From: Microbacterium sp. AG238
Lineage (GTDB): Bacteria > Actinomycetota > Actinomycetes > Actinomycetales > Microbacteriaceae
Length of the DNA: 64,000 nt
NCBI RefSeq assembly: GCF_003610405.1
Contig: NZ_RAQC01000001.1
Span: 1,240,001-1,304,000, forward strand
Reading direction: 5' to 3'
Below the pieces are notes generated by a model, which was not told the origin of the DNA, searched no databases, and saw only the letters and a list, made by a program, of their open reading frames with translations. Made by a program: the position numbers and the translations under genes. Each line of letters opens with the position of its first letter. Position 1 is the first letter of the stretch. Of this stretch, positions 1-64,000 are shown piece after piece.

Positions 1-972
<972 letters not shown>

Positions 973-974
<2 letters not shown>

Positions 975-1007
975 CCCGCGACCCGCGACCCGCGACCCGC
1001 GACCCGC
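973..1007 (+). repeat. five-copy tandem heptamer GACCCGC overlapping the upp stop
   Basis: GACCCGC is repeated perfectly five times, at 973, 980, 987, 994 and 1001. The upp stop TGA (972-974) runs into the first copy. The rest of the gap to 1091 has short GC-rich inverted segments but no clear gene or terminator. Confidence 0.85.
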
Positions 1008-1091
1008 GCATCGAGCGCACCTGCGCCGATGGAGCGCAGTTCGAACCGCGCCCGTCGCTGACAACTGCGCCCCATATGCGGAGCGCGCGCC

Positions 1092-4000
1092 TCAGACCGC
1101 CCCGACGAGACGGGCGAAGGCGCTCATCCGTGCAACGCCCTCGGGGGTGCGGGGCAGGTCGTCGAGGATGCCGGTGCCGTAGACGACGTATGCGGTGTGC
1201 TGCGCGCGCGAAACGGCCACGTTGAGGCGGTTCTGCAGCAGCAGGAACTCCAGCCCCCGAGGCGCGTCTCGACCTGAGGATGCCGCGAGCGACACGATCG
1301 CGACCGCCGCCTCCTGGCCCTGGAACCGATCGACCGTGCCCACCGGCACGTCGTCGAAGCCCGCCGCGGCGAGCGCTTCTTCTACGAGCACCTGCTGCGC
1401 GTTGTACGGCGTGACCACGATGATGTCGCGCTGCGCGAGCGGACGAGGCTCGAGCGCCGGGTCGGGCAGCCACGCACGGTCGAGGAGATCCGAGATCAGC
1501 CCCACGACGACCTCGGCCTCTTCGGGCGAGGCCGTGGCATTGCGCCGGTGGGCGACGGGCACGGGCATGACCCCCGGCGCGACGCCCGCGAGCACCCGGC
1601 CGGCCGTGGATGCGTGCGCGGCGAGTCGACCGTCGTAGGCGAGCACGGAAACCGGTTCGGCGACCTCGGGCCGCATGCGACGGGTCTCGGCCAGGAAATA
1701 GCCGCGATCGCTCGGGATGACGTGGGCGCCGTCCATGATCCAGCCGAGGGCCGAGGTGTCGACCGGCTCGGGATGCGTGCCCTGGCTGACCTGCGGCAGC
1801 TGTTGCGGATCGCCCAGCAGCAGAAGCCGGGAGGCCGCGACCGAGACGGCGATCGTCGAGGCGAGGGAGAACTGGCCCGCCTCGTCGATGACGAGGAGAT
1901 CGAGACTGCCGCGCGGGATGCGGCCGGCGTGCGTGAGGTCCCAGGCCGTGCCGCCGACGACGTATCCGTCCGGACGCCCCGCGGTGAAGTCGGCGACGCC
2001 GTTCTTCGGGATGACCGTGAAGGCCTCGTCACCGGTGGGTTCGCCCTTGACCGCCTTCGCGATCTTCTCGCGCGGCACCCCCGCGGCGGCGATGCGATCG
2101 AGCATGTTCTCGACGACGGCGTGCGACTGCGCCACGACGCCGACGCGGAATCCGCGTTCGGCCACGAGACGTGTGACGACATGAGATCCCACATAGGTCT
2201 TACCCGTTCCGGGAGGGCCCTGTACCGCGAGGTAGCTGCGGTCGAGATCGAGGATCGCGCTCGAGATGTCGGCGACCGCATCCCCGCCCCCACTCGGCAG
2301 CGAGCCGGACAGCGTCCGCGGCGGGCGTCGCAGCAGAAGATCGGTCGCGGGATCGGCCGGCAGGTCGGGCGTCGCGGCGATCACCTCGTCTGCCCACGCG
2401 TCGATCGCCGCCTGCTGGCTGCCCGCAGGCGGCGGGGCTGCCGGGGTGAGCGCGATCGGCAGCTCGGACCACATGTACGCGCCCGCGGCGAGCTCCTCGA
2501 CGATCGCGCCGTCATCGAGCACCTCGATGACCCGCACCCGCCGGTCGGCGTGGATGAAGCGGGGCCGCGGTTCCGTCGGGAACGGCGCGGGCGCCTCGTA
2601 GATCGCGAACGGCGACGAATCGACGCTCAATCGTGTGCCCGGTGCGACCTCGCCGCGCAGTTCGAGGACGCGCCGGTCGGTGCGAGCCCCCTCGGGCCGA
2701 TGCCAGTCTTCGAGCACCCGGCTGCGCTCGGACGCCACGGCGACGACGTCGCGGGTGTCCTCCCACATCGAGAGCGGTTCGCGCAGGCGGAGGAAGTGGG
2801 TGGCCCAGAACGACTTCGCCTCACGGGGGTAGTAGTCGATCGCAGCCGCCCCGAGCCGCAGCGCGACGGCTGACGGGGCGTCGGCACCCGCGGGGTCGTC
2901 CGCGGCCGCGGCATCCGCGAGTCGCGACAGCGCGGTTGCGCGCGGCGACGGCTCGTAAGCGCGCTCTTCGGGCTCGACATCCGCGGATGGCCGCAACTGC
3001 GCCTCCCGCGCCCGGTCGACGAGCCAATCGCGCAGCCGCCGTGTCGAGACGCAGTCGTAGCGGTTGTAATCAGCCAGATCCGCGAGGATCGCCGCGGCGG
3101 CGTCGGCATCACCCGCCTCGGCGAGTGCCCGCGCCTCGACGTACCGGACGATCGAATCGTCGCCCTTCTGGACGTCGCTCGTGCGGACTTCGGACCCCAT
3201 GTAGAGCGGCTCGAGCTTCTTGATCGAGTACGAGCGCGACCCCACCCGCAGCGCGCGGCGGACGATCGGATACAGGTCGACGAAGACCCCGTCGCGCAGC
3301 AGCCGGTCGACCTCGGCCTCACCCACGCCGTACCGCGCAGCCATCGCGAGAAGATGCGTCGGCTCGTACGGTGCGTAGTGGTAGATGTGCATCGCCGGGT
3401 GCGCGGCACGCTGCACGGCGACGAACTCGAGGAAGGTCTGGAACGCCGCCCGCTCCTCGTCGAAGGTGTGAGCCCAGAGTGCGGAGTACTGCTCGCGGAG
3501 ATCGACCCAGCCGAACAGGTAGTCGATGCCCCACTGACGAGCCGCCCCCTCGGTGTAGAGCGGGTCGCCCTCGAAGTCGAAGAAGAGATCGCCGAGGTCG
3601 GGCCGCGGAAGCGCGCCGAGCGCCTTCGGGAAGACCACCTCGTAGGTGGGGACGGGGGCCCCGTCTGCCGCCGGCTCGCCCGCGCCGACGCCGCCCGCGG
3701 GGCTCTCGAGCTGCAGCCGAGCCTGGGTGCGGAGGCCCGCGAACGTGTCCCACGACATCCGGGCGGGCGCCTCGCGCGCCGCGGCGAGCTCGTCGATCGT
3801 CGTGACTCCGGCCGCCCGCAGGCGCTCGCGCTGGATCGGTCGCATGCCCGCGACGAGCAGGAGATCGCGCGCGGCGACGACCTCGAGGTCGCAGGTCGCA
3901 CACCGTCCGCAGGCCGCGACCCGCAGATCACCGCGATCGTCGCCCCACGCGATGGGTTCGCCCGCGGCGCCCGCGGCCACGTCACGGTCGGCGATGAGCG

Positions 4001-4595
4001 AGCGCAGACGCTCGCGCCGCAGGACGAACACCGGTGCGATGTCGGCGCGCTCGTGGCGCGACGTCGTGCCGTCGCCCAGCAGCAGCTCGACGTGACCGGC
4101 GACGGCCGCGCCCTCGCGGTCGAGCTGGACGGCATAGGCCTCGAGCTGCATCAGCGCGGTGACGCGCGCGTGGCGTGCGAGCTTCGTGTCTTGCACGACC
4201 CACCGGCCGTCGTCGTCGCGTAAGAGGAAGTCGGCGAACCCGACGAAGTCGGTGTCGGAGAACGCCGCCTGGTAGATCACCCGCGCGTCCGAGGCGAGGG
4301 CGTCACGAGTGAGCGCGACGGCACGCGCCAGGCCCGCGGCATCCGACGAGCGCGTCTCGGGGATCTCGGCGACACGATCTCCGAACTCGGCACGGTACGC
4401 GGCGAGCTGACGTTCCTCGTGGCGATCGCCGAGACGGCCCGCCCGCTCGAGCGTCGGATCGTCGGGCTCGTCGACGGCGGAGACGCGTCCGAGCTTGGCG
4501 TCGATCGCTCGCAGCCAGGCGAACTCGCACTCGGCCGCCGCCTTGAGGTCGCTCGCGCTCCAGACGATCCGGCCTTCGTCCTCGATGTATCGCAT
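1092..4595 (-). CDS. TM0106-type RecB-like nuclease / RNase H-like / superfamily 1 helicase
   Basis: This 1167-residue multidomain protein starts at the ATG at 4595, preceded by GGAAGGGG. The longer reading frame upstream would run into nadE. The domains in order are: a RecB-family PD-(D/E)XK nuclease at about 105-160 (D122 in GFADFLL, D136 and K138 in QDTK), a CxxCxxC cluster at 229-235, a YprB-like RNase H fold (DFEGDPLY, D340 and E342), and a C-terminal DNA2/UPF1-type helicase. The helicase has Walker A GPPGTGKT at 793-800, DEAG at 904-907, GDPQQLP at 928 onward, and the late motifs VDRFQGQE and NVAVSRAQ. It probably acts in DNA repair or in clearing nucleic acids. The exact substrate is unknown. 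It is divergent from nadE. Confidence 0.9.
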   Translation of the reverse strand: MRYIEDEGRIVWSASDLKAAAECEFAWLRAIDAKLGRVSAVDEPDDPTLERAGRLGDRHEERQLAAYRAEFGDRVAEIPETRSSDAAGLARAVALTRDALASDARVIYQAAFSDTDFVGFADFLLRDDDGRWVVQDTKLARHARVTALMQLEAYAVQLDREGAAVAGHVELLLGDGTTSRHERADIAPVFVLRRERLRSLIADRDVAAGAAGEPIAWGDDRGDLRVAACGRCATCDLEVVAARDLLLVAGMRPIQRERLRAAGVTTIDELAAAREAPARMSWDTFAGLRTQARLQLESPAGGVGAGEPAADGAPVPTYEVVFPKALGALPRPDLGDLFFDFEGDPLYTEGAARQWGIDYLFGWVDLREQYSALWAHTFDEERAAFQTFLEFVAVQRAAHPAMHIYHYAPYEPTHLLAMAARYGVGEAEVDRLLRDGVFVDLYPIVRRALRVGSRSYSIKKLEPLYMGSEVRTSDVQKGDDSIVRYVEARALAEAGDADAAAAILADLADYNRYDCVSTRRLRDWLVDRAREAQLRPSADVEPEERAYEPSPRATALSRLADAAAADDPAGADAPSAVALRLGAAAIDYYPREAKSFWATHFLRLREPLSMWEDTRDVVAVASERSRVLEDWHRPEGARTDRRVLELRGEVAPGTRLSVDSSPFAIYEAPAPFPTEPRPRFIHADRRVRVIEVLDDGAIVEELAAGAYMWSELPIALTPAAPPPAGSQQAAIDAWADEVIAATPDLPADPATDLLLRRPPRTLSGSLPSGGGDAVADISSAILDLDRSYLAVQGPPGTGKTYVGSHVVTRLVAERGFRVGVVAQSHAVVENMLDRIAAAGVPREKIAKAVKGEPTGDEAFTVIPKNGVADFTAGRPDGYVVGGTAWDLTHAGRIPRGSLDLLVIDEAGQFSLASTIAVSVAASRLLLLGDPQQLPQVSQGTHPEPVDTSALGWIMDGAHVIPSDRGYFLAETRRMRPEVAEPVSVLAYDGRLAAHASTAGRVLAGVAPGVMPVPVAHRRNATASPEEAEVVVGLISDLLDRAWLPDPALEPRPLAQRDIIVVTPYNAQQVLVEEALAAAGFDDVPVGTVDRFQGQEAAVAIVSLAASSGRDAPRGLEFLLLQNRLNVAVSRAQHTAYVVYGTGILDDLPRTPEGVARMSAFARLVGAV

Positions 4596-4665
4596 GATCC
4601 CCTTCCGTTCAATGACCCTAACCGCGGGGTGCGACACCGCCGACGCCGGTGCCAGACTGAGGAGG

Positions 4666-6735
4666 GTGAACGAGTCGCTCCCCTTCGCCAGCGTGTACGC
4701 CCACGGGTTCGCGCGGGTCGCCGCCTGCACCATCCCGGTCGCCATCGCCGACCCGGCGGCCAACGCCGAGGCCGTCCTCGCCGAGGCGCGCGCCTGCGAC
4801 GCCGACGCCGTCGCTGTCGCAGTGTTCCCCGAGCTGTGCATCACCGGCTACGCGATCGACGACCTCGTGATGCAGGACGCGGTGCTGGACGCCGTCGACG
4901 CGGCCATCGAGCGCATCGTCGACGCATCCGTCGATCTCATGCCGGTGCTCGTGATCGGAGCCCCCCTCCGTCACCGCAGCCGCCTGTACAACTGCGCCGT
5001 TGTCATCCACCGAGGCGAGATCCTCGGCGTCGCCCCCAAGGCCCACCTGCCCACCTACCGCGAGTTCTACGAGCGCCGCTGGTACGCGGCGGGCGAGGAG
5101 TGGGACGGCGAGGGCATCCGCATCGGCTCGCACGAGACCGTGTTCGGGACGAACCTGCTGTTCGACGTCCGCGATGTGCCCGGGCTCGTGCTGCACGCCG
5201 AGGTGTGCGAGGACATGTGGGTGCCGGTTCCGCCGTCGTCGCGCGCCGCGCTGGCAGGTGCCACGGTCCTCGTGAACCTGTCGGGCTCGCCCATCACGAT
5301 CGGACGAGCAGATGATCGCCGCACGCTCGTGCAGTCGCAGTCGCTGCGGTGCCTCGCCGTCTACGCCTACGCGGCGGCAGGTCTCGGCGAGTCGACCAAC
5401 GACGTCTCCTGGGACGGTCAGACCATGATCTACGAGGGCGGCTCGCTCCTCGCCGAGACGGAGCGCTTTCCCGACGGGGCGCGGCGCAGCATCGCCGACG
5501 TCGATCTCGACCGCGTGCGTCAGGACCGTTACCGGCAGGGAACCTTCGACGACAACCGCCGCACGACCTCGACCGACTTCCTCACCGTCGAGACGTTCCT
5601 GCACCCGCCCACCGAAGACATCGGGCTGCGGCGCACGCTCGATCGGTTCCCCTTCGTCCCGGATGACCCGGCACGCCTCGACCAGGACTGTTACGAGGCG
5701 TTCAACATCCAGGTGTCCGGCCTCGAGCAGCGGATGCGGGCGATCGGCGGCCCTCGTCCCGTGATCGGGGTGTCGGGCGGGCTCGACTCGACCCACGCAC
5801 TGCTCGTCGTCGCCCGCGCGATGGACCGTATGGGGCGCCCGCGCAGCGACATCCTCGCGTACACGATGCCCGGGTTCGCCACGAGCGACCACACGAAGTC
5901 GAACGCCGTGGCACTCGCCGAAGCAATCGGCGCGACGATCGAGACCATCGACATCCGCCCCGCCGCGAACGAACTCCTGCGCGGCATCGGGCACCCCTAC
6001 GCCTCCGGCGAGCCCGTGTACGACGTCACCTTCGAGAACGTCCAGGCCGGGGTGCGGACCGACTTCCTGTTCCGACTCGCGAACCGTCTGAACGGCATCG
6101 TCATCGGCACCTCCGATCTCTCGGAGCTCGCCCTCGGCTGGGCCACCTACGGGGTCGGCGACCACATGAGCCACTACGCGGTCAACGTCGGCGTGCCCAA
6201 GACGCTCATGCAGCACCTCATCCGATGGGTCATCGCGCACCGGGAGGGCACGGGCACCGATCTGACCGATGAAGCGGTCGCCGTGCTGCAGTCGGTCCTC
6301 GACACCGAGATCAGCCCCGAGCTCGTGCCCGCGGGCGAAGACGGCAAGGTGCAGTCCACGGAGTCGACGATCGGCCCCTACGCCCTGCACGACTTCGCGC
6401 TGCACCACGTCCTGCGCTACGGCTTCCGCCCGTCGAAGATCGCCTTCCTCGCTCAGCACGCCTGGTCGGATGCCGACGCCGGTGACTGGCCGGTGGGATT
6501 CCCCCGCGACAGCCGCTACGCGTACGACCTGGCCGAGATCGCCCACTGGCTGCAGGTGTTCATCAAGCGGTTCTTCGGCTTCGCGCAGTTCAAGCGCAGC
6601 GCGATCCCCAACGGACCCAAGGTCGCCGCGGCCGGCTCACTGTCGCCGCGCGGCGATTGGCGCGCGCCGTCGGACGGCAATCCCGAAGCGTGGCTCGCGG
6701 AGCTCCGCCGGGCGCTCCCCGATCTCGTGGACTGA
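4666..6735 (+). CDS. nadE: glutamine-dependent NAD+ synthetase
   Basis: This 689-residue protein carries out the last step of NAD synthesis, amidating deamido-NAD with ammonia from glutamine. The N-terminal nitrilase-type glutaminase has the expected Glu-Lys-Cys triad (E56 in FPEL, K125 in APKAHLPTYREFYE, C181 in EVCEDMW). The C-terminal synthetase has the ATP pyrophosphatase loop SGGLDST at 370-376. The GTG at 4666 is chosen because the family N-terminus (xxYxHGFxRVAA) follows it directly. An ATG at 4612 is in frame but would add an atypical extension. A CAGACT hexamer at about 4653 may allow a leaderless start. Its end is only 5 nt from the end of the convergent gene at 6741. Confidence 0.96.
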   Translation: MNESLPFASVYAHGFARVAACTIPVAIADPAANAEAVLAEARACDADAVAVAVFPELCITGYAIDDLVMQDAVLDAVDAAIERIVDASVDLMPVLVIGAPLRHRSRLYNCAVVIHRGEILGVAPKAHLPTYREFYERRWYAAGEEWDGEGIRIGSHETVFGTNLLFDVRDVPGLVLHAEVCEDMWVPVPPSSRAALAGATVLVNLSGSPITIGRADDRRTLVQSQSLRCLAVYAYAAAGLGESTNDVSWDGQTMIYEGGSLLAETERFPDGARRSIADVDLDRVRQDRYRQGTFDDNRRTTSTDFLTVETFLHPPTEDIGLRRTLDRFPFVPDDPARLDQDCYEAFNIQVSGLEQRMRAIGGPRPVIGVSGGLDSTHALLVVARAMDRMGRPRSDILAYTMPGFATSDHTKSNAVALAEAIGATIETIDIRPAANELLRGIGHPYASGEPVYDVTFENVQAGVRTDFLFRLANRLNGIVIGTSDLSELALGWATYGVGDHMSHYAVNVGVPKTLMQHLIRWVIAHREGTGTDLTDEAVAVLQSVLDTEISPELVPAGEDGKVQSTESTIGPYALHDFALHHVLRYGFRPSKIAFLAQHAWSDADAGDWPVGFPRDSRYAYDLAEIAHWLQVFIKRFFGFAQFKRSAIPNGPKVAAAGSLSPRGDWRAPSDGNPEAWLAELRRALPDLVD

Positions 6736-6740
6736 CTCTC

Positions 6741-7322
6741 TCAGGCCGTCGGCAGCGTGCCGTAGGCGAGTGTGATGAGCCACCCGTCGCGCGAGATGTC
6801 GACGAGGGTGTACTTCATATTGCGGTCGGGGATCCAGCCGCGGTGGCGTCCCGGATCGAGCCGCACCTGCTCCGGCGCCACCCGCACACCGCGACCGTCT
6901 GCCTCGAGCACCGCTTGAACGTGCACCCAATGGTCGACGAGGTCGAGCGTGTCGGCCCCGGAGAACAGCCGGGAATGCTTGCGCATGCGGGCGAGGTCGG
7001 CGGGCTCCGGGTGTCCGTCGCGGATGTCGATGCCCACCGGCAGCCCCGGGTCGCTGACCGCGACGACCGTCGCCGCACGATAGCTGGCCGTCGTGATCGC
7101 CAGCGGCACCTCGACGCCGTCGCGTGAGGCGACGAGGCGCGTGTGGTAGCCGAAGCCGCGCGGCGCCTCGCGCTCGATGCGGACATCCTTCTCGTCGCAG
7201 CCGAGGGCCTGCGCGACGAGTTCGCGCGCGATCATCCGCCGACGGTGGTGCACCGTGATCGCCGGGTCCCAGCCGAGCCGGGCCGTGATCCCCGTGGGGG
7301 TGTCGAGAAGTACCGTCTGCAT
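6741..7322 (-). CDS. 4'-phosphopantetheinyl-transferase-like protein lacking catalytic residues
   Basis: This 193-residue protein follows the Sfp-type phosphopantetheinyl transferase plan. It has a PLAITTASYRAATVVAVS strand region at 73-90 (the SHS-type segment), VGIDIRD at 96-102, and a Trp-led helix HWVHVQAVLEADGRG at 131-145. In active enzymes the first motif reads GxDxE and the second W(S/T)xKEAxxKxxG. Here D99 is kept, but the next acidic position is R101 and the KE pair is VQ (135-136). It is therefore probably not a normal CoA-dependent transferase, and may be a non-catalytic relative. A GGGAG ribosome site precedes the ATG. It converges on nadE. Confidence 0.55.
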   Translation of the reverse strand: MQTVLLDTPTGITARLGWDPAITVHHRRRMIARELVAQALGCDEKDVRIEREAPRGFGYHTRLVASRDGVEVPLAITTASYRAATVVAVSDPGLPVGIDIRDGHPEPADLARMRKHSRLFSGADTLDLVDHWVHVQAVLEADGRGVRVAPEQVRLDPGRHRGWIPDRNMKYTLVDISRDGWLITLAYGTLPTA

Positions 7323-7452
7323 GCCGTCGCTCCCGCCTGTGGATGGTCTGACCTCAGCTCGAGTCTAGCGATCGCCTCTGGCGGCACCAGGGTGCGTCCC
7401 CGGGTCAATCCCCGTGCCGCACCGCCGCGACTCCCGTTGAGGCGACCTCGCC

Positions 7453-7464
7453 TAGGCTGGCGGG
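7453..7464 (+). promoter_or_regulatory. -10 element for the 7465 mini-gene
   Basis: TAGGCT at 7453-7458 stands 6 nt before the ATG, with no Shine-Dalgarno between. It should drive both the 43-residue ORF and the nucleosidase behind it. Confidence 0.6.
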
Positions 7465-7596
7465 ATGAGCCTCGACAACGGCGACGACAAACGGCCGTCC
7501 TCCGCCCGCATCGCGATCTGGGTGGTGGTGGGCGGCATCGGTGCCTACCTGCTGATCTCCGGCATCCTCGGCATCATCGCTCGAGGCGGTGCCTGA
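7465..7596 (+). CDS. 43-residue single-span membrane protein
   Basis: A short ORF runs from the ATG at 7465 to TGA at 7594-7596. It has a charged N-terminus (MSLDNGDDKRPSSAR), one hydrophobic helix of about 20 residues rich in Ile, Val and Gly, and a short basic tail. It begins at a leaderless promoter, and the next gene starts 2 nt after its stop, so the two are almost certainly co-translated. The function is unknown. It may anchor or regulate its partner. Confidence 0.7.
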   Translation: MSLDNGDDKRPSSARIAIWVVVGGIGAYLLISGILGIIARGGA

Positions 7597-7598
7597 GC

Positions 7599-8159
7599 GT
7601 GCGGCGGCTTCTGGTGGTCGCGCACCGCGACGAGCTGGTGGGCTTCCCCGCCGACATTCCGGGGTTCGACATCCTGCTCACCGGCCCGGGCAAACTGCTC
7701 GCCGCGCATGAGCTCACCCGTGCGCTCGATCGCACCGCGTACGACGAGATCGTCGTCGTGGGAACCGCGGGAGCCGTGGCGGGCGCGGTCGGACCGGGCA
7801 TCTACGAGGTCGGCGACGCCGTCCAGCACGATGTGTTCGATCTCGCCGGGGTACGCGGCCGTCACCTCTCGATGCCCGACCGCGTCGAGGCGGGCGGCGA
7901 AGGCGTGCGCATCGCGACGGGAGACGTCTTCGTCGACGACGCCGAGGCGGTCGCGCTCATCCAGTCGCTCGGCGCTCAGCTGGTCGACATGGAGACCTAC
8001 GTCTACATCTGGGTCGCCCAGCGCTTCGACATCCCCATCCGGGTGCTCAAGGCGGTGTCGGACGATGCCCAGGACGGCGCGACCACCGGTTGGGACGAGG
8101 CCGTAGCCGCGTGCAGCCGGGCCCTCTACGAACGCATCCGCGCCGACTACGGAGTCTGA
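7599..8159 (+). CDS. nucleoside phosphorylase-fold protein (MTA/SAH nucleosidase-like)
   Basis: A 186-residue protein starts at the GTG at 7599. The N-terminus RRLLVVAHRDEL, the GTAGAV glycine motif, the DMETYVYIWVAQ segment and KAVSDDA near the C-terminus are typical of purine nucleoside phosphorylase / methylthioadenosine-SAH nucleosidase folds. The SDDA aspartate is the usual general acid. It is shorter than classical Pfs (about 230), so the substrate is uncertain. An enzyme of this kind would feed LuxS, which is also in this window. Its 3' end overlaps the convergent gene at 8147 by 13 nt. Confidence 0.75.
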   Translation: MRRLLVVAHRDELVGFPADIPGFDILLTGPGKLLAAHELTRALDRTAYDEIVVVGTAGAVAGAVGPGIYEVGDAVQHDVFDLAGVRGRHLSMPDRVEAGGEGVRIATGDVFVDDAEAVALIQSLGAQLVDMETYVYIWVAQRFDIPIRVLKAVSDDAQDGATTGWDEAVAACSRALYERIRADYGV

Positions 8160-8329
8160 TCGCCGCTGCGGGCGAAAAGCCGGCGCAGCAGCAGGAAGAC
8201 GACGAGCGCGACGACAGCGACGAGCCCGAGCTTGACCGCGAAGACGGCCAGGCGCAGCACGACGTCGACGATCACCCACGCGACGAAGATCGCGGCGATC
8301 ACTCCGACGACGGTCCAGAAAGTCCTCAC
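8147..8329 (-). CDS. 60-residue small membrane protein
   Basis: The GTG start at 8329 gives MRTFWTVVGVIAA and so on. Two hydrophobic stretches together cover about residues 5-50, followed by a basic RRLFARSGD tail. No family is recognised. It follows sbcC on the same strand with a 9-nt gap. Its likely -10 box TAGGCT (8336-8341) begins with the sbcC stop codon TAG, so it can be expressed on its own. Its last 13 nt overlap the end of the nucleosidase gene on the other strand. Confidence 0.65.
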   Translation of the reverse strand: MRTFWTVVGVIAAIFVAWVIVDVVLRLAVFAVKLGLVAVVALVVFLLLRRLFARSGDQTP

Positions 8330-8335
8330 CCGCTC

Positions 8336-8341
8336 AGCCTA
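8336..8341 (-). promoter_or_regulatory. -10 element overlapping the sbcC stop codon
   Basis: On the minus strand TAGGCT starts with the TAG stop of sbcC and lies 6 nt before the GTG of the 60-residue membrane protein. Confidence 0.55.
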
Positions 8342-11300
8342 GTCGCGCTCACTGAGCGCCTCCTGCCGGATGACGCTCGGCCCCTCACGAGTGGACTCGA
8401 CGACGATCTGCGCGGCGAGCTGCTCTTTCATGCCTTCGACATGGCTGATGACGCCGACGGTGCGTCCGCCCGCGCGCAACTCGTCGAGGGTGCGCATCGC
8501 GAGCTCGAGGGTTTCGGGGTCGAGTGACCCGAAGCCCTCGTCGACGAACAGCGTGTCGAGACGGATGCCCCCGGCGCGCCCGGTCACGACCTCGGCGAGG
8601 CCGAGCGCGAGGGCGAGAGAGGCGAGGAAGGTCTCGCCTCCCGACAACGACTGCGGCGATCTGAGGCGCCCCGTGTGTGCGTCGAGAACCTCGAGCCCGA
8701 GGCCCGAAGCCGCGCCGCGCGCCTGGAGCGCGTCACTGTGATGGAGGGTGTACCGCCCCGACGACATGTCGCGCAGGCGCAGGTTGGCTGCCGCGACGAT
8801 CTCTTCGAGCTCTGCCGCGAGCACGAACGTCTCGAGATCCATCTTCCGGGTGTTCGGCGCGCGGCCCGCGACCGTGTCGGCCAGGCGGGTCACGGCCGCC
8901 GTCCGCTCGGCGAGACCGGCGACGGCGACGAACGCGTCATCGATGCGCACGAGGAGCTCGCGCATCCTCTCGGCGGCGTTGACGGCGTCGCGATGCGCGG
9001 CGATCGCGGCGCTGCGCGCGAGATCCCCGGCGGCGACCGCCTGCGCGGACGCGTCGAGGTCCGGCCGCTCGTCGGGGAGTCCCGCGGCGGTGAGCTCGAG
9101 CTCGAGCAGACGCGCGCGGGTGGCCGCGACATCCGCGGCGTGCTCGGCGACGCGCCGGGTGATGGCGGTGCGCTCGGATTCGGGAAGCAGCGCCTCGCGG
9201 ACGTCGTCGACGTCGGCGAAGATCGATGCCTCGATGCGCCTCGCTCGGTCGCGTGCCGCGTCCGCCGCCGTCGCTTCGCCGTGGGCGAGCGCGGTGCGGC
9301 TCTCGAGGACGGCACGGGCGAGATCGCGGCGTTCGACCGTCGACGCGATGCGCTCCGCGACCGTCGCGAACGCACCGCGAGCATCGGCGACCTCGGTCTC
9401 GAGGCGCGTCAGGGTCGTTCCCGCCACGGCGAGGCGCTCGCGCGCGTCGGCCAGGGCGGCGGTGAGGCGGGATCGTTCTTCTGTCACCTCGGCATCGAGG
9501 CGGTCGAGCACGTCACGCTGTTCGACGAGCGAGGCGACCCGCTCAGCGGCCAGCTCGGCTCCAGCCAGCTCCTCTCGGGCACCGGCGAGAGAGGTCGCGA
9601 GCTCGTCGCCGCCACGTCCACCGGCGCGCGCCGCCGCCGCGGCGTGCTCAGCGCGCAGGCGGGCGGTGTTCTCCCCTGTCTCGCGCGCCTCGGCCGCAGC
9701 GGCATCCCGCTCCGCCTCGGCGGCCGCCAGGTCGTCGTCGGTGACTCCGTCGGCGACCCGGGGGGCGGGATGCGGGTGCTCGAGCGATCCGCAGACCGGG
9801 CAGGCCGACCCGTCGGAGAGCTCGGCGGCGAGGTCGCCCGCACGGTCGGCCACCCGTCGGCGCAGCAGCTCGGTGACCGCGGCAGCGGCAGCCTCCGCCG
9901 CGCCGCTCGCGTGCAGGTAGGCCTCCTCGGCGGCGCCGAGCTCGGCAGCCAGGCGGTCGGCTTCGCCGGCGGCCTCGACCTGCGCCGCGAGATCGGCGAC
10001 GCGGACGCGCACCTCGTCGCTTCGCGCAGCCTCGAGGGTCGCCGCCGCGAGGTCGGTCGTGAGCCGTTCGCGCTCTGCCGGCAGAAGCGCATGCTGCTCA
10101 TCGAGAAGACCCGCTTGCTCCTCCAGCAGTGCGATCTCGGCGATGGTCGCGTCTCGCGCGTCGACGGCGGCCGTCAGCTCGTGCTCACGTGCGAGCGCAT
10201 CGGTCCACCGCGCGATGTCTCCCGTGAGTGTCTCGACGACCGCGGCGACGTCGTCATCGGCTTTGCCGCCCGCCTCGGTCCAGCGCTCGGCAGCCCGGTC
10301 GGCCGCGGCGCGGGCCTCCCCCGCCGCCTCCTCGGACCGGTCTGCCTGCTCGAGCGTCGCACGCAGCGCCTCAGCCGCGCGCGCACGCTCGACTCTGCGT
10401 TCGATCGTGGCGACCTCGTCGGCGATCGCGTCGAGGTCGGCCAGACGTCGACGCGCCGCGGCGAGCTCGTCGAGCACTCGCACCTGCTCGACGAGTTCGG
10501 CGTGCGTCGCGGAGAGGTGAGCGTGGCGCGACTCCGCTTGCTGGCGGAGCTCTTCGGCCTGCTCCACGCGATAGTCGGCGCGACGGCGGGCACGCTCGAT
10601 GAGATCTCGTCGAGCGGCGAGGTCGGGTGACGCCGGCACCGTCTCGTCGGTCGGGCTCTCGTCGGCGTCCGAGGCGGCCTGCCGCGCCATCGCCGCCTCG
10701 GCGAGATCGAGCAGCGTGCGCACCTGGTCACCGGCGGCGTCGAGCTCGCGCTGCGCGGCGCGGCGGCGGTTCTCGAGATCGTCCTTGTACTGCTCGAACC
10801 GCTTCGTCCCGAACAGGGTGCGCAGCAGCTGCTGGCGTTCGTCGTTGCGTGCCAGGAGGAACCGCGAGAACTTGTTCTGCGCCAGCAGGATGACCTGCTG
10901 GAACTGCTGGGCATTCAGCCCGAGCACCTCGTCGAGCAGGAGGGCGACCTCACGCGGCTTCGCAGCCCGTCCGATCCACTCGCCGTCCACGCGCTGCTCG
11001 AGCTCGGCGCGGGCGACCTCGGTGGTGAGCTTGTCACCCCGCTTTGCGGGACGCTCGTACTCCGGCGCCCGCGTCACACGCCAGCGCTCCCCGCCGACGG
11101 TGAACTCCAGACGCACCTCCGTCGGGTCGCCCAAGAAGCTGTGGTCACTGCGAAGGCGCCGCTCGCCGTTTTCGTAGCGCGGCACGGATCCGTAGAGCGC
11201 GAAGCTCACGCCGTCGAGGATGCTCGATTTGCCCGCACCGGTCCGCCCCGAGATGAGGAACACGCCGTCGCGGTCGAAGGCGTCGAAGTCGACGGTCTGC

Positions 11301-11350
11301 TTCTCGCGGAACGGGCCGAATCCGGTCAGCTCGAGGCGATGGAGCTTCAC
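8339..11350 (-). CDS. sbcC: exonuclease subunit SbcC (Rad50-like SMC ATPase)
   Basis: This 1003-residue protein has Walker A GRTGAGKSS near residue 35, long Ala/Glu/Arg-rich coiled coils, and a central zinc hook CPVCGSLEHPHP at about residue 515. The C-terminal half-ATPase has the signature SLSGGETF, Walker B LFVDEGFGSLD and the switch histidine ISHVEGM. With SbcD it forms a nuclease that opens hairpins and trims DNA ends. It begins inside the sbcD stop (ATGA overlap of 4 nt), so it is translationally coupled. Confidence 0.96.
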   Translation of the reverse strand: MKLHRLELTGFGPFREKQTVDFDAFDRDGVFLISGRTGAGKSSILDGVSFALYGSVPRYENGERRLRSDHSFLGDPTEVRLEFTVGGERWRVTRAPEYERPAKRGDKLTTEVARAELEQRVDGEWIGRAAKPREVALLLDEVLGLNAQQFQQVILLAQNKFSRFLLARNDERQQLLRTLFGTKRFEQYKDDLENRRRAAQRELDAAGDQVRTLLDLAEAAMARQAASDADESPTDETVPASPDLAARRDLIERARRRADYRVEQAEELRQQAESRHAHLSATHAELVEQVRVLDELAAARRRLADLDAIADEVATIERRVERARAAEALRATLEQADRSEEAAGEARAAADRAAERWTEAGGKADDDVAAVVETLTGDIARWTDALAREHELTAAVDARDATIAEIALLEEQAGLLDEQHALLPAERERLTTDLAAATLEAARSDEVRVRVADLAAQVEAAGEADRLAAELGAAEEAYLHASGAAEAAAAAVTELLRRRVADRAGDLAAELSDGSACPVCGSLEHPHPAPRVADGVTDDDLAAAEAERDAAAAEARETGENTARLRAEHAAAAARAGGRGGDELATSLAGAREELAGAELAAERVASLVEQRDVLDRLDAEVTEERSRLTAALADARERLAVAGTTLTRLETEVADARGAFATVAERIASTVERRDLARAVLESRTALAHGEATAADAARDRARRIEASIFADVDDVREALLPESERTAITRRVAEHAADVAATRARLLELELTAAGLPDERPDLDASAQAVAAGDLARSAAIAAHRDAVNAAERMRELLVRIDDAFVAVAGLAERTAAVTRLADTVAGRAPNTRKMDLETFVLAAELEEIVAAANLRLRDMSSGRYTLHHSDALQARGAASGLGLEVLDAHTGRLRSPQSLSGGETFLASLALALGLAEVVTGRAGGIRLDTLFVDEGFGSLDPETLELAMRTLDELRAGGRTVGVISHVEGMKEQLAAQIVVESTREGPSVIRQEALSERD

Positions 11351-12495
11351 GCGATCGCCTCGACGCGGACCCGCTCGTCGAGGACATCGGCGAGCAGCTC
11401 GCGCTCACGCTCGTCGGCGCCGACACCCTCACGCACGTGCACGAGGAACGCCTCGACGAGCTCGGCATCGCTGCGCGCGGCGCGCACGCGGTCGACGTAG
11501 GTGCGCGCATCGCGAGGCGCGATGTCGGCGGGCGCGTGCACGACCTTCGCGCAGAACGGGAACCGCTCCTGCAGGCGGCGCATGGGATCACGCTCGGGCA
11601 GGGTGTCGGTGTACTCGACGCAGATCCACGCATCGGCATACCGTTCGTGCGCAGGATCGGCGAGCACCTCGGCGAGCGGCCCGCGCAAGGTGACGACGGG
11701 GCGCGGGATCGGCAGCTCGAGCCAACGGGCGTCGACGAAGCCGTCGGCGTCGAGCTCGACCAGCCACGAGCCGCGGGGCTTGTCGCCCTCGCCGAAGCTG
11801 TAGTGCAGCGGCGCGCCGGCGTACCGCACGGCGGGGGCGAGCTGCTGGCGGCCGTGGATGTGGCCCAGAGCCATGTAGTCGACTCCGGCGAACGCGGCGA
11901 GCGGCACCACGTCGAGCCCGCCCTGCTGGATGTCGCGTTCGAGATGCGGTGTCGGCTCGACCCCCGCGGCGAAGCAGTGGGCGATCGCGACCGAGCGACC
12001 GCCGCGTGCCGCGAGATCGTCGCGCACGAGCCCCATCGCGCGGTCGATGACGGCCGCCTGCGAACGGGCTTCGGGCCAGAGGTGGCGAAGAAGGGCCGGT
12101 TCGAGATACGGGATGCCGTAGAAGTGCACGGGCCCGTCGGCATCCTCGACGGTGATGGGCGTGCCCACCGCGGCCGGGTCGGTCAGAACGTGGATGCCCT
12201 CGCGCAGCAGCCCCGCCTGGAAGCCGAGGCGGGCGGCCGAATCATGGTTGCCGCTGGTGACGATGACGCGCGCTCCGGCGTCGGCGATACCCCGCAGCGT
12301 GTCGGAGAGAAGGGCGTAGCAACCGGCCGCCGGCGCGGCTGAGTCGAACACGTCGCCTGCGACCACGACGACGTCGACCTCGTGTTCGCGGACCTGCTCG
12401 GTGAGCCTCTCGAGCACGCCCCGCAGCGCGTCGAGCGTCGAATGACCGTGGAAGGTCCGCCCGATATGCCAGTCGGAGGTGTGGAGGATCCGCAT
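11347..12495 (-). CDS. sbcD: exonuclease subunit SbcD (Mre11-like)
   Basis: This 382-residue metallophosphoesterase has the motifs TSDWHIGR at the N-terminus, AGDVFD, TSGNHDS and ALGHIHGR, which hold the two catalytic metal ions. It is the nuclease partner of SbcC. The ATG at 12495 is chosen because the conserved MRILHTSDWH begins there and a TACCCT box lies 7 nt upstream. The 10-residue upstream extension is unneeded. It leads the sbcD-sbcC operon. Confidence 0.96.
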   Translation of the reverse strand: MRILHTSDWHIGRTFHGHSTLDALRGVLERLTEQVREHEVDVVVVAGDVFDSAAPAAGCYALLSDTLRGIADAGARVIVTSGNHDSAARLGFQAGLLREGIHVLTDPAAVGTPITVEDADGPVHFYGIPYLEPALLRHLWPEARSQAAVIDRAMGLVRDDLAARGGRSVAIAHCFAAGVEPTPHLERDIQQGGLDVVPLAAFAGVDYMALGHIHGRQQLAPAVRYAGAPLHYSFGEGDKPRGSWLVELDADGFVDARWLELPIPRPVVTLRGPLAEVLADPAHERYADAWICVEYTDTLPERDPMRRLQERFPFCAKVVHAPADIAPRDARTYVDRVRAARSDAELVEAFLVHVREGVGADERERELLADVLDERVRVEAIA

Positions 12496-12502
12496 GCCGA
12501 CC

Positions 12503-12508
12503 AGGGTA
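12503..12508 (-). promoter_or_regulatory. -10 element of sbcDC
   Basis: TACCCT on the minus strand stands 7 nt before the sbcD ATG with no ribosome site between, so a leaderless transcript is likely. Confidence 0.5.
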
Positions 12509-12556
12509 GGAGCAGCCTCCGACATCGCCGGGGTGCCCCGCGGGGAAGGCGCAGAC

Positions 12557-14017
12557 TCAGACCCGGCCGGCGCGTCGCCGCGACGTCAGATCGGCGACGC
12601 CCAGCACGAGGGCGAGCGCGAGGAAGAGCCCGACGGAGACCATCCCGAGGGCGTAGGCGTCGTGGTAGACATCGATCCGCGGTGTCGATCCACCCCCGAG
12701 CCGGTTCACCGTCGAGTAGAACAGCGACAGGGCGACGGCGGTTCCGACGGCCGTGCCGATCCGCTGCACGAGCTGACCGACGGAGCCGGCCAGCCCGCCC
12801 TGCTTGACCGGGATGTCCGCGAGGGTCAGGGTCTGGTTCGGTGAGATGACGAGGCCACCCCCGAAGCCCCCGACGGTCAACACTCCCGCCATCGCGAACT
12901 CGACGATCCCGGGCGGCACGAAGTAGGCGACGAGGGCGAGGGCGACGACCGCCGAGAGCATGATGATCAGACCCCCGACGACGAGCGGGCGCCCGACACG
13001 GGTCACGATCCGGCCGCCGACGTAGGAGGCGCCGGCGCTCGCGACGGCGAAGCCGATGGAGACCATGCCCGCGAAGACGGGCTCGAGGCCGACGCCCAAC
13101 TGCAGGAACAGCGTCGTCAGCAGGAACATCGCCGGCAGCGCCATGAAGTAGACCGCCTGGATGAGAGTGCCGTTGCGGTACGACGAGATGGCGAAGAGCT
13201 GCAGCGGAATGAGCGGATGCTTGCCGGATGCCGCATAGCGACGCTCCCACCACACGAACAGGGCGGCGAAGACCCCGAAGGCCACGAGCGACCACCAGCG
13301 CTGCGGATCGTCGCCCTGCGCGCCGGTCGTGAGGAGGAACGGCACCATCAGCGCGATGACGACGAACGCGAAGAGCACGAGACCGACGGGATCCAGTTGC
13401 AGCCGCGCCGGCCGGGATTCGCGTGTCTTCGGGAGGAGCCAGACGACCCCGGCGAGGACGGCGAGGGTGAGCGGGACGTTCATCCAGAAGATGTAGCGCC
13501 AGCCGTCCTCGGCGCCGCCCAACGCGATCATGAGGCCCCCGAGCGTCGGGCCGAACGCCGTCGAGATTCCGATGGTGGCGCCGAAGAGCCCGAATGCCTT
13601 GCCGCGCTCGGCCCCCTGGAACATCTCCTGCGCCAGTCCGATCACCTGCGGCATCTGGATGCCGGCCGCGACGCCCTGCACCAGACGGGCGGCCAGGAGC
13701 ACCTCCGTGTTCGGCGCGAGCGCGCACGCGACGCTCGTCACGGTGAACAGCAAGAGTCCGATCACGAACAGCGCGCGTCGCGACCGTTGGTCACCGATGC
13801 GTCCGGCGGGCACGAGCGTCAGTCCGAACGTGAGCACGTACCCCGACACGATGAGCTGCAGCTCCGTCGAGCCCGCCCCGAAGGCCATCTCGATCGAGGG
13901 CAGCGCGACGTTGACCTTCGTCAGGTCGAGGATCGTCAGCGCCGCCACGGCGACGCAGACCCAGAAAGCCCGCCACCGCTGGTGCACCGACAGCGGGATG
14001 CTCGCCGTGTCACTCAT
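12557..14017 (-). CDS. DHA2-family (EmrB/QacA-like) drug:proton antiporter
   Basis: This 486-residue protein has about 14 hydrophobic helices, the number expected for DHA2 exporters of the major facilitator superfamily. The early loop AGRIGDQRSRRALF matches the family loop between helices 2 and 3, and ARLVQGVAAGIQMPQVIGL matches helix 4. The substrate cannot be told; drugs or amphipathic compounds are usual. It is a single gene after sbcD, with TAGCCT 8 nt before its ATG. Confidence 0.85.
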   Translation of the reverse strand: MSDTASIPLSVHQRWRAFWVCVAVAALTILDLTKVNVALPSIEMAFGAGSTELQLIVSGYVLTFGLTLVPAGRIGDQRSRRALFVIGLLLFTVTSVACALAPNTEVLLAARLVQGVAAGIQMPQVIGLAQEMFQGAERGKAFGLFGATIGISTAFGPTLGGLMIALGGAEDGWRYIFWMNVPLTLAVLAGVVWLLPKTRESRPARLQLDPVGLVLFAFVVIALMVPFLLTTGAQGDDPQRWWSLVAFGVFAALFVWWERRYAASGKHPLIPLQLFAISSYRNGTLIQAVYFMALPAMFLLTTLFLQLGVGLEPVFAGMVSIGFAVASAGASYVGGRIVTRVGRPLVVGGLIIMLSAVVALALVAYFVPPGIVEFAMAGVLTVGGFGGGLVISPNQTLTLADIPVKQGGLAGSVGQLVQRIGTAVGTAVALSLFYSTVNRLGGGSTPRIDVYHDAYALGMVSVGLFLALALVLGVADLTSRRRAGRV

Positions 14018-14025
14018 CGTGGGTC

Positions 14026-14031
14026 AGGCTA
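14026..14031 (-). promoter_or_regulatory. -10 element of the DHA2 exporter gene
   Basis: TAGCCT on the minus strand is 8 nt before the ATG at 14017. Confidence 0.45.
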
Positions 14032-14105
14032 CGCCCGCGCGAAGGCAGCGATCCCGCCCTTGCACTGTCGGCCCGGGGGCCGTAAAGAGAACAGCCCCGG
14101 CACGA

Positions 14106-14136
14106 CGAATGCCCCGAGGCCGGCCCGGGGCATTCG
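14106..14136 (-). terminator. hairpin terminator after the 14.1-14.7 kb unit
   Basis: CGAATGCCCCG (14106-14116) pairs perfectly with CGGGGCATTCG (14126-14136) over a 9-nt loop. It lies 14 nt past the end of the 119-residue ORF. It lacks a long T tract, as is common in high-GC actinobacteria. Confidence 0.65.
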
Positions 14137-14149
14137 CGACGTCGTCGGG

Positions 14150-14509
14150 TCAGTCGACGGCGAGGTCGTCGACGATCCGCGCGATCTCGTCCTCGCCGAC
14201 ACCGAGGCCGACCTCTGAGACGCGCTGGCGCACGTACTTCTCGACCGTCGCCCGGTTCTCACCCGGGAGATCCGCGCGCAGCTGCGCGATGAGCCCGTCG
14301 ATGCGCTCCCGCTCGGTCGTGTCGTGCATCGACAGCGCCGGGCCGTCCTGCACGCCCGGAGGGGAGACGGGGGTGTCCTCCTTCGGAGGCGTGACGTCTC
14401 CGTCGGTCCCCGCCGAGGTGGCGCGTGTGCCACCACGCCCCGTCTCGGGGGCGTCCTGCGTCGCGGAGTCCGAGACGCTCGAGTCGATCTCGTCGGCCTG
14501 TCCGCTCAT
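14150..14509 (-). CDS. 119-residue acidic protein of unknown function
   Basis: The first 60 residues are low-complexity and rich in Thr, Ser, Asp, Pro and Gly, and probably disordered. The C-terminal half (about 62-119) is a predicted helical segment ERERIDGLIAQLRADL, ending in acidic residues. No family is recognised. It overlaps the preceding 77-residue ORF by 4 nt (ATGA), so the two form an operon of small acidic proteins closed by the hairpin at 14106. Confidence 0.6.
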   Translation of the reverse strand: MSGQADEIDSSVSDSATQDAPETGRGGTRATSAGTDGDVTPPKEDTPVSPPGVQDGPALSMHDTTERERIDGLIAQLRADLPGENRATVEKYVRQRVSEVGLGVGEDEIARIVDDLAVD

Positions 14510-14739
14510 CGCTGCTCCTCCTCGTCCGCCTGCTCGTCGGTGACGAGGTCCGGGTCGAGCCCCTGCTGGATCTCGGCGCTCTCGACGAAGCCGTCGGGGC
14601 TGTCACCGTCGGGCATCGCGGCGGCATCGACGGGCGTGTCAGCGTCGCGGACGGCGTCGTCTTCGGCCTCGCTCGCGGCGAGCGAGGTGGCCCCAGCGCC
14701 ATCGGGATCGACGACACCCTCGGGTAGATCGCGGTTCAT
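14506..14739 (-). CDS. 77-residue highly acidic protein
   Basis: The start is the ATG at 14739, preceded by AAGGAGACAGTC, one of the clearest ribosome sites in the window. The product begins MNRDLPEGVVDPDGAGA and is rich in Asp, Glu and Ala throughout, without hydrophobic helices, and ends DEQADEEEQR. No function is recognised. A longer frame reaching 15033 exists, but its N-terminus is antisense to the GNAT gene and has no credible start signal. Confidence 0.65.
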   Translation of the reverse strand: MNRDLPEGVVDPDGAGATSLAASEAEDDAVRDADTPVDAAAMPDGDSPDGFVESAEIQQGLDPDLVTDEQADEEEQR

Positions 14740-14857
14740 GACTGTCTCCTTCGATCGATGGCCCCAGTCTGACGCCGGCATCCGATCGTCAGCACCGTCT
14801 TGACAGGCGCGCGGCGTGGGACGTAGCCCGCCGAAGACTCCGCCGCGGCGCGGCCGG

Positions 14858-15151
14858 TCAGCGTCGCGGCTGCAGGATCCCCGCACGATCGGGGTGGGCC
14901 TCGAACCAGGCGTCGACGTACCAGCAGACCGGGCTGATCGTCCGGTCGCCGGCCCCTTCGATGTCGGACACGGCCCGCTCGACGACCTCGGCCGCGTAAC
15001 CGTGACCGCGGAAGGTCGGAATCGTGTAGGCACGGGTCAGCGCGACGGTGCGCCCGTCGTCGCGGTAGTCGAGCACGCTGACGAGGTCGCCTCCGCGGTG
15101 CAACGTGTAGCGGGAGGCATCCTTCTCGTGGGTGAAGGTCAGATCGCTCAT
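14858..15151 (-). CDS. GCN5-related N-acetyltransferase-like protein (YidJ/Acetyltransf_CG type)
   Basis: This 97-residue protein is the size of the small single-domain GNAT family related to human GTLF3B/yeast YjdJ (PF14542). The strand/turn TRAYTIPTFRGHGYAAEVVERAV carries the acetyl-CoA phosphate loop RGHGYA. The C-terminal CWYVDAWFEAHPD matches the family CPYVxxxxxxHPE motif. The acceptor is unknown. Its start overlaps the stop of the upstream kinase gene by 4 nt. TAGCGT lies 6 nt before the ATG, so it may also be made from its own leaderless message. Confidence 0.85.
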   Translation of the reverse strand: MSDLTFTHEKDASRYTLHRGGDLVSVLDYRDDGRTVALTRAYTIPTFRGHGYAAEVVERAVSDIEGAGDRTISPVCWYVDAWFEAHPDRAGILQPRR

Positions 15152-15714
15152 GAGGCCACGCTACGCCCGGCCGGCGGCAGCGAGGCCAGCCAGACGTCGA
15201 TCTCCGAGCGACTGCGCAGCCGCACGATCCGCTCCCCCGCGGCGATGCGCCCGAGCATCCGCTCACGCGTGACGGGATGATTGGTCCACGCGAACCGGAT
15301 GATGTTGCGTTCGGGATGCCATCGGAGCAGATTGCTCGCACGCTCGCGGTTCCCATGCCAGAGCTCCTCGCGCCGCACCACACGCCGCAGCGTGCGCCCG
15401 ATCACCTGACGCATCACGCGCCGACGCGGGAGATCGAGCCATACGACCGTGTCGGGACCTTCCGGCGAGCCCGCGTCGAGCAGGTCGCCCAGCTTCGAGT
15501 CCCAGTTGCCGTCCATGACCCAGCCCTCGGGGTGCTGCCGCATGAATCCGCGGACCCGGGCGTGCGCCTCGTCGAGGTCGCGCCTGCGCCAGCCGGCATC
15601 CCAGAAGACCGCGTCGAGCTCGAGCCGCGGGAGCCCCGTGCGCGTTGAGACGCGGTCCGCGAGCACGCTCTTTCCCGAGCCGGAGGTGCCGACGATGCGG
15701 ATACGCGTAGCCAC
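15148..15714 (-). CDS. small P-loop kinase-like protein (adenylate kinase / FlaR-type)
   Basis: A 188-residue protein starts with GTG at 15714. Walker A GTSGSGKS is at residues 9-16, followed by an LELDAVFWDAGW segment, MDGNWDSK, and an Arg-rich lid region (RRVMRQVIGRTLRRVVRREELWHGNRE). This is the layout of FlaR-like or adenylate-kinase-like NTPases often called topology modulation proteins. The substrate is unknown. It is the first gene of a two-gene unit with the GNAT gene. Confidence 0.75.
   Translation of the reverse strand: MATRIRIVGTSGSGKSVLADRVSTRTGLPRLELDAVFWDAGWRRRDLDEAHARVRGFMRQHPEGWVMDGNWDSKLGDLLDAGSPEGPDTVVWLDLPRRRVMRQVIGRTLRRVVRREELWHGNRERASNLLRWHPERNIIRFAWTNHPVTRERMLGRIAAGERIVRLRSRSEIDVWLASLPPAGRSVAS
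15158..15163 (-). promoter_or_regulatory. internal -10 element before the GNAT gene
   Basis: TAGCGT on the minus strand lies inside the end of the kinase gene, 6 nt before the GNAT ATG. Confidence 0.45.
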
Positions 15715-15786
15715 GATCGTGCACCGTAGCGACGATTGAGCAATCTGTCACATTCCGTCATCGGACGACGCCGCGAGCTGGTGTGT

Positions 15787-15816
15787 TTGACACATCGGGA
15801 CACGGATCGTCATAAT
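15787..15816 (+). promoter_or_regulatory. near-consensus housekeeping promoter
   Basis: TTGACA at 15787-15792, an 18-nt spacer, and CATAAT at 15811-15816 form the closest match to the sigma-A consensus that I noticed in the window. The -10 ends 7 nt before the ATG of a 34-codon ORF, so the RNA would start at that ATG. Confidence 0.8.
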
Positions 15817-15823
15817 CAACCCC

Positions 15824-15928
15824 ATGACTGACATCGCACGCACTCTGTCCGCCCGGGAGGCGAACGGAACTGCCGGCATCATGATGATGCCGCAGCGTGC
15901 TGTCATGTGTTGCCGAATGTGCCGCTGA
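15824..15928 (+). CDS. 34-residue leaderless ORF ending CCRMCR (candidate Cys-responsive leader peptide)
   Basis: The ORF reads from ATG 15824 to TGA 15926-15928. Its last residues are MMMPQRAVMCCRMCR, giving three Cys within six codons just before the stop. It begins at the predicted start of a strong promoter. CTGTCA (15900-15905) and TGACAG (15926-15931) can pair, which places the Cys codons in the loop and the stop codon in the 3' arm. Leaderless Cys-rich mini-ORFs act as cysteine-sensing attenuators in mycobacteria. The same role here, acting on the winged-helix gene at 16115, is inference. Confidence 0.65.
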   Translation: MTDIARTLSAREANGTAGIMMMPQRAVMCCRMCR

Positions 15929-16099
15929 CAGGTGAACCCCGCCTGATCCTCCGCCGCTTCTGAACGCGGCCGTGGATCCCCGAGTTCCGATGGACGGCCC
16001 ACAACGCCGACATCCGGATGCTCGCTCACCGGCCCCCGCTGGGCCTCACGCAACGCACACCCGAACCCGCCGCAGGCTGCCAGCCCGGGTTCACGTTCC

Positions 16100-16112
16100 G
16101 AGGACGAACCTC
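16100..16112 (+). promoter_or_regulatory. possible ribosome-site hairpin before the winged-helix gene
   Basis: GAGG (16100-16103), the best Shine-Dalgarno for the ATG at 16115, can pair with CCTC (16109-16112) over the loop ACGAA. The stem is only 4 bp, so this is suggestive at most. Confidence 0.3.
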
Positions 16113-16114
16113 CC

Positions 16115-16807
16115 ATGTCGAACACCGCTCTTCTCGCCCCCGCCGCCCCCGCTCGCCACCTCCGCGCCGTCGAGACCCCTCCGCCGGCCCCCGCCGCCGC
16201 GACCTCGACCGCGCCGCGCGGCTTCGCGCTCTACGTCGGCATCGACGAGGCCAAGGCCGCCGCCGACGGCGTCTCGCTCTCGACCCTCGTCGAAGCTCTG
16301 CGCCGCACGCTGGGCGACCTCGCACCCCACGCCGAGACCTACGCGACCGTCGCGCTCGCACCGATCGGCACGGGTGGCCGTGACGTCGACGTCGTGCGCC
16401 TCGCGCTCCACGAACCCAGCGCCGTGGCTCGCACGAAGCAGGACGTCCCGTCCGAGGACCACGTTCCCGGCGGCGTGACCGTCGACATCTCGCGCAAGCG
16501 CGTCTTCATCGACGGCGAGTCCGCGGCCTTCACCTTCAAGGAGTTCGAGCTGCTGCAGTACCTCGTGCTCCGCGAGGGTCGCACGATCGAGCGCTCCGAG
16601 CTCGTCGAGTCGCTGTGGAACAACGGTTCCGACGACGAGGCGCCGGGTGAGCGCACGATCGACGTCCACGTGCGCCGCCTGCGCGCGAAGCTCGGACGCT
16701 ACGAGGACATCGTGCGCACGGTGCGCGGCGTCGGCTACCGGTTCGACCGTCACGCCGACGTGGTCATCCGCTACGGACACGGCACGCCGTCGCCCGACCG
16801 CTTCTGA
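16115..16807 (+). CDS. orphan OmpR/PhoB-type winged-helix regulator without a receiver domain
   Basis: This 230-residue protein has a C-terminal OmpR-type winged helix at about 125-215 (FTFKEFELLQYLVLREG, the recognition segment ERTIDVHVRRLRAKLG, and the wing VRTVRGVGYRF). The N-terminal 115 residues have none of the conserved aspartates or the lysine of a receiver. Instead they hold an Ala/Pro-rich head and a small alpha/beta region (ALYVGIDEAKAAADG). No kinase is adjacent. It lies 186 nt after the Cys-rich mini-ORF and may share its transcript. The target genes are unknown. Confidence 0.8.
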   Translation: MSNTALLAPAAPARHLRAVETPPPAPAAATSTAPRGFALYVGIDEAKAAADGVSLSTLVEALRRTLGDLAPHAETYATVALAPIGTGGRDVDVVRLALHEPSAVARTKQDVPSEDHVPGGVTVDISRKRVFIDGESAAFTFKEFELLQYLVLREGRTIERSELVESLWNNGSDDEAPGERTIDVHVRRLRAKLGRYEDIVRTVRGVGYRFDRHADVVIRYGHGTPSPDRF

Positions 16808-16871
16808 CCCGGGCCACCGCGCCGCGGCATCATCCGGCGTCTCTCACGGCGGGATGTCGGAGGTTCCGACG

Positions 16872-16883
16872 TAGGGTGTGCCC
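16872..16883 (+). promoter_or_regulatory. -10 element of the glycosylase gene
   Basis: TAGGGT at 16872-16877 is 6 nt before the ATG at 16884. This decides the start over the GTG at 16878. Confidence 0.55.
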
Positions 16884-17873
16884 ATGAGCGCGGTGACGAC
16901 GGGACGGATGCCAGGCCGTCGCCCGGCGATCCGCGAACGGGGTCGCGAGACCGAACCGTCGCACGCCCGCCCGATCGAGACGGAGTACCGCCCGGCCGCG
17001 CCGACCGACGTCGCCCGTGCGGTGCGCCACCAGCAGCACGGCGCACACGATCCCACCATGACCACGTCGGGCGAGGTGATCTGGCGCGTCAGCCGCACGC
17101 CGCACGGCATCGCGACGCTCGCCCTGCGGGTGGGCCGCTCGCTCGTGAGGGCGGCGGCGTGGGGTCCCGGCGCGGAATGGGCGATCGAGCAGCTGCCGCG
17201 GCTGTGCGGCGGCCATGACGATCCCGACGGTTTCGACATGGCGCGGCATCCGCTCATCGCCGACATCCATCACCGGTATCCCGACATCCGCCTGGGCGCG
17301 ACCGATCTCGTCTTCGACGACCTCGCGAGCGCGATCTTCGAGCAGAAGGTGACCGGCCTGCAGGCGTTCGGTGCGTGGCGCGCGATCGTGACCTGGTACG
17401 GCGAGCGCGCGCCGGGACCGACGCCGCGTCCGATGTTCGCCCCTCCCGCCGCCTGGCACCTCATCCCGAGCTGGGCGTGGCATCGCGCCGGTCTCGAACC
17501 TCCGCAGTCTCGGACCGTCGTGCGCGCGGCACAGCGACGGTCGTCGATCGAGCGCGCGGTCGCCGAGGCATCGGACGGCGACGAGCGCGAACGCATCCTG
17601 ACGTCGCTGCCGGGCATCGGGCCGTGGACGTCGGCCGAGACCCGCATCCGCGCCTTCGGTGACCCCGACGCCGTGAGCGTGGGCGACTATCACCTGTGCC
17701 ACACCGTGGGCTACGCCCTGACGGGGCACCGGGTCGACGACGACGGGATGCTCGAACTGCTCGAGCCGTGGCGGGGCCATCGACAGCGCGTCATCCGGCT
17801 CATCTACGCCGGCGGCGTGTTCGAACCCCGTCGCGGGCCGCGGCTGCATCCCGAAGACCATCGCGACCGCTGA
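16884..17873 (+). CDS. AlkA-like DNA-3-methyladenine glycosylase (HhH-GPD)
   Basis: This 329-residue protein excises damaged bases in base-excision repair. The helix-hairpin-helix LTSLPGIGPWTSAETRIRAF and the following SVGDYHLCHTVG carry the HhH-GPD signature, and the Asp of VGDYHL is the expected catalytic residue. There is no iron-sulfur cluster motif, which fits the AlkA branch rather than the Nth or MutY branch. The N-terminal 70 residues are basic and poorly conserved. It is monocistronic and leaderless. Confidence 0.85.
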   Translation: MSAVTTGRMPGRRPAIRERGRETEPSHARPIETEYRPAAPTDVARAVRHQQHGAHDPTMTTSGEVIWRVSRTPHGIATLALRVGRSLVRAAAWGPGAEWAIEQLPRLCGGHDDPDGFDMARHPLIADIHHRYPDIRLGATDLVFDDLASAIFEQKVTGLQAFGAWRAIVTWYGERAPGPTPRPMFAPPAAWHLIPSWAWHRAGLEPPQSRTVVRAAQRRSSIERAVAEASDGDERERILTSLPGIGPWTSAETRIRAFGDPDAVSVGDYHLCHTVGYALTGHRVDDDGMLELLEPWRGHRQRVIRLIYAGGVFEPRRGPRLHPEDHRDR

Positions 17874-17887
17874 CGCCCCCGGCATCG

Positions 17888-17899
17888 TAGGCTCGGGTC
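17888..17899 (+). promoter_or_regulatory. -10 element of the 72-residue membrane protein gene
   Basis: TAGGCT at 17888-17893 is 6 nt before the ATG at 17900. Confidence 0.55.
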
Positions 17900-18118
17900 A
17901 TGGCGAATCGGGGATGGCAGCGCGGACACACCTATTGGGCGCTCGGCGCCGCCCTCGTCTTCGTGCTGGGCATCGTGTTCGGCCTCGTGATGAACAACGT
18001 GTGGCTGGGGCTCGTGCTCGCTGCGGCGATCTCGGTGGGCTGGCTCATCGCGTACGAATCGCGTCGCGGACGCAACGAGGGCGTCTACGACCGCGATGAC
18101 GACGGCGCGCAGCTCTGA
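17900..18118 (+). CDS. 72-residue two-helix membrane protein
   Basis: Two hydrophobic helices (about residues 12-30 and 34-50) are separated by a short VMNNVW turn, with basic SRRGRN and acidic YDRDDDGAQ residues at the C-terminus. No family is recognised. It is a single gene, and the first 80-bp repeat follows 12 nt after its stop. Confidence 0.65.
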   Translation: MANRGWQRGHTYWALGAALVFVLGIVFGLVMNNVWLGLVLAAAISVGWLIAYESRRGRNEGVYDRDDDGAQL

Positions 18119-18130
18119 CGCCCGCGGGAA

Positions 18131-18210
18131 CCGCTTCGCCTGACAGTTCCCGCCCCTTCGCCGCGCGAGATGGGGCCGGAACTGACAGGTGACGGCCTGC
18201 GCCGCGCGGC
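18131..18210 (+). repeat. 80-bp intergenic repeat, copy 1
   Basis: This segment is identical to 22893-22972 except for one base (TGA here at the GGTGACGG position, TCA there). Its core is an imperfect hairpin: CCTGACAGTTCC (18139-18150) pairs with GGAACTGACAGG (18178-18189) with one mismatch, and GCCCC pairs with GGGGC inside. It sits between the ends of two convergent genes, where it could serve as a bidirectional terminator. It abuts the last codon of the siderophore ATPase gene. Confidence 0.9.
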
Positions 18211-18969
18211 TCAGCGGAAGTACACGGCGAGCGGATAGTCGCCGTCGTCGCGAACGGCGATCGGCGTGTGGAACACGCTCTCGAGCACAGCGGGGCGCAT
18301 GATCTCGTGCGGCGTCCCCGCGCACGCCACCGTTCCCCCGGTGAGCGCGACGATGCGGTCGGCATAAGCGGCAGCGAAGTTGATGTCGTGGATGACGACG
18401 ACCACGGTCTTGCCCAGCTCGTCCGCTGCGCGCCGCAGCTGCCGCATCATCCCCACCGCGTGGCGCATGTCGAGGTTGTTGAGCGGCTCGTCGAGCAGGA
18501 GGTACTCGGTGTCCTGCGCGAGCACCATCGCTACGTAGGCGCGCTGACGCTGCCCGCCGGAGAGCTGATCGAGGTAGCGGTGGGAGAGATCCTCCAGATC
18601 GAGGAATCGCAGCGCCTCATCGACGTGGCGCCGATCGTCGGGGGTGAGGCGTCCTCCGGAGTGGGGGAAGCGCCCGAAGCCGACGAGGTCGCGCACCGTG
18701 AGCCGCGTGACGAAATGGTTCTCCTGTCGCAGGATCGACACGACGCGCGCCAGCTCGCGGCTCGGGGTGCGCGCGACATCGAGACTTCCGACGGTGACCG
18801 TGCCCGTGCTCGGCTCGGTCAGGCGCCCGACGATCGTGAGCAGCGTGGACTTGCCGGCGCCGTTGGGCCCGACGAGGGCGGTCACCCCGCCGGCCGGGAT
18901 CTGGAGGTCGATGGGACCCAGCACGCGCAGACCCCCGTAGGACTTCGAGACGTCGGTGAGCGTGATCAC
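18211..18969 (-). CDS. ferric-siderophore ABC transporter, ATP-binding protein
   Basis: This 252-residue protein has Walker A GPNGAGKST, signature LSGGQRQR, Walker B YLLLDEPLNNLD and switch His VVIHD. It resembles FepC/FecE-type ATPases that power uptake of iron chelates. The GTG start at 18969 overlaps the stop of the permease gene by 4 nt. It is the last gene of the four-gene unit SBP-permease-permease-ATPase, and its end meets the 80-bp repeat. Confidence 0.93.
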   Translation of the reverse strand: MITLTDVSKSYGGLRVLGPIDLQIPAGGVTALVGPNGAGKSTLLTIVGRLTEPSTGTVTVGSLDVARTPSRELARVVSILRQENHFVTRLTVRDLVGFGRFPHSGGRLTPDDRRHVDEALRFLDLEDLSHRYLDQLSGGQRQRAYVAMVLAQDTEYLLLDEPLNNLDMRHAVGMMRQLRRAADELGKTVVVVIHDINFAAAYADRIVALTGGTVACAGTPHEIMRPAVLESVFHTPIAVRDDGDYPLAVYFR

Positions 18970-19988
18970 AGCGCGCCCTTTCGCAGAAGGTAGACGATGA
19001 AGAACAGGCCGCCGACGAACTCGATGATGACCGTGAGCATGCCCGCGGCGTAGAACACGTGCCGCAGCACGAAGTAGCCGCCGAGCAGCATCGCCGCCCC
19101 AAACAGCGCCGCGAAGGGCAGGATCACGGCGTGGCGGGACGATCCGGCGAGCTGGTAGGCGAGGGTCGCGACGATGAACCCGAAGAAGGTCATCGGGCCG
19201 ACGAGCGTCGTGGAGACCGAGATGAGCACGGCCACCAGGATCAGCAGGACCGTCACCTCGCGCTTGTACGCGAGGCCGAGGTTCGTGGCGACGTCGCGGC
19301 CGAGGGTCAGCACGTCGAGACGTCGGCGGCGACGCCATACGACGACGAGGACGATCGCGACGATCACCGCAGCCCACGGAAGATACTCGGGGTTCGAGTT
19401 GCTCAGGTTGCCGAACAGCCGCGCCGAGAGCAGGTCGAAATCGCTCGGCGTAAGCAGCCGCTGCATCACCGACGAGAGCGAGCCGAACCCGACCCCGAGC
19501 ACGATTCCGATCAGCAGCATGATGTGCAGGTTCCCCCGCTTGCCGGCGAAGAGCCATCCATAGAGGAGGGTCGCGAAGGCCACCATCAGCAGGCTCTGGA
19601 GAGCCACCTTGGCGAGCCCGTCGGTGGCCGCGAGCGCGGCTCCACCGAAGGAGAACACCAGGCCGGTCTGCATCACGACGTAGAGCGCGTCGAACCCCAT
19701 GATCGAGGGTGTGAGGATGCGGTTGCCCGTCGCGGTGTGGAACAGCACAGTCGCGACCGCCTGACAGCACGCGACGATCGCGACCGTCGCCACCGTCGTG
19801 ACCCGGAGATCCACGGCGAGCCAATAGCCGCGCCGTCCCGGATCGAGCGGAATGTTCCAGGTCAGCAGCAGCACGGCGGCCGCGACGACCACGACCGCGA
19901 GAACGACGAATCGCAGCCAGACCCGCGGCACCCGCTCCACGGTGGTCGGGGACGGCGCATCGACGGCACCGCGCAGCGCCTCAGCCAT
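18966..19988 (-). CDS. ferric-siderophore ABC transporter permease 2 (FecCD family)
   Basis: This 340-residue protein has about nine or ten membrane helices. The conserved segment LVGPMTFFGFIVATLAYQLAG corresponds to the coupling region of FecCD permeases. The ATG at 19988 is preceded by GAGGG and overlaps the end of permease 1 by 8 nt. It pairs with permease 1 to form the membrane channel. Confidence 0.92.
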   Translation of the reverse strand: MAEALRGAVDAPSPTTVERVPRVWLRFVVLAVVVVAAAVLLLTWNIPLDPGRRGYWLAVDLRVTTVATVAIVACCQAVATVLFHTATGNRILTPSIMGFDALYVVMQTGLVFSFGGAALAATDGLAKVALQSLLMVAFATLLYGWLFAGKRGNLHIMLLIGIVLGVGFGSLSSVMQRLLTPSDFDLLSARLFGNLSNSNPEYLPWAAVIVAIVLVVVWRRRRRLDVLTLGRDVATNLGLAYKREVTVLLILVAVLISVSTTLVGPMTFFGFIVATLAYQLAGSSRHAVILPFAALFGAAMLLGGYFVLRHVFYAAGMLTVIIEFVGGLFFIVYLLRKGAL

Positions 19989-20955
19989 CGTGCCCTCGCT
20001 GCCGGAGCAGCAGCGCGACGAACACCGCAGCACCCAGGACGCCGAGGATCATCGAGACGGGCACCTCGAACGGCATCCGGATGACGCGGCCGACGATGTC
20101 GCAGACGACGATGACAGCCACTCCCCCGAGGCACACCCACGGGAGGTTCGCGCGGAGGTTGTCTCCGCGCCACATCGACACGAGATTCGGCACGATCAGC
20201 CCGAGGAAGGGCAGGAACCCCACGACGACGGTCGTGACCCCGGTCGCGACGGCGACGAGGGCCGTGCCGAGGAGGAGCACCCGGTCGTAGTCGACGCCGA
20301 GCGTCGTCGCGACGTCCTTGCCGAGGCTCGCCGCCGTCAGCCGGTCGGCGAAGAGCGCGACGAGCACGACGACGATGCCGACGATCCACAGCACCTCGTA
20401 ACGGCCGCGGACGACGGCGGTGAAGCTGCCCATGAACCACGTGCCCAGCATCTGCAGCGCGTTCGCGCTGACCGCGAGGTAGGTCGTGAAGGACGAAACG
20501 ACGGCGCCGAGCATGATGCCGATGAGGGGGACGATCAGCGACGAGCGCAGCTGGATGCGCCGCAGGATCGCGAGGAAGACCATCGTGCCCAGGAACGCCG
20601 CGATGCTCGCGAAGACCATACGCACGACCAGCGGCGCGTCGGGCACCAGGAGCACCGTGGCGAGGAGGCCGAGCGCTGCCCACTCGGTCGTGCCGGTGGT
20701 GGTCGGCTCGACGAAGCGGTTCTGCGTCAGCAATTGCATGACGAGGCCCGAGACGGCCATCGCGCAGCCCGCGAGGACCAGCGCGAGCGTGCGCGGAATG
20801 CGGGTGATCCACAGCATCTCGCCTCCGACGCCGCCGGAGGCGAGGTCGTAGACGCCGACGAAGAGTGAGAGCACGACGAGACCGGCCACGACGATGATCG
20901 CGGCCGGCAGGACGAGACGCCCGCGGAGGCGGGCGGGAACGGTGAGAGAAATCAT
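19981..20955 (-). CDS. ferric-siderophore ABC transporter permease 1 (FecCD family)
   Basis: This 324-residue FecCD-type permease has an N-terminal helix, IPRTLALVLAGCAMAVSGL, the typical helix-2 motif (RxPRxLxAxLxGxxLxxSG), and VGFLPFLGLIVPNLV, the coupling loop. It starts 53 nt after the binding-protein gene, with a GC-rich hairpin in between. Confidence 0.93.
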   Translation of the reverse strand: MISLTVPARLRGRLVLPAAIIVVAGLVVLSLFVGVYDLASGGVGGEMLWITRIPRTLALVLAGCAMAVSGLVMQLLTQNRFVEPTTTGTTEWAALGLLATVLLVPDAPLVVRMVFASIAAFLGTMVFLAILRRIQLRSSLIVPLIGIMLGAVVSSFTTYLAVSANALQMLGTWFMGSFTAVVRGRYEVLWIVGIVVVLVALFADRLTAASLGKDVATTLGVDYDRVLLLGTALVAVATGVTTVVVGFLPFLGLIVPNLVSMWRGDNLRANLPWVCLGGVAVIVVCDIVGRVIRMPFEVPVSMILGVLGAAVFVALLLRQRGHDG

Positions 20956-20967
20956 GACGGATCACGG

Positions 20968-20994
20968 GCCCCGGCCAGCTGTCCCGGCCGGGGC
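20968..20994 (-). terminator. intercistronic hairpin between binding-protein and permease genes
   Basis: GCCCCGGCC (20968-20976) pairs with GGCCGGGGC (20986-20994) over a 9-nt loop. Such a stem could partly end transcription or protect the upstream message, giving more binding protein than permease. Confidence 0.5.
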
Positions 20995-21008
20995 ACCGCG
21001 CAGAACGA

Positions 21009-21995
21009 TCAGGCCGCCGCGGCGAACGCCGTCGCGATGTCGGCGTAGAGCTTGGTGTAGGCCTGGATGCCCTCGTCGAGGTAGAAGCTCGGTGCGAGGT
21101 AGACGATCTGCCCCTTCTGCACGGCGGGAACGTTCTGCAGGGCCTCGGAGCCCTCGATAAGCTCCTTGGCCGAGACGTAGCCGTCCTCACCGAACATGGC
21201 GTCGCGATCCAGCACGATCAGCCACTCGGGGTTCGCCGCCGCGATCGCCTCGACGCTGATGTCGTCGCCGTGCGAGGCGTTCTCGGCTCCGCGGTCGATG
21301 CCGGGGACGAGCCCGAGCGTGGGGAAGACGGCACCGACGCCGCGCCCCTCCCCCGGGGCCGCGAACGAGATCTTGCCGCCCGAGGTGAGCAGGCCCACCA
21401 CCGTGTCAGTGCCGTTGTAGGCCGCCTTCGCGTCGGCGACGGCGCCATCGAGGTCGTCGGCGAGTTTCTTCGCGTCATCCTGCCGGTCGAAGACCTGCCC
21501 GAGGATCTCGACCTGACGCTTCAGTTCGGCGACCTGCTCCTCACCCTCGCGAGCGCTGGTCTCGATCGTCGCGGGCTGGATCGCCCTCAGGTCGTCGTAG
21601 ATGTCGCGAAAGCGGTATCCCCCGACGATGAGGTCGGGCTGCGCCGAGATGATCGCCTCGAGGTCGGGCTCGCGGTGCAGCCCGACGTCGAGCACCTCGT
21701 CGCCGCCGGACAGGTTGGGCCATAGGTCGTACATCAGCGGCTTCGGTGCCGCCACGAGGTCGATGTCCCAGTCGCTCAGCGTCTGGAAGGTCGTGTTGTC
21801 GAGCGCGACGACGCGTTCGGGCGCCACGGGCACTTCGATCTCGCCGTGGTTGTCTGTCACGGAGACGGTCGTCGGCGAGCTCGCGTCGCCACCGGACTCG
21901 GCGGCCGGGCTCGCCGACGAGGCGCAACCGGCGAGGCCGAGTGCTGCGACGAGCGCGATCGAGACGAGTGCGGGACGGCGGAATGCATGGCTCAC
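21009..21995 (-). CDS. iron-siderophore-binding lipoprotein
   Basis: This 328-residue protein begins at the GTG at 21995, placed 9 nt after AGGAG and followed at once by a lipoprotein signal peptide ending LGLAGC. The body is the class III substrate-binding fold (VPVAPERVVALDN, LEAIISAQPDLIVGG, ANPEWLIVLDRDAMF). It delivers ferric chelates to the two permeases. The frame is open up to a GTG at 22076 that sits 7 nt from a -10 box. Starting there would put 27 residues before the signal peptide, so I prefer 21995 with an 80-nt leader. It is regulated by the iron box at 22077. Confidence 0.9.
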   Translation of the reverse strand: MSHAFRRPALVSIALVAALGLAGCASSASPAAESGGDASSPTTVSVTDNHGEIEVPVAPERVVALDNTTFQTLSDWDIDLVAAPKPLMYDLWPNLSGGDEVLDVGLHREPDLEAIISAQPDLIVGGYRFRDIYDDLRAIQPATIETSAREGEEQVAELKRQVEILGQVFDRQDDAKKLADDLDGAVADAKAAYNGTDTVVGLLTSGGKISFAAPGEGRGVGAVFPTLGLVPGIDRGAENASHGDDISVEAIAAANPEWLIVLDRDAMFGEDGYVSAKELIEGSEALQNVPAVQKGQIVYLAPSFYLDEGIQAYTKLYADIATAFAAAA

Positions 21996-22076
21996 GTGAC
22001 GTATCTCCTGGTGCGGTGCGAATCGGATGCTGGTCGACGGGCGACCGGGTGCCGAAATCGAGACCCCGGCAGCCAC

Positions 22077-22095
22077 TTAGGTTAGCCTAACCTTT
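22077..22095 (+). promoter_or_regulatory. DtxR/IdeR-type iron box containing both divergent -10 elements
   Basis: The 19-mer TTAGGTTAGCCTAACCTTT agrees with the DtxR/IdeR consensus (TTAGGTTAGGCTAACCTAA) at 16 of 19 positions. TAGCCT (22083-22088) is the -10 for the plus-strand reductase, whose ATG is 7 nt on. TAGGCT on the minus strand (22084-22089) is the -10 for the uptake operon, 7 nt from position 22076. Fe-loaded repressor would cover both. Confidence 0.88.
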
Positions 22096-22881
22096 ATGTC
22101 CGCCTCGACCGCAACCCCCTCATTCCGGATCGCCCGCCGAGCGCTCGACCTGCGCTTTCGCTTCGTACGTCTGGCCGCCCAACAATGGCTGACACCGGCC
22201 TACGTGCGCGTGAGACTCGAAGGCGCGGATCTGCGGGACTTCGATTCCCCGGGCTGCGACGACCACGTGCGCGTCTTCTTCCCCGAGGTGGCCCCCGAGA
22301 GCATCGACGAGATGCGGGCGGCGCCGAGCCGCGAATACACCCCGCTCTCCTGGGACGCCGACGAGGGCTGGCTCGATCTCGAGTTCGCCCTGCACGGCGA
22401 CGGCGTCGCAGCGGAGTGGGCGGCGACGGCGGAGGTCGGGTCGACGATCGGGATCGGCGGCCCGCGCGGGTCGGCGGTGCTCACGGGCCGCCCCGACGGC
22501 TGGTTCCTCGCGGGAGACGAGACAGCCGTCCCCGCCATCCGGCGGTTCGCCCATCACATGGATGCCGTCGCCGTCGGGCGCGTGCTCATCGAGGTGCCCG
22601 ACGCCGAGCACGAGTTGCCCATCGCCACGCCGCCGGGGGTCGTCGTCGAGCAGGTGCACCGCGGATCGGCATCCGCCGGCGTTGCCCTCGCCACCCGGCT
22701 CGACGCCCTCGGCGACGAGCCGCGACCGGGCGGCGCCATCTTCGGATTCGTCGCGGCCGAACAGTCGATCGTGCGCTCGGCTCGAGCGCTGCTCATCGAG
22801 CGCTGGCGCCTCGACCCCGAGCAGATCACCGTCAAGGGCTACTGGAAGCGGGGCGAGCCCGAGTACCACGCTCCCCACTGA
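22096..22881 (+). CDS. siderophore-interacting protein (FAD ferric-chelate reductase, SIP family)
   Basis: This 261-residue cytosolic flavoprotein releases iron from imported siderophores by reduction. The FAD-binding motif SREYTPLSW (about residues 78-86), the IGGPRGSAV segment, GWFLAGDETAVPAI for NAD(P)H and the C-terminus KGYWKRGEPEYH are typical of ViuB/FscN-like SIP proteins. The ATG follows the iron box directly, so the message is leaderless. It completes the uptake pathway of the divergent operon. Confidence 0.93.
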   Translation: MSASTATPSFRIARRALDLRFRFVRLAAQQWLTPAYVRVRLEGADLRDFDSPGCDDHVRVFFPEVAPESIDEMRAAPSREYTPLSWDADEGWLDLEFALHGDGVAAEWAATAEVGSTIGIGGPRGSAVLTGRPDGWFLAGDETAVPAIRRFAHHMDAVAVGRVLIEVPDAEHELPIATPPGVVVEQVHRGSASAGVALATRLDALGDEPRPGGAIFGFVAAEQSIVRSARALLIERWRLDPEQITVKGYWKRGEPEYHAPH

Positions 22882-22892
22882 CCCGCGCGGAC

Positions 22893-22972
22893 CCGCTTCG
22901 CCTGACAGTTCCCGCCCCTTCGCCGCGCGAGATGGGGCCGGAACTGACAGGTCACGGCCTGCGCCGCGCGGC
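22893..22972 (+). repeat. 80-bp intergenic repeat, copy 2
   Basis: This copy has the same sequence and orientation as 18131-18210 with one substitution. It begins 11 nt after the reductase stop. Together the two copies bracket the whole siderophore locus as direct repeats. Confidence 0.9.
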
Positions 22973-22982
22973 GACGCTCGGC

Positions 22983-22994
22983 TAGCATCGCGGG
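22983..22994 (+). promoter_or_regulatory. -10 element of the 22995 mini-gene
   Basis: TAGCAT at 22983-22988 is 6 nt before the ATG at 22995. Confidence 0.5.
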
Positions 22995-23171
22995 ATGGAG
23001 GCCGCCTCGACAGCACCGCTGCCGAACGCTTCGCTGGCCCAGGCGATGCGCCGTTTCGTCGTGCTTCTCCTGCTCGCGCTGCGACGGTCGCGCTCAGAGG
23101 GCGCACGTTTCGACGGGGATGCCGCTCTGCTCGAGCGCGCCTCCGGCTGGGCGCGGACCGAGGTGGTGTGA
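22995..23171 (+). CDS. 58-residue protein upstream of a YidC paralogue
   Basis: A short ORF has a central hydrophobic stretch FVVLLLLAL (about residues 22-30) flanked by Arg residues and an acidic/amphipathic C-terminus (DGDAALLERASGW). It is leaderless, and its TGA shares one base with the ATG of the next ORF (TGATG), a strong sign of coupled translation. The function is unknown. Confidence 0.6.
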   Translation: MEAASTAPLPNASLAQAMRRFVVLLLLALRRSRSEGARFDGDAALLERASGWARTEVV

Positions 23172-23452
23172 TGCCTTTCCTCTCCGTGATCCCGATGCTG
23201 CTGTCGGTCATAGGTGCGATGTCCGTCGGCGACTCGAGCGGGCTCGCGACGGCGGCCGCCGTCGCCCTTGTCACGATGGCGATCGCCGTCGTCTCGATCT
23301 CGGCCGCGACCACGACGACCGGGGCCGCGGGTTCACGGCGACCCCACCCGCGACGGTCGATCTCACCGTCGACGCTGCTGGCGCAGAGCGACCCGGATGC
23401 TCCCGGTCGACGACGCCCCCGCGCCCCGGGCTACGCGACCTCGGCCGCGTAG
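23171..23452 (+). CDS. 93-residue two-helix membrane protein (DUF6412-like position)
   Basis: The protein begins MPFLSVIPMLLSVIGAMSV and has a second hydrophobic helix at about residues 28-47, then a Pro/Arg-rich tail. It starts on the last base of the previous stop, and the YidC-like gene follows 114 nt later. Small membrane proteins in this place beside a second YidC are known in actinobacteria (I recall DUF6412). I cannot confirm the family without a search. Confidence 0.6.
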   Translation: MPFLSVIPMLLSVIGAMSVGDSSGLATAAAVALVTMAIAVVSISAATTTTGAAGSRRPHPRRSISPSTLLAQSDPDAPGRRRPRAPGYATSAA

Positions 23453-23566
23453 CCACGCCCGGAACGGCTCCCGACCCACGCGCGCACCCGCGCGCTCCGC
23501 GCCAGCGCCGTCCGGCGTCCCTTCGCGGCTGATCCCTCGTGCTCAGCCTCGACGATCGGACTCATC

Positions 23567-24292
23567 ATGGACCTGTCCTCCTTCCCGCCCACCGCCACCG
23601 CGCTCGACGCGGTGGCCTCGATCCTCGCCGCTCTGACCGCGGCACTCGCACCCGCGCTCGGCGGCCTCGCCGCCGCGGCATCCGTCATCCTCATCACCGT
23701 CGTGGTGCGAACGGCGTTGATTCCCGCCGGGGTCGCACAGGCACGCGCGGATCGCGCCCGCGCGCGGTTGGCGCCCCAGCTGCGCGAGCTGCAACAGCGC
23801 TACCGCACCGACCGCGAGAGGCTGCAGCGCGAGACCCTCAAGCTCTATCGCGACGAGAACGTCTCGCCGACGGCGGGCTGCCTGCCTCTGCTCGTCCAGG
23901 CCCCCGTCGTGGGACTGCTCTACGGGGTCTTCATCCATCCCACGATCGCGGGCCATGCCAATGGGCTGCTCACCGAAACACTCGCCGGTGTCCCGCTCGG
24001 GTCGAGCCTCGCGGGCACCGTCGCGTCGGGGCCAGTGCCGCTCGCAGCCGCCCTCGTGTTCGGCTTCGTGATCGCCGCGATCGCGCTCGTCGGCGAGCTG
24101 ACCCGCCGGTCGTTCCGTGTCACCGACGCCCCGGCGGCGGTGTCGGGGCTGCTCGGCGCGGCACAGTTCGCGACGGCGGTGGTCGCGGTGTTCGTGCCGC
24201 TCGCGGCGGGGCTCTACCTGGCGGTGACGGTGGCCTGGACGCTGGCGCAACGACTCATCCTCCGCCGCATCCTCCCGCCGACAGCGGCGTGA
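23567..24292 (+). CDS. YidC/Oxa1/Alb3-type membrane insertase paralogue
   Basis: This 241-residue protein carries the 60KD_IMP core. After an N-terminal helix comes VILITVVVRTALIPAG with the conserved Arg in a membrane groove, a cytosolic helical hairpin (LAPQLRELQQRYRTDRE), GCLPLLVQAPVVGLLYG, and further helices to the end. It is much smaller than the housekeeping YidC beside rpmH, and its C-terminus lacks a long basic tail. It may insert a restricted set of small membrane proteins, perhaps those encoded just upstream. A perfect hairpin follows 10 nt after the stop. Confidence 0.85.
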   Translation: MDLSSFPPTATALDAVASILAALTAALAPALGGLAAAASVILITVVVRTALIPAGVAQARADRARARLAPQLRELQQRYRTDRERLQRETLKLYRDENVSPTAGCLPLLVQAPVVGLLYGVFIHPTIAGHANGLLTETLAGVPLGSSLAGTVASGPVPLAAALVFGFVIAAIALVGELTRRSFRVTDAPAAVSGLLGAAQFATAVVAVFVPLAAGLYLAVTVAWTLAQRLILRRILPPTAA

Positions 24293-24302
24293 ACGCGTGA
24301 CC

Positions 24303-24349
24303 TGACAGGAATGGCCCCTTCCCGAGCGAGGAAGGGGCCATTCCCGTCA
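24303..24349 (+). terminator. 15-bp perfect hairpin between convergent genes
   Basis: GGAATGGCCCCTTCC (24308-24322) and GGAAGGGGCCATTCC (24330-24344) pair perfectly over a 7-nt loop, extended by TGAC/GTCA. It serves the YidC-like gene and the minus-strand S9 peptidase gene. Its outer CCTGACAG recalls the 80-bp repeat core. Confidence 0.85.
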
Positions 24350-24382
24350 AGCGAGCGCCCCGCGGGGCGACCGACGCGCGGC

Positions 24383-26458
24383 TCAGGCGCGCGCGGGCAG
24401 ATTCTCCTCGAGGAACGTGAAGACCGTCTCGTACCAGACGCGCGCGTTCTGCGGCGAGAGGATCCAGTGGTTCTCGTCGGGGTAGTACAAGAAGCGGTGC
24501 GGGCTCGTGCCGTCCTCGGCGGCGTGATGCTCGTTGAGGTCGGCCCACAGCCGCAGCCCCTCACCGATCGGCACGCGATAGTCGCGGTCGCCGTGGATCA
24601 CGAGCATCGGCGTCCGGATGTCGGCGACGAAGCGGTGCGGCGAGTTGGCGATGGCTCCCTCGGGGCTGAAGATGCTCTGCCAGTACGGCGCGAAGTCGGT
24701 CGTGCCGGCGAACTGGTCGAACGCCCACAGACTCGCGTGGGTGACGATCGCGTCGAAGCGGTCGGTGTGCCCGGCGACCCAGTTGGCCATGTAGCCGCCG
24801 AACGAGCCGCCCATGGCGGCGGTCCGGGTCTGGTCGATGTCGTCGCGGGCGACGACGGCATCCGTGATCGACATGAGGTCGGTGAACGGTGCCGCACCCC
24901 ACGCATCCCACCCGCGGGCGATGAAGTCGAGCCCGTAACCGGTCGACAGGGCGGGATCGGGCAGCAGGACGGCGTATCCGCGGGCCGCAGCCAGCAGCGG
25001 ACTCCATCGCCAGCTCCACGCGTTCCAGCTGTTGAGCGGGCCGCCGTGGATCCACAGGAGCAGGGGCGCGGGCGCCGCGGCATCCGCACCCTCGGGCAGC
25101 ACGAGCCAGCCGCGCACGCGGGCTCCGTCGTCGGCCGTCGTCTCGACCTCGACCATGGATGCGGTCGTCGCCGGCGAGGGCGCGGGGCTCACCAGCGGCG
25201 TCACGGTGCCGTCGGCTGCGACCCGGACCGGATGCGGCGGGGTCATCCAGTTCGAGCGGAGAGCGATGACATCGGCGGTTCCCGCGACCGGCTCGACGTG
25301 CGTGTAGGCGAAGTCGTCGTGCGTCGTCTGCACGACAGCACCGCCGTCGAGCGGCACCGTGAACACGGGGCCGCGACCGTCGTGATCGGCGGTGACGACG
25401 AGTGCGGCATCGTCGTCGGCGAAGCGGAGGCTGCTCGGCCAGCGGTCCCAGCCGGGTGCCAGGCGCTGCGCGTCGGTGCCGTCGAGGGCAGCCGCCCACA
25501 GCTCCTGGTCGGCAGGCCCGGCGGGGGTGGACTTCGCGGTGCGGACGTAGGCGATGCGCGTGCCGTCACGGCTGATCGCGGGTGCTTCGACATCGACGTC
25601 GACCTCGTCGCGGAGGATGCGCAGCTCGCCCGTCGCGGTGTCGATCGCAACGAGACGATGGCGGGCGTCGCGACCCTGCGGCTCGGGCACCGAGGCGACG
25701 AGCGTCGCGCCGTCGGGGGTGAGAGCCATGCCCGCCGTCGACGCCGCGCGACCGCGGAGCAGGATTCGCGGTCGCGGCAGGCCCGCCGGGTACGGCTCGT
25801 CGGCGGCGTCGAATGCTCCCGCGGCGGCTCCGACCACCTCGTCGACAGCCTGGTCGGCGGTCGCGATGACGGCGGGCGCGTCGGCCAGCTCGTCGAGGTC
25901 GAGGGCGAGCAGCACGGGCTCGTGCGGGCCGAGGTCGTGGTCCCAGTACCGCACGGGGTAGGTGTCGTGGATGATCGCCGAGACCTTGAGCTTCTTCCGC
26001 TCCGCCCGCAGCTTCGCGTCGGCCTCGATCGTGGCAGCGTCGGGAAGCAACGACGACGCGATCACGATGCGGTCCGATTCGGCCGCGGTCACGACGCCGG
26101 AGACGCCCCCGGCCAGCCGGGTCACGGGACGCGCCTCACCGCCGGCGGCCGGAAGCAGCCACAGCTGCGCAGGTGCGTCGTCGGCCGCGTCGTTGTCGGG
26201 GCGCGCCGAGACGAACAGCAGATCGCCGGACGAGGTGAACACGGCCCCGGATTCGCCGGTGGTCGAGCGGGTCAGGCGCCGCGGGGCGCCGGTGCCGTCG
26301 GCGGGCACGGACCAGAGCGAGCGCTCGTACCCGGTGCGGTCCTTCGTGAGGGTCGCGACCGTGAGCACGACGTGCGAGCCGTCGGGCGAGGTCGCCGCCG
26401 CGTCGATGCGGGGAAGGGCGTAGTAGTCGTCGAGAGAGTCGAACGGTGTCGTCGGCAT
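24383..26458 (-). CDS. S9-family (prolyl oligopeptidase-like) serine peptidase
   Basis: This 691-residue protein has an N-terminal beta-propeller of repeated WxVPxDGxGxPRRLT/ xSPDGxxxV units and a C-terminal alpha/beta hydrolase. The nucleophile motif GGSFGGYMAN is near residue 550, the Asp is in VIHGDRDYRVP, and the catalytic His is in the DENHWI segment near the end. No signal peptide is visible, so it is cytosolic. Its role is turnover of short peptides or acyl-peptides; the exact specificity is not visible. TAGCGT lies 6 nt before its ATG. Confidence 0.92.
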   Translation of the reverse strand: MPTTPFDSLDDYYALPRIDAAATSPDGSHVVLTVATLTKDRTGYERSLWSVPADGTGAPRRLTRSTTGESGAVFTSSGDLLFVSARPDNDAADDAPAQLWLLPAAGGEARPVTRLAGGVSGVVTAAESDRIVIASSLLPDAATIEADAKLRAERKKLKVSAIIHDTYPVRYWDHDLGPHEPVLLALDLDELADAPAVIATADQAVDEVVGAAAGAFDAADEPYPAGLPRPRILLRGRAASTAGMALTPDGATLVASVPEPQGRDARHRLVAIDTATGELRILRDEVDVDVEAPAISRDGTRIAYVRTAKSTPAGPADQELWAAALDGTDAQRLAPGWDRWPSSLRFADDDAALVVTADHDGRGPVFTVPLDGGAVVQTTHDDFAYTHVEPVAGTADVIALRSNWMTPPHPVRVAADGTVTPLVSPAPSPATTASMVEVETTADDGARVRGWLVLPEGADAAAPAPLLLWIHGGPLNSWNAWSWRWSPLLAAARGYAVLLPDPALSTGYGLDFIARGWDAWGAAPFTDLMSITDAVVARDDIDQTRTAAMGGSFGGYMANWVAGHTDRFDAIVTHASLWAFDQFAGTTDFAPYWQSIFSPEGAIANSPHRFVADIRTPMLVIHGDRDYRVPIGEGLRLWADLNEHHAAEDGTSPHRFLYYPDENHWILSPQNARVWYETVFTFLEENLPARA

Positions 26459-26464
26459 GCCTCC

Positions 26465-26470
26465 ACGCTA
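26465..26470 (-). promoter_or_regulatory. -10 element of the S9 peptidase gene
   Basis: TAGCGT on the minus strand, 6 nt before the ATG at 26458. Confidence 0.55.
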
Positions 26471-26481
26471 TCCGGCGCCGC

Positions 26482-27312
26482 CTACATCTCCTCGTGCGTG
26501 TCGGGGTCTCCGTCCCAGAGCCGGCCGCGTTCGAGCGCGCTGATCGCGGCGATCTCGTCGTTCGACAGCAGGAGGCCGAACACGTCGGCGTTCTCGCGCT
26601 GGCGCGCCGGGTCGGCCGACTTCGGGATGGGGGTCGACGACAGCTGCGTGTGCCAGCGCAGCACGACCTGCGTGCCCGTCACCCCGTGGGCGGCCGCGAT
26701 GTCGGCGATGACCTGCTCGTTCAGCAGCTCGCTGCGCCGGGCCAGAGGGCTCCAGCTCTCGGTGCGGATGCCGTTCGCGGCGTGGAACGCGCGCAGGCCG
26801 GCCTGCGGGAAGTACGGGTGCATCTCGACCTGGTTCACCGCGGGCGCGACTCCGGTCTCGTCGATCAGACGGGCGAGCATCGGCTCGGTGAAGTTCGACA
26901 CGCCGACCGAGCCGACCTGCCCCTCGTCGCGGAGGGCGAGCATCGCCCGGTAGGTCTCGAGCCACTTGCCCTGACTGGGGTTCGGCCAGTGGATGAGATA
27001 GAGGTCGATCTTCTCCACCCCGAGCCGGCCGAGCGAACCCTCGGCGCTGCGGATCGTCTCATCGAAGCCGTGATCGCGTCCGGGCACCTTGGTGGTGATG
27101 ATGAGCTGGTCACGGATGCCGCTGCGGCGCACGGCCTCGCCGACCTCCGACTCGTTCTGGTAGTTCACCGCCGTGTCGAGCAGCCGGTAGCCGGAGTCGA
27201 TCGCGGCGGCGATGGCATCGACGCCCTCGGGTCCGCGCAGGTTGTAGGTGCCGAGCCCGAGCTCGGGGAAGTCGGAGCCGTCGTTGAGCGAGACCGTGGG
27301 AATCGTGAGCAT
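26482..27312 (-). CDS. aldo/keto reductase
   Basis: This 276-residue NADPH-dependent carbonyl reductase shows the full tetrad: D46 and Y51 in DTAVNYQNE, K75 in TTKVPG and H108 in LIHWP. The C-terminal cofactor segment IPKSADPARQREN is also present. It is closest in style to AKR5-like 2,5-diketo-gluconate/methylglyoxal reductases, but the substrate cannot be told. The ATG at 27312 is chosen over one three codons upstream because of the -10 box spacing. Confidence 0.93.
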   Translation of the reverse strand: MLTIPTVSLNDGSDFPELGLGTYNLRGPEGVDAIAAAIDSGYRLLDTAVNYQNESEVGEAVRRSGIRDQLIITTKVPGRDHGFDETIRSAEGSLGRLGVEKIDLYLIHWPNPSQGKWLETYRAMLALRDEGQVGSVGVSNFTEPMLARLIDETGVAPAVNQVEMHPYFPQAGLRAFHAANGIRTESWSPLARRSELLNEQVIADIAAAHGVTGTQVVLRWHTQLSSTPIPKSADPARQRENADVFGLLLSNDEIAAISALERGRLWDGDPDTHEEM

Positions 27313-27319
27313 GCCGCAC

Positions 27320-27325
27320 ACGCTA
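27320..27325 (-). promoter_or_regulatory. -10 element of the aldo/keto reductase gene
   Basis: TAGCGT on the minus strand, 7 nt before the ATG at 27312. Confidence 0.55.
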
Positions 27326-27375
27326 CGCCTTCGGCGCTGCCGGCGGCGCGGGGTTGCGCAGGGCGTTCCCGTCGC

Positions 27376-28179
27376 TCAGCGAGCGAGGAACTCCTCGATC
27401 ACCGTGAGCACTCCCGCCTCGGTGTGCGAGGGGGCGCTGTAGCGCGCGACCGCCGCGATCTCGGGATGCGCCTCGGCCATCGCGTAGGAGTACCGCGCCT
27501 GCTGCAGCAGTTCGAGGTCGTTGAGGTAGTCGCCGAACGCCATCGTGTGCTCGGGACCGATTCCCAGCGTCTCCTGCAACCTCGCCAGTGCCCGCCCCTT
27601 GTTGACTCCGGGGTTCATGATGTCGACCCAGTGCTGCCCCGAGACCACCACCTGGTGGGTTGCGCGCAGATCGATCAGTTCACGAGCGACCGAGTCCTCC
27701 GCGCGGGCGAAGTCGAAGACGGCGAGTTTGAGGATCTCATCGTCGACGCGGGTCAGGTCGTCGACGACTGCGAGCTCGGCGTAGTACGTGTCGGCCTCGG
27801 CGAAGAAGGTGTCGTCGGCGCGTTCGATGTAGGCCGAGCGCTTGCCGCAGACGACCAGACCGACATCGAGATGGTCGAGGCCGCGGATGCGCCGGACGAC
27901 GGATGCCGCGAACTCGGGGTCGACGGCATCCGAGCTGATCTCGGCGCCGTCGCGGACGACGTACGCACCGTTCTCGGCGATGTAGTCGAGCTCCACCGGG
28001 GCGTCGGCGAACTGTCGGCGGAGCGTCGCGAGCTGCCGCCCGCTCGCGGGTGCGAACACGATGCCCCGGTCGCGCAGTCGCGGCAGCAGCCGCCACAGCC
28101 CGTCCGGGATGCGTCCGTCCGCGTCGAGGAGGGTGCCGTCCATGTCGACGGCGATCAGGCGGATATCGGGAGCGGTCAC
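27376..28179 (-). CDS. Cof-type HAD phosphatase
   Basis: This 267-residue protein has HAD motif I DMDGTLLD near residue 12, motif II SGR (LATLRR follows), the C2B cap typical of the Cof/YbiV branch, motif III lysine in NKGRALARL and motif IV GDYLNDLELL. It is a phosphatase for sugar phosphates or cofactor phosphates. The GTG at 28179 is chosen because motif I must lie within the first 20 residues. A longer open frame reaching 29244 is the antisense shadow of the histidine kinase. It is divergent from that kinase. Confidence 0.9.
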   Translation of the reverse strand: MTAPDIRLIAVDMDGTLLDADGRIPDGLWRLLPRLRDRGIVFAPASGRQLATLRRQFADAPVELDYIAENGAYVVRDGAEISSDAVDPEFAASVVRRIRGLDHLDVGLVVCGKRSAYIERADDTFFAEADTYYAELAVVDDLTRVDDEILKLAVFDFARAEDSVARELIDLRATHQVVVSGQHWVDIMNPGVNKGRALARLQETLGIGPEHTMAFGDYLNDLELLQQARYSYAMAEAHPEIAAVARYSAPSHTEAGVLTVIEEFLAR

Positions 28180-28287
28180 CGTCCCATCCTCGCCGACGGG
28201 ACCGGCGGCGGTGATCGCGCGCTCCCGGGGGATAACCCGAAGGCGAGTCTCCGGGCCGCTCGCCTGCGCCGCACCGGGTCGCGGTCC

Positions 28288-28299
28288 TAGCGTGGAGCC
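28288..28299 (+). promoter_or_regulatory. -10 element of the histidine kinase operon
   Basis: TAGCGT at 28288-28293 is 6 nt before the ATG at 28300. Confidence 0.55.
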
Positions 28300-29568
28300 A
28301 TGACCACAGCCGTCGCCAGCACCGCCCCTCCATCCCGCATCATGACGTGGGTGCGCCCGCTCGGGGCCCTCACCCAGCTCGCCGCCCTCGGCTTCGCCGG
28401 CAGCGCCGCGTTCACGGTGATCCTGACGCTCATGGGTGTCGGCATCGGCCTCACCCCGGCACTGGGCCTCGGGCTCCCGGTGCTCGTGGGCTTCGTCTAT
28501 GCGCTCTGGCTCACCGGCTGGCTCGAGTACGCCCGCGTCGACGGCCTGTACGGATGGGGCCTCCCCGCGCTCTCGCCGCGCAGCAGCGGCCGGCCCGGGT
28601 TCGGCGGATGGCTGCGCACCGTCTGGATGCAGTTCAGCGACGGGCGGATGTGGCGCGGTGTCGCCCACGCCGCGATCTCGACGGTGCTGGGCCTGATCGT
28701 GCTGAGTCTCGCAGGCCTGCTCGCCTCGGGCATCGCGCTTCTCTTCGCGCCGCTGTACGCGACCCGCGACGTCACGCTCGCGGCGACATGGATCACCGTC
28801 CCGCTCGAGGGCGCCGTCGTGGCCGGAGTGCTGATGATCATCGTCCCCGCGGCTGTGCTCCTGGGCATCGCGCTGCTGCACGGGATCCTCGCGAAGTCGA
28901 TCCTCGTCCCCTCCCGCGAGGCCCAGCTCGTCGAGGCCGCCCGCACCGCAGGCGTGCAGCGCGAGGGCGCGGTCCGCGCCGGGGAGCTGGAGCGCACCCG
29001 TATCGAGCGCGACCTGCACGACGGCGTCCAGCCGCGTCTCGTCTCGGTCGGGATGACGCTGGGGCTCGCCCAGCAGAAGATCGACGACGATCCGGATGCC
29101 GCCAAGGAACTGCTCGCCGAGGCGCACACCTCGACGAAGGCAGCCATCACCGAACTGCGTCAGCTCGCACGCGGTATCCACGCCTCGGTGCTCGACGATC
29201 GCGGGCTCGACGCGGCACTGTCGGCCCTCGCCGCCCGCTCGCACGTGCCCGTCAGCCTCGACGTGCGCGTCGACCAGCGGTGCAGCCGCACCGCCGAGGC
29301 CGCGGTGTACTTCGCGATCGCGGAGTCACTCACCAACGCGGCCAAGCATTCGCGGGCCGGGGAATGCCGCGTGGTGGTCCGCCACCGCGACGATCACACC
29401 CTCTGGGCACGGGTCGAGGACAACGGCGTCGGCGGGGCCCGGGTCATCGCCGGCGGCGGGCTCGACGGGATCATCAACCGCATCACCGCCGCGGGCGGCA
29501 CGACACGCCTCGACAGCCCGGCCGGCGGACCGACCGCTCTGGAGGTGAGCGTCCCGTGCGCATCCTGA
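28300..29568 (+). CDS. NarL-class sensor histidine kinase
   Basis: This 422-residue kinase has an N-terminal membrane domain of about four or five helices (residues 15-215, similar to the actinobacterial PspC/Sensor type). A HisKA_3 box follows, with ERDLHDGVQPRL giving the phospho-His at about 240, then an HATPase with N box AESLTNAAKHS and G box VEDNGVGGA...GGGLDGI. It starts a three-gene operon; the regulator gene begins inside its last 13 nt. The stimulus is unknown. A role in envelope stress is likely from its partners. Confidence 0.92.
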   Translation: MTTAVASTAPPSRIMTWVRPLGALTQLAALGFAGSAAFTVILTLMGVGIGLTPALGLGLPVLVGFVYALWLTGWLEYARVDGLYGWGLPALSPRSSGRPGFGGWLRTVWMQFSDGRMWRGVAHAAISTVLGLIVLSLAGLLASGIALLFAPLYATRDVTLAATWITVPLEGAVVAGVLMIIVPAAVLLGIALLHGILAKSILVPSREAQLVEAARTAGVQREGAVRAGELERTRIERDLHDGVQPRLVSVGMTLGLAQQKIDDDPDAAKELLAEAHTSTKAAITELRQLARGIHASVLDDRGLDAALSALAARSHVPVSLDVRVDQRCSRTAEAAVYFAIAESLTNAAKHSRAGECRVVVRHRDDHTLWARVEDNGVGGARVIAGGGLDGIINRITAAGGTTRLDSPAGGPTALEVSVPCAS

Positions 29569-30233
29569 TCTGCGAGGACTCGACGCTGCTGCGCGAGGGG
29601 ATCGTCCGGCTGCTGGCCGACTCGGGCCACGAGGTCGTCGCGGCCCTCCCCGATGCCGACGGCATCTCGGCCGCCGTCGCCGAGACCGGTCCCGACCTCT
29701 GCATCCTCGACGTCCGACTGCCCCCGACGTTCACCGATGAGGGCATCCGCGCCGCCCTCGCCCTGCGCGCCGAGAACCCCCGACTGCCGATCCTCGTCCT
29801 GAGCCAGTACGTCGAGGAGCGCTACGCCAGCGAGCTCATCACCTCGCAGGGTGCGGCCCTCGGGTACCTCTTGAAAGACCGCGTGGCCGACGTCGGCGAG
29901 TTCCTCGCGACGATCGAACGCATCGGTTCGGGAGCCACCGTGCTCGATCCCGAGGTGGTCGCTCAGCTGCTCATGCGCCGATCGCGAGACGAGCGGATGT
30001 CGCGGCTCACCGAACGCGAGCGCACGGTGCTCTCGCTCATCGCCGAGGGGCGCAGCAACCAGGCGATCGCCGCCGCGATGTTCCTCAGCGAGGCGAGCGT
30101 CGAGAAGTACATCACCTCGCTCTTCCAGAAGCTCGACCTCGAGCAGGACGAGCACGGCAACCGCCGCGTGCTCGCCGCGCTCGTCCACCTCGAACACGGC
30201 GGCACGCAGCCGCAGAACGGAGCAGTGCGATGA
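29556..30233 (+). CDS. NarL/LuxR-family response regulator
   Basis: This 225-residue protein has a receiver with E7/D8 (ICEDSTLL), phospho-acceptor D52 (CILDVRLPP) and a conserved Lys (YLLKDRV). A LuxR-type helix-turn-helix follows (LTERERTVLSLIAEGRSNQAIAAAMFLSEASVEKYITSLFQKLDL). The GTG at 29556 is preceded by GGAGGTGA inside the kinase gene. It overlaps the kinase by 13 nt and the next gene by 4 nt. It is the partner of the upstream kinase and probably regulates this operon. Confidence 0.93.
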   Translation: MRILICEDSTLLREGIVRLLADSGHEVVAALPDADGISAAVAETGPDLCILDVRLPPTFTDEGIRAALALRAENPRLPILVLSQYVEERYASELITSQGAALGYLLKDRVADVGEFLATIERIGSGATVLDPEVVAQLLMRRSRDERMSRLTERERTVLSLIAEGRSNQAIAAAMFLSEASVEKYITSLFQKLDLEQDEHGNRRVLAALVHLEHGGTQPQNGAVR

Positions 30234-31114
30234 GCACGACCCTGACCCCGCCCCCCGCTACGCCGCCCGGGGCCCCCGTCGAGCCTCCGACGACGGGAGG
30301 CACGCCCCCGACCGGCCCGACGTCGGCGCCGTCGTCGGCAGCCCGCGTGATCGCGGGACTGACGATCGCCGCGGGCGCCGGCCTCCTCCTGTTCACCGCC
30401 GGAACCAGCGTCATGTCGACCATCATCAGCGGCGGCGCCGCGACCTCGACGATCTCGGCGCCGACGGCGGGTGTGAGCATGCTCGAGATGGATGCCGCCG
30501 CGGCAGACGTCGAGGTCTCATTCGGCGATGTCGACGAGGCGACCCTCACGGTCACGGGCACGGGAGGCGCCGAGGCGTGGGAGCTCGCCCGCGAGGGCGA
30601 CCGGCTCACGGTCGACTCCGACCGCGACTGGTGGAGCGGATGGCGCCTGTGGGGCGGCTCGTCACGAGCGACCCTCGTGCTGCCTGCCGACCTCGCGGGG
30701 ATCGACGCCCAGCTGAGCGTGGGGGCGGGAGCCCTGCGCGCGGACGGTGAGTTCGGCGCCCTCGCGCTGCGTGCCGACGCGGGATCGATCGATGCGGCAG
30801 GGACGGCGACGAGCCTCGATGCCCGGGTGTCGGCCGGACGCGTCTCGGTCGAGCTCGACGGTGTGCGTGAAGCGACGGTCGACGTCAGCGCCGGTCGCAT
30901 GTCGGGTGCCCTCGCCGGAACAGCGCCGACGTCGGTGACGATCGCCGCCGAGGCGGGCGGCGTCGATCTCGCCCTCCCCCGCGGCGGCTACGCGGTCAGC
31001 TCGACACAGGAGGCGGGCTCGTTCGTCAACGGGCTCACCGAGGACCCCTCGTCCCGCAACCGGGTCGAGGTCCGGGTCTCGGCGGGCTCGGTCGTCTTGC
31101 GCGAGGGGCGCTGA
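30230..31114 (+). CDS. membrane-anchored DUF4097-like beta-helix protein
   Basis: This 294-residue protein has a Pro/Thr-rich cytosolic head (about 1-35), one membrane helix (about 38-62), then an extracytoplasmic domain of repeating short beta units such as LRADGEFGALALRADAGS and LDARVSAGRVSVELDGV. This is the pattern of DUF4097 / LiaF-like proteins linked to envelope-stress two-component systems. Its ATG overlaps the regulator stop. It may sense or dampen kinase activity, as LiaF does; this is inferred from context. Confidence 0.75.
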   Translation: MSTTLTPPPATPPGAPVEPPTTGGTPPTGPTSAPSSAARVIAGLTIAAGAGLLLFTAGTSVMSTIISGGAATSTISAPTAGVSMLEMDAAAADVEVSFGDVDEATLTVTGTGGAEAWELAREGDRLTVDSDRDWWSGWRLWGGSSRATLVLPADLAGIDAQLSVGAGALRADGEFGALALRADAGSIDAAGTATSLDARVSAGRVSVELDGVREATVDVSAGRMSGALAGTAPTSVTIAAEAGGVDLALPRGGYAVSSTQEAGSFVNGLTEDPSSRNRVEVRVSAGSVVLREGR

Positions 31115-31172
31115 CGGCCCGCGGGGCGATCCTGAACGATCGCTATGCAGCATTGATGAGAACGACTCAGCC

Positions 31173-31201
31173 GTTGCATCCCGTTACCTGGCCGTTATAA
31201 C
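31173..31201 (+). promoter_or_regulatory. small-RNA promoter with GTTACC/GTTATA direct repeats
   Basis: TTGCAT (31174-31179), a 16-nt spacer and TATAAC (31196-31201) form a promoter. GTTACC (31183-31188) and GTTATA (31194-31199) are direct repeats with an 11-bp period, as in MtrA-type binding sites. GTTGCA at 31173 is a weaker third unit. Confidence 0.6.
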
Positions 31202-31206
31202 TTCGA

Positions 31207-31297
31207 GGCACGCAGTTCCCCCCAACTGCGCGGTGTGATCTCTGGTGCAAGGGATGACAGGGCCGGTCGACGATTCTGAGTCGGCCGGCCCTTCTCA
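31207..31297 (+). ncRNA. predicted small RNA A (about 90 nt)
   Basis: After the promoter comes a hairpin CGCAGTT-CCCCCC-AACTGCG (31211-31230) with a six-C loop. Next are GTGTGAT, the element CTCTGGTGCAAGGGA (31240-31254), and a 12-bp terminator stem (31260-31271 with 31280-31291). There is no ORF inside. A second locus at 53938 shares promoter, layout and the GGTGCAA element. The C-loop hairpin recalls actinobacterial 6C RNA, but only one such loop is present. It ends 38 nt before the MFS gene, which has its own -10. Confidence 0.6.
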
Positions 31298-31323
31298 CGT
31301 CCGCGGGGTGCTCCCGCCGGTCG

Positions 31324-31335
31324 TAGGCTGGCCCG
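31324..31335 (+). promoter_or_regulatory. -10 element of the YnfM-like transporter gene
   Basis: TAGGCT at 31324-31329 is 6 nt before the GTG at 31336, separating this gene from the small RNA upstream. Confidence 0.6.
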
Positions 31336-32547
31336 GTGCGAGCGTTCACCGGTCATCTTCCCGGGTCGCCCGCTTACCGCCGGCTCATCGCCGGGTTGTT
31401 CTTCGCCGGCGTCGCGACCTTCGCGCAGTTGTACTCGCCGCAGGCGGTCCTCCCCTTCATCGGCTCGGAGTTCGCGGTCGAACCCGCCACAGCCGCGCTG
31501 GCGGTCTCGGTCTCAACTCTCGGTCTCGCCGTCGGTGTCATCCCCTGGTCGGTCGTGGCCGACCGCATCGGGCGCGTGCCCGCGATGGCGATCGGAGTGA
31601 TCGCCGCGACGGTCCTGGGCCTGCTCGCCCCGCTCGCTCCGACACTGCCCCTGTTACTCGGCGCCCGACTGCTCGAGGGCGCGGCGCTCGGCGCCGTGCC
31701 GGCCATCGCCCTGGCGTATCTGTCGGAAGAGGTCGACGCCGCCCACACCGCGACAGCGGCGGGCAGCTACATCGCCGGTACCACGATCGGCGGGCTGCTC
31801 GGAAGGCTGGTCGCGGGTCCCTTCGGCGACGTCGGTCTGTGGCGGGGCGGGGTGTTCGCCGTCGCGGCGGTGTGTGCCGCGTCGGCCGTGCTCTTCCTGT
31901 GGCTCACGCCACCGGCTCGCGGTTTCGCGCCGCAGCGTAGGACCGGCGCGACGGGCCCGTCACTGGTCGCCCGACTCACGACGAACCTGCGCGACCGCCG
32001 CCAGCTCGCTCTGTACGCTCAGGGGTTCCTCCTCATGGGCGGCTTCGTCGCCGTGTACAACTACCTCGGGTTCCACCTCGTCGCGCCGCCGTACTCGTTG
32101 CCGTTGTGGGTGGTGAGCTTCCTCTTCCTCGCCTACCTCGCCGGCACCGTCGCTTCGCCCTGGGCCGGGTCGCTCGCGGCACGGTACGGCCGCCTGGCGG
32201 TACTGCTCGCCGCGCTGGCGGTCATGGCGATCGGCATCGTCGTGACCGCGGTGCCTCACGTCATCGCGGTACTGGTGGGGCTGCTAATCCTGACGGCGGG
32301 CTTCTTCGGCGCGCATGCGATCGCGTCGGGCTGGGCTCCCGCGGCGGCGAGGCCGGAGACCCGGGCTCAGGCCGCATCGCTGTACTACCTCGGGTACTAC
32401 GGCGGCTCGAGTCTGTTCGGATGGCTCCTGGGCTATGCCTTCCACGATCTCGGGTGGGTCGGTGTCGCCGGATGCACCCTCGCGATGGTCGCGATCGCAG
32501 CGCTGCTCGCGGTGTTCGGGCTCACGGCGCCGCGTCGCTCTGCCTGA
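31336..32547 (+). CDS. major facilitator transporter, YnfM-like
   Basis: This 403-residue protein has 12 predicted helices. The N-terminus (RRLIAGLFFAGVATFAQLYSPQAVLPF) resembles the YnfM branch of DHA1 efflux proteins, and VADRIGRVPAM is the loop-2/3 motif. The substrate is unknown. Its last 26 nt overlap the 3' end of the convergent MFS gene at 32522. Confidence 0.87.
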   Translation: MRAFTGHLPGSPAYRRLIAGLFFAGVATFAQLYSPQAVLPFIGSEFAVEPATAALAVSVSTLGLAVGVIPWSVVADRIGRVPAMAIGVIAATVLGLLAPLAPTLPLLLGARLLEGAALGAVPAIALAYLSEEVDAAHTATAAGSYIAGTTIGGLLGRLVAGPFGDVGLWRGGVFAVAAVCAASAVLFLWLTPPARGFAPQRRTGATGPSLVARLTTNLRDRRQLALYAQGFLLMGGFVAVYNYLGFHLVAPPYSLPLWVVSFLFLAYLAGTVASPWAGSLAARYGRLAVLLAALAVMAIGIVVTAVPHVIAVLVGLLILTAGFFGAHAIASGWAPAAARPETRAQAASLYYLGYYGGSSLFGWLLGYAFHDLGWVGVAGCTLAMVAIAALLAVFGLTAPRRSA

Positions 32548-33952
32548 CCGCCGGCGCCACACCCGACGACCGGGCGACCTCGCTGGAATCCGCACCCCCG
32601 GGTGCCGCGGGCTCGGACGGCGGCGCCTCGGCGTACGCCCGGCTCAGCCGCCGGTACTGCGGCGAGGCGAAGGCGAGGAGCACGATGACGAGCATGAGGG
32701 CGCTCGCGGCGACGAAGGCCAGGGCGATGCCCCGCGCCTCGCCCCCGCCGAGCAACCAGCCGAAGGTGCGCTCACCGGTATCCGTACGCATGAAGGGGAT
32801 GAGGCCGAACTGCGCGAGCGGCCCGATCAGATACGCCGAAATCGGCGACGCCGCCGACTCGACCGACGCCGCGAAGCCGAAGACCCTCCCCTGGGTATGG
32901 AACGGCACGACGCGCTGGATGACGGTCTGCTCGGCAGCCTCGGCCACGGGCATGAGCATCATGAAGACGAAGATCCCGAGTGCGTAGAGCCACCACCACT
33001 CGCGGATTGCGAAGGTCATGCCCAGCACGGCGACGCCCACGTTGACGAGAAGCAGCGTACGCACGGGGTTGCGTCCGAGTCCGCGCGCAGCGACGAGGGC
33101 GCCGCCGAGGATGAAGCCGGTGCCGGTGACCGCGAGCACGATGCCCCACGCCTCCACAGTGAAGAGCGTCAGCCCGTAGGGATCCATGAGCGCCATGAAG
33201 ACCCCGCCCACGAGGTTGTTGATGGTGGTGAACAGGATCAGTGCCAGCAGGCCCGGCACGGCGCGGATCGCCGGGATCACACCGCGGAACGTGAAGGCCG
33301 GTGTGGCGGCATCGTGAGCCGCGGCGACGCCGCGCTCGGGGATCGACACGAACATCAGATGGCCGAGGGCGAGCGCCGTCGCGGTGACCGCGATCACGAC
33401 CGTCCATCCCATTCCGAGCAGGCCGATCGAGAGGCCGGAGAAGACGCTCGTGACGATGAACGCCACGCCTTGCACGGTTCCGACCAGGCCGTTCGCCCGG
33501 TCGCGGCGGTCGCCCGGCACGAGAAGCGTCACGGTGGTCGACAGCGCGATGTTGCGCAGGTTCTCGACCACTCCCCCGATGAGGATCAGCCCCGCGAAGA
33601 TCCAGAACCAGGGCCGGCCCCAATCGACGAGGACCGCCTCGGGGAACAGCAGATAGACCGCACCGGCACCGAGATAGGTCGCGAGGGTGATGAGGCTCGA
33701 GAGCACCATCACCGCCTTCTTCTTCAGGTGGTCGACAAGGGCCCCGAAGACCACCCCGAACACGGCGACGAGCAGCATGTACGAGCCGCCGATGATGGAT
33801 GTCGCCAGGACGTTCTCCGTCGCGAGGTAGGCCCAGAACGTCAGGGCGAACCAGAGGAAGCTCGAGGTCACGTTCGCGAGCAGAGTATTGCCGAGCACCT
33901 GGTGGAACGCGCGCATGCGCGAGGACTCCAGTGCGCTGAGCGGGGCGGTCAT
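32522..33952 (-). CDS. major facilitator transporter, macrolide-efflux-like
   Basis: This 476-residue protein has 12 helices and a non-conserved C-terminal tail rich in Ala, Pro and Ser. The start ATG at 33952 is set by TACTGT 7 nt upstream. GNTLLANVTSSFLWFALTFWAYL begins helix 1, and GALVDHLKKKAVMV is the loop after helix 2. It resembles MefA-type exporters. Its 3' end overlaps the neighbouring transporter gene by 26 nt on the other strand, so full-length mRNAs would be complementary at their ends. Confidence 0.85.
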   Translation of the reverse strand: MTAPLSALESSRMRAFHQVLGNTLLANVTSSFLWFALTFWAYLATENVLATSIIGGSYMLLVAVFGVVFGALVDHLKKKAVMVLSSLITLATYLGAGAVYLLFPEAVLVDWGRPWFWIFAGLILIGGVVENLRNIALSTTVTLLVPGDRRDRANGLVGTVQGVAFIVTSVFSGLSIGLLGMGWTVVIAVTATALALGHLMFVSIPERGVAAAHDAATPAFTFRGVIPAIRAVPGLLALILFTTINNLVGGVFMALMDPYGLTLFTVEAWGIVLAVTGTGFILGGALVAARGLGRNPVRTLLLVNVGVAVLGMTFAIREWWWLYALGIFVFMMLMPVAEAAEQTVIQRVVPFHTQGRVFGFAASVESAASPISAYLIGPLAQFGLIPFMRTDTGERTFGWLLGGGEARGIALAFVAASALMLVIVLLAFASPQYRRLSRAYAEAPPSEPAAPGGADSSEVARSSGVAPAVRQSDAAP

Positions 33953-33959
33953 GGGACGA

Positions 33960-33965
33960 ACAGTA
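33960..33965 (-). promoter_or_regulatory. -10 element of the MefA-like gene
   Basis: TACTGT on the minus strand, 7 nt before the ATG at 33952. Confidence 0.45.
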
Positions 33966-34009
33966 GACCCGGTCGCCGACACGGAGAAGAACGGGTTTCG
34001 GGTGGCTCG

Positions 34010-34840
34010 TCAGGCTCGCAGCGCGGGGTCGGCGAGCGACCACTTTTGGGCCGTCTGCATCATCCAGAACACGAGGAACAGCGCCAGGGCGACGAGCTCT
34101 CCGGCCAGCACGACGGGGAGGTCGAAGAGCATCGCCGACACGGCGGTCGCGGCGAGGTCGAGCAGCAGCGCGACCGCGACGACGATGTACCCGATCCGCG
34201 TCCGCCGCGCGGGTGGGTGCGTATCGGAGGGCCGCAGCGCCTCGGCGAGCGCAACGAGGGCGATGAGGATGAAGAAGCCGAACGCCGCGACGGCGTGACC
34301 GTAGCGGACGAGCTGGTCGGGCGCGAGAGTCCAGACGAGGGTCGTGGCCGCCAGCACCGCGGCCGCCAGAGCGAGGGTCGGACCGGTGTCGCGGAGGGCG
34401 ATGTCGCCCCGCCGGGCCAGCACGAGCCCGATCGCGAGCACGGCAGCGCCGATCGCGAGGTACGTCGCCACGGCGTTGTCGAGGTCGTCCGTGAACCCGA
34501 CGGGAACGCACGGGGCGGCGCAGTCGACGACGACGCCGGGCACCTCACCGGGCGAGACCGGCGTGGGGATGATGGCGATGAGCGGGGCCAGGAGCGCCGC
34601 GACATCCAACAGCACGCGTTGCGGGCCCCGCCCGGAGAGCGCGAGCAGGCAGGCCGCGGCGGTGACCAGGGCGGCGGAGAAGACGGTGCGGGCCGAGGAA
34701 TAGAAGTAATGGCTGACGCTGGGGAGCACTCCCGCGTCGGGGATCGCGAAGAGCACCGCGAGCATGATCGCGATCGGCGCACCCGCGAGGGTCAGGCGCA
34801 GATAGCGGTAGGTGCGCTGCGAAGTCGAGACGGCCGGCAC
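34010..34840 (-). CDS. 276-residue polytopic membrane protein of unknown function
   Basis: Seven or eight hydrophobic helices alternate with short loops. A pair of cysteines flanks a Pro in VDCAAPCVPVGF (about residue 107), probably in an outside loop. The segment SHYFYSSARTVFSAALV follows helix 1. I do not recognise the family. It starts with GTG at 34840, TAGCCT being 6 nt upstream, and is monocistronic. Confidence 0.7.
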   Translation of the reverse strand: MPAVSTSQRTYRYLRLTLAGAPIAIMLAVLFAIPDAGVLPSVSHYFYSSARTVFSAALVTAAACLLALSGRGPQRVLLDVAALLAPLIAIIPTPVSPGEVPGVVVDCAAPCVPVGFTDDLDNAVATYLAIGAAVLAIGLVLARRGDIALRDTGPTLALAAAVLAATTLVWTLAPDQLVRYGHAVAAFGFFILIALVALAEALRPSDTHPPARRTRIGYIVVAVALLLDLAATAVSAMLFDLPVVLAGELVALALFLVFWMMQTAQKWSLADPALRA

Positions 34841-34846
34841 GACGCC

Positions 34847-34852
34847 AGGCTA
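34847..34852 (-). promoter_or_regulatory. -10 element of the 34010-34840 gene
   Basis: TAGCCT on the minus strand, 6 nt before the GTG. Confidence 0.55.
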
Positions 34853-34870
34853 ACGGCGGGGTCGGACGCA

Positions 34871-34915
34871 CCGCATCCGCCCCGCGGCAGCGTCGCTGCG
34901 GCGGAGCGGATGCGG
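34871..34915 (-). terminator. terminator of the azt operon
   Basis: CCGCATCCGC (34871-34880) pairs with GCGGATGCGG (34906-34915), with further GC pairing inside. It lies 12 nt past the last gene of the zinc operon. Confidence 0.65.
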
Positions 34916-34927
34916 GCATGCCTCATG

Positions 34928-36112
34928 TCAGGAGACGGCGGCGATCTCGTTCGGCACGTGCGGCAGCGTCACCGTCTGCACGATCTCACCCGTCGTGAGA
35001 TCGACCGCGATGAGCTCGCTGTCGGCCGGATCGGTGATGTAGGCGATGTCTCCCGCGACCTTGACCGCCGGGTGCGGAGCCTGCCACTCGGCCGGCCCTT
35101 CCCACGGGTCGACGACGGGCAGCGACTTCGTGACACCGCCGGTGGCGGGATCGATCCAGTGCAGCGATCCGTCGGTGCCGATCAGCACGGCCTCGGCGGA
35201 CGGCCCGCGCGCGATGCCGCGGAAGGTGTACTCGACGCCGGCGGGCAGCGCGACCTTGGTCAGCGACTTCGCCTCGGTGTCGACGAGAGCGATGTTGCGC
35301 AACAGGTAGCCCTCGGCGTCGGGGTCGTCCTTGTAGTCCATGACGACGAGCGGGCTGTCCTCGGCGACGAAGGCGTTGCCGATCCGGCCATAGGAGTCGG
35401 GCGAGGTGACCTTGGTGATCTCGCCGCCGTCGTAGATGATCGCGCCGTTCTCGCATCCGAACACGACGCGCTCCTCCTCGGCGGTGCCCTCACCGTGGAC
35501 GCCCGGGCAGTCGGCGTTCGAGGCGATCTCGGCGCGATTCGCGTCGAGCACGCGGATGCCGGTGCGCCCGGCCTCGCCGCCGACGGTGGTCAGCAGCGTG
35601 CCGTCCTCGAGCTCGACCGAGACACCGTGGTGCGCCTCGACGCCGGGGATCACCTCGGCGTCGGGCAGCGTGCCGTCGAGCTGAGCGAGGTCGGCGGTGT
35701 CGAAGATCGTCGTATCGCTCGTCGCGTCGTCGTAGAGCACGGTCTTGCCGCCGTGGACGACGACGTGGCCGGCGGCGGCCGCCGGGACGACGAGGTCGGT
35801 GAGTTCGGGCTGCTGGACGTCGAGCAGCTGGAAGCCCTCCGACGTCGTGACCATGACGTGGCGGCCGTCACCGGCCGCATTGAGTCGGATGAAGTCCTCC
35901 GAATCGAAGTCTCCGATCACCTCGAGCTCGTCGCCGCCGAGCACGAGCACACCGCCTTCGTAGCCGAGCGCGACCCGGGGACCGGCGGGGACGGATGCCT
36001 CGGTCGACGCGTCGCCGGACGGGCCGGATGCCGGGGACGGTGAGGACGAGCATCCCGCCAGCACCAGGGCTGCGGCGCCGGCGAGGGCACCGAACTGCAG
36101 GGTTCTCTTCAT
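34928..36112 (-). CDS. aztD: AztD-like zinc metallochaperone lipoprotein (second copy)
   Basis: This 394-residue lipoprotein (signal peptide ending VLAGC, C21) is followed by a Ser/Pro linker and a beta-propeller-like repeat body (VMVTTSEGFQLLDVQ, GHVVVHGGKTVLYDD, GSLHWIDPATGG, YITDPADSELIAVDLTTGEI). This is the build of AztD, the periplasmic zinc chaperone that loads AztC. The ATG at 36112 is preceded by GGAAAGGA. A start at 36145 overlapping the aztC stop would spoil the signal peptide. It is the last gene of aztB-aztD-like-aztC-aztD. Confidence 0.8.
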   Translation of the reverse strand: MKRTLQFGALAGAAALVLAGCSSSPSPASGPSGDASTEASVPAGPRVALGYEGGVLVLGGDELEVIGDFDSEDFIRLNAAGDGRHVMVTTSEGFQLLDVQQPELTDLVVPAAAAGHVVVHGGKTVLYDDATSDTTIFDTADLAQLDGTLPDAEVIPGVEAHHGVSVELEDGTLLTTVGGEAGRTGIRVLDANRAEIASNADCPGVHGEGTAEEERVVFGCENGAIIYDGGEITKVTSPDSYGRIGNAFVAEDSPLVVMDYKDDPDAEGYLLRNIALVDTEAKSLTKVALPAGVEYTFRGIARGPSAEAVLIGTDGSLHWIDPATGGVTKSLPVVDPWEGPAEWQAPHPAVKVAGDIAYITDPADSELIAVDLTTGEIVQTVTLPHVPNEIAAVS

Positions 36113-36141
36113 GGGGTGGGTTTCCTTTCCAGGGAAATGCC

Positions 36142-37044
36142 TCATCGGGTGAGGCCGTCGGTGATGCGCTGGAGGTTCTGGCGCATCATGTCGAGGTAGG
36201 TGTCGCCGGGCTGCCCCTCCGGCGCGAGCGACTCGGTCAGCAACGGCACGACCGACACATCGCGCCCGGCCTCATCGGCGAGGACGCGCATGAGCCGGTC
36301 GGGCTGCGACGAGTCGGCGAAGATCGTGCGGACCCCGGCCGAGTCGATCGCGTCGACGAGGTCCTGCAGGTCGGAGGCGCTGGGGGCCGCGAGCGTCGTG
36401 CCGCCCGGCACGGCCGCGCCGAGGATGCGCACGTCGTAGCGGCGCGCGAGGTAGCCGAACACGTGGTGGTTGGTGACGAGGGCCCGGTGCTCGGCGGGGA
36501 TGGACTCCAGGCCGGTGGCCATCTCGGAATCCACCGCCTCGAGTTCCGAGACGTACGCGTCGGCGGCATCCGTCACGGCCCGTCCGCCGTCGCCGGCGAG
36601 GTCGGCGAGGACCGGGGCGAGTGCGTCGACGACGCGGGCGGTCTGGGTCGGATCGGTCCAGAAGTGCGGGTCGACCGCGTCGGAGTCGAGGTAGCCGAGG
36701 GCCTCGACGTGGTCGCCCGCGACGAACTGAGCCACACCGTCGGCGGCGGACGCGTCGACATGATGCTGCACGCCCTCTTCGAGCCCGAGCCCGTTCGAGA
36801 CCACCAGATCGGCACTGCGCATCGTCGCCGCGTCCTGAGCCGACAGCTCGAACGAGTGCGGATCGGCGTCACGCGGCATGAAGGTGACGACGTCGAGCTC
36901 GTGGCCGGCGAGGTTCTGCACGATGTCGCCCAGGATGTTGGTCGTCACGACCACGGTCGGACGGTCGCTTCCGCCCGCCGAGCAGCCCGCGAGCGAGACG
37001 ATTCCGGCGACGACGAGACCGAGAGCCAGCGTCACCCGCCTCAT
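36142..37044 (-). CDS. aztC: zinc ABC transporter substrate-binding lipoprotein AztC
   Basis: This 300-residue cluster A-I (ZnuA/PsaA fold) binding protein has a lipobox LAGC (C21). The probable zinc ligands are H63 (DADPHSFE), H127 (DPHFW), H193 (TNHHVFGYLA) and D244 (FADSSQ). The usual His-rich mobile loop of ZnuA is short and nearly His-free, as in AztC, which relies on AztD. The ATG overlaps the stop of the upstream gene by 4 nt. Confidence 0.88.
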   Translation of the reverse strand: MRRVTLALGLVVAGIVSLAGCSAGGSDRPTVVVTTNILGDIVQNLAGHELDVVTFMPRDADPHSFELSAQDAATMRSADLVVSNGLGLEEGVQHHVDASAADGVAQFVAGDHVEALGYLDSDAVDPHFWTDPTQTARVVDALAPVLADLAGDGGRAVTDAADAYVSELEAVDSEMATGLESIPAEHRALVTNHHVFGYLARRYDVRILGAAVPGGTTLAAPSASDLQDLVDAIDSAGVRTIFADSSQPDRLMRVLADEAGRDVSVVPLLTESLAPEGQPGDTYLDMMRQNLQRITDGLTR

Positions 37045-38276
37045 CGGCCCGTCTCCGCGAAGAAAGCGGGCGCATGCTCAGTCGTGAAGCTCCGGGCCAC
37101 CCGCCCGCCGTCGGCGGGATCGATTTCGAAGAGCGTTCGCTCGGCGGGCCCGTTGAGGTAGGTGCGCCGCTGATCCGCGACGAGGTCGACACCGGCGGCG
37201 AGCGCCGGGTCGGCGAGGGATGCCGCCACCAGCGGCTCCGTGCGGGAGAGCTGCTCCCCCGTCGTGCCCGAGATGACGATCACCGAGCCGTCTGCGGCGA
37301 GCGCGACGACGGTCTCGTCGGCGTCGTCGACGGCCGTGACGCGGACGATGGGCTCGCCGGCGTCGAAGGACGTCCACGACCGCTCCCGGGTGTCGAGCAG
37401 CCAGAACGCCGAGGATTCGGTACGACCGGCCACGGTGGGGCGGCCCTCGCGGTTCGCGAATGACAGGGCGCGGCTCGGCCCGCCCTCGGGGTACGGAATG
37501 CGCTCGAGAGACGTCCCCGCGGCATCCGAGACGGCGAGCACGGCACCGTCAGCGCAGCCGACGACGACGCCGACGTTCGTTGCGATAGACCCCGCGGGAT
37601 CGACGCAGGGCGTGGTGCCGAGTTCGGCCCCCGTCGCGTCGACGCGACGGATCTCGCCCGCGGCCGCATCGCCGATCAGGGCACCTCCGGGGCTCGGCAC
37701 GACGAAGGAGCCGGGCGCGTCGAGCGTGAGCCGGAAGCTCTCGACGATGTCGCCCTTCTTGAGCGCGTCGAAGTCGAGCAGCACGGCCTCGCCGCCGCGG
37801 TCGCCGTCGTCGAAGTACACGCCCACTCCGAGGTCGCTCGTGACGGTGCGCGGGGTGCCGGAGCCGGTCACCTCGCCGAGGAGGCGGGCGGGGGCCTCGT
37901 AGTAGTGGAAGTGGTCGATGTGATTCCAGGTCCACACCCCGCTGTCGATGATCGACACCTCGCCCTCACGACCGGCGAACAGGAAGCGCCCCTCGCTGTC
38001 GAGCGTGTCGGCCGGGGCGACGTCACCGAGCACCTCGGACTCCTCGTCGATCAGGTCGAGGTGGTAGACGGCACCGTCGGTGCCGATGCTCGTGAGATGC
38101 AGAGCGGGCTCGGCGAGTTCGCGCGCCCCGGCGATGGCGCCGTGACCGTCGCCGAGGGCCGAAGCACGGGTATCCGGGGTCGCGGCGGGCGTGCTGGAGG
38201 GTGTGGCTTGGCAGCCGGCGAGCAGAGCGGCTCCGGCCGTGAGCGCGATGAGCGAGAGAGGTGCACGAGTTCTCAT
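37041..38276 (-). CDS. AztD-like lipoprotein (first copy, with His cluster)
   Basis: This 411-residue lipoprotein (LLAGC, C22) has the same propeller-type layout as the protein encoded at 34928. It carries a distinct motif WNHIDHFHYYEAP with H119, H122 and H124, a likely metal site, plus a GHG stretch near residue 45. GAAAGGA precedes the ATG at 38276, which overlaps the aztB stop by 4 nt. Two AztD-type proteins flanking aztC in one operon suggests two zinc donors or a division between binding and transfer. Confidence 0.75.
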   Translation of the reverse strand: MRTRAPLSLIALTAGAALLAGCQATPSSTPAATPDTRASALGDGHGAIAGARELAEPALHLTSIGTDGAVYHLDLIDEESEVLGDVAPADTLDSEGRFLFAGREGEVSIIDSGVWTWNHIDHFHYYEAPARLLGEVTGSGTPRTVTSDLGVGVYFDDGDRGGEAVLLDFDALKKGDIVESFRLTLDAPGSFVVPSPGGALIGDAAAGEIRRVDATGAELGTTPCVDPAGSIATNVGVVVGCADGAVLAVSDAAGTSLERIPYPEGGPSRALSFANREGRPTVAGRTESSAFWLLDTRERSWTSFDAGEPIVRVTAVDDADETVVALAADGSVIVISGTTGEQLSRTEPLVAASLADPALAAGVDLVADQRRTYLNGPAERTLFEIDPADGGRVARSFTTEHAPAFFAETGR

Positions 38277-39154
38277 GCGGTCCTTTCCGGGGTGTTCGGG
38301 ATGACGGATGCCGGCGCGCGACGTCCGTCGGGGCGGGTGAAGGCACGGGTGATCGCGCGGATGCCGGTTGAGAACGCACCGGAGCAGATCGCGGTGAACG
38401 CGACCGTGGCACCCGCGGCGGTGGCGGCATGCCACGAGATGAGCAGGCCCGCGGCGACCGAAAGGATGCCGATCAGTGCGGCGAGGATCATCGTGGGCAC
38501 GATGCGCCGGGTCCACTGGCCGGCCCCGACGGCGGGGCCGAGCAGCATGCCCACCACGAGCAGCGACCCGACGGCCTGATACGCCGAGACGACGGCCAGC
38601 GTGACGAGTCCGACGAGCACGATGTGCGCGGCGCGGGGGTGGAGGCCCAGCAGCTGCGCCTGACGCGGGTCGACGGTCAGCGCGACGAAAGAGCGATGCC
38701 CGAGGGCGGCGACGACGACGGTGACGAGGAGTGCGACGGCGAGCGCAACGAGTTCGGACGAGCCGATCGCGAGGATGTCGCCGAAGAGGATCGCCGAGGC
38801 ATCCGTCGCGAAGCTCCGCGACGCCGAGATGACGATGATGCCGAGCGAGAGGCTCGCGACGAACAGCAACCCGATGCTCGTGTCGGCGGAGAGCCTGCCG
38901 CGGCGTTGCAGGGCACCGACGCCGAGCGACATCACCGCGGCGCTGAGGGCGGCACCGGCCATCGGCGGAAATCCCGTGAGGGTCGCGACGGCGACACCCG
39001 GAAGCATGCCGTGCGCCATCGCCTCGCCGAGGAAGGCCATGCCGCGCAACACGACCCAGGTGCCGACGATGCCGCACACGATCGCGACGAGGGCGCCGCC
39101 GAGCAGCGCACGCTGGACGAACGTGACGGCGAGGGGGTCGAGGAGGAAGGACAC
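38273..39154 (-). CDS. aztB: zinc ABC transporter permease AztB
   Basis: This 293-residue protein has eight or nine helices of the ABC-3 (ZnuB) family. The family segments VLRGMAFLGEAMAHGMLPGVA and SYQAVGSLLVVGMLLGPA are clear. The GTG at 39154 is chosen because the first helix follows directly and the Zur-like box lies just upstream; no strong ribosome site is visible. TATCGT stands 8 nt before it on the minus strand. It is the first gene of the minus-strand zinc operon. Confidence 0.88.
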   Translation of the reverse strand: MSFLLDPLAVTFVQRALLGGALVAIVCGIVGTWVVLRGMAFLGEAMAHGMLPGVAVATLTGFPPMAGAALSAAVMSLGVGALQRRGRLSADTSIGLLFVASLSLGIIVISASRSFATDASAILFGDILAIGSSELVALAVALLVTVVVAALGHRSFVALTVDPRQAQLLGLHPRAAHIVLVGLVTLAVVSAYQAVGSLLVVGMLLGPAVGAGQWTRRIVPTMILAALIGILSVAAGLLISWHAATAAGATVAFTAICSGAFSTGIRAITRAFTRPDGRRAPASVIPNTPERTA

Positions 39155-39176
39155 GATCGACGACGATACATGAAAG

Positions 39177-39191
39177 TGAGAACGATTTTCA
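39177..39191 (+). promoter_or_regulatory. Zur-like box between aztB and aztA
   Basis: TGAGAACGATTTTCA is a near-palindromic 7-1-7 site like the TGAnAAnnnTTnTCA zinc-uptake-regulator boxes. It covers the spacer between -35 and -10 of aztA (AATACT at 39197-39202) and lies upstream of aztB, so it would shut off both directions when zinc is plentiful. Confidence 0.7.
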
Positions 39192-39208
39192 TTTGCAATA
39201 CTGGGGCG

Positions 39209-39921
39209 ATGCCCAGCTCGACCGCTTCTCCCGATCGCCGCCCCGTCGTCGAACTGCGCGAGGTGACAGTCGTCTTCGATGGCCACCTCGCCCTCCGCGG
39301 GGTCGACCTCGACATCTCGGGCGGCGAGGTCCTCGCGGTGGTGGGCGCCAACGGCTCGGGGAAGTCGACACTGGTCGCGGTCGCTGCGGGCCTCCTGTCG
39401 CCCACCTCGGGAACACTCCGCCGCGAGCCCGGCATCCGCGTGGGTCTCGTGCCGCAGACCTCGAACGACGGCGCCCGCCTCCCCCTCACCGTGAGCGACC
39501 TGGTCGCGATGGGCCGCTGGCGCGAACGCGGCCCGTTCCTGCCGCTGCGGCGGAGCGATCGGGCACGCATCGCGGACGCGATCGAGACCGTTGGGCTGAC
39601 CTCGCTCGCCCGACGTCCACTCGGCCTGCTGTCGGGCGGCCAGCGCCAGCGAGCACACATCGCGCAGGCTCTCGCACAGGAGGCCGACCTGCTGCTGCTC
39701 GACGAGCCGATGAGCGGGCTCGACGCGGCATCCCGTGAGGCCGTGGCATCCGCCCTCGCTGTCGCGGCGCGCGCCGGCGCAGCCGTCGTCGCCGTCACAC
39801 ACGATCTGGCCGAGCTCGGCGAGGTCGACGCGATCTGCCGACTCGTCGACGGGCGGGTCGTCGAGGGTTCTCCCGCCGCGCCGCGTGGACGAGGACGCGG
39901 CACCGGGGCTACCGTGAGAGC

Positions 39922-39925
<4 letters not shown>
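39209..39925 (+). CDS. aztA: zinc ABC transporter ATP-binding protein AztA
   Basis: This 238-residue ATPase has Walker [10 protein letters not shown] (about 46-54), Q-loop VPQTSND, signature LSGGQRQR, Walker [13 protein letters not shown] and switch His VTHD. It energises zinc import through AztB. The ATG at 39209 is leaderless, 6 nt from AATACT. It is divergent from aztB and overlaps pgi by 4 nt (GTGA). Confidence 0.9.
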
Positions 39926-41607
<1,682 letters not shown>

Positions 41608-41623
41608 CCCCCGCCCCCCCTCT

Positions 41624-41687
41624 CGTCGACTCGCCACGAAAAGCGGATGCCGGCACCCCGGCATCCGCCATTTCTGGCGAGTCGACG
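41624..41687 (+). repeat. branched palindrome, copy A (64 bp)
   Basis: The outer arms CGTCGACTCGCCA (41624-41636) and TGGCGAGTCGACG (41675-41687) pair perfectly. The inner arms GCGGATGCCGG and CCGGCATCCGC also pair. Between them GAAA faces TTTC. The same design occurs at 43940. It lies between convergent pgi and the XRE gene and could act as a two-way terminator. Confidence 0.88.
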
Positions 41688-41700
41688 GGTAGGACGTGGG

Positions 41701-42255
41701 TCAGTCGGGGGCGGTCAGGGTGTGCATACGCTCACCGGCGGCGTTGAAGATGCTGATCACCTCGGCGGGGCGCGCGCCGACCGCGCTGATGGAGTGAGGG
41801 GTGCGCGTGTCGAACTCCGCCGCCTCGCCCCGTGACAGCGTGAGCTCCTGGTCTCCGAGGACGAGACGGACGCGCCCGCTCAGCACGTAGAACCATTCGA
41901 ATCCGTCGTGGACCCGCGGCGCCGGCGCCGTATCCGAGGGCGGATAGGTCACCTTGTAGGTCTGGACGGGCGAACTCTCCCGCGTCAGCGGCGCGATCAC
42001 GTGGCCGTGCCTGGTCGTCGCCGGCCGCCGGACGCGCGGGTCGGGATGCTCGGCGGGCACGAGGTCGTCGATGCGGATGCCGAGCTGCCGCGTGAGAGGA
42101 ACGAGCAGCTCGAGGTTCGCCTGCCGCTTGCCCGACTCGAGGCGCGAGAGGGTGCTCGTCGACATCCCTGCCCGCCCGGCGAGGTCGTCGAGGGTCAATC
42201 CGCGGTCCTGCCGCGCAGCGCGCAGGCGCGGTCCGATCTGGTCGAGTCCGGTCAT
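41701..42255 (-). CDS. XRE-family regulator with C-terminal cupin
   Basis: This 184-residue protein has a helix-turn-helix at about 8-62 (RLRAARQDRGLTLDDLAGRAGMSTSTLSRLESGKR) and a cupin barrel at about 100-180 (GFEWFYVLSGRVRLVLGDQE, LSRGEAAEFDTRTPHS). Such proteins usually sense a small ligand in the cupin pocket. The ATG at 42255 has CAAACT 6 nt upstream, overlapping the first GTTTGC half-site, so it is probably autoregulated. It is divergent from the oxidoreductase/methyltransferase gene. Confidence 0.9.
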   Translation of the reverse strand: MTGLDQIGPRLRAARQDRGLTLDDLAGRAGMSTSTLSRLESGKRQANLELLVPLTRQLGIRIDDLVPAEHPDPRVRRPATTRHGHVIAPLTRESSPVQTYKVTYPPSDTAPAPRVHDGFEWFYVLSGRVRLVLGDQELTLSRGEAAEFDTRTPHSISAVGARPAEVISIFNAAGERMHTLTAPD

Positions 42256-42262
42256 CCGTCTA

Positions 42263-42289
42263 GTTTGCCATTTTCGCAAACATGTTTGC
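42263..42289 (+). promoter_or_regulatory. triple half-site operator of the XRE regulator
   Basis: GTTTGC (42263-42268), GCAAAC (42276-42281) and GTTTGC (42284-42289) form two overlapping palindromes, one with a 7-nt and one with a 2-nt spacer. The first covers the -10 of the regulator gene. The third overlaps a -35-like TTTGCT for the opposite gene. Confidence 0.75.
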
Positions 42290-42322
42290 TGAGGGTCGTC
42301 GACCGGGCGGATGCTGGTCGGC

Positions 42323-43927
42323 ATGCAGAACTTCGATCATGACGTTGTCATCGTCGGTGCCGGGCCCGCGGGTCTCAGCGCCGCGCAGATGCTCGGGCGC
42401 GCCCGCCGCCGCACGCTCGTTGTCGACTCCGACAGCCCGCGCAACCGATTCGCCGAGCACATGCACGCCGTCGTGGGCTTCGACGGCACCGCGCCGGCGG
42501 AGCTGCGGCGACGCGGTCGCGACGAAGCGGGAGCGTACGGCGTCGGCTTCCGCACCGCGCGCGTCGAGCGGGTCGGCGAGATCGACGGCGGCCTCGAGGT
42601 CGTGCTCGCGGGCGATGAGCGCCTCACGACACGCGCACTCCTGATCGCCACCGGGGTCACCGACCGCCTGCCCGACATCCCGGGCCTCGCCGAGCGATGG
42701 GGCCGGACCGTGCTCCATTGCCCCTACTGCCACGGCTGGGAGGTGCGCGATCGGCTCATCGGCGTGCTGGCGACATCGCCGATGAGCCTGCACCAGATCG
42801 AACTGCTCCGGCAGTGGAGCCCCGACGTCGTGGCCTTCACCGCCGCGGCGGGCGAGCTCAGCGACGACGTCCGGGAGCGGCTTCGCGCCCGCGGCATCCG
42901 CACCGTCGCCTCACCCGTGGTGGCCGTGACCGGCCCGGACGACGCGGCAGAGGAGGCCGACGGCGGTGCCATCGGCGCCGTCCTGACCGCCGACGGACAG
43001 CGCGTCGCGATCGACGCGATCTTCACCGGCGGGCTGCTCGAACCCCAAGACGGCTTCGTCGCCGAGCTCGACCTCGCACGCACCGACGGACCGGTCGGCT
43101 CGTTCATCGCCGTCGACGCGGCGGGAGCCACGAGCCACCCCCTCGTGTGGGCTGCCGGCAACGTGGCGGCGCCGATGGCGAACGTCCCCCTCTCGATGGG
43201 CGCCGGATCGATGGCCGGCGCGGCGATCAACGGCGCTCTGGTCGCCCGCGACGCCGCGGCAGCGGTCGAGCGTCGCCGCGGCCACGCCGCCGACTGGGAG
43301 GCCCGCTACGCCGAGACCGACCGGGCCTGGTCGGGCCGGGTCAACGAGACGACCTCGACCGTGATCGCGGAGCTCGAGGCGGCGGGCTCACTCACACCGA
43401 CGACCGCGCTCGACCTCGGCTGCGGCGAGGGCGGCGATGCGCTGTGGCTCGCGTCGCGCGGGTGGTCGGTGACCGGTGTCGACCTGTCGCCGACCGCGGT
43501 CGCACGCGCCCGCGCCGCCGCCCGCGAGGCTCAGCTCGAGGCGACGTTCGTCGCGGGCGAGATCGACGCCGCGGAGCTCGGGGAGTTCGACCTGGTGACG
43601 ACGAGCTTCCTGCACTCGTGGGATCCGGGGTTCTCCCGTATCCCGCTTCTGCGCGCGGCCCTTCGCCACGTCGCTCCCGGCGGCCGGCTCCTCGTGGTGT
43701 CGCATGTCGGCGGTCCGCCCGCCGAACCGGAATCCTCGGTCGCGCACGAGCATCCGGCGCTCGCGACGCCCGCGGAGGAACGCGCCGCACTCGACCTCGA
43801 TCCGGCCGAGTGGGTCGTCGAGCGCGAGGAGATCCGCGAGCGCCCAGCCCGCGCCGAATCCTCCCCCGCAGCATCCGCCCCCGCGCATCTGCTGGACGGC
43901 GTCCTCCTGCTCCGCCGCCTCCCCTGA
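42323..43927 (+). CDS. thioredoxin-reductase-like oxidoreductase fused to a SAM methyltransferase
   Basis: The 534-residue protein has two parts. Residues 1-300 are an FAD/NAD(P)H flavoprotein: GAGPAG at 12-17, ATGVTDRLPDIPG, redox pair C133/C136 in LHCPYCHGW, and VWAAGNVAAP. Residues about 330-530 are a class I methyltransferase (TALDLGCGEGGDALWLASRGW, VTGVDLSP). The fusion would place a dithiol reductase beside a methyl donor site; the substrate is unknown. ATG 42323 is preferred over 42311 because GATGCT is 7 nt before it. It is under the XRE operator and bracketed by palindromes. Confidence 0.88.
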   Translation: MQNFDHDVVIVGAGPAGLSAAQMLGRARRRTLVVDSDSPRNRFAEHMHAVVGFDGTAPAELRRRGRDEAGAYGVGFRTARVERVGEIDGGLEVVLAGDERLTTRALLIATGVTDRLPDIPGLAERWGRTVLHCPYCHGWEVRDRLIGVLATSPMSLHQIELLRQWSPDVVAFTAAAGELSDDVRERLRARGIRTVASPVVAVTGPDDAAEEADGGAIGAVLTADGQRVAIDAIFTGGLLEPQDGFVAELDLARTDGPVGSFIAVDAAGATSHPLVWAAGNVAAPMANVPLSMGAGSMAGAAINGALVARDAAAAVERRRGHAADWEARYAETDRAWSGRVNETTSTVIAELEAAGSLTPTTALDLGCGEGGDALWLASRGWSVTGVDLSPTAVARARAAAREAQLEATFVAGEIDAAELGEFDLVTTSFLHSWDPGFSRIPLLRAALRHVAPGGRLLVVSHVGGPPAEPESSVAHEHPALATPAEERAALDLDPAEWVVEREEIRERPARAESSPAASAPAHLLDGVLLLRRLP

Positions 43928-43939
43928 CCCGCCGACAAA

Positions 43940-44007
43940 AACGTCGACTCGCCAGAATCTGCGGATGCCGGAGGTCCGGCATCCGCGATTCGTGGCGAGT
44001 CGACGTT
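43940..44007 (+). repeat. branched palindrome, copy B (68 bp)
   Basis: AACGTCGACTCGCCA (43940-43954) pairs with TGGCGAGTCGACGTT (43993-44007). The inner GCGGATGCCGG/CCGGCATCCGC arms are the same as in copy A. The spacer here is GAATC facing GATTC, where copy A has GAAA facing TTTC, so pairing is kept while sequence changes. It lies between convergent genes. Confidence 0.88.
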
Positions 44008-44019
44008 CGGGGACGGGGG

Positions 44020-46125
44020 CTACTTCTCCAGGATCAGGAGAGGGGCGCCGGCCGTCGTGGAGCCGAGGCCGACCGGGTCGACCGTCGCGAACGCATCGCC
44101 GTTGAGGACGATGACCGGTGTGATCAGCGGGTAGCCCGCCTTCTCGATCACCGAGCGGTCGAACGTCACCAGGGGCGTACCCTGCTCGACACGGTCGCCC
44201 GCCTTGACGTGGACCTCGAAGCCCTCGCCCTTCAGGTTGACGGTGTCGATGCCGACGTGGATGAGCAGTTCCACGCCGTTGTCGAGCTCGAGCCCGAACG
44301 CGTGACCGGTCGGCTGGGCAGCCGCGACGGTCCCGGCACCCGGCGAGACGACCGTGTTGCCCGTCGGCTCGATCGCGACACCCGGGCCCATGACACCTCC
44401 GCCGAAGACTGGATCGGGCACCTCAGAAAGCGCGACCACCGTGCCGTCGAGCGGCGACGCGATCTCGATCGCAGCAGACACCTCGTCGGTGGCGCCGGGC
44501 TTCTCGAGCGTCGCGGTCGCGGTTCCCCGCGGCGTCTCCGCGGGCGTCGTGGTCGACGAGCCCGCGGTCGTGGTCGCCGCACCTGCGCCGGCGGGCGCTG
44601 CCGCAGCACCGGCAGCCGTCGCACCGGCCTTGGCCTCGGCCTTGTCGCGCTGCGCCTCGAACTCGGCGCGCTGCTCGGGCGTGCGGTAGTCGCTGATGAT
44701 GACGAGCACCATCGCCACGACGAACGCGGAGAGCACGGCGATGCCGTAGAGGATGACCGAGTCGAACGCCGGGATCGTCAGCAGCGAGGTGAACACGAAC
44801 GCCTGCGTCTTCACGCCGCCGCCGATGCCGATGATGAGGCCGCCCACGAGGCATCCGACGAGCATCCGGGGGTAGATGCGCTTGAACCGCAGGTGGATGC
44901 CGTACAGCGACGGCTCCGAGATGCCGCCGAGCAGACCGGCCGCGAGGGCACCCGTCGCGGTCTGACGCATCTGCTTGTCACGGGCACGCCACGAGATCCA
45001 CAGCACACCGGCGGTCGCGCCGAAGCACGCGAAGTTCCACGCACCCATGGGGCCCTGGATGAAGTCGTAGCCGAGGGTCTGGATGTTCAGCAGCATGACC
45101 GCGTTGATCGGCCAGTGCAGACCGAGCGGCACCATGAACGGGTATGCGAGCGGGATGACGATCGCGAAGATGAACGGCGAGAAGTCGTTGATCGAGCTCA
45201 GGAGGTTCGCGAGACCGGCACCCGCGTACACGCCGATAGGGCCGATGAGGAAGGCCGTGAGCGGGATCATGATCAGCATCGCCAGGAACGGCACGAAGAT
45301 CAGCTGGATGTTCTCGGGGATGATCTTGCGCAGCCCCTTCCACAGCAGACCGAGCACGCCCGCCATGAGCAGCGGCGGGAACACCTGCGAGCTGTAGTCG
45401 AAGACCGTCAGCGGGAGACCGAACACCGAGACGGTGGTGATGTCCGATCCGAGGAAGTTGATCTGCTGGGCGCTCTCGTGGCTGGCCAGCCCCGAGAACT
45501 GGGGCAGCATGACGACGGCCATGATCGCGAACCCGACCCATGGGTCGGCGCCGACCTTCTTGGCCGCGTTGTAGGCGACCATGAGCGGCAGGAAGATGAA
45601 GACGCACTGCCACATCAGGTTGATGAACTGCCACGACGGGTCGAGGACGACGCCCGGGGCGTTCCAGGCGGGGATGACGCCGAGGGTCGCCATCAGCGCC
45701 ATGAAGGTGATGAACAGCGACGCACCCAGGAGCGCGCCGAGAATGGGGCGGAACGAGTCGGACAGGAACTCGAACAGGGAGTCGAGCCAGGCGACCTTGC
45801 CGCGGGGGCCCTTCGCGCGCTCGCGCGCCTTCACCGAATCGATGTCGTCTTCGTCGACCGCGCCGCCGCCGGCGCCCGACATCGCGGGGAGCGCGTTGAT
45901 GTCGTTGTAGACGTTCTGGACGGCGCCGCCGATGACGACCTGGTAGCGGTTCCCCGCCTGCGGGACGGCGCCCATGACGCCGGGGATCGCCTCGACCGTC
46001 GACTGATCGACGTTCGAGGAATCGCGCAGTTGGAAACGCAGGCGCGTGGCGCAGTGAGTCAGACTCTCGATGTTTCCTGGACCGCCGACGGCGTCGACGA
46101 TCGATTCAGCGGGGCTTGTCGCCAT
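44020..46125 (-). CDS. PTS permease EIIBCA (beta-glucoside/sucrose family)
   Basis: This 701-residue single-chain permease has the domains EIIB (about 1-90, phospho-Cys C25 in HCATRLRF), EIIC with about ten helices (about 110-480, including GGISEPSLYGI), a linker rich in Ala, Thr and Pro, and EIIA (about 550-701, with the phospho-His in LLIHVGIDTVNL). It imports and phosphorylates a sugar. Family resemblance suggests a beta-glucoside, sucrose or trehalose, but no glycosidase or regulator is adjacent. AGGAGAAGAGCC precedes the ATG. Confidence 0.9.
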   Translation of the reverse strand: MATSPAESIVDAVGGPGNIESLTHCATRLRFQLRDSSNVDQSTVEAIPGVMGAVPQAGNRYQVVIGGAVQNVYNDINALPAMSGAGGGAVDEDDIDSVKARERAKGPRGKVAWLDSLFEFLSDSFRPILGALLGASLFITFMALMATLGVIPAWNAPGVVLDPSWQFINLMWQCVFIFLPLMVAYNAAKKVGADPWVGFAIMAVVMLPQFSGLASHESAQQINFLGSDITTVSVFGLPLTVFDYSSQVFPPLLMAGVLGLLWKGLRKIIPENIQLIFVPFLAMLIMIPLTAFLIGPIGVYAGAGLANLLSSINDFSPFIFAIVIPLAYPFMVPLGLHWPINAVMLLNIQTLGYDFIQGPMGAWNFACFGATAGVLWISWRARDKQMRQTATGALAAGLLGGISEPSLYGIHLRFKRIYPRMLVGCLVGGLIIGIGGGVKTQAFVFTSLLTIPAFDSVILYGIAVLSAFVVAMVLVIISDYRTPEQRAEFEAQRDKAEAKAGATAAGAAAAPAGAGAATTTAGSSTTTPAETPRGTATATLEKPGATDEVSAAIEIASPLDGTVVALSEVPDPVFGGGVMGPGVAIEPTGNTVVSPGAGTVAAAQPTGHAFGLELDNGVELLIHVGIDTVNLKGEGFEVHVKAGDRVEQGTPLVTFDRSVIEKAGYPLITPVIVLNGDAFATVDPVGLGSTTAGAPLLILEK

Positions 46126-46172
46126 GGCTCTTCTCCTGTTCTCCGACGGGTGGCCGGAGTTCTTCGCCCGGA

Positions 46173-46178
46173 ACTTTA
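46173..46178 (-). promoter_or_regulatory. possible -10 element of the PTS gene
   Basis: TAAAGT on the minus strand lies about 48 nt before the ATG. It is flanked by an imperfect inverted repeat (CCCGGAACT near 46167 and AGTTCGCCGGG near 46186), which may be an operator. Confidence 0.35.
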
Positions 46179-46213
46179 CCCTGAGAGTTCGCCGGGAACG
46201 AGGGGTTGACCCG

Positions 46214-47722
46214 TCATGGCCTGACCACACTCGCTTCCGCTCCCCCGGACGAAGATCTCGGCGCACGTCGGGCTCGGATCCCCTGCACGATCGCATCGCC
46301 GATCACGAATGCCGCGAGTGGCACCCCGACGAGAGGAAGGGCGTATCCGATGCCGATCGCGGCGGCGACGACGAGGGCGACCGCCCACACCGGTGCGTTC
46401 GGCAGTGCGTCGCCGGGAACCGCTCCCATTCGACGGGCACCGTCGCGCGTGGGGCGGCGTCTCCACCACATGAGGTAGCCCAGCACGACCATCACGGCGA
46501 TGCCCGCGGCGACGACGAACAGGACGAGCTGGTTCACCAGTCCGAACATCGACCCCATGTGGAGGTCGACGGCCCAGCGCGCGAGCTTCGCCATGACGGG
46601 GTAGTCGGCGAAATCCACCCGATCGACGACCGCGAGCGTGTCGCCGTCGACCGCGACCGCATCGACCTCGGTCGGGAAGCTCCGCTGGATCTCCTGGACG
46701 ACCCAGGCCTGCCCCGCCGAGGCGGGCGGCCGGATCTCGATGAGCCCGACGTTCACGTTCTCGGTGCGGGCGACCGCGAGCACGTCGTCGAACGTGTCGG
46801 GCGACACCGTCGCCGTCGGCGCGGTGATGACGCCATGATCGGCGTGGGTGCCGGCGCTCGATCCGGCGGCCGAAGCGGCGTCGCCGAGGTCAGTCGTCAG
46901 CGTCGGGTTCTGCCACGACAGCGCGGCACGAAGCGTCGAGACGTTCGCTCCGCCGTAGGTCGACCACGTGATGCCGGACGCCGAGAGGAAGAGCGCCCCG
47001 ACGACGAGCCACACCCCGAGCGACGCATGCCATCCGAAGACCCTGCGATAGCCTGTGGCGCCGCGCTTCGGACGGAGCAGGTCCTTCTTCACGCGCGCCC
47101 GGCGCAGCCGCGCCAGCCAGAGGGCGAGTCCTACCACGACGACGATGCCGAGCCATGAGGCGGCGACCTCACTGTAGAGGCGACCGGGCTCGCCGAGGTG
47201 GAGGTTGCGGTGCAGATCGCTCACCCACGCGCGGATGGGCAGCGCTCCGCTCGTGCCGTACACCGTGAGGTCGCCGCGGATCTCGCCGGTGCCCGGGTCG
47301 ACGAAGACGGCACGGGTCTCGCTCGGTCCGAGGCCTTCCTGCGCGAACATGACACGCGTCGTGTCGCCGGCTTCCGGCGCGGGCCGGACGGCGGCGAGGG
47401 ATGCGCCCTCGCCGATGTACGCCTGCGCGACGCGGACCTGGTCGCCGATCGAGAGTGCCGTCTCGGTGACGGGCGCGCTGAGCTCGTGGGCGTAGACGGC
47501 ACGCTCGAGCTGCGGCGTCACGACGTAGATCGCGCCGCTGAGGGCGGCGATCAGGATGAACGGGCCGACCAGGATGCCGGCGAAGAAGTGGATGCGCAGC
47601 AGCAGCGGCATCGCCCACGAGCGGCGTGGGGCAGGCGGAGCGTGTTCGCGCGTCGGGGTGACGGGTGCGCCGTCGCGGTCGGAAGCGCCGCCTGCGGGCG
47701 TGCGCGACTCGGTGATGGACAT
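46214..47722 (-). CDS. PepSY-domain membrane protein (PiuB-like)
   Basis: This 502-residue protein has a Pro/Arg-rich head, helix 1 (LLLRIHFFAGILVGPFILIAALSG), an outside PepSY region, helix 2, a large outside domain, and two or three helices near the C-terminus. The motifs RAWVSDLHRNLHLGEPGR and GWHASLGVWLVVGALFLSASG carry the conserved His residues of the PiuB/PepSY_TM family. This family is linked to iron or copper handling and possible flavin/heme-based reduction at the membrane. GAGGAGACCC precedes the ATG. Confidence 0.88.
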   Translation of the reverse strand: MSITESRTPAGGASDRDGAPVTPTREHAPPAPRRSWAMPLLLRIHFFAGILVGPFILIAALSGAIYVVTPQLERAVYAHELSAPVTETALSIGDQVRVAQAYIGEGASLAAVRPAPEAGDTTRVMFAQEGLGPSETRAVFVDPGTGEIRGDLTVYGTSGALPIRAWVSDLHRNLHLGEPGRLYSEVAASWLGIVVVVGLALWLARLRRARVKKDLLRPKRGATGYRRVFGWHASLGVWLVVGALFLSASGITWSTYGGANVSTLRAALSWQNPTLTTDLGDAASAAGSSAGTHADHGVITAPTATVSPDTFDDVLAVARTENVNVGLIEIRPPASAGQAWVVQEIQRSFPTEVDAVAVDGDTLAVVDRVDFADYPVMAKLARWAVDLHMGSMFGLVNQLVLFVVAAGIAVMVVLGYLMWWRRRPTRDGARRMGAVPGDALPNAPVWAVALVVAAAIGIGYALPLVGVPLAAFVIGDAIVQGIRARRAPRSSSGGAEASVVRP

Positions 47723-47803
47723 GGGTCTCCTCGGTCGTCGGGGTGCCGGCGCGCGGAGAAGGTTCGGCGCGCACGACGCATCGCCCCGACGGTCGCCGAG
47801 GCG

Positions 47804-48457
47804 TCAGGAAGCGAGGAGTGCGGGCGGGCCGCGGCGGGCGGGAGCCGCCAGGAGAGCTCGGAGGCGCGGCATACCGACGCTCGCCGTCAGCGGGCGCACC
47901 CGCGGCGGCATCTGGACGCGAGGGAGGGCGCCTCGGGTCACGGTACGCAGTCGCAGCGCGATCCGCCGGGCGATGTCCGACAGGGCCGCGACGAGCTGCT
48001 CGCCGCGATGGAGCAGAAGCGTCGTCACTGCGGCGGCCAGCACGTGGGCCACGAGCATCGCGGCATCCGGTGCGACCCCGGCCAGCGCACCCGGCACACC
48101 GGGTATAGCGAGGGATGCCGGCAGCGACATATGTCCCGCATGCAGGCTGAACGGACCCGTCTGGCCCGCGGCATCGGGCGCGCCCGGCGTCGAGCCTGCA
48201 AGCGGGACGACCCCGAGCGCGAACATGACGTGGAAGAGCGCCTGCGCGGCGGTGACGGCCACCCCGAGGCGAACGACCGAGAGACGCCGCCCGACGACGA
48301 GAAGGCTCACCATCAGCGAGAGCGCCCACGGTAGCGCGGCGCCCAGGGGCGAAGGCGGTTCGCCTCCCGCCGCGACGTGCGAGAGCAGCGCGACGAACGT
48401 CGCCAGGGTCGCGGCGGCGACGGCTCTCAGCGCGCGCTGGTGGCGAGGGGAGGTCAC
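47804..48457 (-). CDS. 217-residue membrane protein beside the PepSY gene
   Basis: Five or so hydrophobic helices are followed by a basic Arg/Pro-rich C-terminal tail. A His/Met-containing outside loop (FSLHAGHMSLPAS) may bind metal. The GTG at 48457 (MTSPRHQRALRA) is chosen because the first helix follows directly. It lies between luxS and the PepSY gene on the same strand; its function may be tied to metal handling, but I do not recognise the family. Confidence 0.6.
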   Translation of the reverse strand: MTSPRHQRALRAVAAATLATFVALLSHVAAGGEPPSPLGAALPWALSLMVSLLVVGRRLSVVRLGVAVTAAQALFHVMFALGVVPLAGSTPGAPDAAGQTGPFSLHAGHMSLPASLAIPGVPGALAGVAPDAAMLVAHVLAAAVTTLLLHRGEQLVAALSDIARRIALRLRTVTRGALPRVQMPPRVRPLTASVGMPRLRALLAAPARRGPPALLAS

Positions 48458-48494
48458 GTCGCGGCGGTCAGTCGGTCGATCGGTCGGGCGGTCG

Positions 48495-48968
48495 TCAGAC
48501 TCCGACGCGGGAGAAGGCGTCGAGGCTGATGCCCTGATCGAGCACGGTCTTCGACCACTCGCGGGCCGAGTGCAGGGAGTGGTCGCGGTAGTTGCCGCAC
48601 TCGAGCGCGGAGACGCCCGGGATGTCGGCCTCGACCGCCTCATCGGCGATGAAGCGCAGGCTCCCCGTCAGTGCGGCGACGACGTCGGCGACCTCGGGCT
48701 CGCCCCACATCAGCAGGTGGAATCCGGTGCGGCAACCGAAGGGCGAGATGTCGATGACACCGTCGATGCGGTCACGGAGGAGGCCGGCGAGCATGTGCTC
48801 GATGGTGTGGATGCCGGCGGTCGGGATCTCGCCCGCGTTGGGCTGCACGAACCGCACGTCGAAGTTCGTGATGGTTCCGCCGCCCGGACCGTGCTCGACC
48901 CCGATGCGCCGCACATACGGGGCGATCACGGCGGTGTGGTCCAGCGTGAAGCTCTCGATTTCAGCCAT
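48495..48968 (-). CDS. luxS: S-ribosylhomocysteine lyase
   Basis: This 157-residue enzyme splits S-ribosylhomocysteine to homocysteine and DPD, the precursor of autoinducer-2. The metal ligands H54 and H58 (HTIEHM, with general base E57) and C124 (LECGNYRDH) are present, and C79 lies in PFGCRTGFH. The ATG at 48968 follows GGGAGGAAACC. It is part of the activated methyl cycle; a nucleosidase-like gene at 7599 could supply its substrate. It is divergent from the wall-lytic gene. Confidence 0.96.
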
Positions 48969-49198
48969 GGTTTCCTCCCTCGGCGCGGGCGGTCGGACAG
49001 CAGACACAGCCCGTCGTTCCGGCCAGATTAGCCCGCCGAGCCGCGGGGTCGGCCCACCCCCGCTCCCAGGTTACGTCCAGGGACTGTCCGGGACTCGTCC
49101 AGACTCACCGCGCAGACTCGGGGAGTTTTGTGCGTCCGCCCGAGACGCCCGCCGCCTGTCGCGGTGCCCGCAAACATCGAAGGACCGCCCCTGTTCGC

Positions 49199-50233
49199 AT
49201 GACTTCTTCGTCAAGCCAGCCCACCCGCCGCGACCTGCGGCGCTCCACCAGCTCCAGCTCCACCAGCTCCACCACCTCCGCATCCCGCCGCTTCGTCCGC
49301 CCCGCCGCCCTCACTCTCGGGCTGGCCCTGGGCCTGACAGCGGTCGTCGGCACGACCGCTTCGGCCGCCCTTCCCACCGCTTCGGGTCCCGCACCCGTCA
49401 TGCAGCGCGCCGCGCTCGTGACCGCCGCGGCGACCTCGACGGCCAAGCCGCTCAGCGCGATCGAGCAGGCCACGAGCGACGCGGTCGCCGCAGCCGAGGC
49501 ATCCGTCGTCGAGGCCGCGACCGTGACCGGCGACGTGTCCGCGGCCGCCCTCCCCATCGAGGGCGACACGACGATCGACACCGCGCAGCTTCGTGAGCGT
49601 ATCGAGGGTCTGAAGCAGACCGACGTCATCCCGACGCTGCTCCTCCCCGACCTGACCGACAAGCTGGTCGACGCGACCGATGACGTGCAGGCCGAGACGT
49701 CCGACCTGCGCGGGCGCCTCGAGGCGGCGCAGGCGCAGAAGGCAGCCGAGGAAGAGGCCGCTCGCATCGCCGCTGAGGAGGCTGCAGCAGCCGAGGCCGC
49801 CGCACAGGCCAAGGCCGAGGAAGAAGCCGCCGCCGCCGCGGCCGCACAGCGCTCGACCAGCTCGCGTTCGTCGTCCTCGTCGTCGGCTGCGCCCGCTGCT
49901 TCTGCGGTCGCCTCGACGGGTGACAACTCGCCCGGCGCCGCACAGGAGGCCGCGAGCAGCATGCTCGGCGAGTTCGGTTGGGGCCAGGACCAGTTCTCGT
50001 GCCTCGTCTCGCTCTGGAACAAGGAGTCGGGCTGGAACTACCAGGCCTACAACAGCGGCAGCGGCGCCTACGGCATCCCGCAGGCGCTCCCCGGCAGCAA
50101 GATGGCGTCGGCCGGCGGCGACTGGCAGACCAGTGCCGTCACGCAGGTCCGCTGGGGCCTCGGCTACATCTCCGGCCGCTACGGCTCGCCGTGCGGCGCG
50201 TGGGGCCACTCCCAGTCGACCGGCTGGTACTGA
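49199..50233 (+). CDS. secreted lysozyme-like transglycosylase (APF C-terminal type)
   Basis: This 344-residue secreted protein has a long Ser/Arg-rich N-region, a signal helix (PAALTLGLALGLTAVVGTTASA, about 33-54), an Ala/Glu-rich coiled region (about 180-230), and a Ser-rich linker. The C-terminal lytic domain FGWGQDQFSCLVSLWNKESGW...YGIPQALPG has the catalytic Glu in NKESGWN and two Cys. It cuts peptidoglycan or modifies the wall during growth. The upstream 230-nt gap holds GGTTACG and short repeats of GTCCAG/GTCCGG but no clear promoter. Confidence 0.88.
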   Translation: MTSSSSQPTRRDLRRSTSSSSTSSTTSASRRFVRPAALTLGLALGLTAVVGTTASAALPTASGPAPVMQRAALVTAAATSTAKPLSAIEQATSDAVAAAEASVVEAATVTGDVSAAALPIEGDTTIDTAQLRERIEGLKQTDVIPTLLLPDLTDKLVDATDDVQAETSDLRGRLEAAQAQKAAEEEAARIAAEEAAAAEAAAQAKAEEEAAAAAAAQRSTSSRSSSSSSAAPAASAVASTGDNSPGAAQEAASSMLGEFGWGQDQFSCLVSLWNKESGWNYQAYNSGSGAYGIPQALPGSKMASAGGDWQTSAVTQVRWGLGYISGRYGSPCGAWGHSQSTGWY

Positions 50234-50244
50234 CCCGATAGCAG

Positions 50245-50304
50245 GCGAAAGCGCACGTCTGCACGGTCCGCTGACGCGGAGACCGTGCAGACGTGCGCTT
50301 TCGC
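50245..50304 (+). terminator. 24-bp perfect hairpin between convergent genes
   Basis: The 24-nt arm at 50245-50268 is the exact reverse complement of 50281-50304, with a 12-nt loop. It begins with GCGAAAGCGCACG. It lies 11 nt after the transglycosylase stop and 12 nt before the end of the minus-strand mini-ORF, so it works as a two-way terminator. Confidence 0.92.
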
Positions 50305-50316
50305 TGTGCCGGCGGG

Positions 50317-50448
50317 TCAGTCCTCGTCCGGGAGAGCCTCGTCGTCGAGGAGGTCGTCGCCCGTGACCTCGAGCGTCGGGGCCTCCTCGATCGGGTCGAT
50401 CGGCATCTCACCGGGTGCGACGAAGGGCACGTTTCCATTGAGACTCAT
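50317..50448 (-). CDS. 43-residue acidic mini-protein
   Basis: The reading frame from the ATG at 50448 is preceded by GGGAGGAACCCTC, a strong ribosome site. The product starts MSLNGNVPFVAPGEMPIDP and ends DDLLDDEALPDED, with no Cys, Trp or membrane helix. A strong hairpin follows its stop. The good start signal, terminator and lack of alternatives make it a likely real gene of unknown function. Confidence 0.7.
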   Translation of the reverse strand: MSLNGNVPFVAPGEMPIDPIEEAPTLEVTGDDLLDDEALPDED

Positions 50449-50588
50449 GAGGGTTCCTCCCTGCAGTTCGTGAACCGCTCACGCTACGACGATGCCCGGC
50501 CGCGGTCAGCCCCGTTGCCTCGCGGCGACGTCGGGTGTACCCGGTGTCGGTGGTCGGGGGTACCGTCGGTCGCGACGAGGAGGTCACC

Positions 50589-51023
50589 ATGAACAGGCTC
50601 GGCAACATCACCTTCTATGCAGACGATCCGCGGGCGCTCTCGCACTTCTGGTCGGATGTCTTCGGCTATCCCCGCCTCGACTGGCCCGACGACATGCGCC
50701 GGCAGCAGCTCGAGGCCGGTCTCACCGACGACGATCTCGACCGCCGAGGGCTCGCCGAAGATCCCGACGGCCGCGGGCCGCGCCTCTACTTCCATCACGC
50801 CGACGGCGCGAAGACGGGGCGCAACCGGCTGCACATCGACGTCTCGGTCGCACCCGCAGACGGCGAGCGCCGGGCCTCGCCGCAAGCCGTAGACGCCGAG
50901 AAGGATCGGCTCGTCGCGCTCGGCGCGAGCGTCGTCCGGCTCGTCGAGCAGCAGTGGGGCGCGTGGCCCGAGCGCTACTGGCAGATGACAGACCCCGAGG
51001 GCAACGAGTTCTGCCTCCAGTGA
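50589..51023 (+). CDS. VOC-superfamily (glyoxalase-like) protein
   Basis: This 144-residue protein has two beta-alpha-beta-beta-beta units: ITFYADDPRALSHFWSDVFG at the start and RLHIDVSV...EKDRLVALGASVV...MTDPEGNEFCL at the end. This is the glyoxalase_6 form common in actinobacteria. The metal ligands and substrate are not certain. GAGGAGGTCACC precedes the ATG. Confidence 0.87.
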   Translation: MNRLGNITFYADDPRALSHFWSDVFGYPRLDWPDDMRRQQLEAGLTDDDLDRRGLAEDPDGRGPRLYFHHADGAKTGRNRLHIDVSVAPADGERRASPQAVDAEKDRLVALGASVVRLVEQQWGAWPERYWQMTDPEGNEFCLQ

Positions 51024-51033
51024 CCACCCGTCA

Positions 51034-51046
51034 TAGGGTCGACGTC
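51034..51046 (+). promoter_or_regulatory. -10 element of the amidohydrolase gene
   Basis: TAGGGT at 51034-51039 is 7 nt before the ATG at 51047. Confidence 0.5.
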
Positions 51047-52285
51047 ATGGCCCCCCGCATCCTCGCCGTCGTGAACGGCCGCATCGTCCCCGTGTCCGCA
51101 CCCGTCATCGAGGGCGGGACGGTCGTCGTCACCGACGGCGTGATCACCGCCGTCGGCGGACCCGAGACGCCCGTTCCCGACGGAGCCGAGATCGTGGATG
51201 CCGCGGGGCGTTGGGTGCTGCCCGGATTCGTCGAGGCCCACGGGCATCTCGGCGTCCACGAAGACGGCGAAGGCTGGTCGGGTAATGACACCAACGAGAT
51301 GACCGACCCGAACGGCGCTCGTTTCCGCGCACTCGACGGCATCGACATCGAGGAGGTCGGGTTCCGCGACGCATTGCGCGGCGGCGTGACGTCCGTCGTC
51401 ATCAAGCCGGGATCGGGCAATCCGATCGGCGGACGCACGGTCGCGATCAAGACCTGGGGCGGGCGCACCGTCGACGAACAGGTGATCGCCGAGAACGTGT
51501 CGGTGAAGTCGGCCCTCGGCGAGAACCCCAAGCGCGTCTACGGTGACAAGAAGCAGACGCCCTCGACCCGCCTGGGCGTCGCCTCCGTGCTGCGCGACGC
51601 CTTCGTCGATGCGCAGAACTACGTGGCCAAACGGGATGCCGCGGCAGCCAAGGGCGAACCATTCGATCGCGATCTCGGCAAAGAGACGCTCGCGGAGGTG
51701 CTCGACGGCACGCTCCTGTGGGACCAGCACAGCCACCGGCACGACGACATCGTCACCGCGATCCGTCTGGCCGAGGAGTTCGGCTACCGCCTCGTCGTCA
51801 ACCACGGCACCGAAGGCCACAAGATCGCCGATGTCCTGGCCGAGAAGGGCATCCCGGTCATCTTCGGACCGATGCTCACCTCGCGCTCGAAGGTCGAACT
51901 GCGCGACCGTGCGATCGGGGCCCTCGCCCTGATCGCTGCGGCGGGCGTCACCGTCGCGATCACGACCGATCACCCGGTTGTGCCGATCGACCAGATCCGG
52001 CTGCAGGCCATCCTGGCAGTGCGCGAGGGCCTCCCGGCCGACGTCGCCCTGCAGGCGCTGACGACCAACCCCGCCAGCATCCTGCGTCTCGACGATCGCG
52101 TCGGTGCTCTCGAGCCCGGTCGCGACGGCGACATCGTGCTGTGGTCGGGCGACCCGCTCGCGGTCGAATCGCGTGTCGAGCACGTCGTGATCGGCGGCAC
52201 CACGGTGCTCGAGAGCACCGATGACGCAGTCGTGCACATCGTCGAGCGGTGGGAGCGGTTCGGGCGCTCCAGCTGGCTGCGCTGA
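51047..52285 (+). CDS. amidohydrolase (imidazolonepropionase-like)
   Basis: This 412-residue TIM-barrel metal hydrolase has the first metal motif VEAHGHLG near residue 64, a QHSHRHDD segment in mid-chain, VNHGTEGHK, and ITTDHP near residue 307 with the final catalytic Asp. The C-terminal DRVGALEPGRDGDIVLWSGDPL completes the small beta domain of the family. The substrate is unknown (cyclic amide or dipeptide-like). Confidence 0.88.
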   Translation: MAPRILAVVNGRIVPVSAPVIEGGTVVVTDGVITAVGGPETPVPDGAEIVDAAGRWVLPGFVEAHGHLGVHEDGEGWSGNDTNEMTDPNGARFRALDGIDIEEVGFRDALRGGVTSVVIKPGSGNPIGGRTVAIKTWGGRTVDEQVIAENVSVKSALGENPKRVYGDKKQTPSTRLGVASVLRDAFVDAQNYVAKRDAAAAKGEPFDRDLGKETLAEVLDGTLLWDQHSHRHDDIVTAIRLAEEFGYRLVVNHGTEGHKIADVLAEKGIPVIFGPMLTSRSKVELRDRAIGALALIAAAGVTVAITTDHPVVPIDQIRLQAILAVREGLPADVALQALTTNPASILRLDDRVGALEPGRDGDIVLWSGDPLAVESRVEHVVIGGTTVLESTDDAVVHIVERWERFGRSSWLR

Positions 52286-52367
52286 GCCCGCCCGGCTGAA
52301 CCGGAGTCTCTCGCGCCCGCGAGCGCAAGAGGTACGCGCATGCCGCTGGACGGGTGTGCACTGAGGC

Positions 52368-53432
52368 ATGTCGAACCTGCCTTTGTGGCTGCTCCTGGTG
52401 ATGTTCGTCGGCGCTGCGGCCGTCGTGTGGGTGGCGGGCATCCAGCTCTCGAAGTCGACCGACGTGCTCGACGACCGATGGCACATCGGCAGTGCCTTCG
52501 GTGGACTGATCGTGCTCGCTGTGGCGACGAACCTGCCGGAGATCGCCATCACCGTCAGCGCCGCGATCTCGGGAAACCTCGAGGTCGCCGTGGGCAACAT
52601 CCTCGGCGGCATCGCCCTGCAGACGGTCGTACTGGTGATCCTCGACGCGTTCGGCAAGCGCGGGCGCGGGGTCAGGCCGCTCACCTATCGTGCGGCGTCA
52701 CTCGTCCTCGTGCTCGAAGCCGTGGTCGTGGTCGCCGTGCTCGCCGTGGTGATGGCGGGCAGCCAGCTGCCCGGCGACCTCGTCGTCGCACGGGTGACCC
52801 CCGATGTCGTGCTCATCGCGGCGCTGTGGCTCGCGGGGCTCTTCCTCGTGCAGCGCGCCGGGAAGCATCTGCCCTGGCATGAGAACGGCACGTCGCCGGG
52901 CGCGAGCGAGCACACGCCGGGCCACCGGCGCGCGAAGCCGCAGCATCCGCATCATGCGATGAGCACTCCCGCGGTCGTCGTGGTGTTCGTGGTCTCGGCG
53001 CTCGCGACCCTCGGTGCGGGAGTCGTTCTCGAACGATCCGGCGACGCGATCGCCGACGGGATCGGGCTGTCGGGCGTGCTGTTCGGAGCCACCGTCCTCG
53101 CGCTGGCCACCGCGCTGCCGGAGATCTCGACGGGGCTGCAGGCGATCCGGCAGGGCGACGACAACCTCGCGATGAGCGACATCTTCGGCGGCAACGCCTT
53201 CCTGCCGGTGCTGTTCCTCGTGGCGACACTGATCTCGGGGCAGGCTGTGCTGCCCCAAGCGAACGGCGCCGACATCTATCTCACGGCGCTGGCCGCGCTG
53301 CTGACCCTCGTGTATGTCGTCGGGCTCATCTTCCGGCCCGCACGGCGCGTCGCCGGGATGGGCGTCGACTCGCTCGTCGTGCTCGTGCTCTACGGCGCCG
53401 GCGTGGCGGGTCTCTTCGCCGTCGCCGGGTGA
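52368..53432 (+). CDS. CaCA-superfamily cation:proton/sodium exchanger
   Basis: This 354-residue protein has ten or eleven helices in two halves. The alpha repeats ATNLPEIAITVSAAISGNLEVAVGN and ATALPEISTGLQAI...NLAMSDIFGGN carry the conserved Pro-Glu and Asn residues. A His-rich cytosolic loop between the halves (HTPGHRRAKPQHPHH, about 180-200) may sense cation. It is a calcium or sodium exporter. The first base of its ATG lies 82 nt after the amidohydrolase stop. Confidence 0.85.
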   Translation: MSNLPLWLLLVMFVGAAAVVWVAGIQLSKSTDVLDDRWHIGSAFGGLIVLAVATNLPEIAITVSAAISGNLEVAVGNILGGIALQTVVLVILDAFGKRGRGVRPLTYRAASLVLVLEAVVVVAVLAVVMAGSQLPGDLVVARVTPDVVLIAALWLAGLFLVQRAGKHLPWHENGTSPGASEHTPGHRRAKPQHPHHAMSTPAVVVVFVVSALATLGAGVVLERSGDAIADGIGLSGVLFGATVLALATALPEISTGLQAIRQGDDNLAMSDIFGGNAFLPVLFLVATLISGQAVLPQANGADIYLTALAALLTLVYVVGLIFRPARRVAGMGVDSLVVLVLYGAGVAGLFAVAG

Positions 53433-53465
53433 GCGTCGCCGAGTGGGCGTCGCCGAGGGCGCGGG

Positions 53466-53876
53466 TCAGATCTCGTCCGAGCGGGGCGACCGCACCGACC
53501 AGCCCACGCGGCGCAGTGCATCTGCCAGGCGCGCGGCCTCGGTCGCCGCAGCATCCCACGACACGTCGGAGCACACGTCCACCGCAAGCGGGGGCGGGTC
53601 GGCGAACTTCGGGATCTGCACCTCCGCCCATACGTCCCGGCCGAGTCCGACGCGGGGGAACGCGGTGCCCGCGTTCTCGATGACGCCGTCCGAGACGAAG
53701 GCGATCGTCTCGAGCGCGTCGGGCTTGGCGATCGGCAGGTCGACGACGAGCGTGACCACGAAGGGTCCGCTGGCGGTGTCTCGGCCGTGGGCGTGCACCC
53801 GCTCATCCTGACAGACCGGCGGCTCCTCGAAGGCCGAAAGCCCGACGTCGGTGAGGCGCAGGCTCAGTGTTCTCAA
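53466..53876 (-). CDS. 136-residue protein of unknown function
   Basis: A soluble protein with no signal or membrane helix starts at a TTG at 53876. The sequence SGPFVVTLVVDLPIAKPDALETIAFV and the C-terminal helix ATEAARLADALRRVGW look like a compact alpha/beta domain. No family is recognised. Its start faces the promoter of small RNA B on the other strand. Confidence 0.6.
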   Translation of the reverse strand: MRTLSLRLTDVGLSAFEEPPVCQDERVHAHGRDTASGPFVVTLVVDLPIAKPDALETIAFVSDGVIENAGTAFPRVGLGRDVWAEVQIPKFADPPPLAVDVCSDVSWDAAATEAARLADALRRVGWSVRSPRSDEI

Positions 53877-53903
53877 TGATTACGAAGAGATAACGGAAAA
53901 CCC

Positions 53904-53931
53904 TTGCTCGTCGTTACCTCGTCGTTATAGA
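53904..53931 (+). promoter_or_regulatory. small-RNA promoter with GTTACC/GTTATA direct repeats
   Basis: TTGCTC (53904-53909), a 16-nt spacer and TATAGA (53926-53931) form a promoter with the same layout as that at 31174. GTTACC (53913-53918) and GTTATA (53924-53929) again repeat with an 11-bp period, here within a duplicated CTCGTCGTTA. Confidence 0.6.
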
Positions 53932-53937
53932 GTGCTC

Positions 53938-54042
53938 GCACGGTAGCTGTTTGCTGTGGCAGCCACCGGCATGTGATTGCAGGAAACTCTTGGTGCAAAG
54001 GGACGAGGGCCCGACCGAATGCCTCTTCGGTCGGGCCCTCAA
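53938..54042 (+). ncRNA. predicted small RNA B (about 105 nt)
   Basis: The layout is a hairpin CGGT-GCTG...CAGC-ACCG (53941-53967), ATGTGATT, the element CTCTTGGTGCAAAGGGA (53987-54003), then a 13-bp perfect terminator stem (54007-54019 with 54026-54038). No ORF fits. It stands alone between a divergent gene start and a convergent gene end. Small RNA A at 31207 has the same order of parts. Confidence 0.65.
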
Positions 54043-54083
54043 CTGCGTTCGCGACGCCCGGCGGGGCTCCGACTGACGGTCAC

Positions 54084-55883
54084 TCAGGCGCCGCCGCCAC
54101 CACCCCCGCCGCCTCCCCCGCCCGCTGAACCGCCGCCGCTCGACCCGCCAGCCGTCGACGACGACGACGCGGCGGCCGACGACAGGGTGCCGATGCCGGC
54201 CGCGAACGACGAGGCGTCGAACCCTCCGGAACCGGAGTACCAGATCGGCGCGGTCACGCCGGCGGCGGCGTACGCCGCCGTCAGGTGGGCCGCCCACTCC
54301 TTCTCGCGGCCGAACAGCACGGCGTACGGCAGCAGCCGCTCGTAGATCCGCAGCACCTCGCGCGGGTCGTCCGTCGCCACGGGCTCGCGTTCAGCGCCCG
54401 CCGGCGACTGCAGCATCCGGATGCGATCTTCTTCGGCCCAGCGAATGAACAGGTCGAGCCCCAGGAGGTGATCACGCGTCTCGGCGCCGGCTCGCGAGAG
54501 CGGCGAGCCCGAGACGGCGAAGATCACGACGAAGAAGGATGCCGCGGCCAGCACGATCCCCACCACGGGGAGGGCCGGGTGCACGTACGAGCTCAGGGCC
54601 AGCGCGCCGAACAGGATGACGAGACCGGCCAGCACGACGCACGCGGCGACCGGCCAGCCACGAACCCCGGCCGGAACCGTGCGGTACATGTCGCGCCGCT
54701 TGAGGTTGTCCTCGGCGAGCTTGAGGGCGCGCTGCGTCTCGGATGAGAGCCGGGTATCGGACGAGCCGAAACGGTAGATCTCGCCGCGCCGGTGGTGCGG
54801 GAACATCCCGCTCAGCAGCATCCGGCCGTTCTGATCGGCCAGCTTCGGGTCGACCAGTTCCGCCTGCAGCTTCGCCCGCCCCCAGCGATGCTTGCCGTCG
54901 TCGACGATGCGGATCGAGCCGACGAGCGCCTGTTCGAGCACCTCGGCCGGGATCGCCTTCGAGGTCTTCTTCAGCAGCACCGCCGACTCGAGAGCATCGA
55001 TATCCCGGGGAGGGGTGTACTCGGCGATGATCGTGGGGCGCCCCGGCTCGTCGCGGAGGTAACGGCGCCGGTTCCGCAGCGCCCAGCCGGTAGCGCCGGC
55101 GAGGAGCGCGACCGACCCGGACTGAAGCCATCCGAGAGGCGACGACACGAACGAGGTGTCGTAGGTCTCGAACGCACCCGCTTCGAACCCGACCGCCAGG
55201 GTGAGGGTCTCATGCGGAGCCAGGTCGGACGCCGACGCGGTGATCGTGGCGCCATCCGGCGACGCGGTGATCTCCGGGCACGCGGTGGTGCTGTCCTGCT
55301 CACCGACGTAGCAGGCCTCACGTCCCGCGAGGGAGTCCGCGATGGTCGGATCGACATGCAGCGTCGCGGTCACCCGGCGGAACGGCTGGTTCCAGTCGGT
55401 GCCATTGACGTCCCAGAAGAACTCGAGTCCCGTGTCGGGAAAGTCCCAGACGACGTTCTCGAGGTCATAGGTGAACACGAACGTGTTGCGGCCGTGCAGA
55501 TAGTCGGTACCTCGCGTCAGGATGCCGAGCGTGCCGTCCTCGCTGTCGGTCTCGACGGGCCGGGCCGCGCCGTTCTCATCCGTGACCGAGATGAGCTCGG
55601 GATGCAGCGGCTGCCCGTTGTAGGTCTCGGGAAGAAGTCGCCGCATGCCGCGGTTCTGATCCGAATCGGGGAAGTCGGCGACGAACGTCTCGACGACGCG
55701 CATGCGTGCGGTCCCGTCGTCTTCGCGGGTGAGTGTGTAGTCGACGGACAGCGAGTCGAAGACGAACGCATCGAGATGGGCGGATTCGTCGGCGGATGCC
55801 GCGGCCGGTGCTGCCAGCGCGAAAACTGCTGTGATCAGCATGAGGACCGCGACCGCGACTGCCGCCCGGCTGCGACGGATCAT
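54084..55883 (-). CDS. DUF2207 membrane protein
   Basis: This 599-residue protein has a signal peptide (LMLITAVFALAAPAAASA), an outside domain with the family pattern DYTLTREDDGTARMRVVETFVADF, and helices at about 277, 420 and 445. A long cytosolic part follows and ends in a run of Ser then GGGSAGGGGGGGGGGGA. DUF2207 proteins are predicted membrane proteins of unknown role, often Gly-rich at the C-terminus. The ATG at 55883 is leaderless. The gene is divergent from a MarR regulator, with 35 nt between them. Confidence 0.87.
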   Translation of the reverse strand: MIRRSRAAVAVAVLMLITAVFALAAPAAASADESAHLDAFVFDSLSVDYTLTREDDGTARMRVVETFVADFPDSDQNRGMRRLLPETYNGQPLHPELISVTDENGAARPVETDSEDGTLGILTRGTDYLHGRNTFVFTYDLENVVWDFPDTGLEFFWDVNGTDWNQPFRRVTATLHVDPTIADSLAGREACYVGEQDSTTACPEITASPDGATITASASDLAPHETLTLAVGFEAGAFETYDTSFVSSPLGWLQSGSVALLAGATGWALRNRRRYLRDEPGRPTIIAEYTPPRDIDALESAVLLKKTSKAIPAEVLEQALVGSIRIVDDGKHRWGRAKLQAELVDPKLADQNGRMLLSGMFPHHRRGEIYRFGSSDTRLSSETQRALKLAEDNLKRRDMYRTVPAGVRGWPVAACVVLAGLVILFGALALSSYVHPALPVVGIVLAAASFFVVIFAVSGSPLSRAGAETRDHLLGLDLFIRWAEEDRIRMLQSPAGAEREPVATDDPREVLRIYERLLPYAVLFGREKEWAAHLTAAYAAAGVTAPIWYSGSGGFDASSFAAGIGTLSSAAASSSSTAGGSSGGGSAGGGGGGGGGGGA

Positions 55884-55890
55884 GCCGACC

Positions 55891-55911
55891 AGCTTAGGCG
55901 GGCAGTAAAGT
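55891..55911. promoter_or_regulatory. back-to-back -10 elements of the DUF2207 and MarR genes
   Basis: On the minus strand TAAGCT (55891-55896) is 7 nt before the DUF2207 ATG. On the plus strand TAAAGT (55906-55911) is 7 nt before the MarR ATG. Only 9 nt separate the two, so polymerases at the two promoters must exclude each other. Confidence 0.6.
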
Positions 55912-55918
55912 TGTCGCC

Positions 55919-56350
55919 ATGAGCGATCGTCGTCGTGCCGTGGCAGCGTGGGAGAGTCTCTTCCGCGCACAGCACGAGATCTTCGACGACATCAGCAACG
56001 ACTTCGCCGGCGACGAGCTCACGCAAGCCGAGTACGACGTGCTCTTGACCGTCGTGCGTGGCGCCGGTCATCGTGCGCGGCTGCGCGACGTCACGGCGAA
56101 TATGCTCATCAGCCAGCCGAGCGTGTCGCGGCTCGTCGACCGGATGGTCGCGCGCGGGCTCATCACCAAATGCGGAGACCCGACCGACGGCCGCGGCGCG
56201 ATGCTCACCGCGACACCCGAAGGCGTCTCGGCGTTCCGCCGCCTCGCGGCAGCTCACGGACGTTCGATCGCCGAGCGGATGTCGGTGCTGTCGACGGACG
56301 AACTGGAGCAGCTCGAGCAGCTCACGACGAAGCTGCGCCGACTCTCCTGA
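55919..56350 (+). CDS. MarR-family transcriptional regulator
   Basis: This 143-residue winged-helix protein has the recognition helix MLISQPSVSRLVDRMVARGLI and wing TDGRGAMLTATPEG. It is closest to plain MarR/SlyA-type repressors, with no extra domain. It is leaderless and shares a 35-nt promoter gap with the DUF2207 gene, which is its most likely target along with itself. Confidence 0.92.
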   Translation: MSDRRRAVAAWESLFRAQHEIFDDISNDFAGDELTQAEYDVLLTVVRGAGHRARLRDVTANMLISQPSVSRLVDRMVARGLITKCGDPTDGRGAMLTATPEGVSAFRRLAAAHGRSIAERMSVLSTDELEQLEQLTTKLRRLS

Positions 56351-56549
56351 TCTGCGGCGCCCGGTCCGGTGGCTTTCGGGCGGGTGGTGGCGTGGCGGTT
56401 CGTGACGGGCCTTGGCTCGGTTCGGGTTCGGCGTCGCCGGGGCCGGAGTGCCGGGCGCCTGCTCCTCCCCAGCGGCGCCGTCATCAATTGCCCTCACAGT
56501 CGCACAAAAGTTCGACCTGAATGTCGTACCCCGCTGCCACAATGGGAAC

Positions 56550-57995
56550 ATGGCAGCGAGCGGCGAGATGGGTGGGATGCGATGCGATGACGCCGCGCCC
56601 GCGCAGGTGCTCGCGTTTGCGAGGTTCGTGGAGGCGCTCGATGTTGTCCATGCCGGCGAGGTTGAACGGATGCGTGCGTTGGCCGATCTGGGACGGTCGG
56701 CGTTGCGGGAGGCCCGGCACGGTGGGGTGCGGGGCATGGCGTCGGACATGGAGTTGCGATCGGTTGCGGCTGAGGCGGCGGGGATGGCGCGGTTGACGGA
56801 TCGGCGGTTGCAGGGCGAGATCGACCATGCGATGACCGTCATCGACGACTACCCGGCCGTGTTCGCGGCGTGGGTGGAACGGCGGATCGAACGCGGACAC
56901 GTGGATGTGATCGTGCGGGTTGGGACGGGAGTACCCGATGAGGTGCGAGGGTCGTTCGCGGATGCCGCGATCGATGTGTGCGAGCGGGATGTGCCCTCAC
57001 GCGTACGGGGTGCGCTGGAGTTGTTGGCGGCACGGGTGCACCCGCGATCGTTCACGGAGCGGCACACGGCTGCGGCGGCGGAGCGGTGCGTGCGGGTCTT
57101 CCACGGGTCCGACGGGATGTCGAACCTCGTCGCCAACCTCCCCACCGTCATCGCCGTGGGGATGCTCGACCGGCTGACGCAGATGGGACAGTCGGTGAAG
57201 GACGCCCGGGTCGCGACTGGTCCGGAAGACGGGGTGGATGCCGCGGGGAGTTCGGCGGGCATGAATGCCACCGGGGCGACTGGCGCGACCGAGATGGATG
57301 CCGCCGGGGCGGAGGAGCCCACTGATACGCGGACGATGGATCAGCTGCGGGCCGACATCCTCGGCGACCTCGTCCTCGGTGGAGCACCGGTGGTCGACCC
57401 GACCTACGGGGCCGACCGGGCCGGTGGGCTCGGGGCGATCCGCGCACGCGTGCAGGTCACCGTCGCCGCGGAGACCCTGATGGGCCGTGACGAGCACCCG
57501 GCTGAGGCCGTCGGCGGCGCGCTGATCGATGCCGAGACCGCGCGTGAACTCGCGGGACAGGTCTCCGAGTGGGACCGGCTCTTCATCGACCCGGTCACCC
57601 GCACCCCGGTCGAGATCGACACCTACCGGCCCACCGTCGCGATGAAGAAGCTCCTCACCGCACGCGACCAGCACTGCCGGTTCCCCGGATGCCGGCGGGC
57701 GGCGATCAGGTGCGAACTCGACCACACCATCGATTACGCCCTCGGCGGCCACACCCACCTCCTCAACCTCGCCCACCTCTGCCAACGACACCACTCCATG
57801 AAGCAATTCACCCGGTGGGAAGTGCGGCAGGTCGGCGGCGGAGTCCTGGAATGGACCTCACCCCTCGGCAGGCTCTACCGCGAAGACGTACCCACACCCG
57901 CCGTCTGCTTCACCACCGACACGACCGACACGACCGACCCACCACCGGACGACCGAACCGGCGGAACAACGCCACCCGAACCACCACCCTTCTGA
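56550..57995 (+). CDS. DUF222 HNH endonuclease-type protein
   Basis: This 481-residue protein has an N-terminal DUF222 helical domain (about 20-300) and a C-terminal HNH nuclease with CRFPGCRRAAIRCELDHTIDYALGGHT...LCQRHHSMK (about 371-413), then a tail TDTTDTTDPPPDD. ATG 56550 is chosen because CACAAT ends 6 nt before it. The first two thirds use many TTG, GGG and CGG codons, while the HNH part uses mainly C-ending codons, so the gene looks mosaic. Such genes are multicopy in Microbacteriaceae; their role is unknown. Confidence 0.88.
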   Translation: MAASGEMGGMRCDDAAPAQVLAFARFVEALDVVHAGEVERMRALADLGRSALREARHGGVRGMASDMELRSVAAEAAGMARLTDRRLQGEIDHAMTVIDDYPAVFAAWVERRIERGHVDVIVRVGTGVPDEVRGSFADAAIDVCERDVPSRVRGALELLAARVHPRSFTERHTAAAAERCVRVFHGSDGMSNLVANLPTVIAVGMLDRLTQMGQSVKDARVATGPEDGVDAAGSSAGMNATGATGATEMDAAGAEEPTDTRTMDQLRADILGDLVLGGAPVVDPTYGADRAGGLGAIRARVQVTVAAETLMGRDEHPAEAVGGALIDAETARELAGQVSEWDRLFIDPVTRTPVEIDTYRPTVAMKKLLTARDQHCRFPGCRRAAIRCELDHTIDYALGGHTHLLNLAHLCQRHHSMKQFTRWEVRQVGGGVLEWTSPLGRLYREDVPTPAVCFTTDTTDTTDPPPDDRTGGTTPPEPPPF

Positions 57996-58153
57996 GCCGG
58001 TGCGTCGCGCAATCGCGCGCACCACGACTTTCCCAGGCGTGGCGAAACTATGCCAGCGCGCCCCCCGACGCATCGCTACCTCGACGCATCGCTGCCTCTC
58101 TGAGGTCAGTCCGCGACGACCCTGGGACCCTGCCGTCGCTGTGCACACGCAAA

Positions 58154-58188
58154 GGGCGGCCGCGCCCCCGAAGGGGCTGCGGCCGCCC
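58154..58188 (+). terminator. two-way GC-rich terminator
   Basis: GGGCGGCCGC plus GCCCC (58154-58168) pairs with GGGGC plus GCGGCCGCCC (58173-58188). The upstream gap 57996-58153 also holds two copies of CGACGCATCGCT about 4 nt apart but no gene. Confidence 0.8.
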
Positions 58189-58266
58189 GTCATGCAGTGC
58201 GCTCGACGCGCGCCGTGAACGCGTCACGACATGCGCTTCGGCAGGTCCTGCGCGATCAGTTGTCGA

Positions 58267-58692
58267 TCAGTTCTCGATCGGCACCACCGGCGCGGCGGCG
58301 TCGGTCGTGACCTCCACCTTCCGCGGCTTGGCCTTCTCGCTGACCGGGATGGTGACCGTCAGGACACCGTTGTTGTAGGTCGCGGCGATGCCCTCGGTGT
58401 CGACGCCCTGACCGAGGTTCAGCTGACGCAGGAAGCTGGCGGCCTCGCGCTCGCGCGTGATCCACTTCACACCGTCACCGCTCGCGAGCGTGCGCTCGGC
58501 GCGGATCGTCAGCAGCTGGCCGTCGACGTCGATGTCGACCGAACCCGGGTCGATGCCGGGCAGGTCGGCGGTCATCACGTAGTGGTCGCCGTCACGGTAG
58601 AGGTCCATCGGCATGCGACGGGGGCCGCGGCGCGTGTCGAAGAGGCTCGAGGCGATGCGGTCGAGGTCGCGGAACGGGTCGTAAGTAGCCAT
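58267..58692 (-). CDS. Hsp20/alpha-crystallin small heat-shock protein
   Basis: This 141-residue ATP-independent chaperone has an N-terminal YDPFRDLDRIASSLFD region, an alpha-crystallin domain (about 40-130) with the motif YNNGVLTVTIP, and a short C-terminal tail carrying a VPIEN end. It holds unfolding proteins during stress. It has both a CIRCE site and a HAIR-like site upstream, and an AAGGGAAAGATCG leader before the ATG. Confidence 0.95.
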   Translation of the reverse strand: MATYDPFRDLDRIASSLFDTRRGPRRMPMDLYRDGDHYVMTADLPGIDPGSVDIDVDGQLLTIRAERTLASGDGVKWITREREAASFLRQLNLGQGVDTEGIAATYNNGVLTVTIPVSEKAKPRKVEVTTDAAAPVVPIEN

Positions 58693-58733
58693 CGATCTTT
58701 CCCTTCTCTGATGCTTCGTGTTGAGATCTGAAA

Positions 58734-58754
58734 GTTGAGCCTTAGCGGCTCAAC
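58734..58754 (-). promoter_or_regulatory. HAIR-like operator (HspR type)
   Basis: GTTGAGC-N7-GCTCAAC is a perfect inverted repeat with the 7-nt spacing of HAIR (CTTGAGT-N7-ACTCAAG), differing at the outer bases. It lies just downstream of the predicted promoter of the hsp20 gene. Confidence 0.6.
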
Positions 58755-58764
58755 TGCATCCAGA

Positions 58765-58791
58765 TTAGCACTCCACCCCATCGAGTGCCAA
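58765..58791 (-). promoter_or_regulatory. CIRCE element (HrcA operator) over the hsp20 promoter
   Basis: The site is TTGGCACTC-N9-GAGTGCTAA on the minus strand, one base from the CIRCE consensus TTAGCACTC-N9-GAGTGCTAA. The -35 TTGGCA and the -10 TAATCT (18-nt spacer) fall in or at the edge of the two arms, so HrcA would block polymerase. Confidence 0.9.
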
Positions 58792-58813
58792 GGGTTCTCG
58801 CACGGCGAACAGC

Positions 58814-58830
58814 GCCCCGACGAGCGGGGC
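58814..58830 (-). terminator. short hairpin after sdaA
   Basis: GCCCCG (58814-58819) pairs with CGGGGC (58825-58830) 14 nt after the sdaA stop. Confidence 0.5.
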
Positions 58831-58843
58831 ACATGGGCGCCAC

Positions 58844-60253
58844 TCAGCACTCGACGACGTTGACGGCGAGACCGCCTTCGCTCGTCTCCTTGTACTTGTG
58901 CGACATGTCGATCCCGGTCTGACGCATCGTCTCGACGACGGCGTCGAGCGAGACGTAGTGCTGCCCATCGCCGCGCAGGGCGAGGCGTGCCGCGGTGACC
59001 GCGGTCGACGCGGCGATCGCGTTCCGCTCGATGCATGGAATCTGCACGAGGCCGCCGACCGGGTCGCACGTGAGCCCCAGGTGATGCTCCATGGCGATCT
59101 CCGCAGCGTTCTCGATCTGCGCGCTATTGCCGCCCATGACTGCCGTCAGACCGCCCGCCGCCATCGCGCACGCGGAACCCACCTCCGCCTGGCAGCCGCC
59201 CTCCGCGCCCGAGATCGACGCGTTCGCCTTGAAGAGCGAGCCGAGCGCGGTCGCGGTCAACAGAAACCGCCGGATGCCGCGCCGGCGATCGAGCTCCTCC
59301 GACCCGAGCCGCGACTCCGCGGCGAACCGCCACCAGTACATCGCGACGGCGGGGAGGATGCCCGCGGCCCCATTCGTGGGCGCGGTGACCACGCGTCCCC
59401 CCGATGCGTTCTCCTCGTTGACGGCGAGCGCGAAAGCGCCGAGCCACTCCCCCGGGAGCTCGCGCCCACCGGCGGCCTCGGCCGCTTCGAGCTGCGCGCG
59501 CATCGCACCTGCGCGACGCCGCACCCGCAGCATCCCCGGCAATGTGCCCTCGGCGCGCAGGCCCGCCTCGACGCACCCCGCCATGGCGTCCCAGATCGCG
59601 TCGAGGCCGGCGGCGACCTCGGCCTCGGGCCGGAGCGCCTCCTCGTTGCGGCGCGCCAGCCCGGCGATGCTCAGGCCATCGCGATCGCACAGCTCCAGCA
59701 GCTCTGCGGCACTGCCGAAGCGGTACGGCCATGCGACATCCCGGCCCGTCGAACCATCGGCGTGCGATTGCTCGCCCGTCCCCGCCCGGCGGATGAAACC
59801 GCCCCCGACCGAGAGGTAGGTCTCCGATGCGACGAGCACGCCTGCGGCATCCCAGGCGTTGAGCGTCATCGCGTTCGGGTGCTCGGGCAGTCGCGTCCGC
59901 GGCTCGAAGGACACGTCGCTTCGCGAGAACGACACCGGGTGCCGCCCCGCGAGCGAAAGGACCGCTCCGTCGACCCAATCCGTCCACGCCGCGCGAACCA
60001 CATCGGGATCGACGGTCTCCGGCGCGTGGCCCTGCAGCCCCGCGACCACGGCATCCGGCGTGCCGTGCCCGATCCCGGTCGCCCCGAGCGACCCGTACAG
60101 CACGCAGCCGACGCGCTCGACCTCGTTCAGCCGGCCACCGGCTTCGAGCCCCACCGCGAAGGCGCGGGCAGCGCGCAACGGTCCGACCGTGTGGGAGCTC
60201 GAGGGTCCTACACCGATGGAGAACAGCTCGAACGCCGAGACGTAAGCGCTCAC
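58844..60253 (-). CDS. sdaA: L-serine ammonia-lyase (iron-sulfur type)
   Basis: This 469-residue single-chain enzyme turns L-serine into pyruvate and ammonia. The N-terminal beta domain begins [22 protein letters not shown]. The alpha domain has [20 protein letters not shown] and [19 protein letters not shown], which hold the cluster cysteines, and ends GLAVNVVEC, the C-terminal tail that caps the active site. The GTG at 60253 follows TAGCCT by 6 nt. Confidence 0.96.
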
Positions 60254-60259
60254 ACCCCC

Positions 60260-60265
60260 AGGCTA
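60260..60265 (-). promoter_or_regulatory. -10 element of sdaA
   Basis: TAGCCT on the minus strand, 6 nt before the GTG at 60253. Confidence 0.55.
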
Positions 60266-60342
60266 CGCCAGCATCTGCCGCAGGAGCCCGGCGACGTCAA
60301 GGGCATATGCGAGAACCCGGGGCGCACCTATCGTCGCGACCG

Positions 60343-61413
60343 ATGACCACTGCACCCCACCCCCGTCTGGCGTCGCTCAAAGCCGCCGCGCGAACCGCGG
60401 GCGGCGAGGCCTTCGCGGTCTCGCGCCTGCTGCTGGCCGGCAAGACGGCCCTCGCCGCCGCCATCGCCTGGTACCTCGCACCGTTCGTCCCCTTCGCGCA
60501 CGACGAGTACTCCTACTACGCACCGCTCGGCGTGCTCGTCAGCATGTACCCGACGATCGCCGACTCGGCCAAGGCCGGACTGCAAGCGGTCGGCGGGCTG
60601 GCGATCGGCATCGCGATCGGGCTCGCGGGCCTGTGGATCGTCTCGGGCCCGAGCCCCCGCATCCTGGGTGTCGCGATCGTCGTCGCCGCGGGCGTGGCTG
60701 TCGGCGGCATCCGGGCGCTCGGCACCGGCCGAGACTGGATCGCCATCGCGGCGTTGTTCGTGCTGCTGCTGGGAGCGAACGACGCCGGCGGCTTCTCGGT
60801 GTCGTACCTCGTCACGATGGCGTTCGGCGTCGTCATCGGTGTCGCCGTCAACCTCGCGATCGTTCCGCCCCTGTACCTGCGACGCGCCTCCACCCGCCTG
60901 TCGCAGCTGCGCGACGCGGTCTCGGACCGCCTCGAGATGCTCGCCGCCTCCGTCGCCGACAGCGCGCCCACCGACGCGACCGGCCAGCGCTATCTCCAAG
61001 AGATCCTCGACGCCGTCTCGGCCGACGTGCGCGAGGCCGCCCGCAGCCGCAAAGCCCACCCGCTCGCCCGACGACGCCGCGGGATCGAGGCCGAGAACGG
61101 GCGCCGCCTGAGAGCGCTCGAGAACACCGTCCGTCAGACGATCGAGCTCGCCGAGGGGATCGACGCCCTCCCCCTGACCCCGGATGCAGAGCCGCTGCGC
61201 GCCGAGCTCGCCGAGGCGGTACGGGCCACAGCGCGGGCGGTGGCACGGCCGGTGCGCGATCCCGCGACCCCGGCGGCGGTCGAGGAGGCCGAGACGGCAC
61301 TCGCCCGCGTCGTCGAGGCGGCACCCACGCCCAGCGACGGCCGCATCTCGCCGTGGACCCGCGCCGCGGTCGATCTCAGCCGCATCATCGAGGCGTCTCG
61401 ACCGTTCGCCTGA
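60343..61413 (+). CDS. FUSC-family (aromatic acid exporter-like) membrane protein
   Basis: This 356-residue protein has an N-terminal membrane half with about six helices (KTALAAAIAWYLAPFVPFAHDEYSYYAPLGVL) and a soluble helical C-terminal half rich in Ala, Arg and Glu (about 180-340). This matches half-length ArAE/FUSC exporters. The substrate is unknown. ATG 60343 is preferred; TATCGT ends 8 nt before it. It is divergent from sdaA. Confidence 0.82.
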   Translation: MTTAPHPRLASLKAAARTAGGEAFAVSRLLLAGKTALAAAIAWYLAPFVPFAHDEYSYYAPLGVLVSMYPTIADSAKAGLQAVGGLAIGIAIGLAGLWIVSGPSPRILGVAIVVAAGVAVGGIRALGTGRDWIAIAALFVLLLGANDAGGFSVSYLVTMAFGVVIGVAVNLAIVPPLYLRRASTRLSQLRDAVSDRLEMLAASVADSAPTDATGQRYLQEILDAVSADVREAARSRKAHPLARRRRGIEAENGRRLRALENTVRQTIELAEGIDALPLTPDAEPLRAELAEAVRATARAVARPVRDPATPAAVEEAETALARVVEAAPTPSDGRISPWTRAAVDLSRIIEASRPFA

Positions 61414-61435
61414 CGCGACCGGTCGGCGCGGCAGG

Positions 61436-62689
61436 TCACCGCGCCGGGATACCCAGCACCCGTTCGAGGTACGGCCCCGAGAACTTGCCGTTCGGGTCGA
61501 CCCGCGCGACGAGCTCGCGGAAGTCGTCGAGATGCGGAAGCGAGGTACCGATGGACATCGAGAAGACCTTGCCCCAGTGCGGACGAGCGTCGAACGGTGC
61601 GAGCACGCGCTCGACGTGAGAGATCGCCGCCCGAACGGCATCCGGTTCGTTCTTCCAGGTGAAGTGGATGCAGACGCTGTCGCGTCCGAACCCGGGCGAG
61701 AGCCAGAGGTCGTCGGCCGCCACGGTACGCAGCTCGGTCACGAGGAGTGCCGGCTCGACCCGGTCGGCGATCGAACGAACGGCCGCGATGGCCTCGACGG
61801 CCACAGCCCGGTCGACCCAGTACTCGGTCTGGATCTCGTCGCCGTTGGACGGCGTCGCGTCGATACGGAAGTGCGGCAGACGCTCGCACCAGTCGCCGGG
61901 CACGCCACCCTGCTCGGTGGTGTTGTCGACCCCGTCCGCGGCCGGCGAGTCTGCCTTCGTCCTCACGCGACGGGCACTCAGCAGCCGCTCCGCCATGTCG
62001 GGAGCCGAGGTTTCGTCGAGACGCTCTTTGATCCAGACCTCGCCGACATCGGCCGTGTTCCAGCGCGTGAACACGCTGACGCTGTACCCGGATGCCGTCA
62101 CCTCGTCGAACCGCTCGAAGAGGTCGTCCCACGTGAGCCCGGCATACGTGTCCTGGCGAACCCGGTACGTGGGTTCGATCGCGAGCGTCAGGCGCACGAC
62201 CGGCCCGAGCGCGCCGAGGTGGACGACGCTCCCGGCAAAGTCGTCGTCGCCCGCTGAGACCGTGCGCAGCTCGCCGTCCGGGTCGATGAACTCCAGCGCG
62301 CGGACGGCGGTCGCGAGCGAACCGTTGCGATCGCCTGATCCGTGCGTCGACGTCGCCGTCGCGCCCCCGACGGAGATGTGCGGCAGCGACCCCATGTTGT
62401 GCAGCGCCCACCCGTGATCGGCGAGGTGCCGAGCGACGACGGCGTACCGCGTGCCGGCCCCCACGGTCACGGTGCGGGCCGCCTCATCGATGACGATGTC
62501 GGGATCGATCCCGGTCAGGTCGAGGAGAACGCCGGCAGCGTCGGCCAGGTCGTTGAAGGAATGCCGAGTCCCCAGCGATCTGACGTGGTCGTGAGACGCG
62601 ACGAGTCGCTGCGCCTCGGCGATCGTCGTCGGCACGAGCACGCCTTCGGCGGCGAAGGTGTGTGTTCCGGCCCAGTTCCGTTCGGTCAC
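61436..62689 (-). CDS. FAD-linked alditol/xylitol oxidase-like protein
   Basis: This 417-residue vanillyl-alcohol-oxidase-type flavoprotein shows the FAD loop LGTRHSFND (about 38-46), NMGSLPHISVGGATATSTHGSG (the FAD-anchoring His lies here), LPHFR, and the C-terminal RPHWGKVF. The order and sequence closely follow actinobacterial alditol oxidase (AldO), which oxidises sugar alcohols with oxygen. D-arabinono-lactone oxidase is a related alternative. The GTG at 62689 follows TAGCGT by 6 nt. Confidence 0.88.
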   Translation of the reverse strand: MTERNWAGTHTFAAEGVLVPTTIAEAQRLVASHDHVRSLGTRHSFNDLADAAGVLLDLTGIDPDIVIDEAARTVTVGAGTRYAVVARHLADHGWALHNMGSLPHISVGGATATSTHGSGDRNGSLATAVRALEFIDPDGELRTVSAGDDDFAGSVVHLGALGPVVRLTLAIEPTYRVRQDTYAGLTWDDLFERFDEVTASGYSVSVFTRWNTADVGEVWIKERLDETSAPDMAERLLSARRVRTKADSPAADGVDNTTEQGGVPGDWCERLPHFRIDATPSNGDEIQTEYWVDRAVAVEAIAAVRSIADRVEPALLVTELRTVAADDLWLSPGFGRDSVCIHFTWKNEPDAVRAAISHVERVLAPFDARPHWGKVFSMSIGTSLPHLDDFRELVARVDPNGKFSGPYLERVLGIPAR

Positions 62690-62695
62690 GAGCCC

Positions 62696-62701
62696 ACGCT
62701 A
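62696..62701 (-). promoter_or_regulatory. -10 element of the alditol-oxidase-like gene
   Basis: TAGCGT on the minus strand, 6 nt before the GTG at 62689. Confidence 0.55.
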
Positions 62702-62770
62702 CGCGATGGCCACCGAGAATGTACACAGCTACAACAAAGTCCTCGATGCTGTCATGCGAGATAGTGCAAG

Positions 62771-62804
62771 AGAAACAAAGAAGCCCCCGCAGAGCGGAGG
62801 CTTC
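62771..62804 (-). terminator. intrinsic terminator of tRNA-Arg
   Basis: On the minus strand the stem GAAGCCTCCGC/GCGGGGGCTTC (62780-62804, with one G-C slip) is followed by TTTGTTTCT (62771-62779). It is the only hairpin in the window with a clear T tract. Confidence 0.88.
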
Positions 62805-62827
62805 TCGTTCACTGTCTCAACACAGTG

Positions 62828-62900
62828 TGCGCCCGAAGGGACTCGAACCCCTAACCTTCTGATCCGTAGTCAGATGCTCTATCCATTGAGCTACGGGCGC
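62828..62900 (-). tRNA. tRNA-Arg, anticodon ACG
   Basis: The 73-nt cloverleaf runs from GCGCCCG (62900 leftward) to CGGGCGC plus discriminator A (62828). The anticodon stem TCTGA/TCAGA encloses CTACGGA, giving anticodon ACG. The T-arm has GGTTCGAGTCC. CCA is not encoded. A34 is the target of TadA, whose gene opens this window. No integrase gene or duplicated 3' end is seen nearby. Confidence 0.97.
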
Positions 62901-62976
62901 ATGGCCTGGAATGTCTCCCGGGCCGTCGTCAAGCATAGCCCGCTCTCGCACAAAGAGCGAATCGAGCGCGGAACGG

Positions 62977-63594
62977 CTAGTCGATCACCGGCGTGGCCGC
63001 GGAATCGAGGGCTTCGTCGCGCTCGACAACCTGCCGTTGCGCGTTGCGACGCTGCGACCGCAAGCGCGGAAGATCGACCATCCGTAGAGCTTGCATGCGC
63101 GCCGTGCGCATGCGCTCGTAGTCGGGTTCGAGATCCGGCCGCGCCGCCTCGATGCGAAGCGTCCGGTCGATGTTGCCGGCGACCTCCGACCACGCGGCCT
63201 CGCGCGCGTCGGCGATCAGTTTGCGCAGCTCACCCTCATCGGCGGCGCGTTCACGCAGCTCCTTGGCGATGCGCAGCGACTGCTTGCGCCGCCGTCGCAG
63301 GTTCGACACATCGCGGCTGCGGTAATCGTGGGTGCCGCTCGAGTCGCTGTAGCGGCCGCTCGCCGCCTTACGTTCTCGGTGAGTGCGCTCGGCGTCGGCC
63401 TCGGCTTCCTCCGCGAGCGAGATCAGCGCATCGCGGGCGTCGTCGAGAAAGCGATCGGGCTCGAAATCGCGCCCATCGGCGAGGATGTCGACGAGGATGG
63501 CGTTCTTGAGCGCCAGGCGGGTCGCCGCGGAGGCGATGTACAGCCCTTCGGCGACGATCTCCGAGCTCTTGGTACGCGCTTGACGGGTGGCCAA
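62977..63594 (-). CDS. 205-residue charged helical protein of unknown function
   Basis: A soluble, strongly charged protein is probably mostly alpha-helical (LDDARDALISLAEEAEADAERTHRERK; LRRRRKQSLRIAKELRERAADEGELRKLIADAREAAW). The TTG at 63594 follows AGGAGGGG by 6 nt. No enzyme motif is seen. It lies between tRNA-Arg and the YdeI-type gene. TAGGAT further upstream may be its -10. Confidence 0.7.
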   Translation of the reverse strand: MATRQARTKSSEIVAEGLYIASAATRLALKNAILVDILADGRDFEPDRFLDDARDALISLAEEAEADAERTHRERKAASGRYSDSSGTHDYRSRDVSNLRRRRKQSLRIAKELRERAADEGELRKLIADAREAAWSEVAGNIDRTLRIEAARPDLEPDYERMRTARMQALRMVDLPRLRSQRRNAQRQVVERDEALDSAATPVID

Positions 63595-63638
63595 CGCTGC
63601 CCCTCCTCACCTCACCCCAATCCTATGGGGCGCAGGTG

Positions 63639-64000
63639 TCAGCCGAGCTTGGCGATGATCGCCGCGATCCGCCTCGCGCGGGTCTCCGGCGTCTTCGCCG
63701 ACTCGACGTTGACGACGTGCGCCTTGCGCGCGCTCGGCGCCAGACGGTCGAACGCCGCGGTCGCCCCCGCTTCGGTCAGCGCGGCGAGCAGATCGTCCGG
63801 CGTCTCGACCTCTCGAGGCGCCTCATCCAGCTCGATGTCGACGACGATGGCATCCCCGCCCGCGAGGCCACTTTCGCGCCGCCGCTCGGCGGAGAACGGC
63901 ACCAGCGCGAGCCCGCGCATCGAACCCACCGTACTGCGGAAGGAGAAGCCGTTGACGGTGACGGAGACGGCGGGACGACGCCCACCGCCCAGGGCATCCA
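63639..64000 (-). CDS. DUF1905/YdeI-type protein, 5' end missing at window edge
   Basis: The frame is open to the window edge. It reads GGGRRPAVSVTVNGFSFRSTVGSMRG, the DUF1905 beta-barrel pattern, then the YdeI/OmpD-associated helical part with RLAPSARKAHVVNVESAKTPETRARRI at the C-terminus. A GTG at 63929 lies inside DUF1905 and is not the true start. Members are small cytosolic proteins of unknown mechanism, linked in some bacteria to peptide or stress tolerance. Confidence 0.85.
   Translation of the reverse strand, partial: DALGGGRRPAVSVTVNGFSFRSTVGSMRGLALVPFSAERRRESGLAGGDAIVVDIELDEAPREVETPDDLLAALTEAGATAAFDRLAPSARKAHVVNVESAKTPETRARRIAAIIAKLG

What the first reader, a model, noticed from the sequence alone, without database searches (positions are those of the whole stretch)
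31173..54042. Two look-alike small RNAs, 31.2 kb and 53.9 kb, with MtrA-like repeats in their promoters
Both loci share TTGCNN-N16-TATARN promoters with GTTACC-N5-GTTATA direct repeats, a 5' hairpin, a GTGTGAT-like stretch, the element CTCT(T)GGTGCAA(A)GGGA, and a strong GC terminator (12 and 13 bp). The 5' hairpins differ (one has a CCCCCC loop), which fits paralogous regulators with a constant seed and variable target region. Neither belongs to a flanking gene. I know no family with this GGTGCAA core; resemblance to 6C RNA is limited to one C-loop in copy A.
Basis: partly seen in the sequence, partly recalled or inferred. Interest (0 to 1): 0.75.

Follow-up and report, generated by a model that had tools for sequence, protein, structure and literature searches.

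The report
Family-wide small RNA in Microbacteriaceae
Two predicted small RNA genes in this Microbacterium genome belong to an apparently undescribed RNA family carried by most of its bacterial family and sharing a promoter element found at only these two places in the genome; what the RNA regulates is unknown.

Summary
Copies A (31.2 kb) and B (53.9 kb) share a promoter with a GTTACC-N5-GTTATA repeat, a 5' hairpin, the GGTGCAA hairpin and a GC-rich terminator. B belongs to an RNA family found in 200 of 249 Microbacteriaceae genomes (70 of 85 genera), 146 of 149 Microbacterium genomes and, weakly, 1 of 139 genomes from other families of the order. The 5' stem and terminator covary; the 5' loop and linker are nearly invariant. 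No Rfam family matches; 6C is a separate RNA. A is a distant, rare paralogue (second-best match in the window, E 1.5e-4); further paralogues keep box, GGTGCAA core and terminator but change the 5' part. In this genome the box occurs only at these two promoters. It fits published MtrA and GlnR boxes equally; a linked orphan winged-helix protein with a GlnR-like DNA-binding domain (16115-16807) is my preferred regulator. Transcription, regulator and targets are untested. Best reading: trans-acting sRNA genes with a constant 3' module and exchangeable 5' loops. New sRNA family, known kind.

The parts
31174..31179 (+). copy A, -35-like hexamer TTGCAT
   Evidence: sequence; 18 bp upstream of the -10 as re-read
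31183..31199 (+). copy A, operator-like direct repeat GTTACC-N5-GTTATA
   Evidence: one of only two matches in the genome
31198..31203 (+). copy A, -10 hexamer TAACTT (re-registered)
   Evidence: column conservation
31210..31297 (+). copy A, inferred sRNA (about 88 nt)
   Evidence: inferred start about 7 nt after the -10; fold z -3.6; R1 25.6 bits, E 1.5e-4; R2 97 bits, but it is a training sequence of R2
31211..31230 (+). copy A, 5' hairpin CGCAGTT-CCCCCC-AACTGCG
   Evidence: same hairpin in L014 and L015
31240..31254 (+). copy A, constant hairpin CTCTGGTGCAAGGGA (loop GGUGCA)
31259..31294 (+). copy A, GC-rich terminator hairpin without U tract
53904..53909 (+). copy B, -35-like hexamer TTGCTC
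53913..53929 (+). copy B, operator-like direct repeat GTTACC-N5-GTTATA
   Evidence: box upstream of all 38 scored best loci found with the RNA model
53928..53933 (+). copy B, -10 hexamer TAGAGT (re-registered)
   Evidence: column conservation
53940..54042 (+). copy B, inferred sRNA (about 103 nt)
   Evidence: R1 94 bits (its sequence is in the model); homologues in 200 of 249 family genomes; fold z -4.1
53941..53968 (+). copy B, 5' hairpin with covarying stem and near-invariant loop UUUGCUGUGG
53971..54003 (+). copy B, near-invariant linker AUGUGAUUGCAGGA and hairpin CUCUUGGUGCAAAGGGA
54005..54040 (+). copy B, GC-rich terminator hairpin, loop with GCCUC
   Evidence: GCCTC near the 3' end in 33 of 46
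16115..16807 (+). candidate regulator: orphan winged-helix protein (Trans_reg_C in a homologue) with GlnR-like DNA-binding domain
   Evidence: linked to the sRNA across the family
55919..56350 (+). MarR-family regulator that often directly follows the sRNA in relatives
   Evidence: (76 of 170 loci)

Best explanation
A and B are independent genes for small non-coding RNAs of one family. B is the family-wide ancestral form; A is a diverged paralogue in a few Microbacterium. Each is transcribed from a sigma-70-type promoter whose spacer holds an 11-bp-period direct repeat bound by an OmpR-superfamily winged-helix regulator, most likely acting as a repressor because the site covers spacer and -10. 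The RNA has a 5' hairpin that presents a loop (UUUGCUGUGG in B, CCCCCC in A), a linker that is near-invariant in B, a GGUGCAA hairpin and a terminator. I propose that loop and linker base-pair with several mRNAs, while the GGUGCAA hairpin plus terminator is a constant scaffold, perhaps a protein-binding site. Shown by computation: homology, structure, distribution, and a box confined to these promoters in this genome. Inferred: transcription, operator function and sign, regulator identity (orphan GlnR-like protein about 0.45, MtrA 0.25, GlnR 0.2, other 0.1), antisense action (about 0.6).
For: Model R1 (46 sequences): 200 of 249 family genomes, 70 of 85 genera; 146 of 149 Microbacterium, 135 of 135 good-quality ones. 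Covariation: 18 of 30 pairs with changes on both sides; 176 such cells against 45 shuffled. Near-invariant loop and linker: TTTGCTGTGGC in 43 of 46, TGTGATTGCA in 45 of 46, GGTGCAA in 46 of 46 (the 46 were picked by a pattern that contains GGTGCAA). Promoter box in 38 of 38 scored loci found with R1, which contains no promoter (best-scoring loci, and R1's training copies all had the box). In the window genome the box pattern occurs only at A and B. In the family sample, of 59 genomes with a listed sRNA position 54 have the strict box at the sRNA. An inverted second box lies upstream in 72 of 195 loci, 64 of them at 8-9 bp; shuffled 0.03%. A homologous to B.
Against: No transcript data were available. 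No target found: duplex tests against the start regions of the linked winged-helix gene (34) and MarR gene (42) gave mean z -0.21 and -0.13, like 80 control sites (-0.10). The strict box is not confined to sRNA genes in all relatives: of 82 boxes checked in 57 genomes, 54 are at the sRNA, 2 are its inverted partner and 26 lie elsewhere. A as a free gene is less certain: its terminator ends about 40 bp before an MFS gene in the same direction (kept in L014 and L015). The winged-helix gene is wider than the sRNA: 42 of 249 family genomes have it without an R1 hit, two have the sRNA without a match to it at E up to 1e-40, and it occurs in other families of the order, where 12 stretches showed no strict box and no convincing sRNA. 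The constant hairpin shows no covariation (0 of 6 pairs), so its pairing is unproven. The terminators of A and B lack a U tract.
Confidence: 0.78

Rival explanations
1. MtrA is the regulator, so the sRNAs belong to the MtrAB cell-envelope/osmotic regulon.
For: The box fits the Streptomyces MtrA site GtnAcC-n5-GTnAcn (cited in PMC13189361, passage seen); MtrA may repress by occluding RNA polymerase (same paper).
Against: The box fits GlnR GTnAC-n6-GTnAC equally (PMC10704036). The strict box occurs only at the two sRNA genes in this genome, unusual for a global regulator; but MtrA sites are loosely conserved (PMC5650626), and looser sites were not searched for.
Confidence: 0.25
2. The RNA mainly binds a protein (a sponge or cofactor) through its invariant loop and GGUGCAA hairpin rather than pairing with mRNAs.
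For: Near-invariance of loop and linker in an RNA spread over 70 genera; GGUGCAA constant in the paralogues seen.
Against: The changing 5' loops of A and of the paralogues in G095/G096 suit changing targets better; invariant linkers also occur in multi-target sRNAs (general knowledge).
Confidence: 0.2
3. A is a leader/attenuator of the downstream MFS gene rather than a free sRNA.
For: Same strand; terminator about 40 bp before the MFS start at 31336; MFS kept next to A in L014 and L015.
Against: No MFS match beside L017 or L124, which keep the upstream gene; shares promoter and core with B, whose next gene is convergent.
Confidence: 0.12
4. A short peptide is encoded (GTG start within TGTGATTGCA).
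For: A GTG is present in 45 of 46; strong sequence conservation.
Against: Little variation at third codon positions, and frameshifting length changes within or after the core, e.g. L006, L025, L028; the ATG of AATGTGA is followed at once by a stop.
Confidence: 0.03
5. Members of the 6C RNA family.
For: A has a CCCCCC loop; paralogues in G095 and G096 have a C-rich loop.
Against: 6C is found as a separate locus in 5 of the 23 Microbacterium genomes of that sample (3 over the cut-off) and not in this genome; the two whose flanks I read (L142, L143) lack the box and GGTGCAA core; neither copy reaches any Rfam threshold.
Confidence: 0.01

Closest known systems
6C RNA (Rfam RF01066)
   Same: Short actinobacterial sRNA; C-rich hairpin loop in A
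   Different: 6C has two C-rich hairpins (recalled; seen in L142 and L143); separate locus and promoter; no RF01066 match here
Ms1 / 6S-type RNAs
   Same: Actinobacterial sRNA gene of unclear or global role
   Different: 6S/Ms1 are about 160 nt or longer (PMC9130861, passages); here 88-103 nt with small hairpins
MtrA-controlled promoters (Streptomyces, mycobacteria, corynebacteria)
   Same: Two short direct repeats with a 5-bp gap
   Different: Here a strict box, in this genome confined to the sRNA genes, inside the promoter spacer, often with an inverted second box in relatives
GlnR-controlled promoters
   Same: GTnAC-n6-GTnAC; the linked orphan regulator has a GlnR-like DNA-binding domain, 42% identical in the best fold match
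   Different: The orphan regulator shows no recognised receiver domain; a separate GlnR-like protein exists in this genome (L227)
C-rich-loop sRNAs that pair with ribosome-binding sites (e.g. staphylococcal; recalled, no call)
   Same: C-rich loop in A and in two paralogues
   Different: No sequence relation tested; no target shown

Membership tests
6C RNA RF01066 | score over the Rfam gathering threshold | tested here: not met
   No match in the window or in the own genome
any Rfam 15 family | gathering score | tested here: not met
   Only a tRNA elsewhere in the window. Best sub-threshold for B: Rhizobiales-2, 27 of 40 bits, and sar, 24.5 of 43, largely the terminator; neither appears for the homologue in L036 at E up to 1
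bacterial sRNA gene | own promoter, conserved structure, own terminator, intergenic (by sequence) | tested here: met
bacterial sRNA gene | detected transcript of the predicted size | not testable with these tools
   no expression data held
trans-acting antisense sRNA | base-paired mRNA targets | tested here: inconclusive
   only the two linked genes were tried, without signal; no genome-wide search
MtrA regulon | MtrA binding site by sequence | tested here: inconclusive
   fits the MtrA consensus but GlnR equally
MtrA regulon | binding by MtrA in vitro or in vivo | not testable with these tools
   needs EMSA or ChIP
GlnR family (orphan winged-helix protein) | GlnR-like DNA-binding domain | tested here: met
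   best PDB matches 8hml, 8hig, 8hih, GlnR by title; helix RTIDVHVRRLRAKLG against RTVDVHVRRLRAKLG
GlnR family (orphan winged-helix protein) | N-terminal receiver-like domain | tested here: inconclusive
   Pfam finds only Trans_reg_C in a homologue; N-terminal half predicted at low to middling confidence

The most novel reading that the evidence does not exclude
A dedicated one-regulator, one-RNA module of a whole bacterial family: an orphan GlnR-like winged-helix protein whose strict operator lies mainly at these sRNA genes (in this genome only there), driving a modular RNA whose constant GGUGCAA half is reused by paralogues with swapped 5' target loops.
Probability: 0.33. Interest if true: 0.78.

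Novelty: new member of a known kind. Interest (0 to 1): 0.6.

Why it matters
Microbacteriaceae are common in soil, plants and water (general knowledge), and the paper searches made here listed no such RNA. An RNA kept by most of the family with a nearly invariant core of about 30 nt is likely to matter to them. The clean module (a box found only twice in the genome, a linked candidate regulator, paralogues that change the 5' loop) makes regulator and targets directly testable in a cultivable laboratory strain.

Tried and rejected
Rejected: 6C membership; Rfam sub-threshold matches as chance, largely terminator; peptide coding (indels); a repeated or mobile element (one to three matches per genome, with recurrent neighbours).

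Led nowhere: duplex test against the winged-helix and MarR start regions; search for the sRNA or box beside the winged-helix gene in 12 stretches from other families of the order (best 19.8 bits, E 0.011; no strict box); the one out-of-family R1 hit, G482/L186, 32 bits, shares GTGATTGCAGGACA and a terminator-like hairpin without a box, probably chance. The sigma-70/terminator scan around A found nothing; it asks for a consensus -10 of another register and a T run. Paper searches listed nothing on this RNA; I saw listings and starts of abstracts, and found passages of four papers, none read whole.

Dropped rows: 8 of 120 pattern-found stretches (L019, L041, L061, L071, L079, L089, L103, L136) lack the RNA layout and by title are not Microbacteriaceae; 110 carry the B core and two are diverged, L120 and A-like L124; L112 is cut by its contig end. 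One search's output was cut in the middle. One search scored 38 of 41 loci L147-L187: my core search missed L184 and L187, which have the box, and L186, which does not. One search left out 9 of the 150 listed rows and some rows, among them the ones on different contigs; one search adds those that pair with a listed sRNA: 132 typed pairs in all, 122 on one contig, 10 on different contigs of draft assemblies. Matches beyond the listed ones were not paired.
Full report
OBSERVATION. Both loci are as described. Box GTTACC-N5-GTTATA lies at 31183-31199 (A) and 53913-53929 (B), followed by a 5' hairpin, the GGTGCAA element and a GC-rich hairpin. Both folds beat all 200 shuffles (z -3.6 and -4.1). Neither terminator has a U tract. 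B lies between an ORF that points away from it (53466-53876, minus; no Pfam match) and a DUF2207 gene that points towards it (54084-55970, minus); A lies between a plus-strand gene ending at 31114 and a plus-strand MFS gene from 31336.

B IS A FAMILY-WIDE RNA. Of these 110 carry the B core, two are diverged copies (L120, L124) and 8 are chance hits in other organisms. The titles include Microbacterium, Curtobacterium, Leifsonia, Agromyces, Cryobacterium, Frigoribacterium, Herbiconiux, Mycetocola, Agrococcus and others. From 46 representatives (alignment A1) I built model R1 without promoter. R1 matches 200 of 249 Microbacteriaceae genomes, 70 of 85 genera, and 146 of 149 Microbacterium, all 135 of good quality; by my count 47 of the 149 have two or three matches, some in tandem, e.g. 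G101. In an order-wide sample the 10 Microbacteriaceae match and 1 of 139 others, weakly (32 bits). The 200 is probably a lower bound: G209, without an R1 hit, has what looks like a diverged copy behind its box (L205). Of the 20 listed genomes without a match 13 are 0.9-2.0 Mb (29 more were not listed).

STRUCTURE. RNAalifold gives three helices. With the structure fixed, 95.2% of cells pair; 18 of 30 pairs have changes on both sides, in 176 cells (shuffled 45, slid versions 17-50). Covariation sits in the 5' stem (7 of 11 pairs) and the terminator (11 of 13). The GGUGCAA hairpin has none (0 of 6) because it hardly varies. Near-invariant: TTTGCTGTGGC in 43 of 46, TGTGATTGCA in 45 of 46, GGTGCAA in 46 of 46 (the last was part of the search pattern); GCCTC stands near the 3' end, in the terminator loop, in 33 of 46. 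Indels that shift frame, and little third-position variation, speak against a peptide.

A AND OTHER PARALOGUES. R1, built without A, scores A second in the window, 25.6 bits, E 1.5e-4 (unfiltered; next 19.6 bits, opposite strand of B's terminator region). Model R2 from five A-like copies finds strong matches in 4 of 149 Microbacterium (G000, G074, G161, G082; all four are training sequences) and weak ones at many B loci; 52 of 149 genomes in all at E up to 0.01. In G052, G095 and G096 it leads to further paralogues with the box (GTGACC in place of GTTACC in G095 and G096) and GGTGCAA but a different 5' part, C-rich in G095 and G096. In these seven genomes the paralogue lies 17.5-30.2 kb upstream of B on the same strand.

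THE BOX. To lessen circularity I looked upstream of loci found with R1 alone: 38 of 38 scored have GTTA[CT]C-N5-GTTATA, L184 and L187 too, L186 not. These are best-scoring loci, and R1's training copies all had the box, so some bias stays. In the window's genome GTTAYMN5GTTAYM occurs twice, at A and B; reversed control 0; looser sites were not searched. In a family sample GTTAYCN5GTTAYA occurs in 87 of 100 genomes. In the 57 of these with a listed sRNA position, 82 boxes were checked: 54 are at the sRNA, 2 are its inverted partner (G186, G200) and 26 lie elsewhere; 54 of 59 sampled genomes with a listed sRNA have the strict box there. A second, inverted box lies upstream in 72 of 195 loci, 64 of 72 at 8-9 bp, against 0.03% in shuffles; in B only one half (GATAAC) seems left. 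Lying in the spacer and running into the -10, a bound protein should block RNA polymerase; repression is my inference.

WHICH REGULATOR. The published Streptomyces MtrA site is GtnAcC-n5-GTnAcn (passage in PMC13189361; see also passages of PMC5650626); the S. venezuelae GlnR box is GTnAC-n6-GTnAC (passage in PMC10704036). Both fit. The neighbourhood adds a candidate: in 68 of 170 examined loci an orphan winged-helix protein lies near the sRNA, mostly just upstream on the same strand, and in 76 a MarR protein, mostly just downstream (many loci held only about 1.5 kb on each side). Of 132 typed genome pairs, 122 have the winged-helix gene on the sRNA's contig, all within 36 kb; 118 upstream on the same strand, 4 downstream on the opposite strand; 10 are split between draft contigs. 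In the window it is 16115-16807, plus strand, 14.4 kb before the box of A and 37.1 kb before that of B. A homologue has only Trans_reg_C in Pfam; the best solved relatives are GlnR DNA-binding domains, with recognition helix RTIDVHVRRLRAKLG against RTVDVHVRRLRAKLG. Its predicted fold is confident mainly in that domain (mean pLDDT 68). Against it: 240 of 249 family genomes have it, 42 of them without an R1 hit, and two with the sRNA gave no match to it at E up to 1e-40; other families of the order have it, and 12 such stretches showed no strict box and no convincing sRNA. Linkage may be shared ancestry. I give this protein 0.45, MtrA 0.25, GlnR itself 0.2.

MECHANISM. No target is known. The invariant loop and linker look like pairing regions; A's CCCCCC loop would suit G-rich ribosome-binding sites. 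The start regions of the two linked genes showed no signal. I hold antisense action at about 0.6 and protein binding at about 0.2.

KNOWN OR NEW. No Rfam 15 family reaches its gathering score at A or B; sub-threshold matches are largely terminator and do not recur in one homologue. 6C is a different locus, in 5 of 23 Microbacterium of one sample and not here. Paper searches listed nothing on it; subscription papers and raw transcriptomes are outside that library. Verdict: a new sRNA family of a known kind; its reach and its strict box are the interesting part.

Noticed in passing
L275 (G101:C1:1191700-1192300): Two nearly identical B-type copies in tandem, each with its own box and terminator, about 200 bp apart; close pairs also in G066, G077, G121.
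   Followed up: partly
upstream of the box in many loci, e.g. L154, L160, L211: A second box on the opposite strand at a fixed 8-9 bp distance, in 72 of 195 loci; in the window's B only a half seems left.
   Followed up: partly
L221, L222 and seven more genomes: A non-sRNA box GTTACCGGGT[AT]GTTACA recurs in 9 of 100 genomes; in L221 and L222 the 45 bases before it are nearly the same.
   Followed up: no
L124 (JACEFY010000083.1): A contig labelled Stenotrophomonas maltophilia carries an A-like copy and a relative of the gene upstream of A; probably contamination.
   Followed up: no
L186:1501-1593: In another family of the order, GTGATTGCAGGACA stands before a terminator-like hairpin after an apparent gene end; no box.
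   Followed up: partly
window 53971-54003 and alignment A1: UUGCA and UGCAA in the B core could pair instead of the CUCUU/AAGGG hairpin; the two exclude each other, so a switch is conceivable. A lacks the first part.
   Followed up: no
G011, G013, G016, G018, G020: 6C-like RNAs (RF01066) in 5 of 23 Microbacterium genomes of the sample, two of them below the cut-off; none in the window's genome.
   Followed up: no
62828-62900 (-): The only Rfam gathering match of the window, a tRNA.
   Followed up: no
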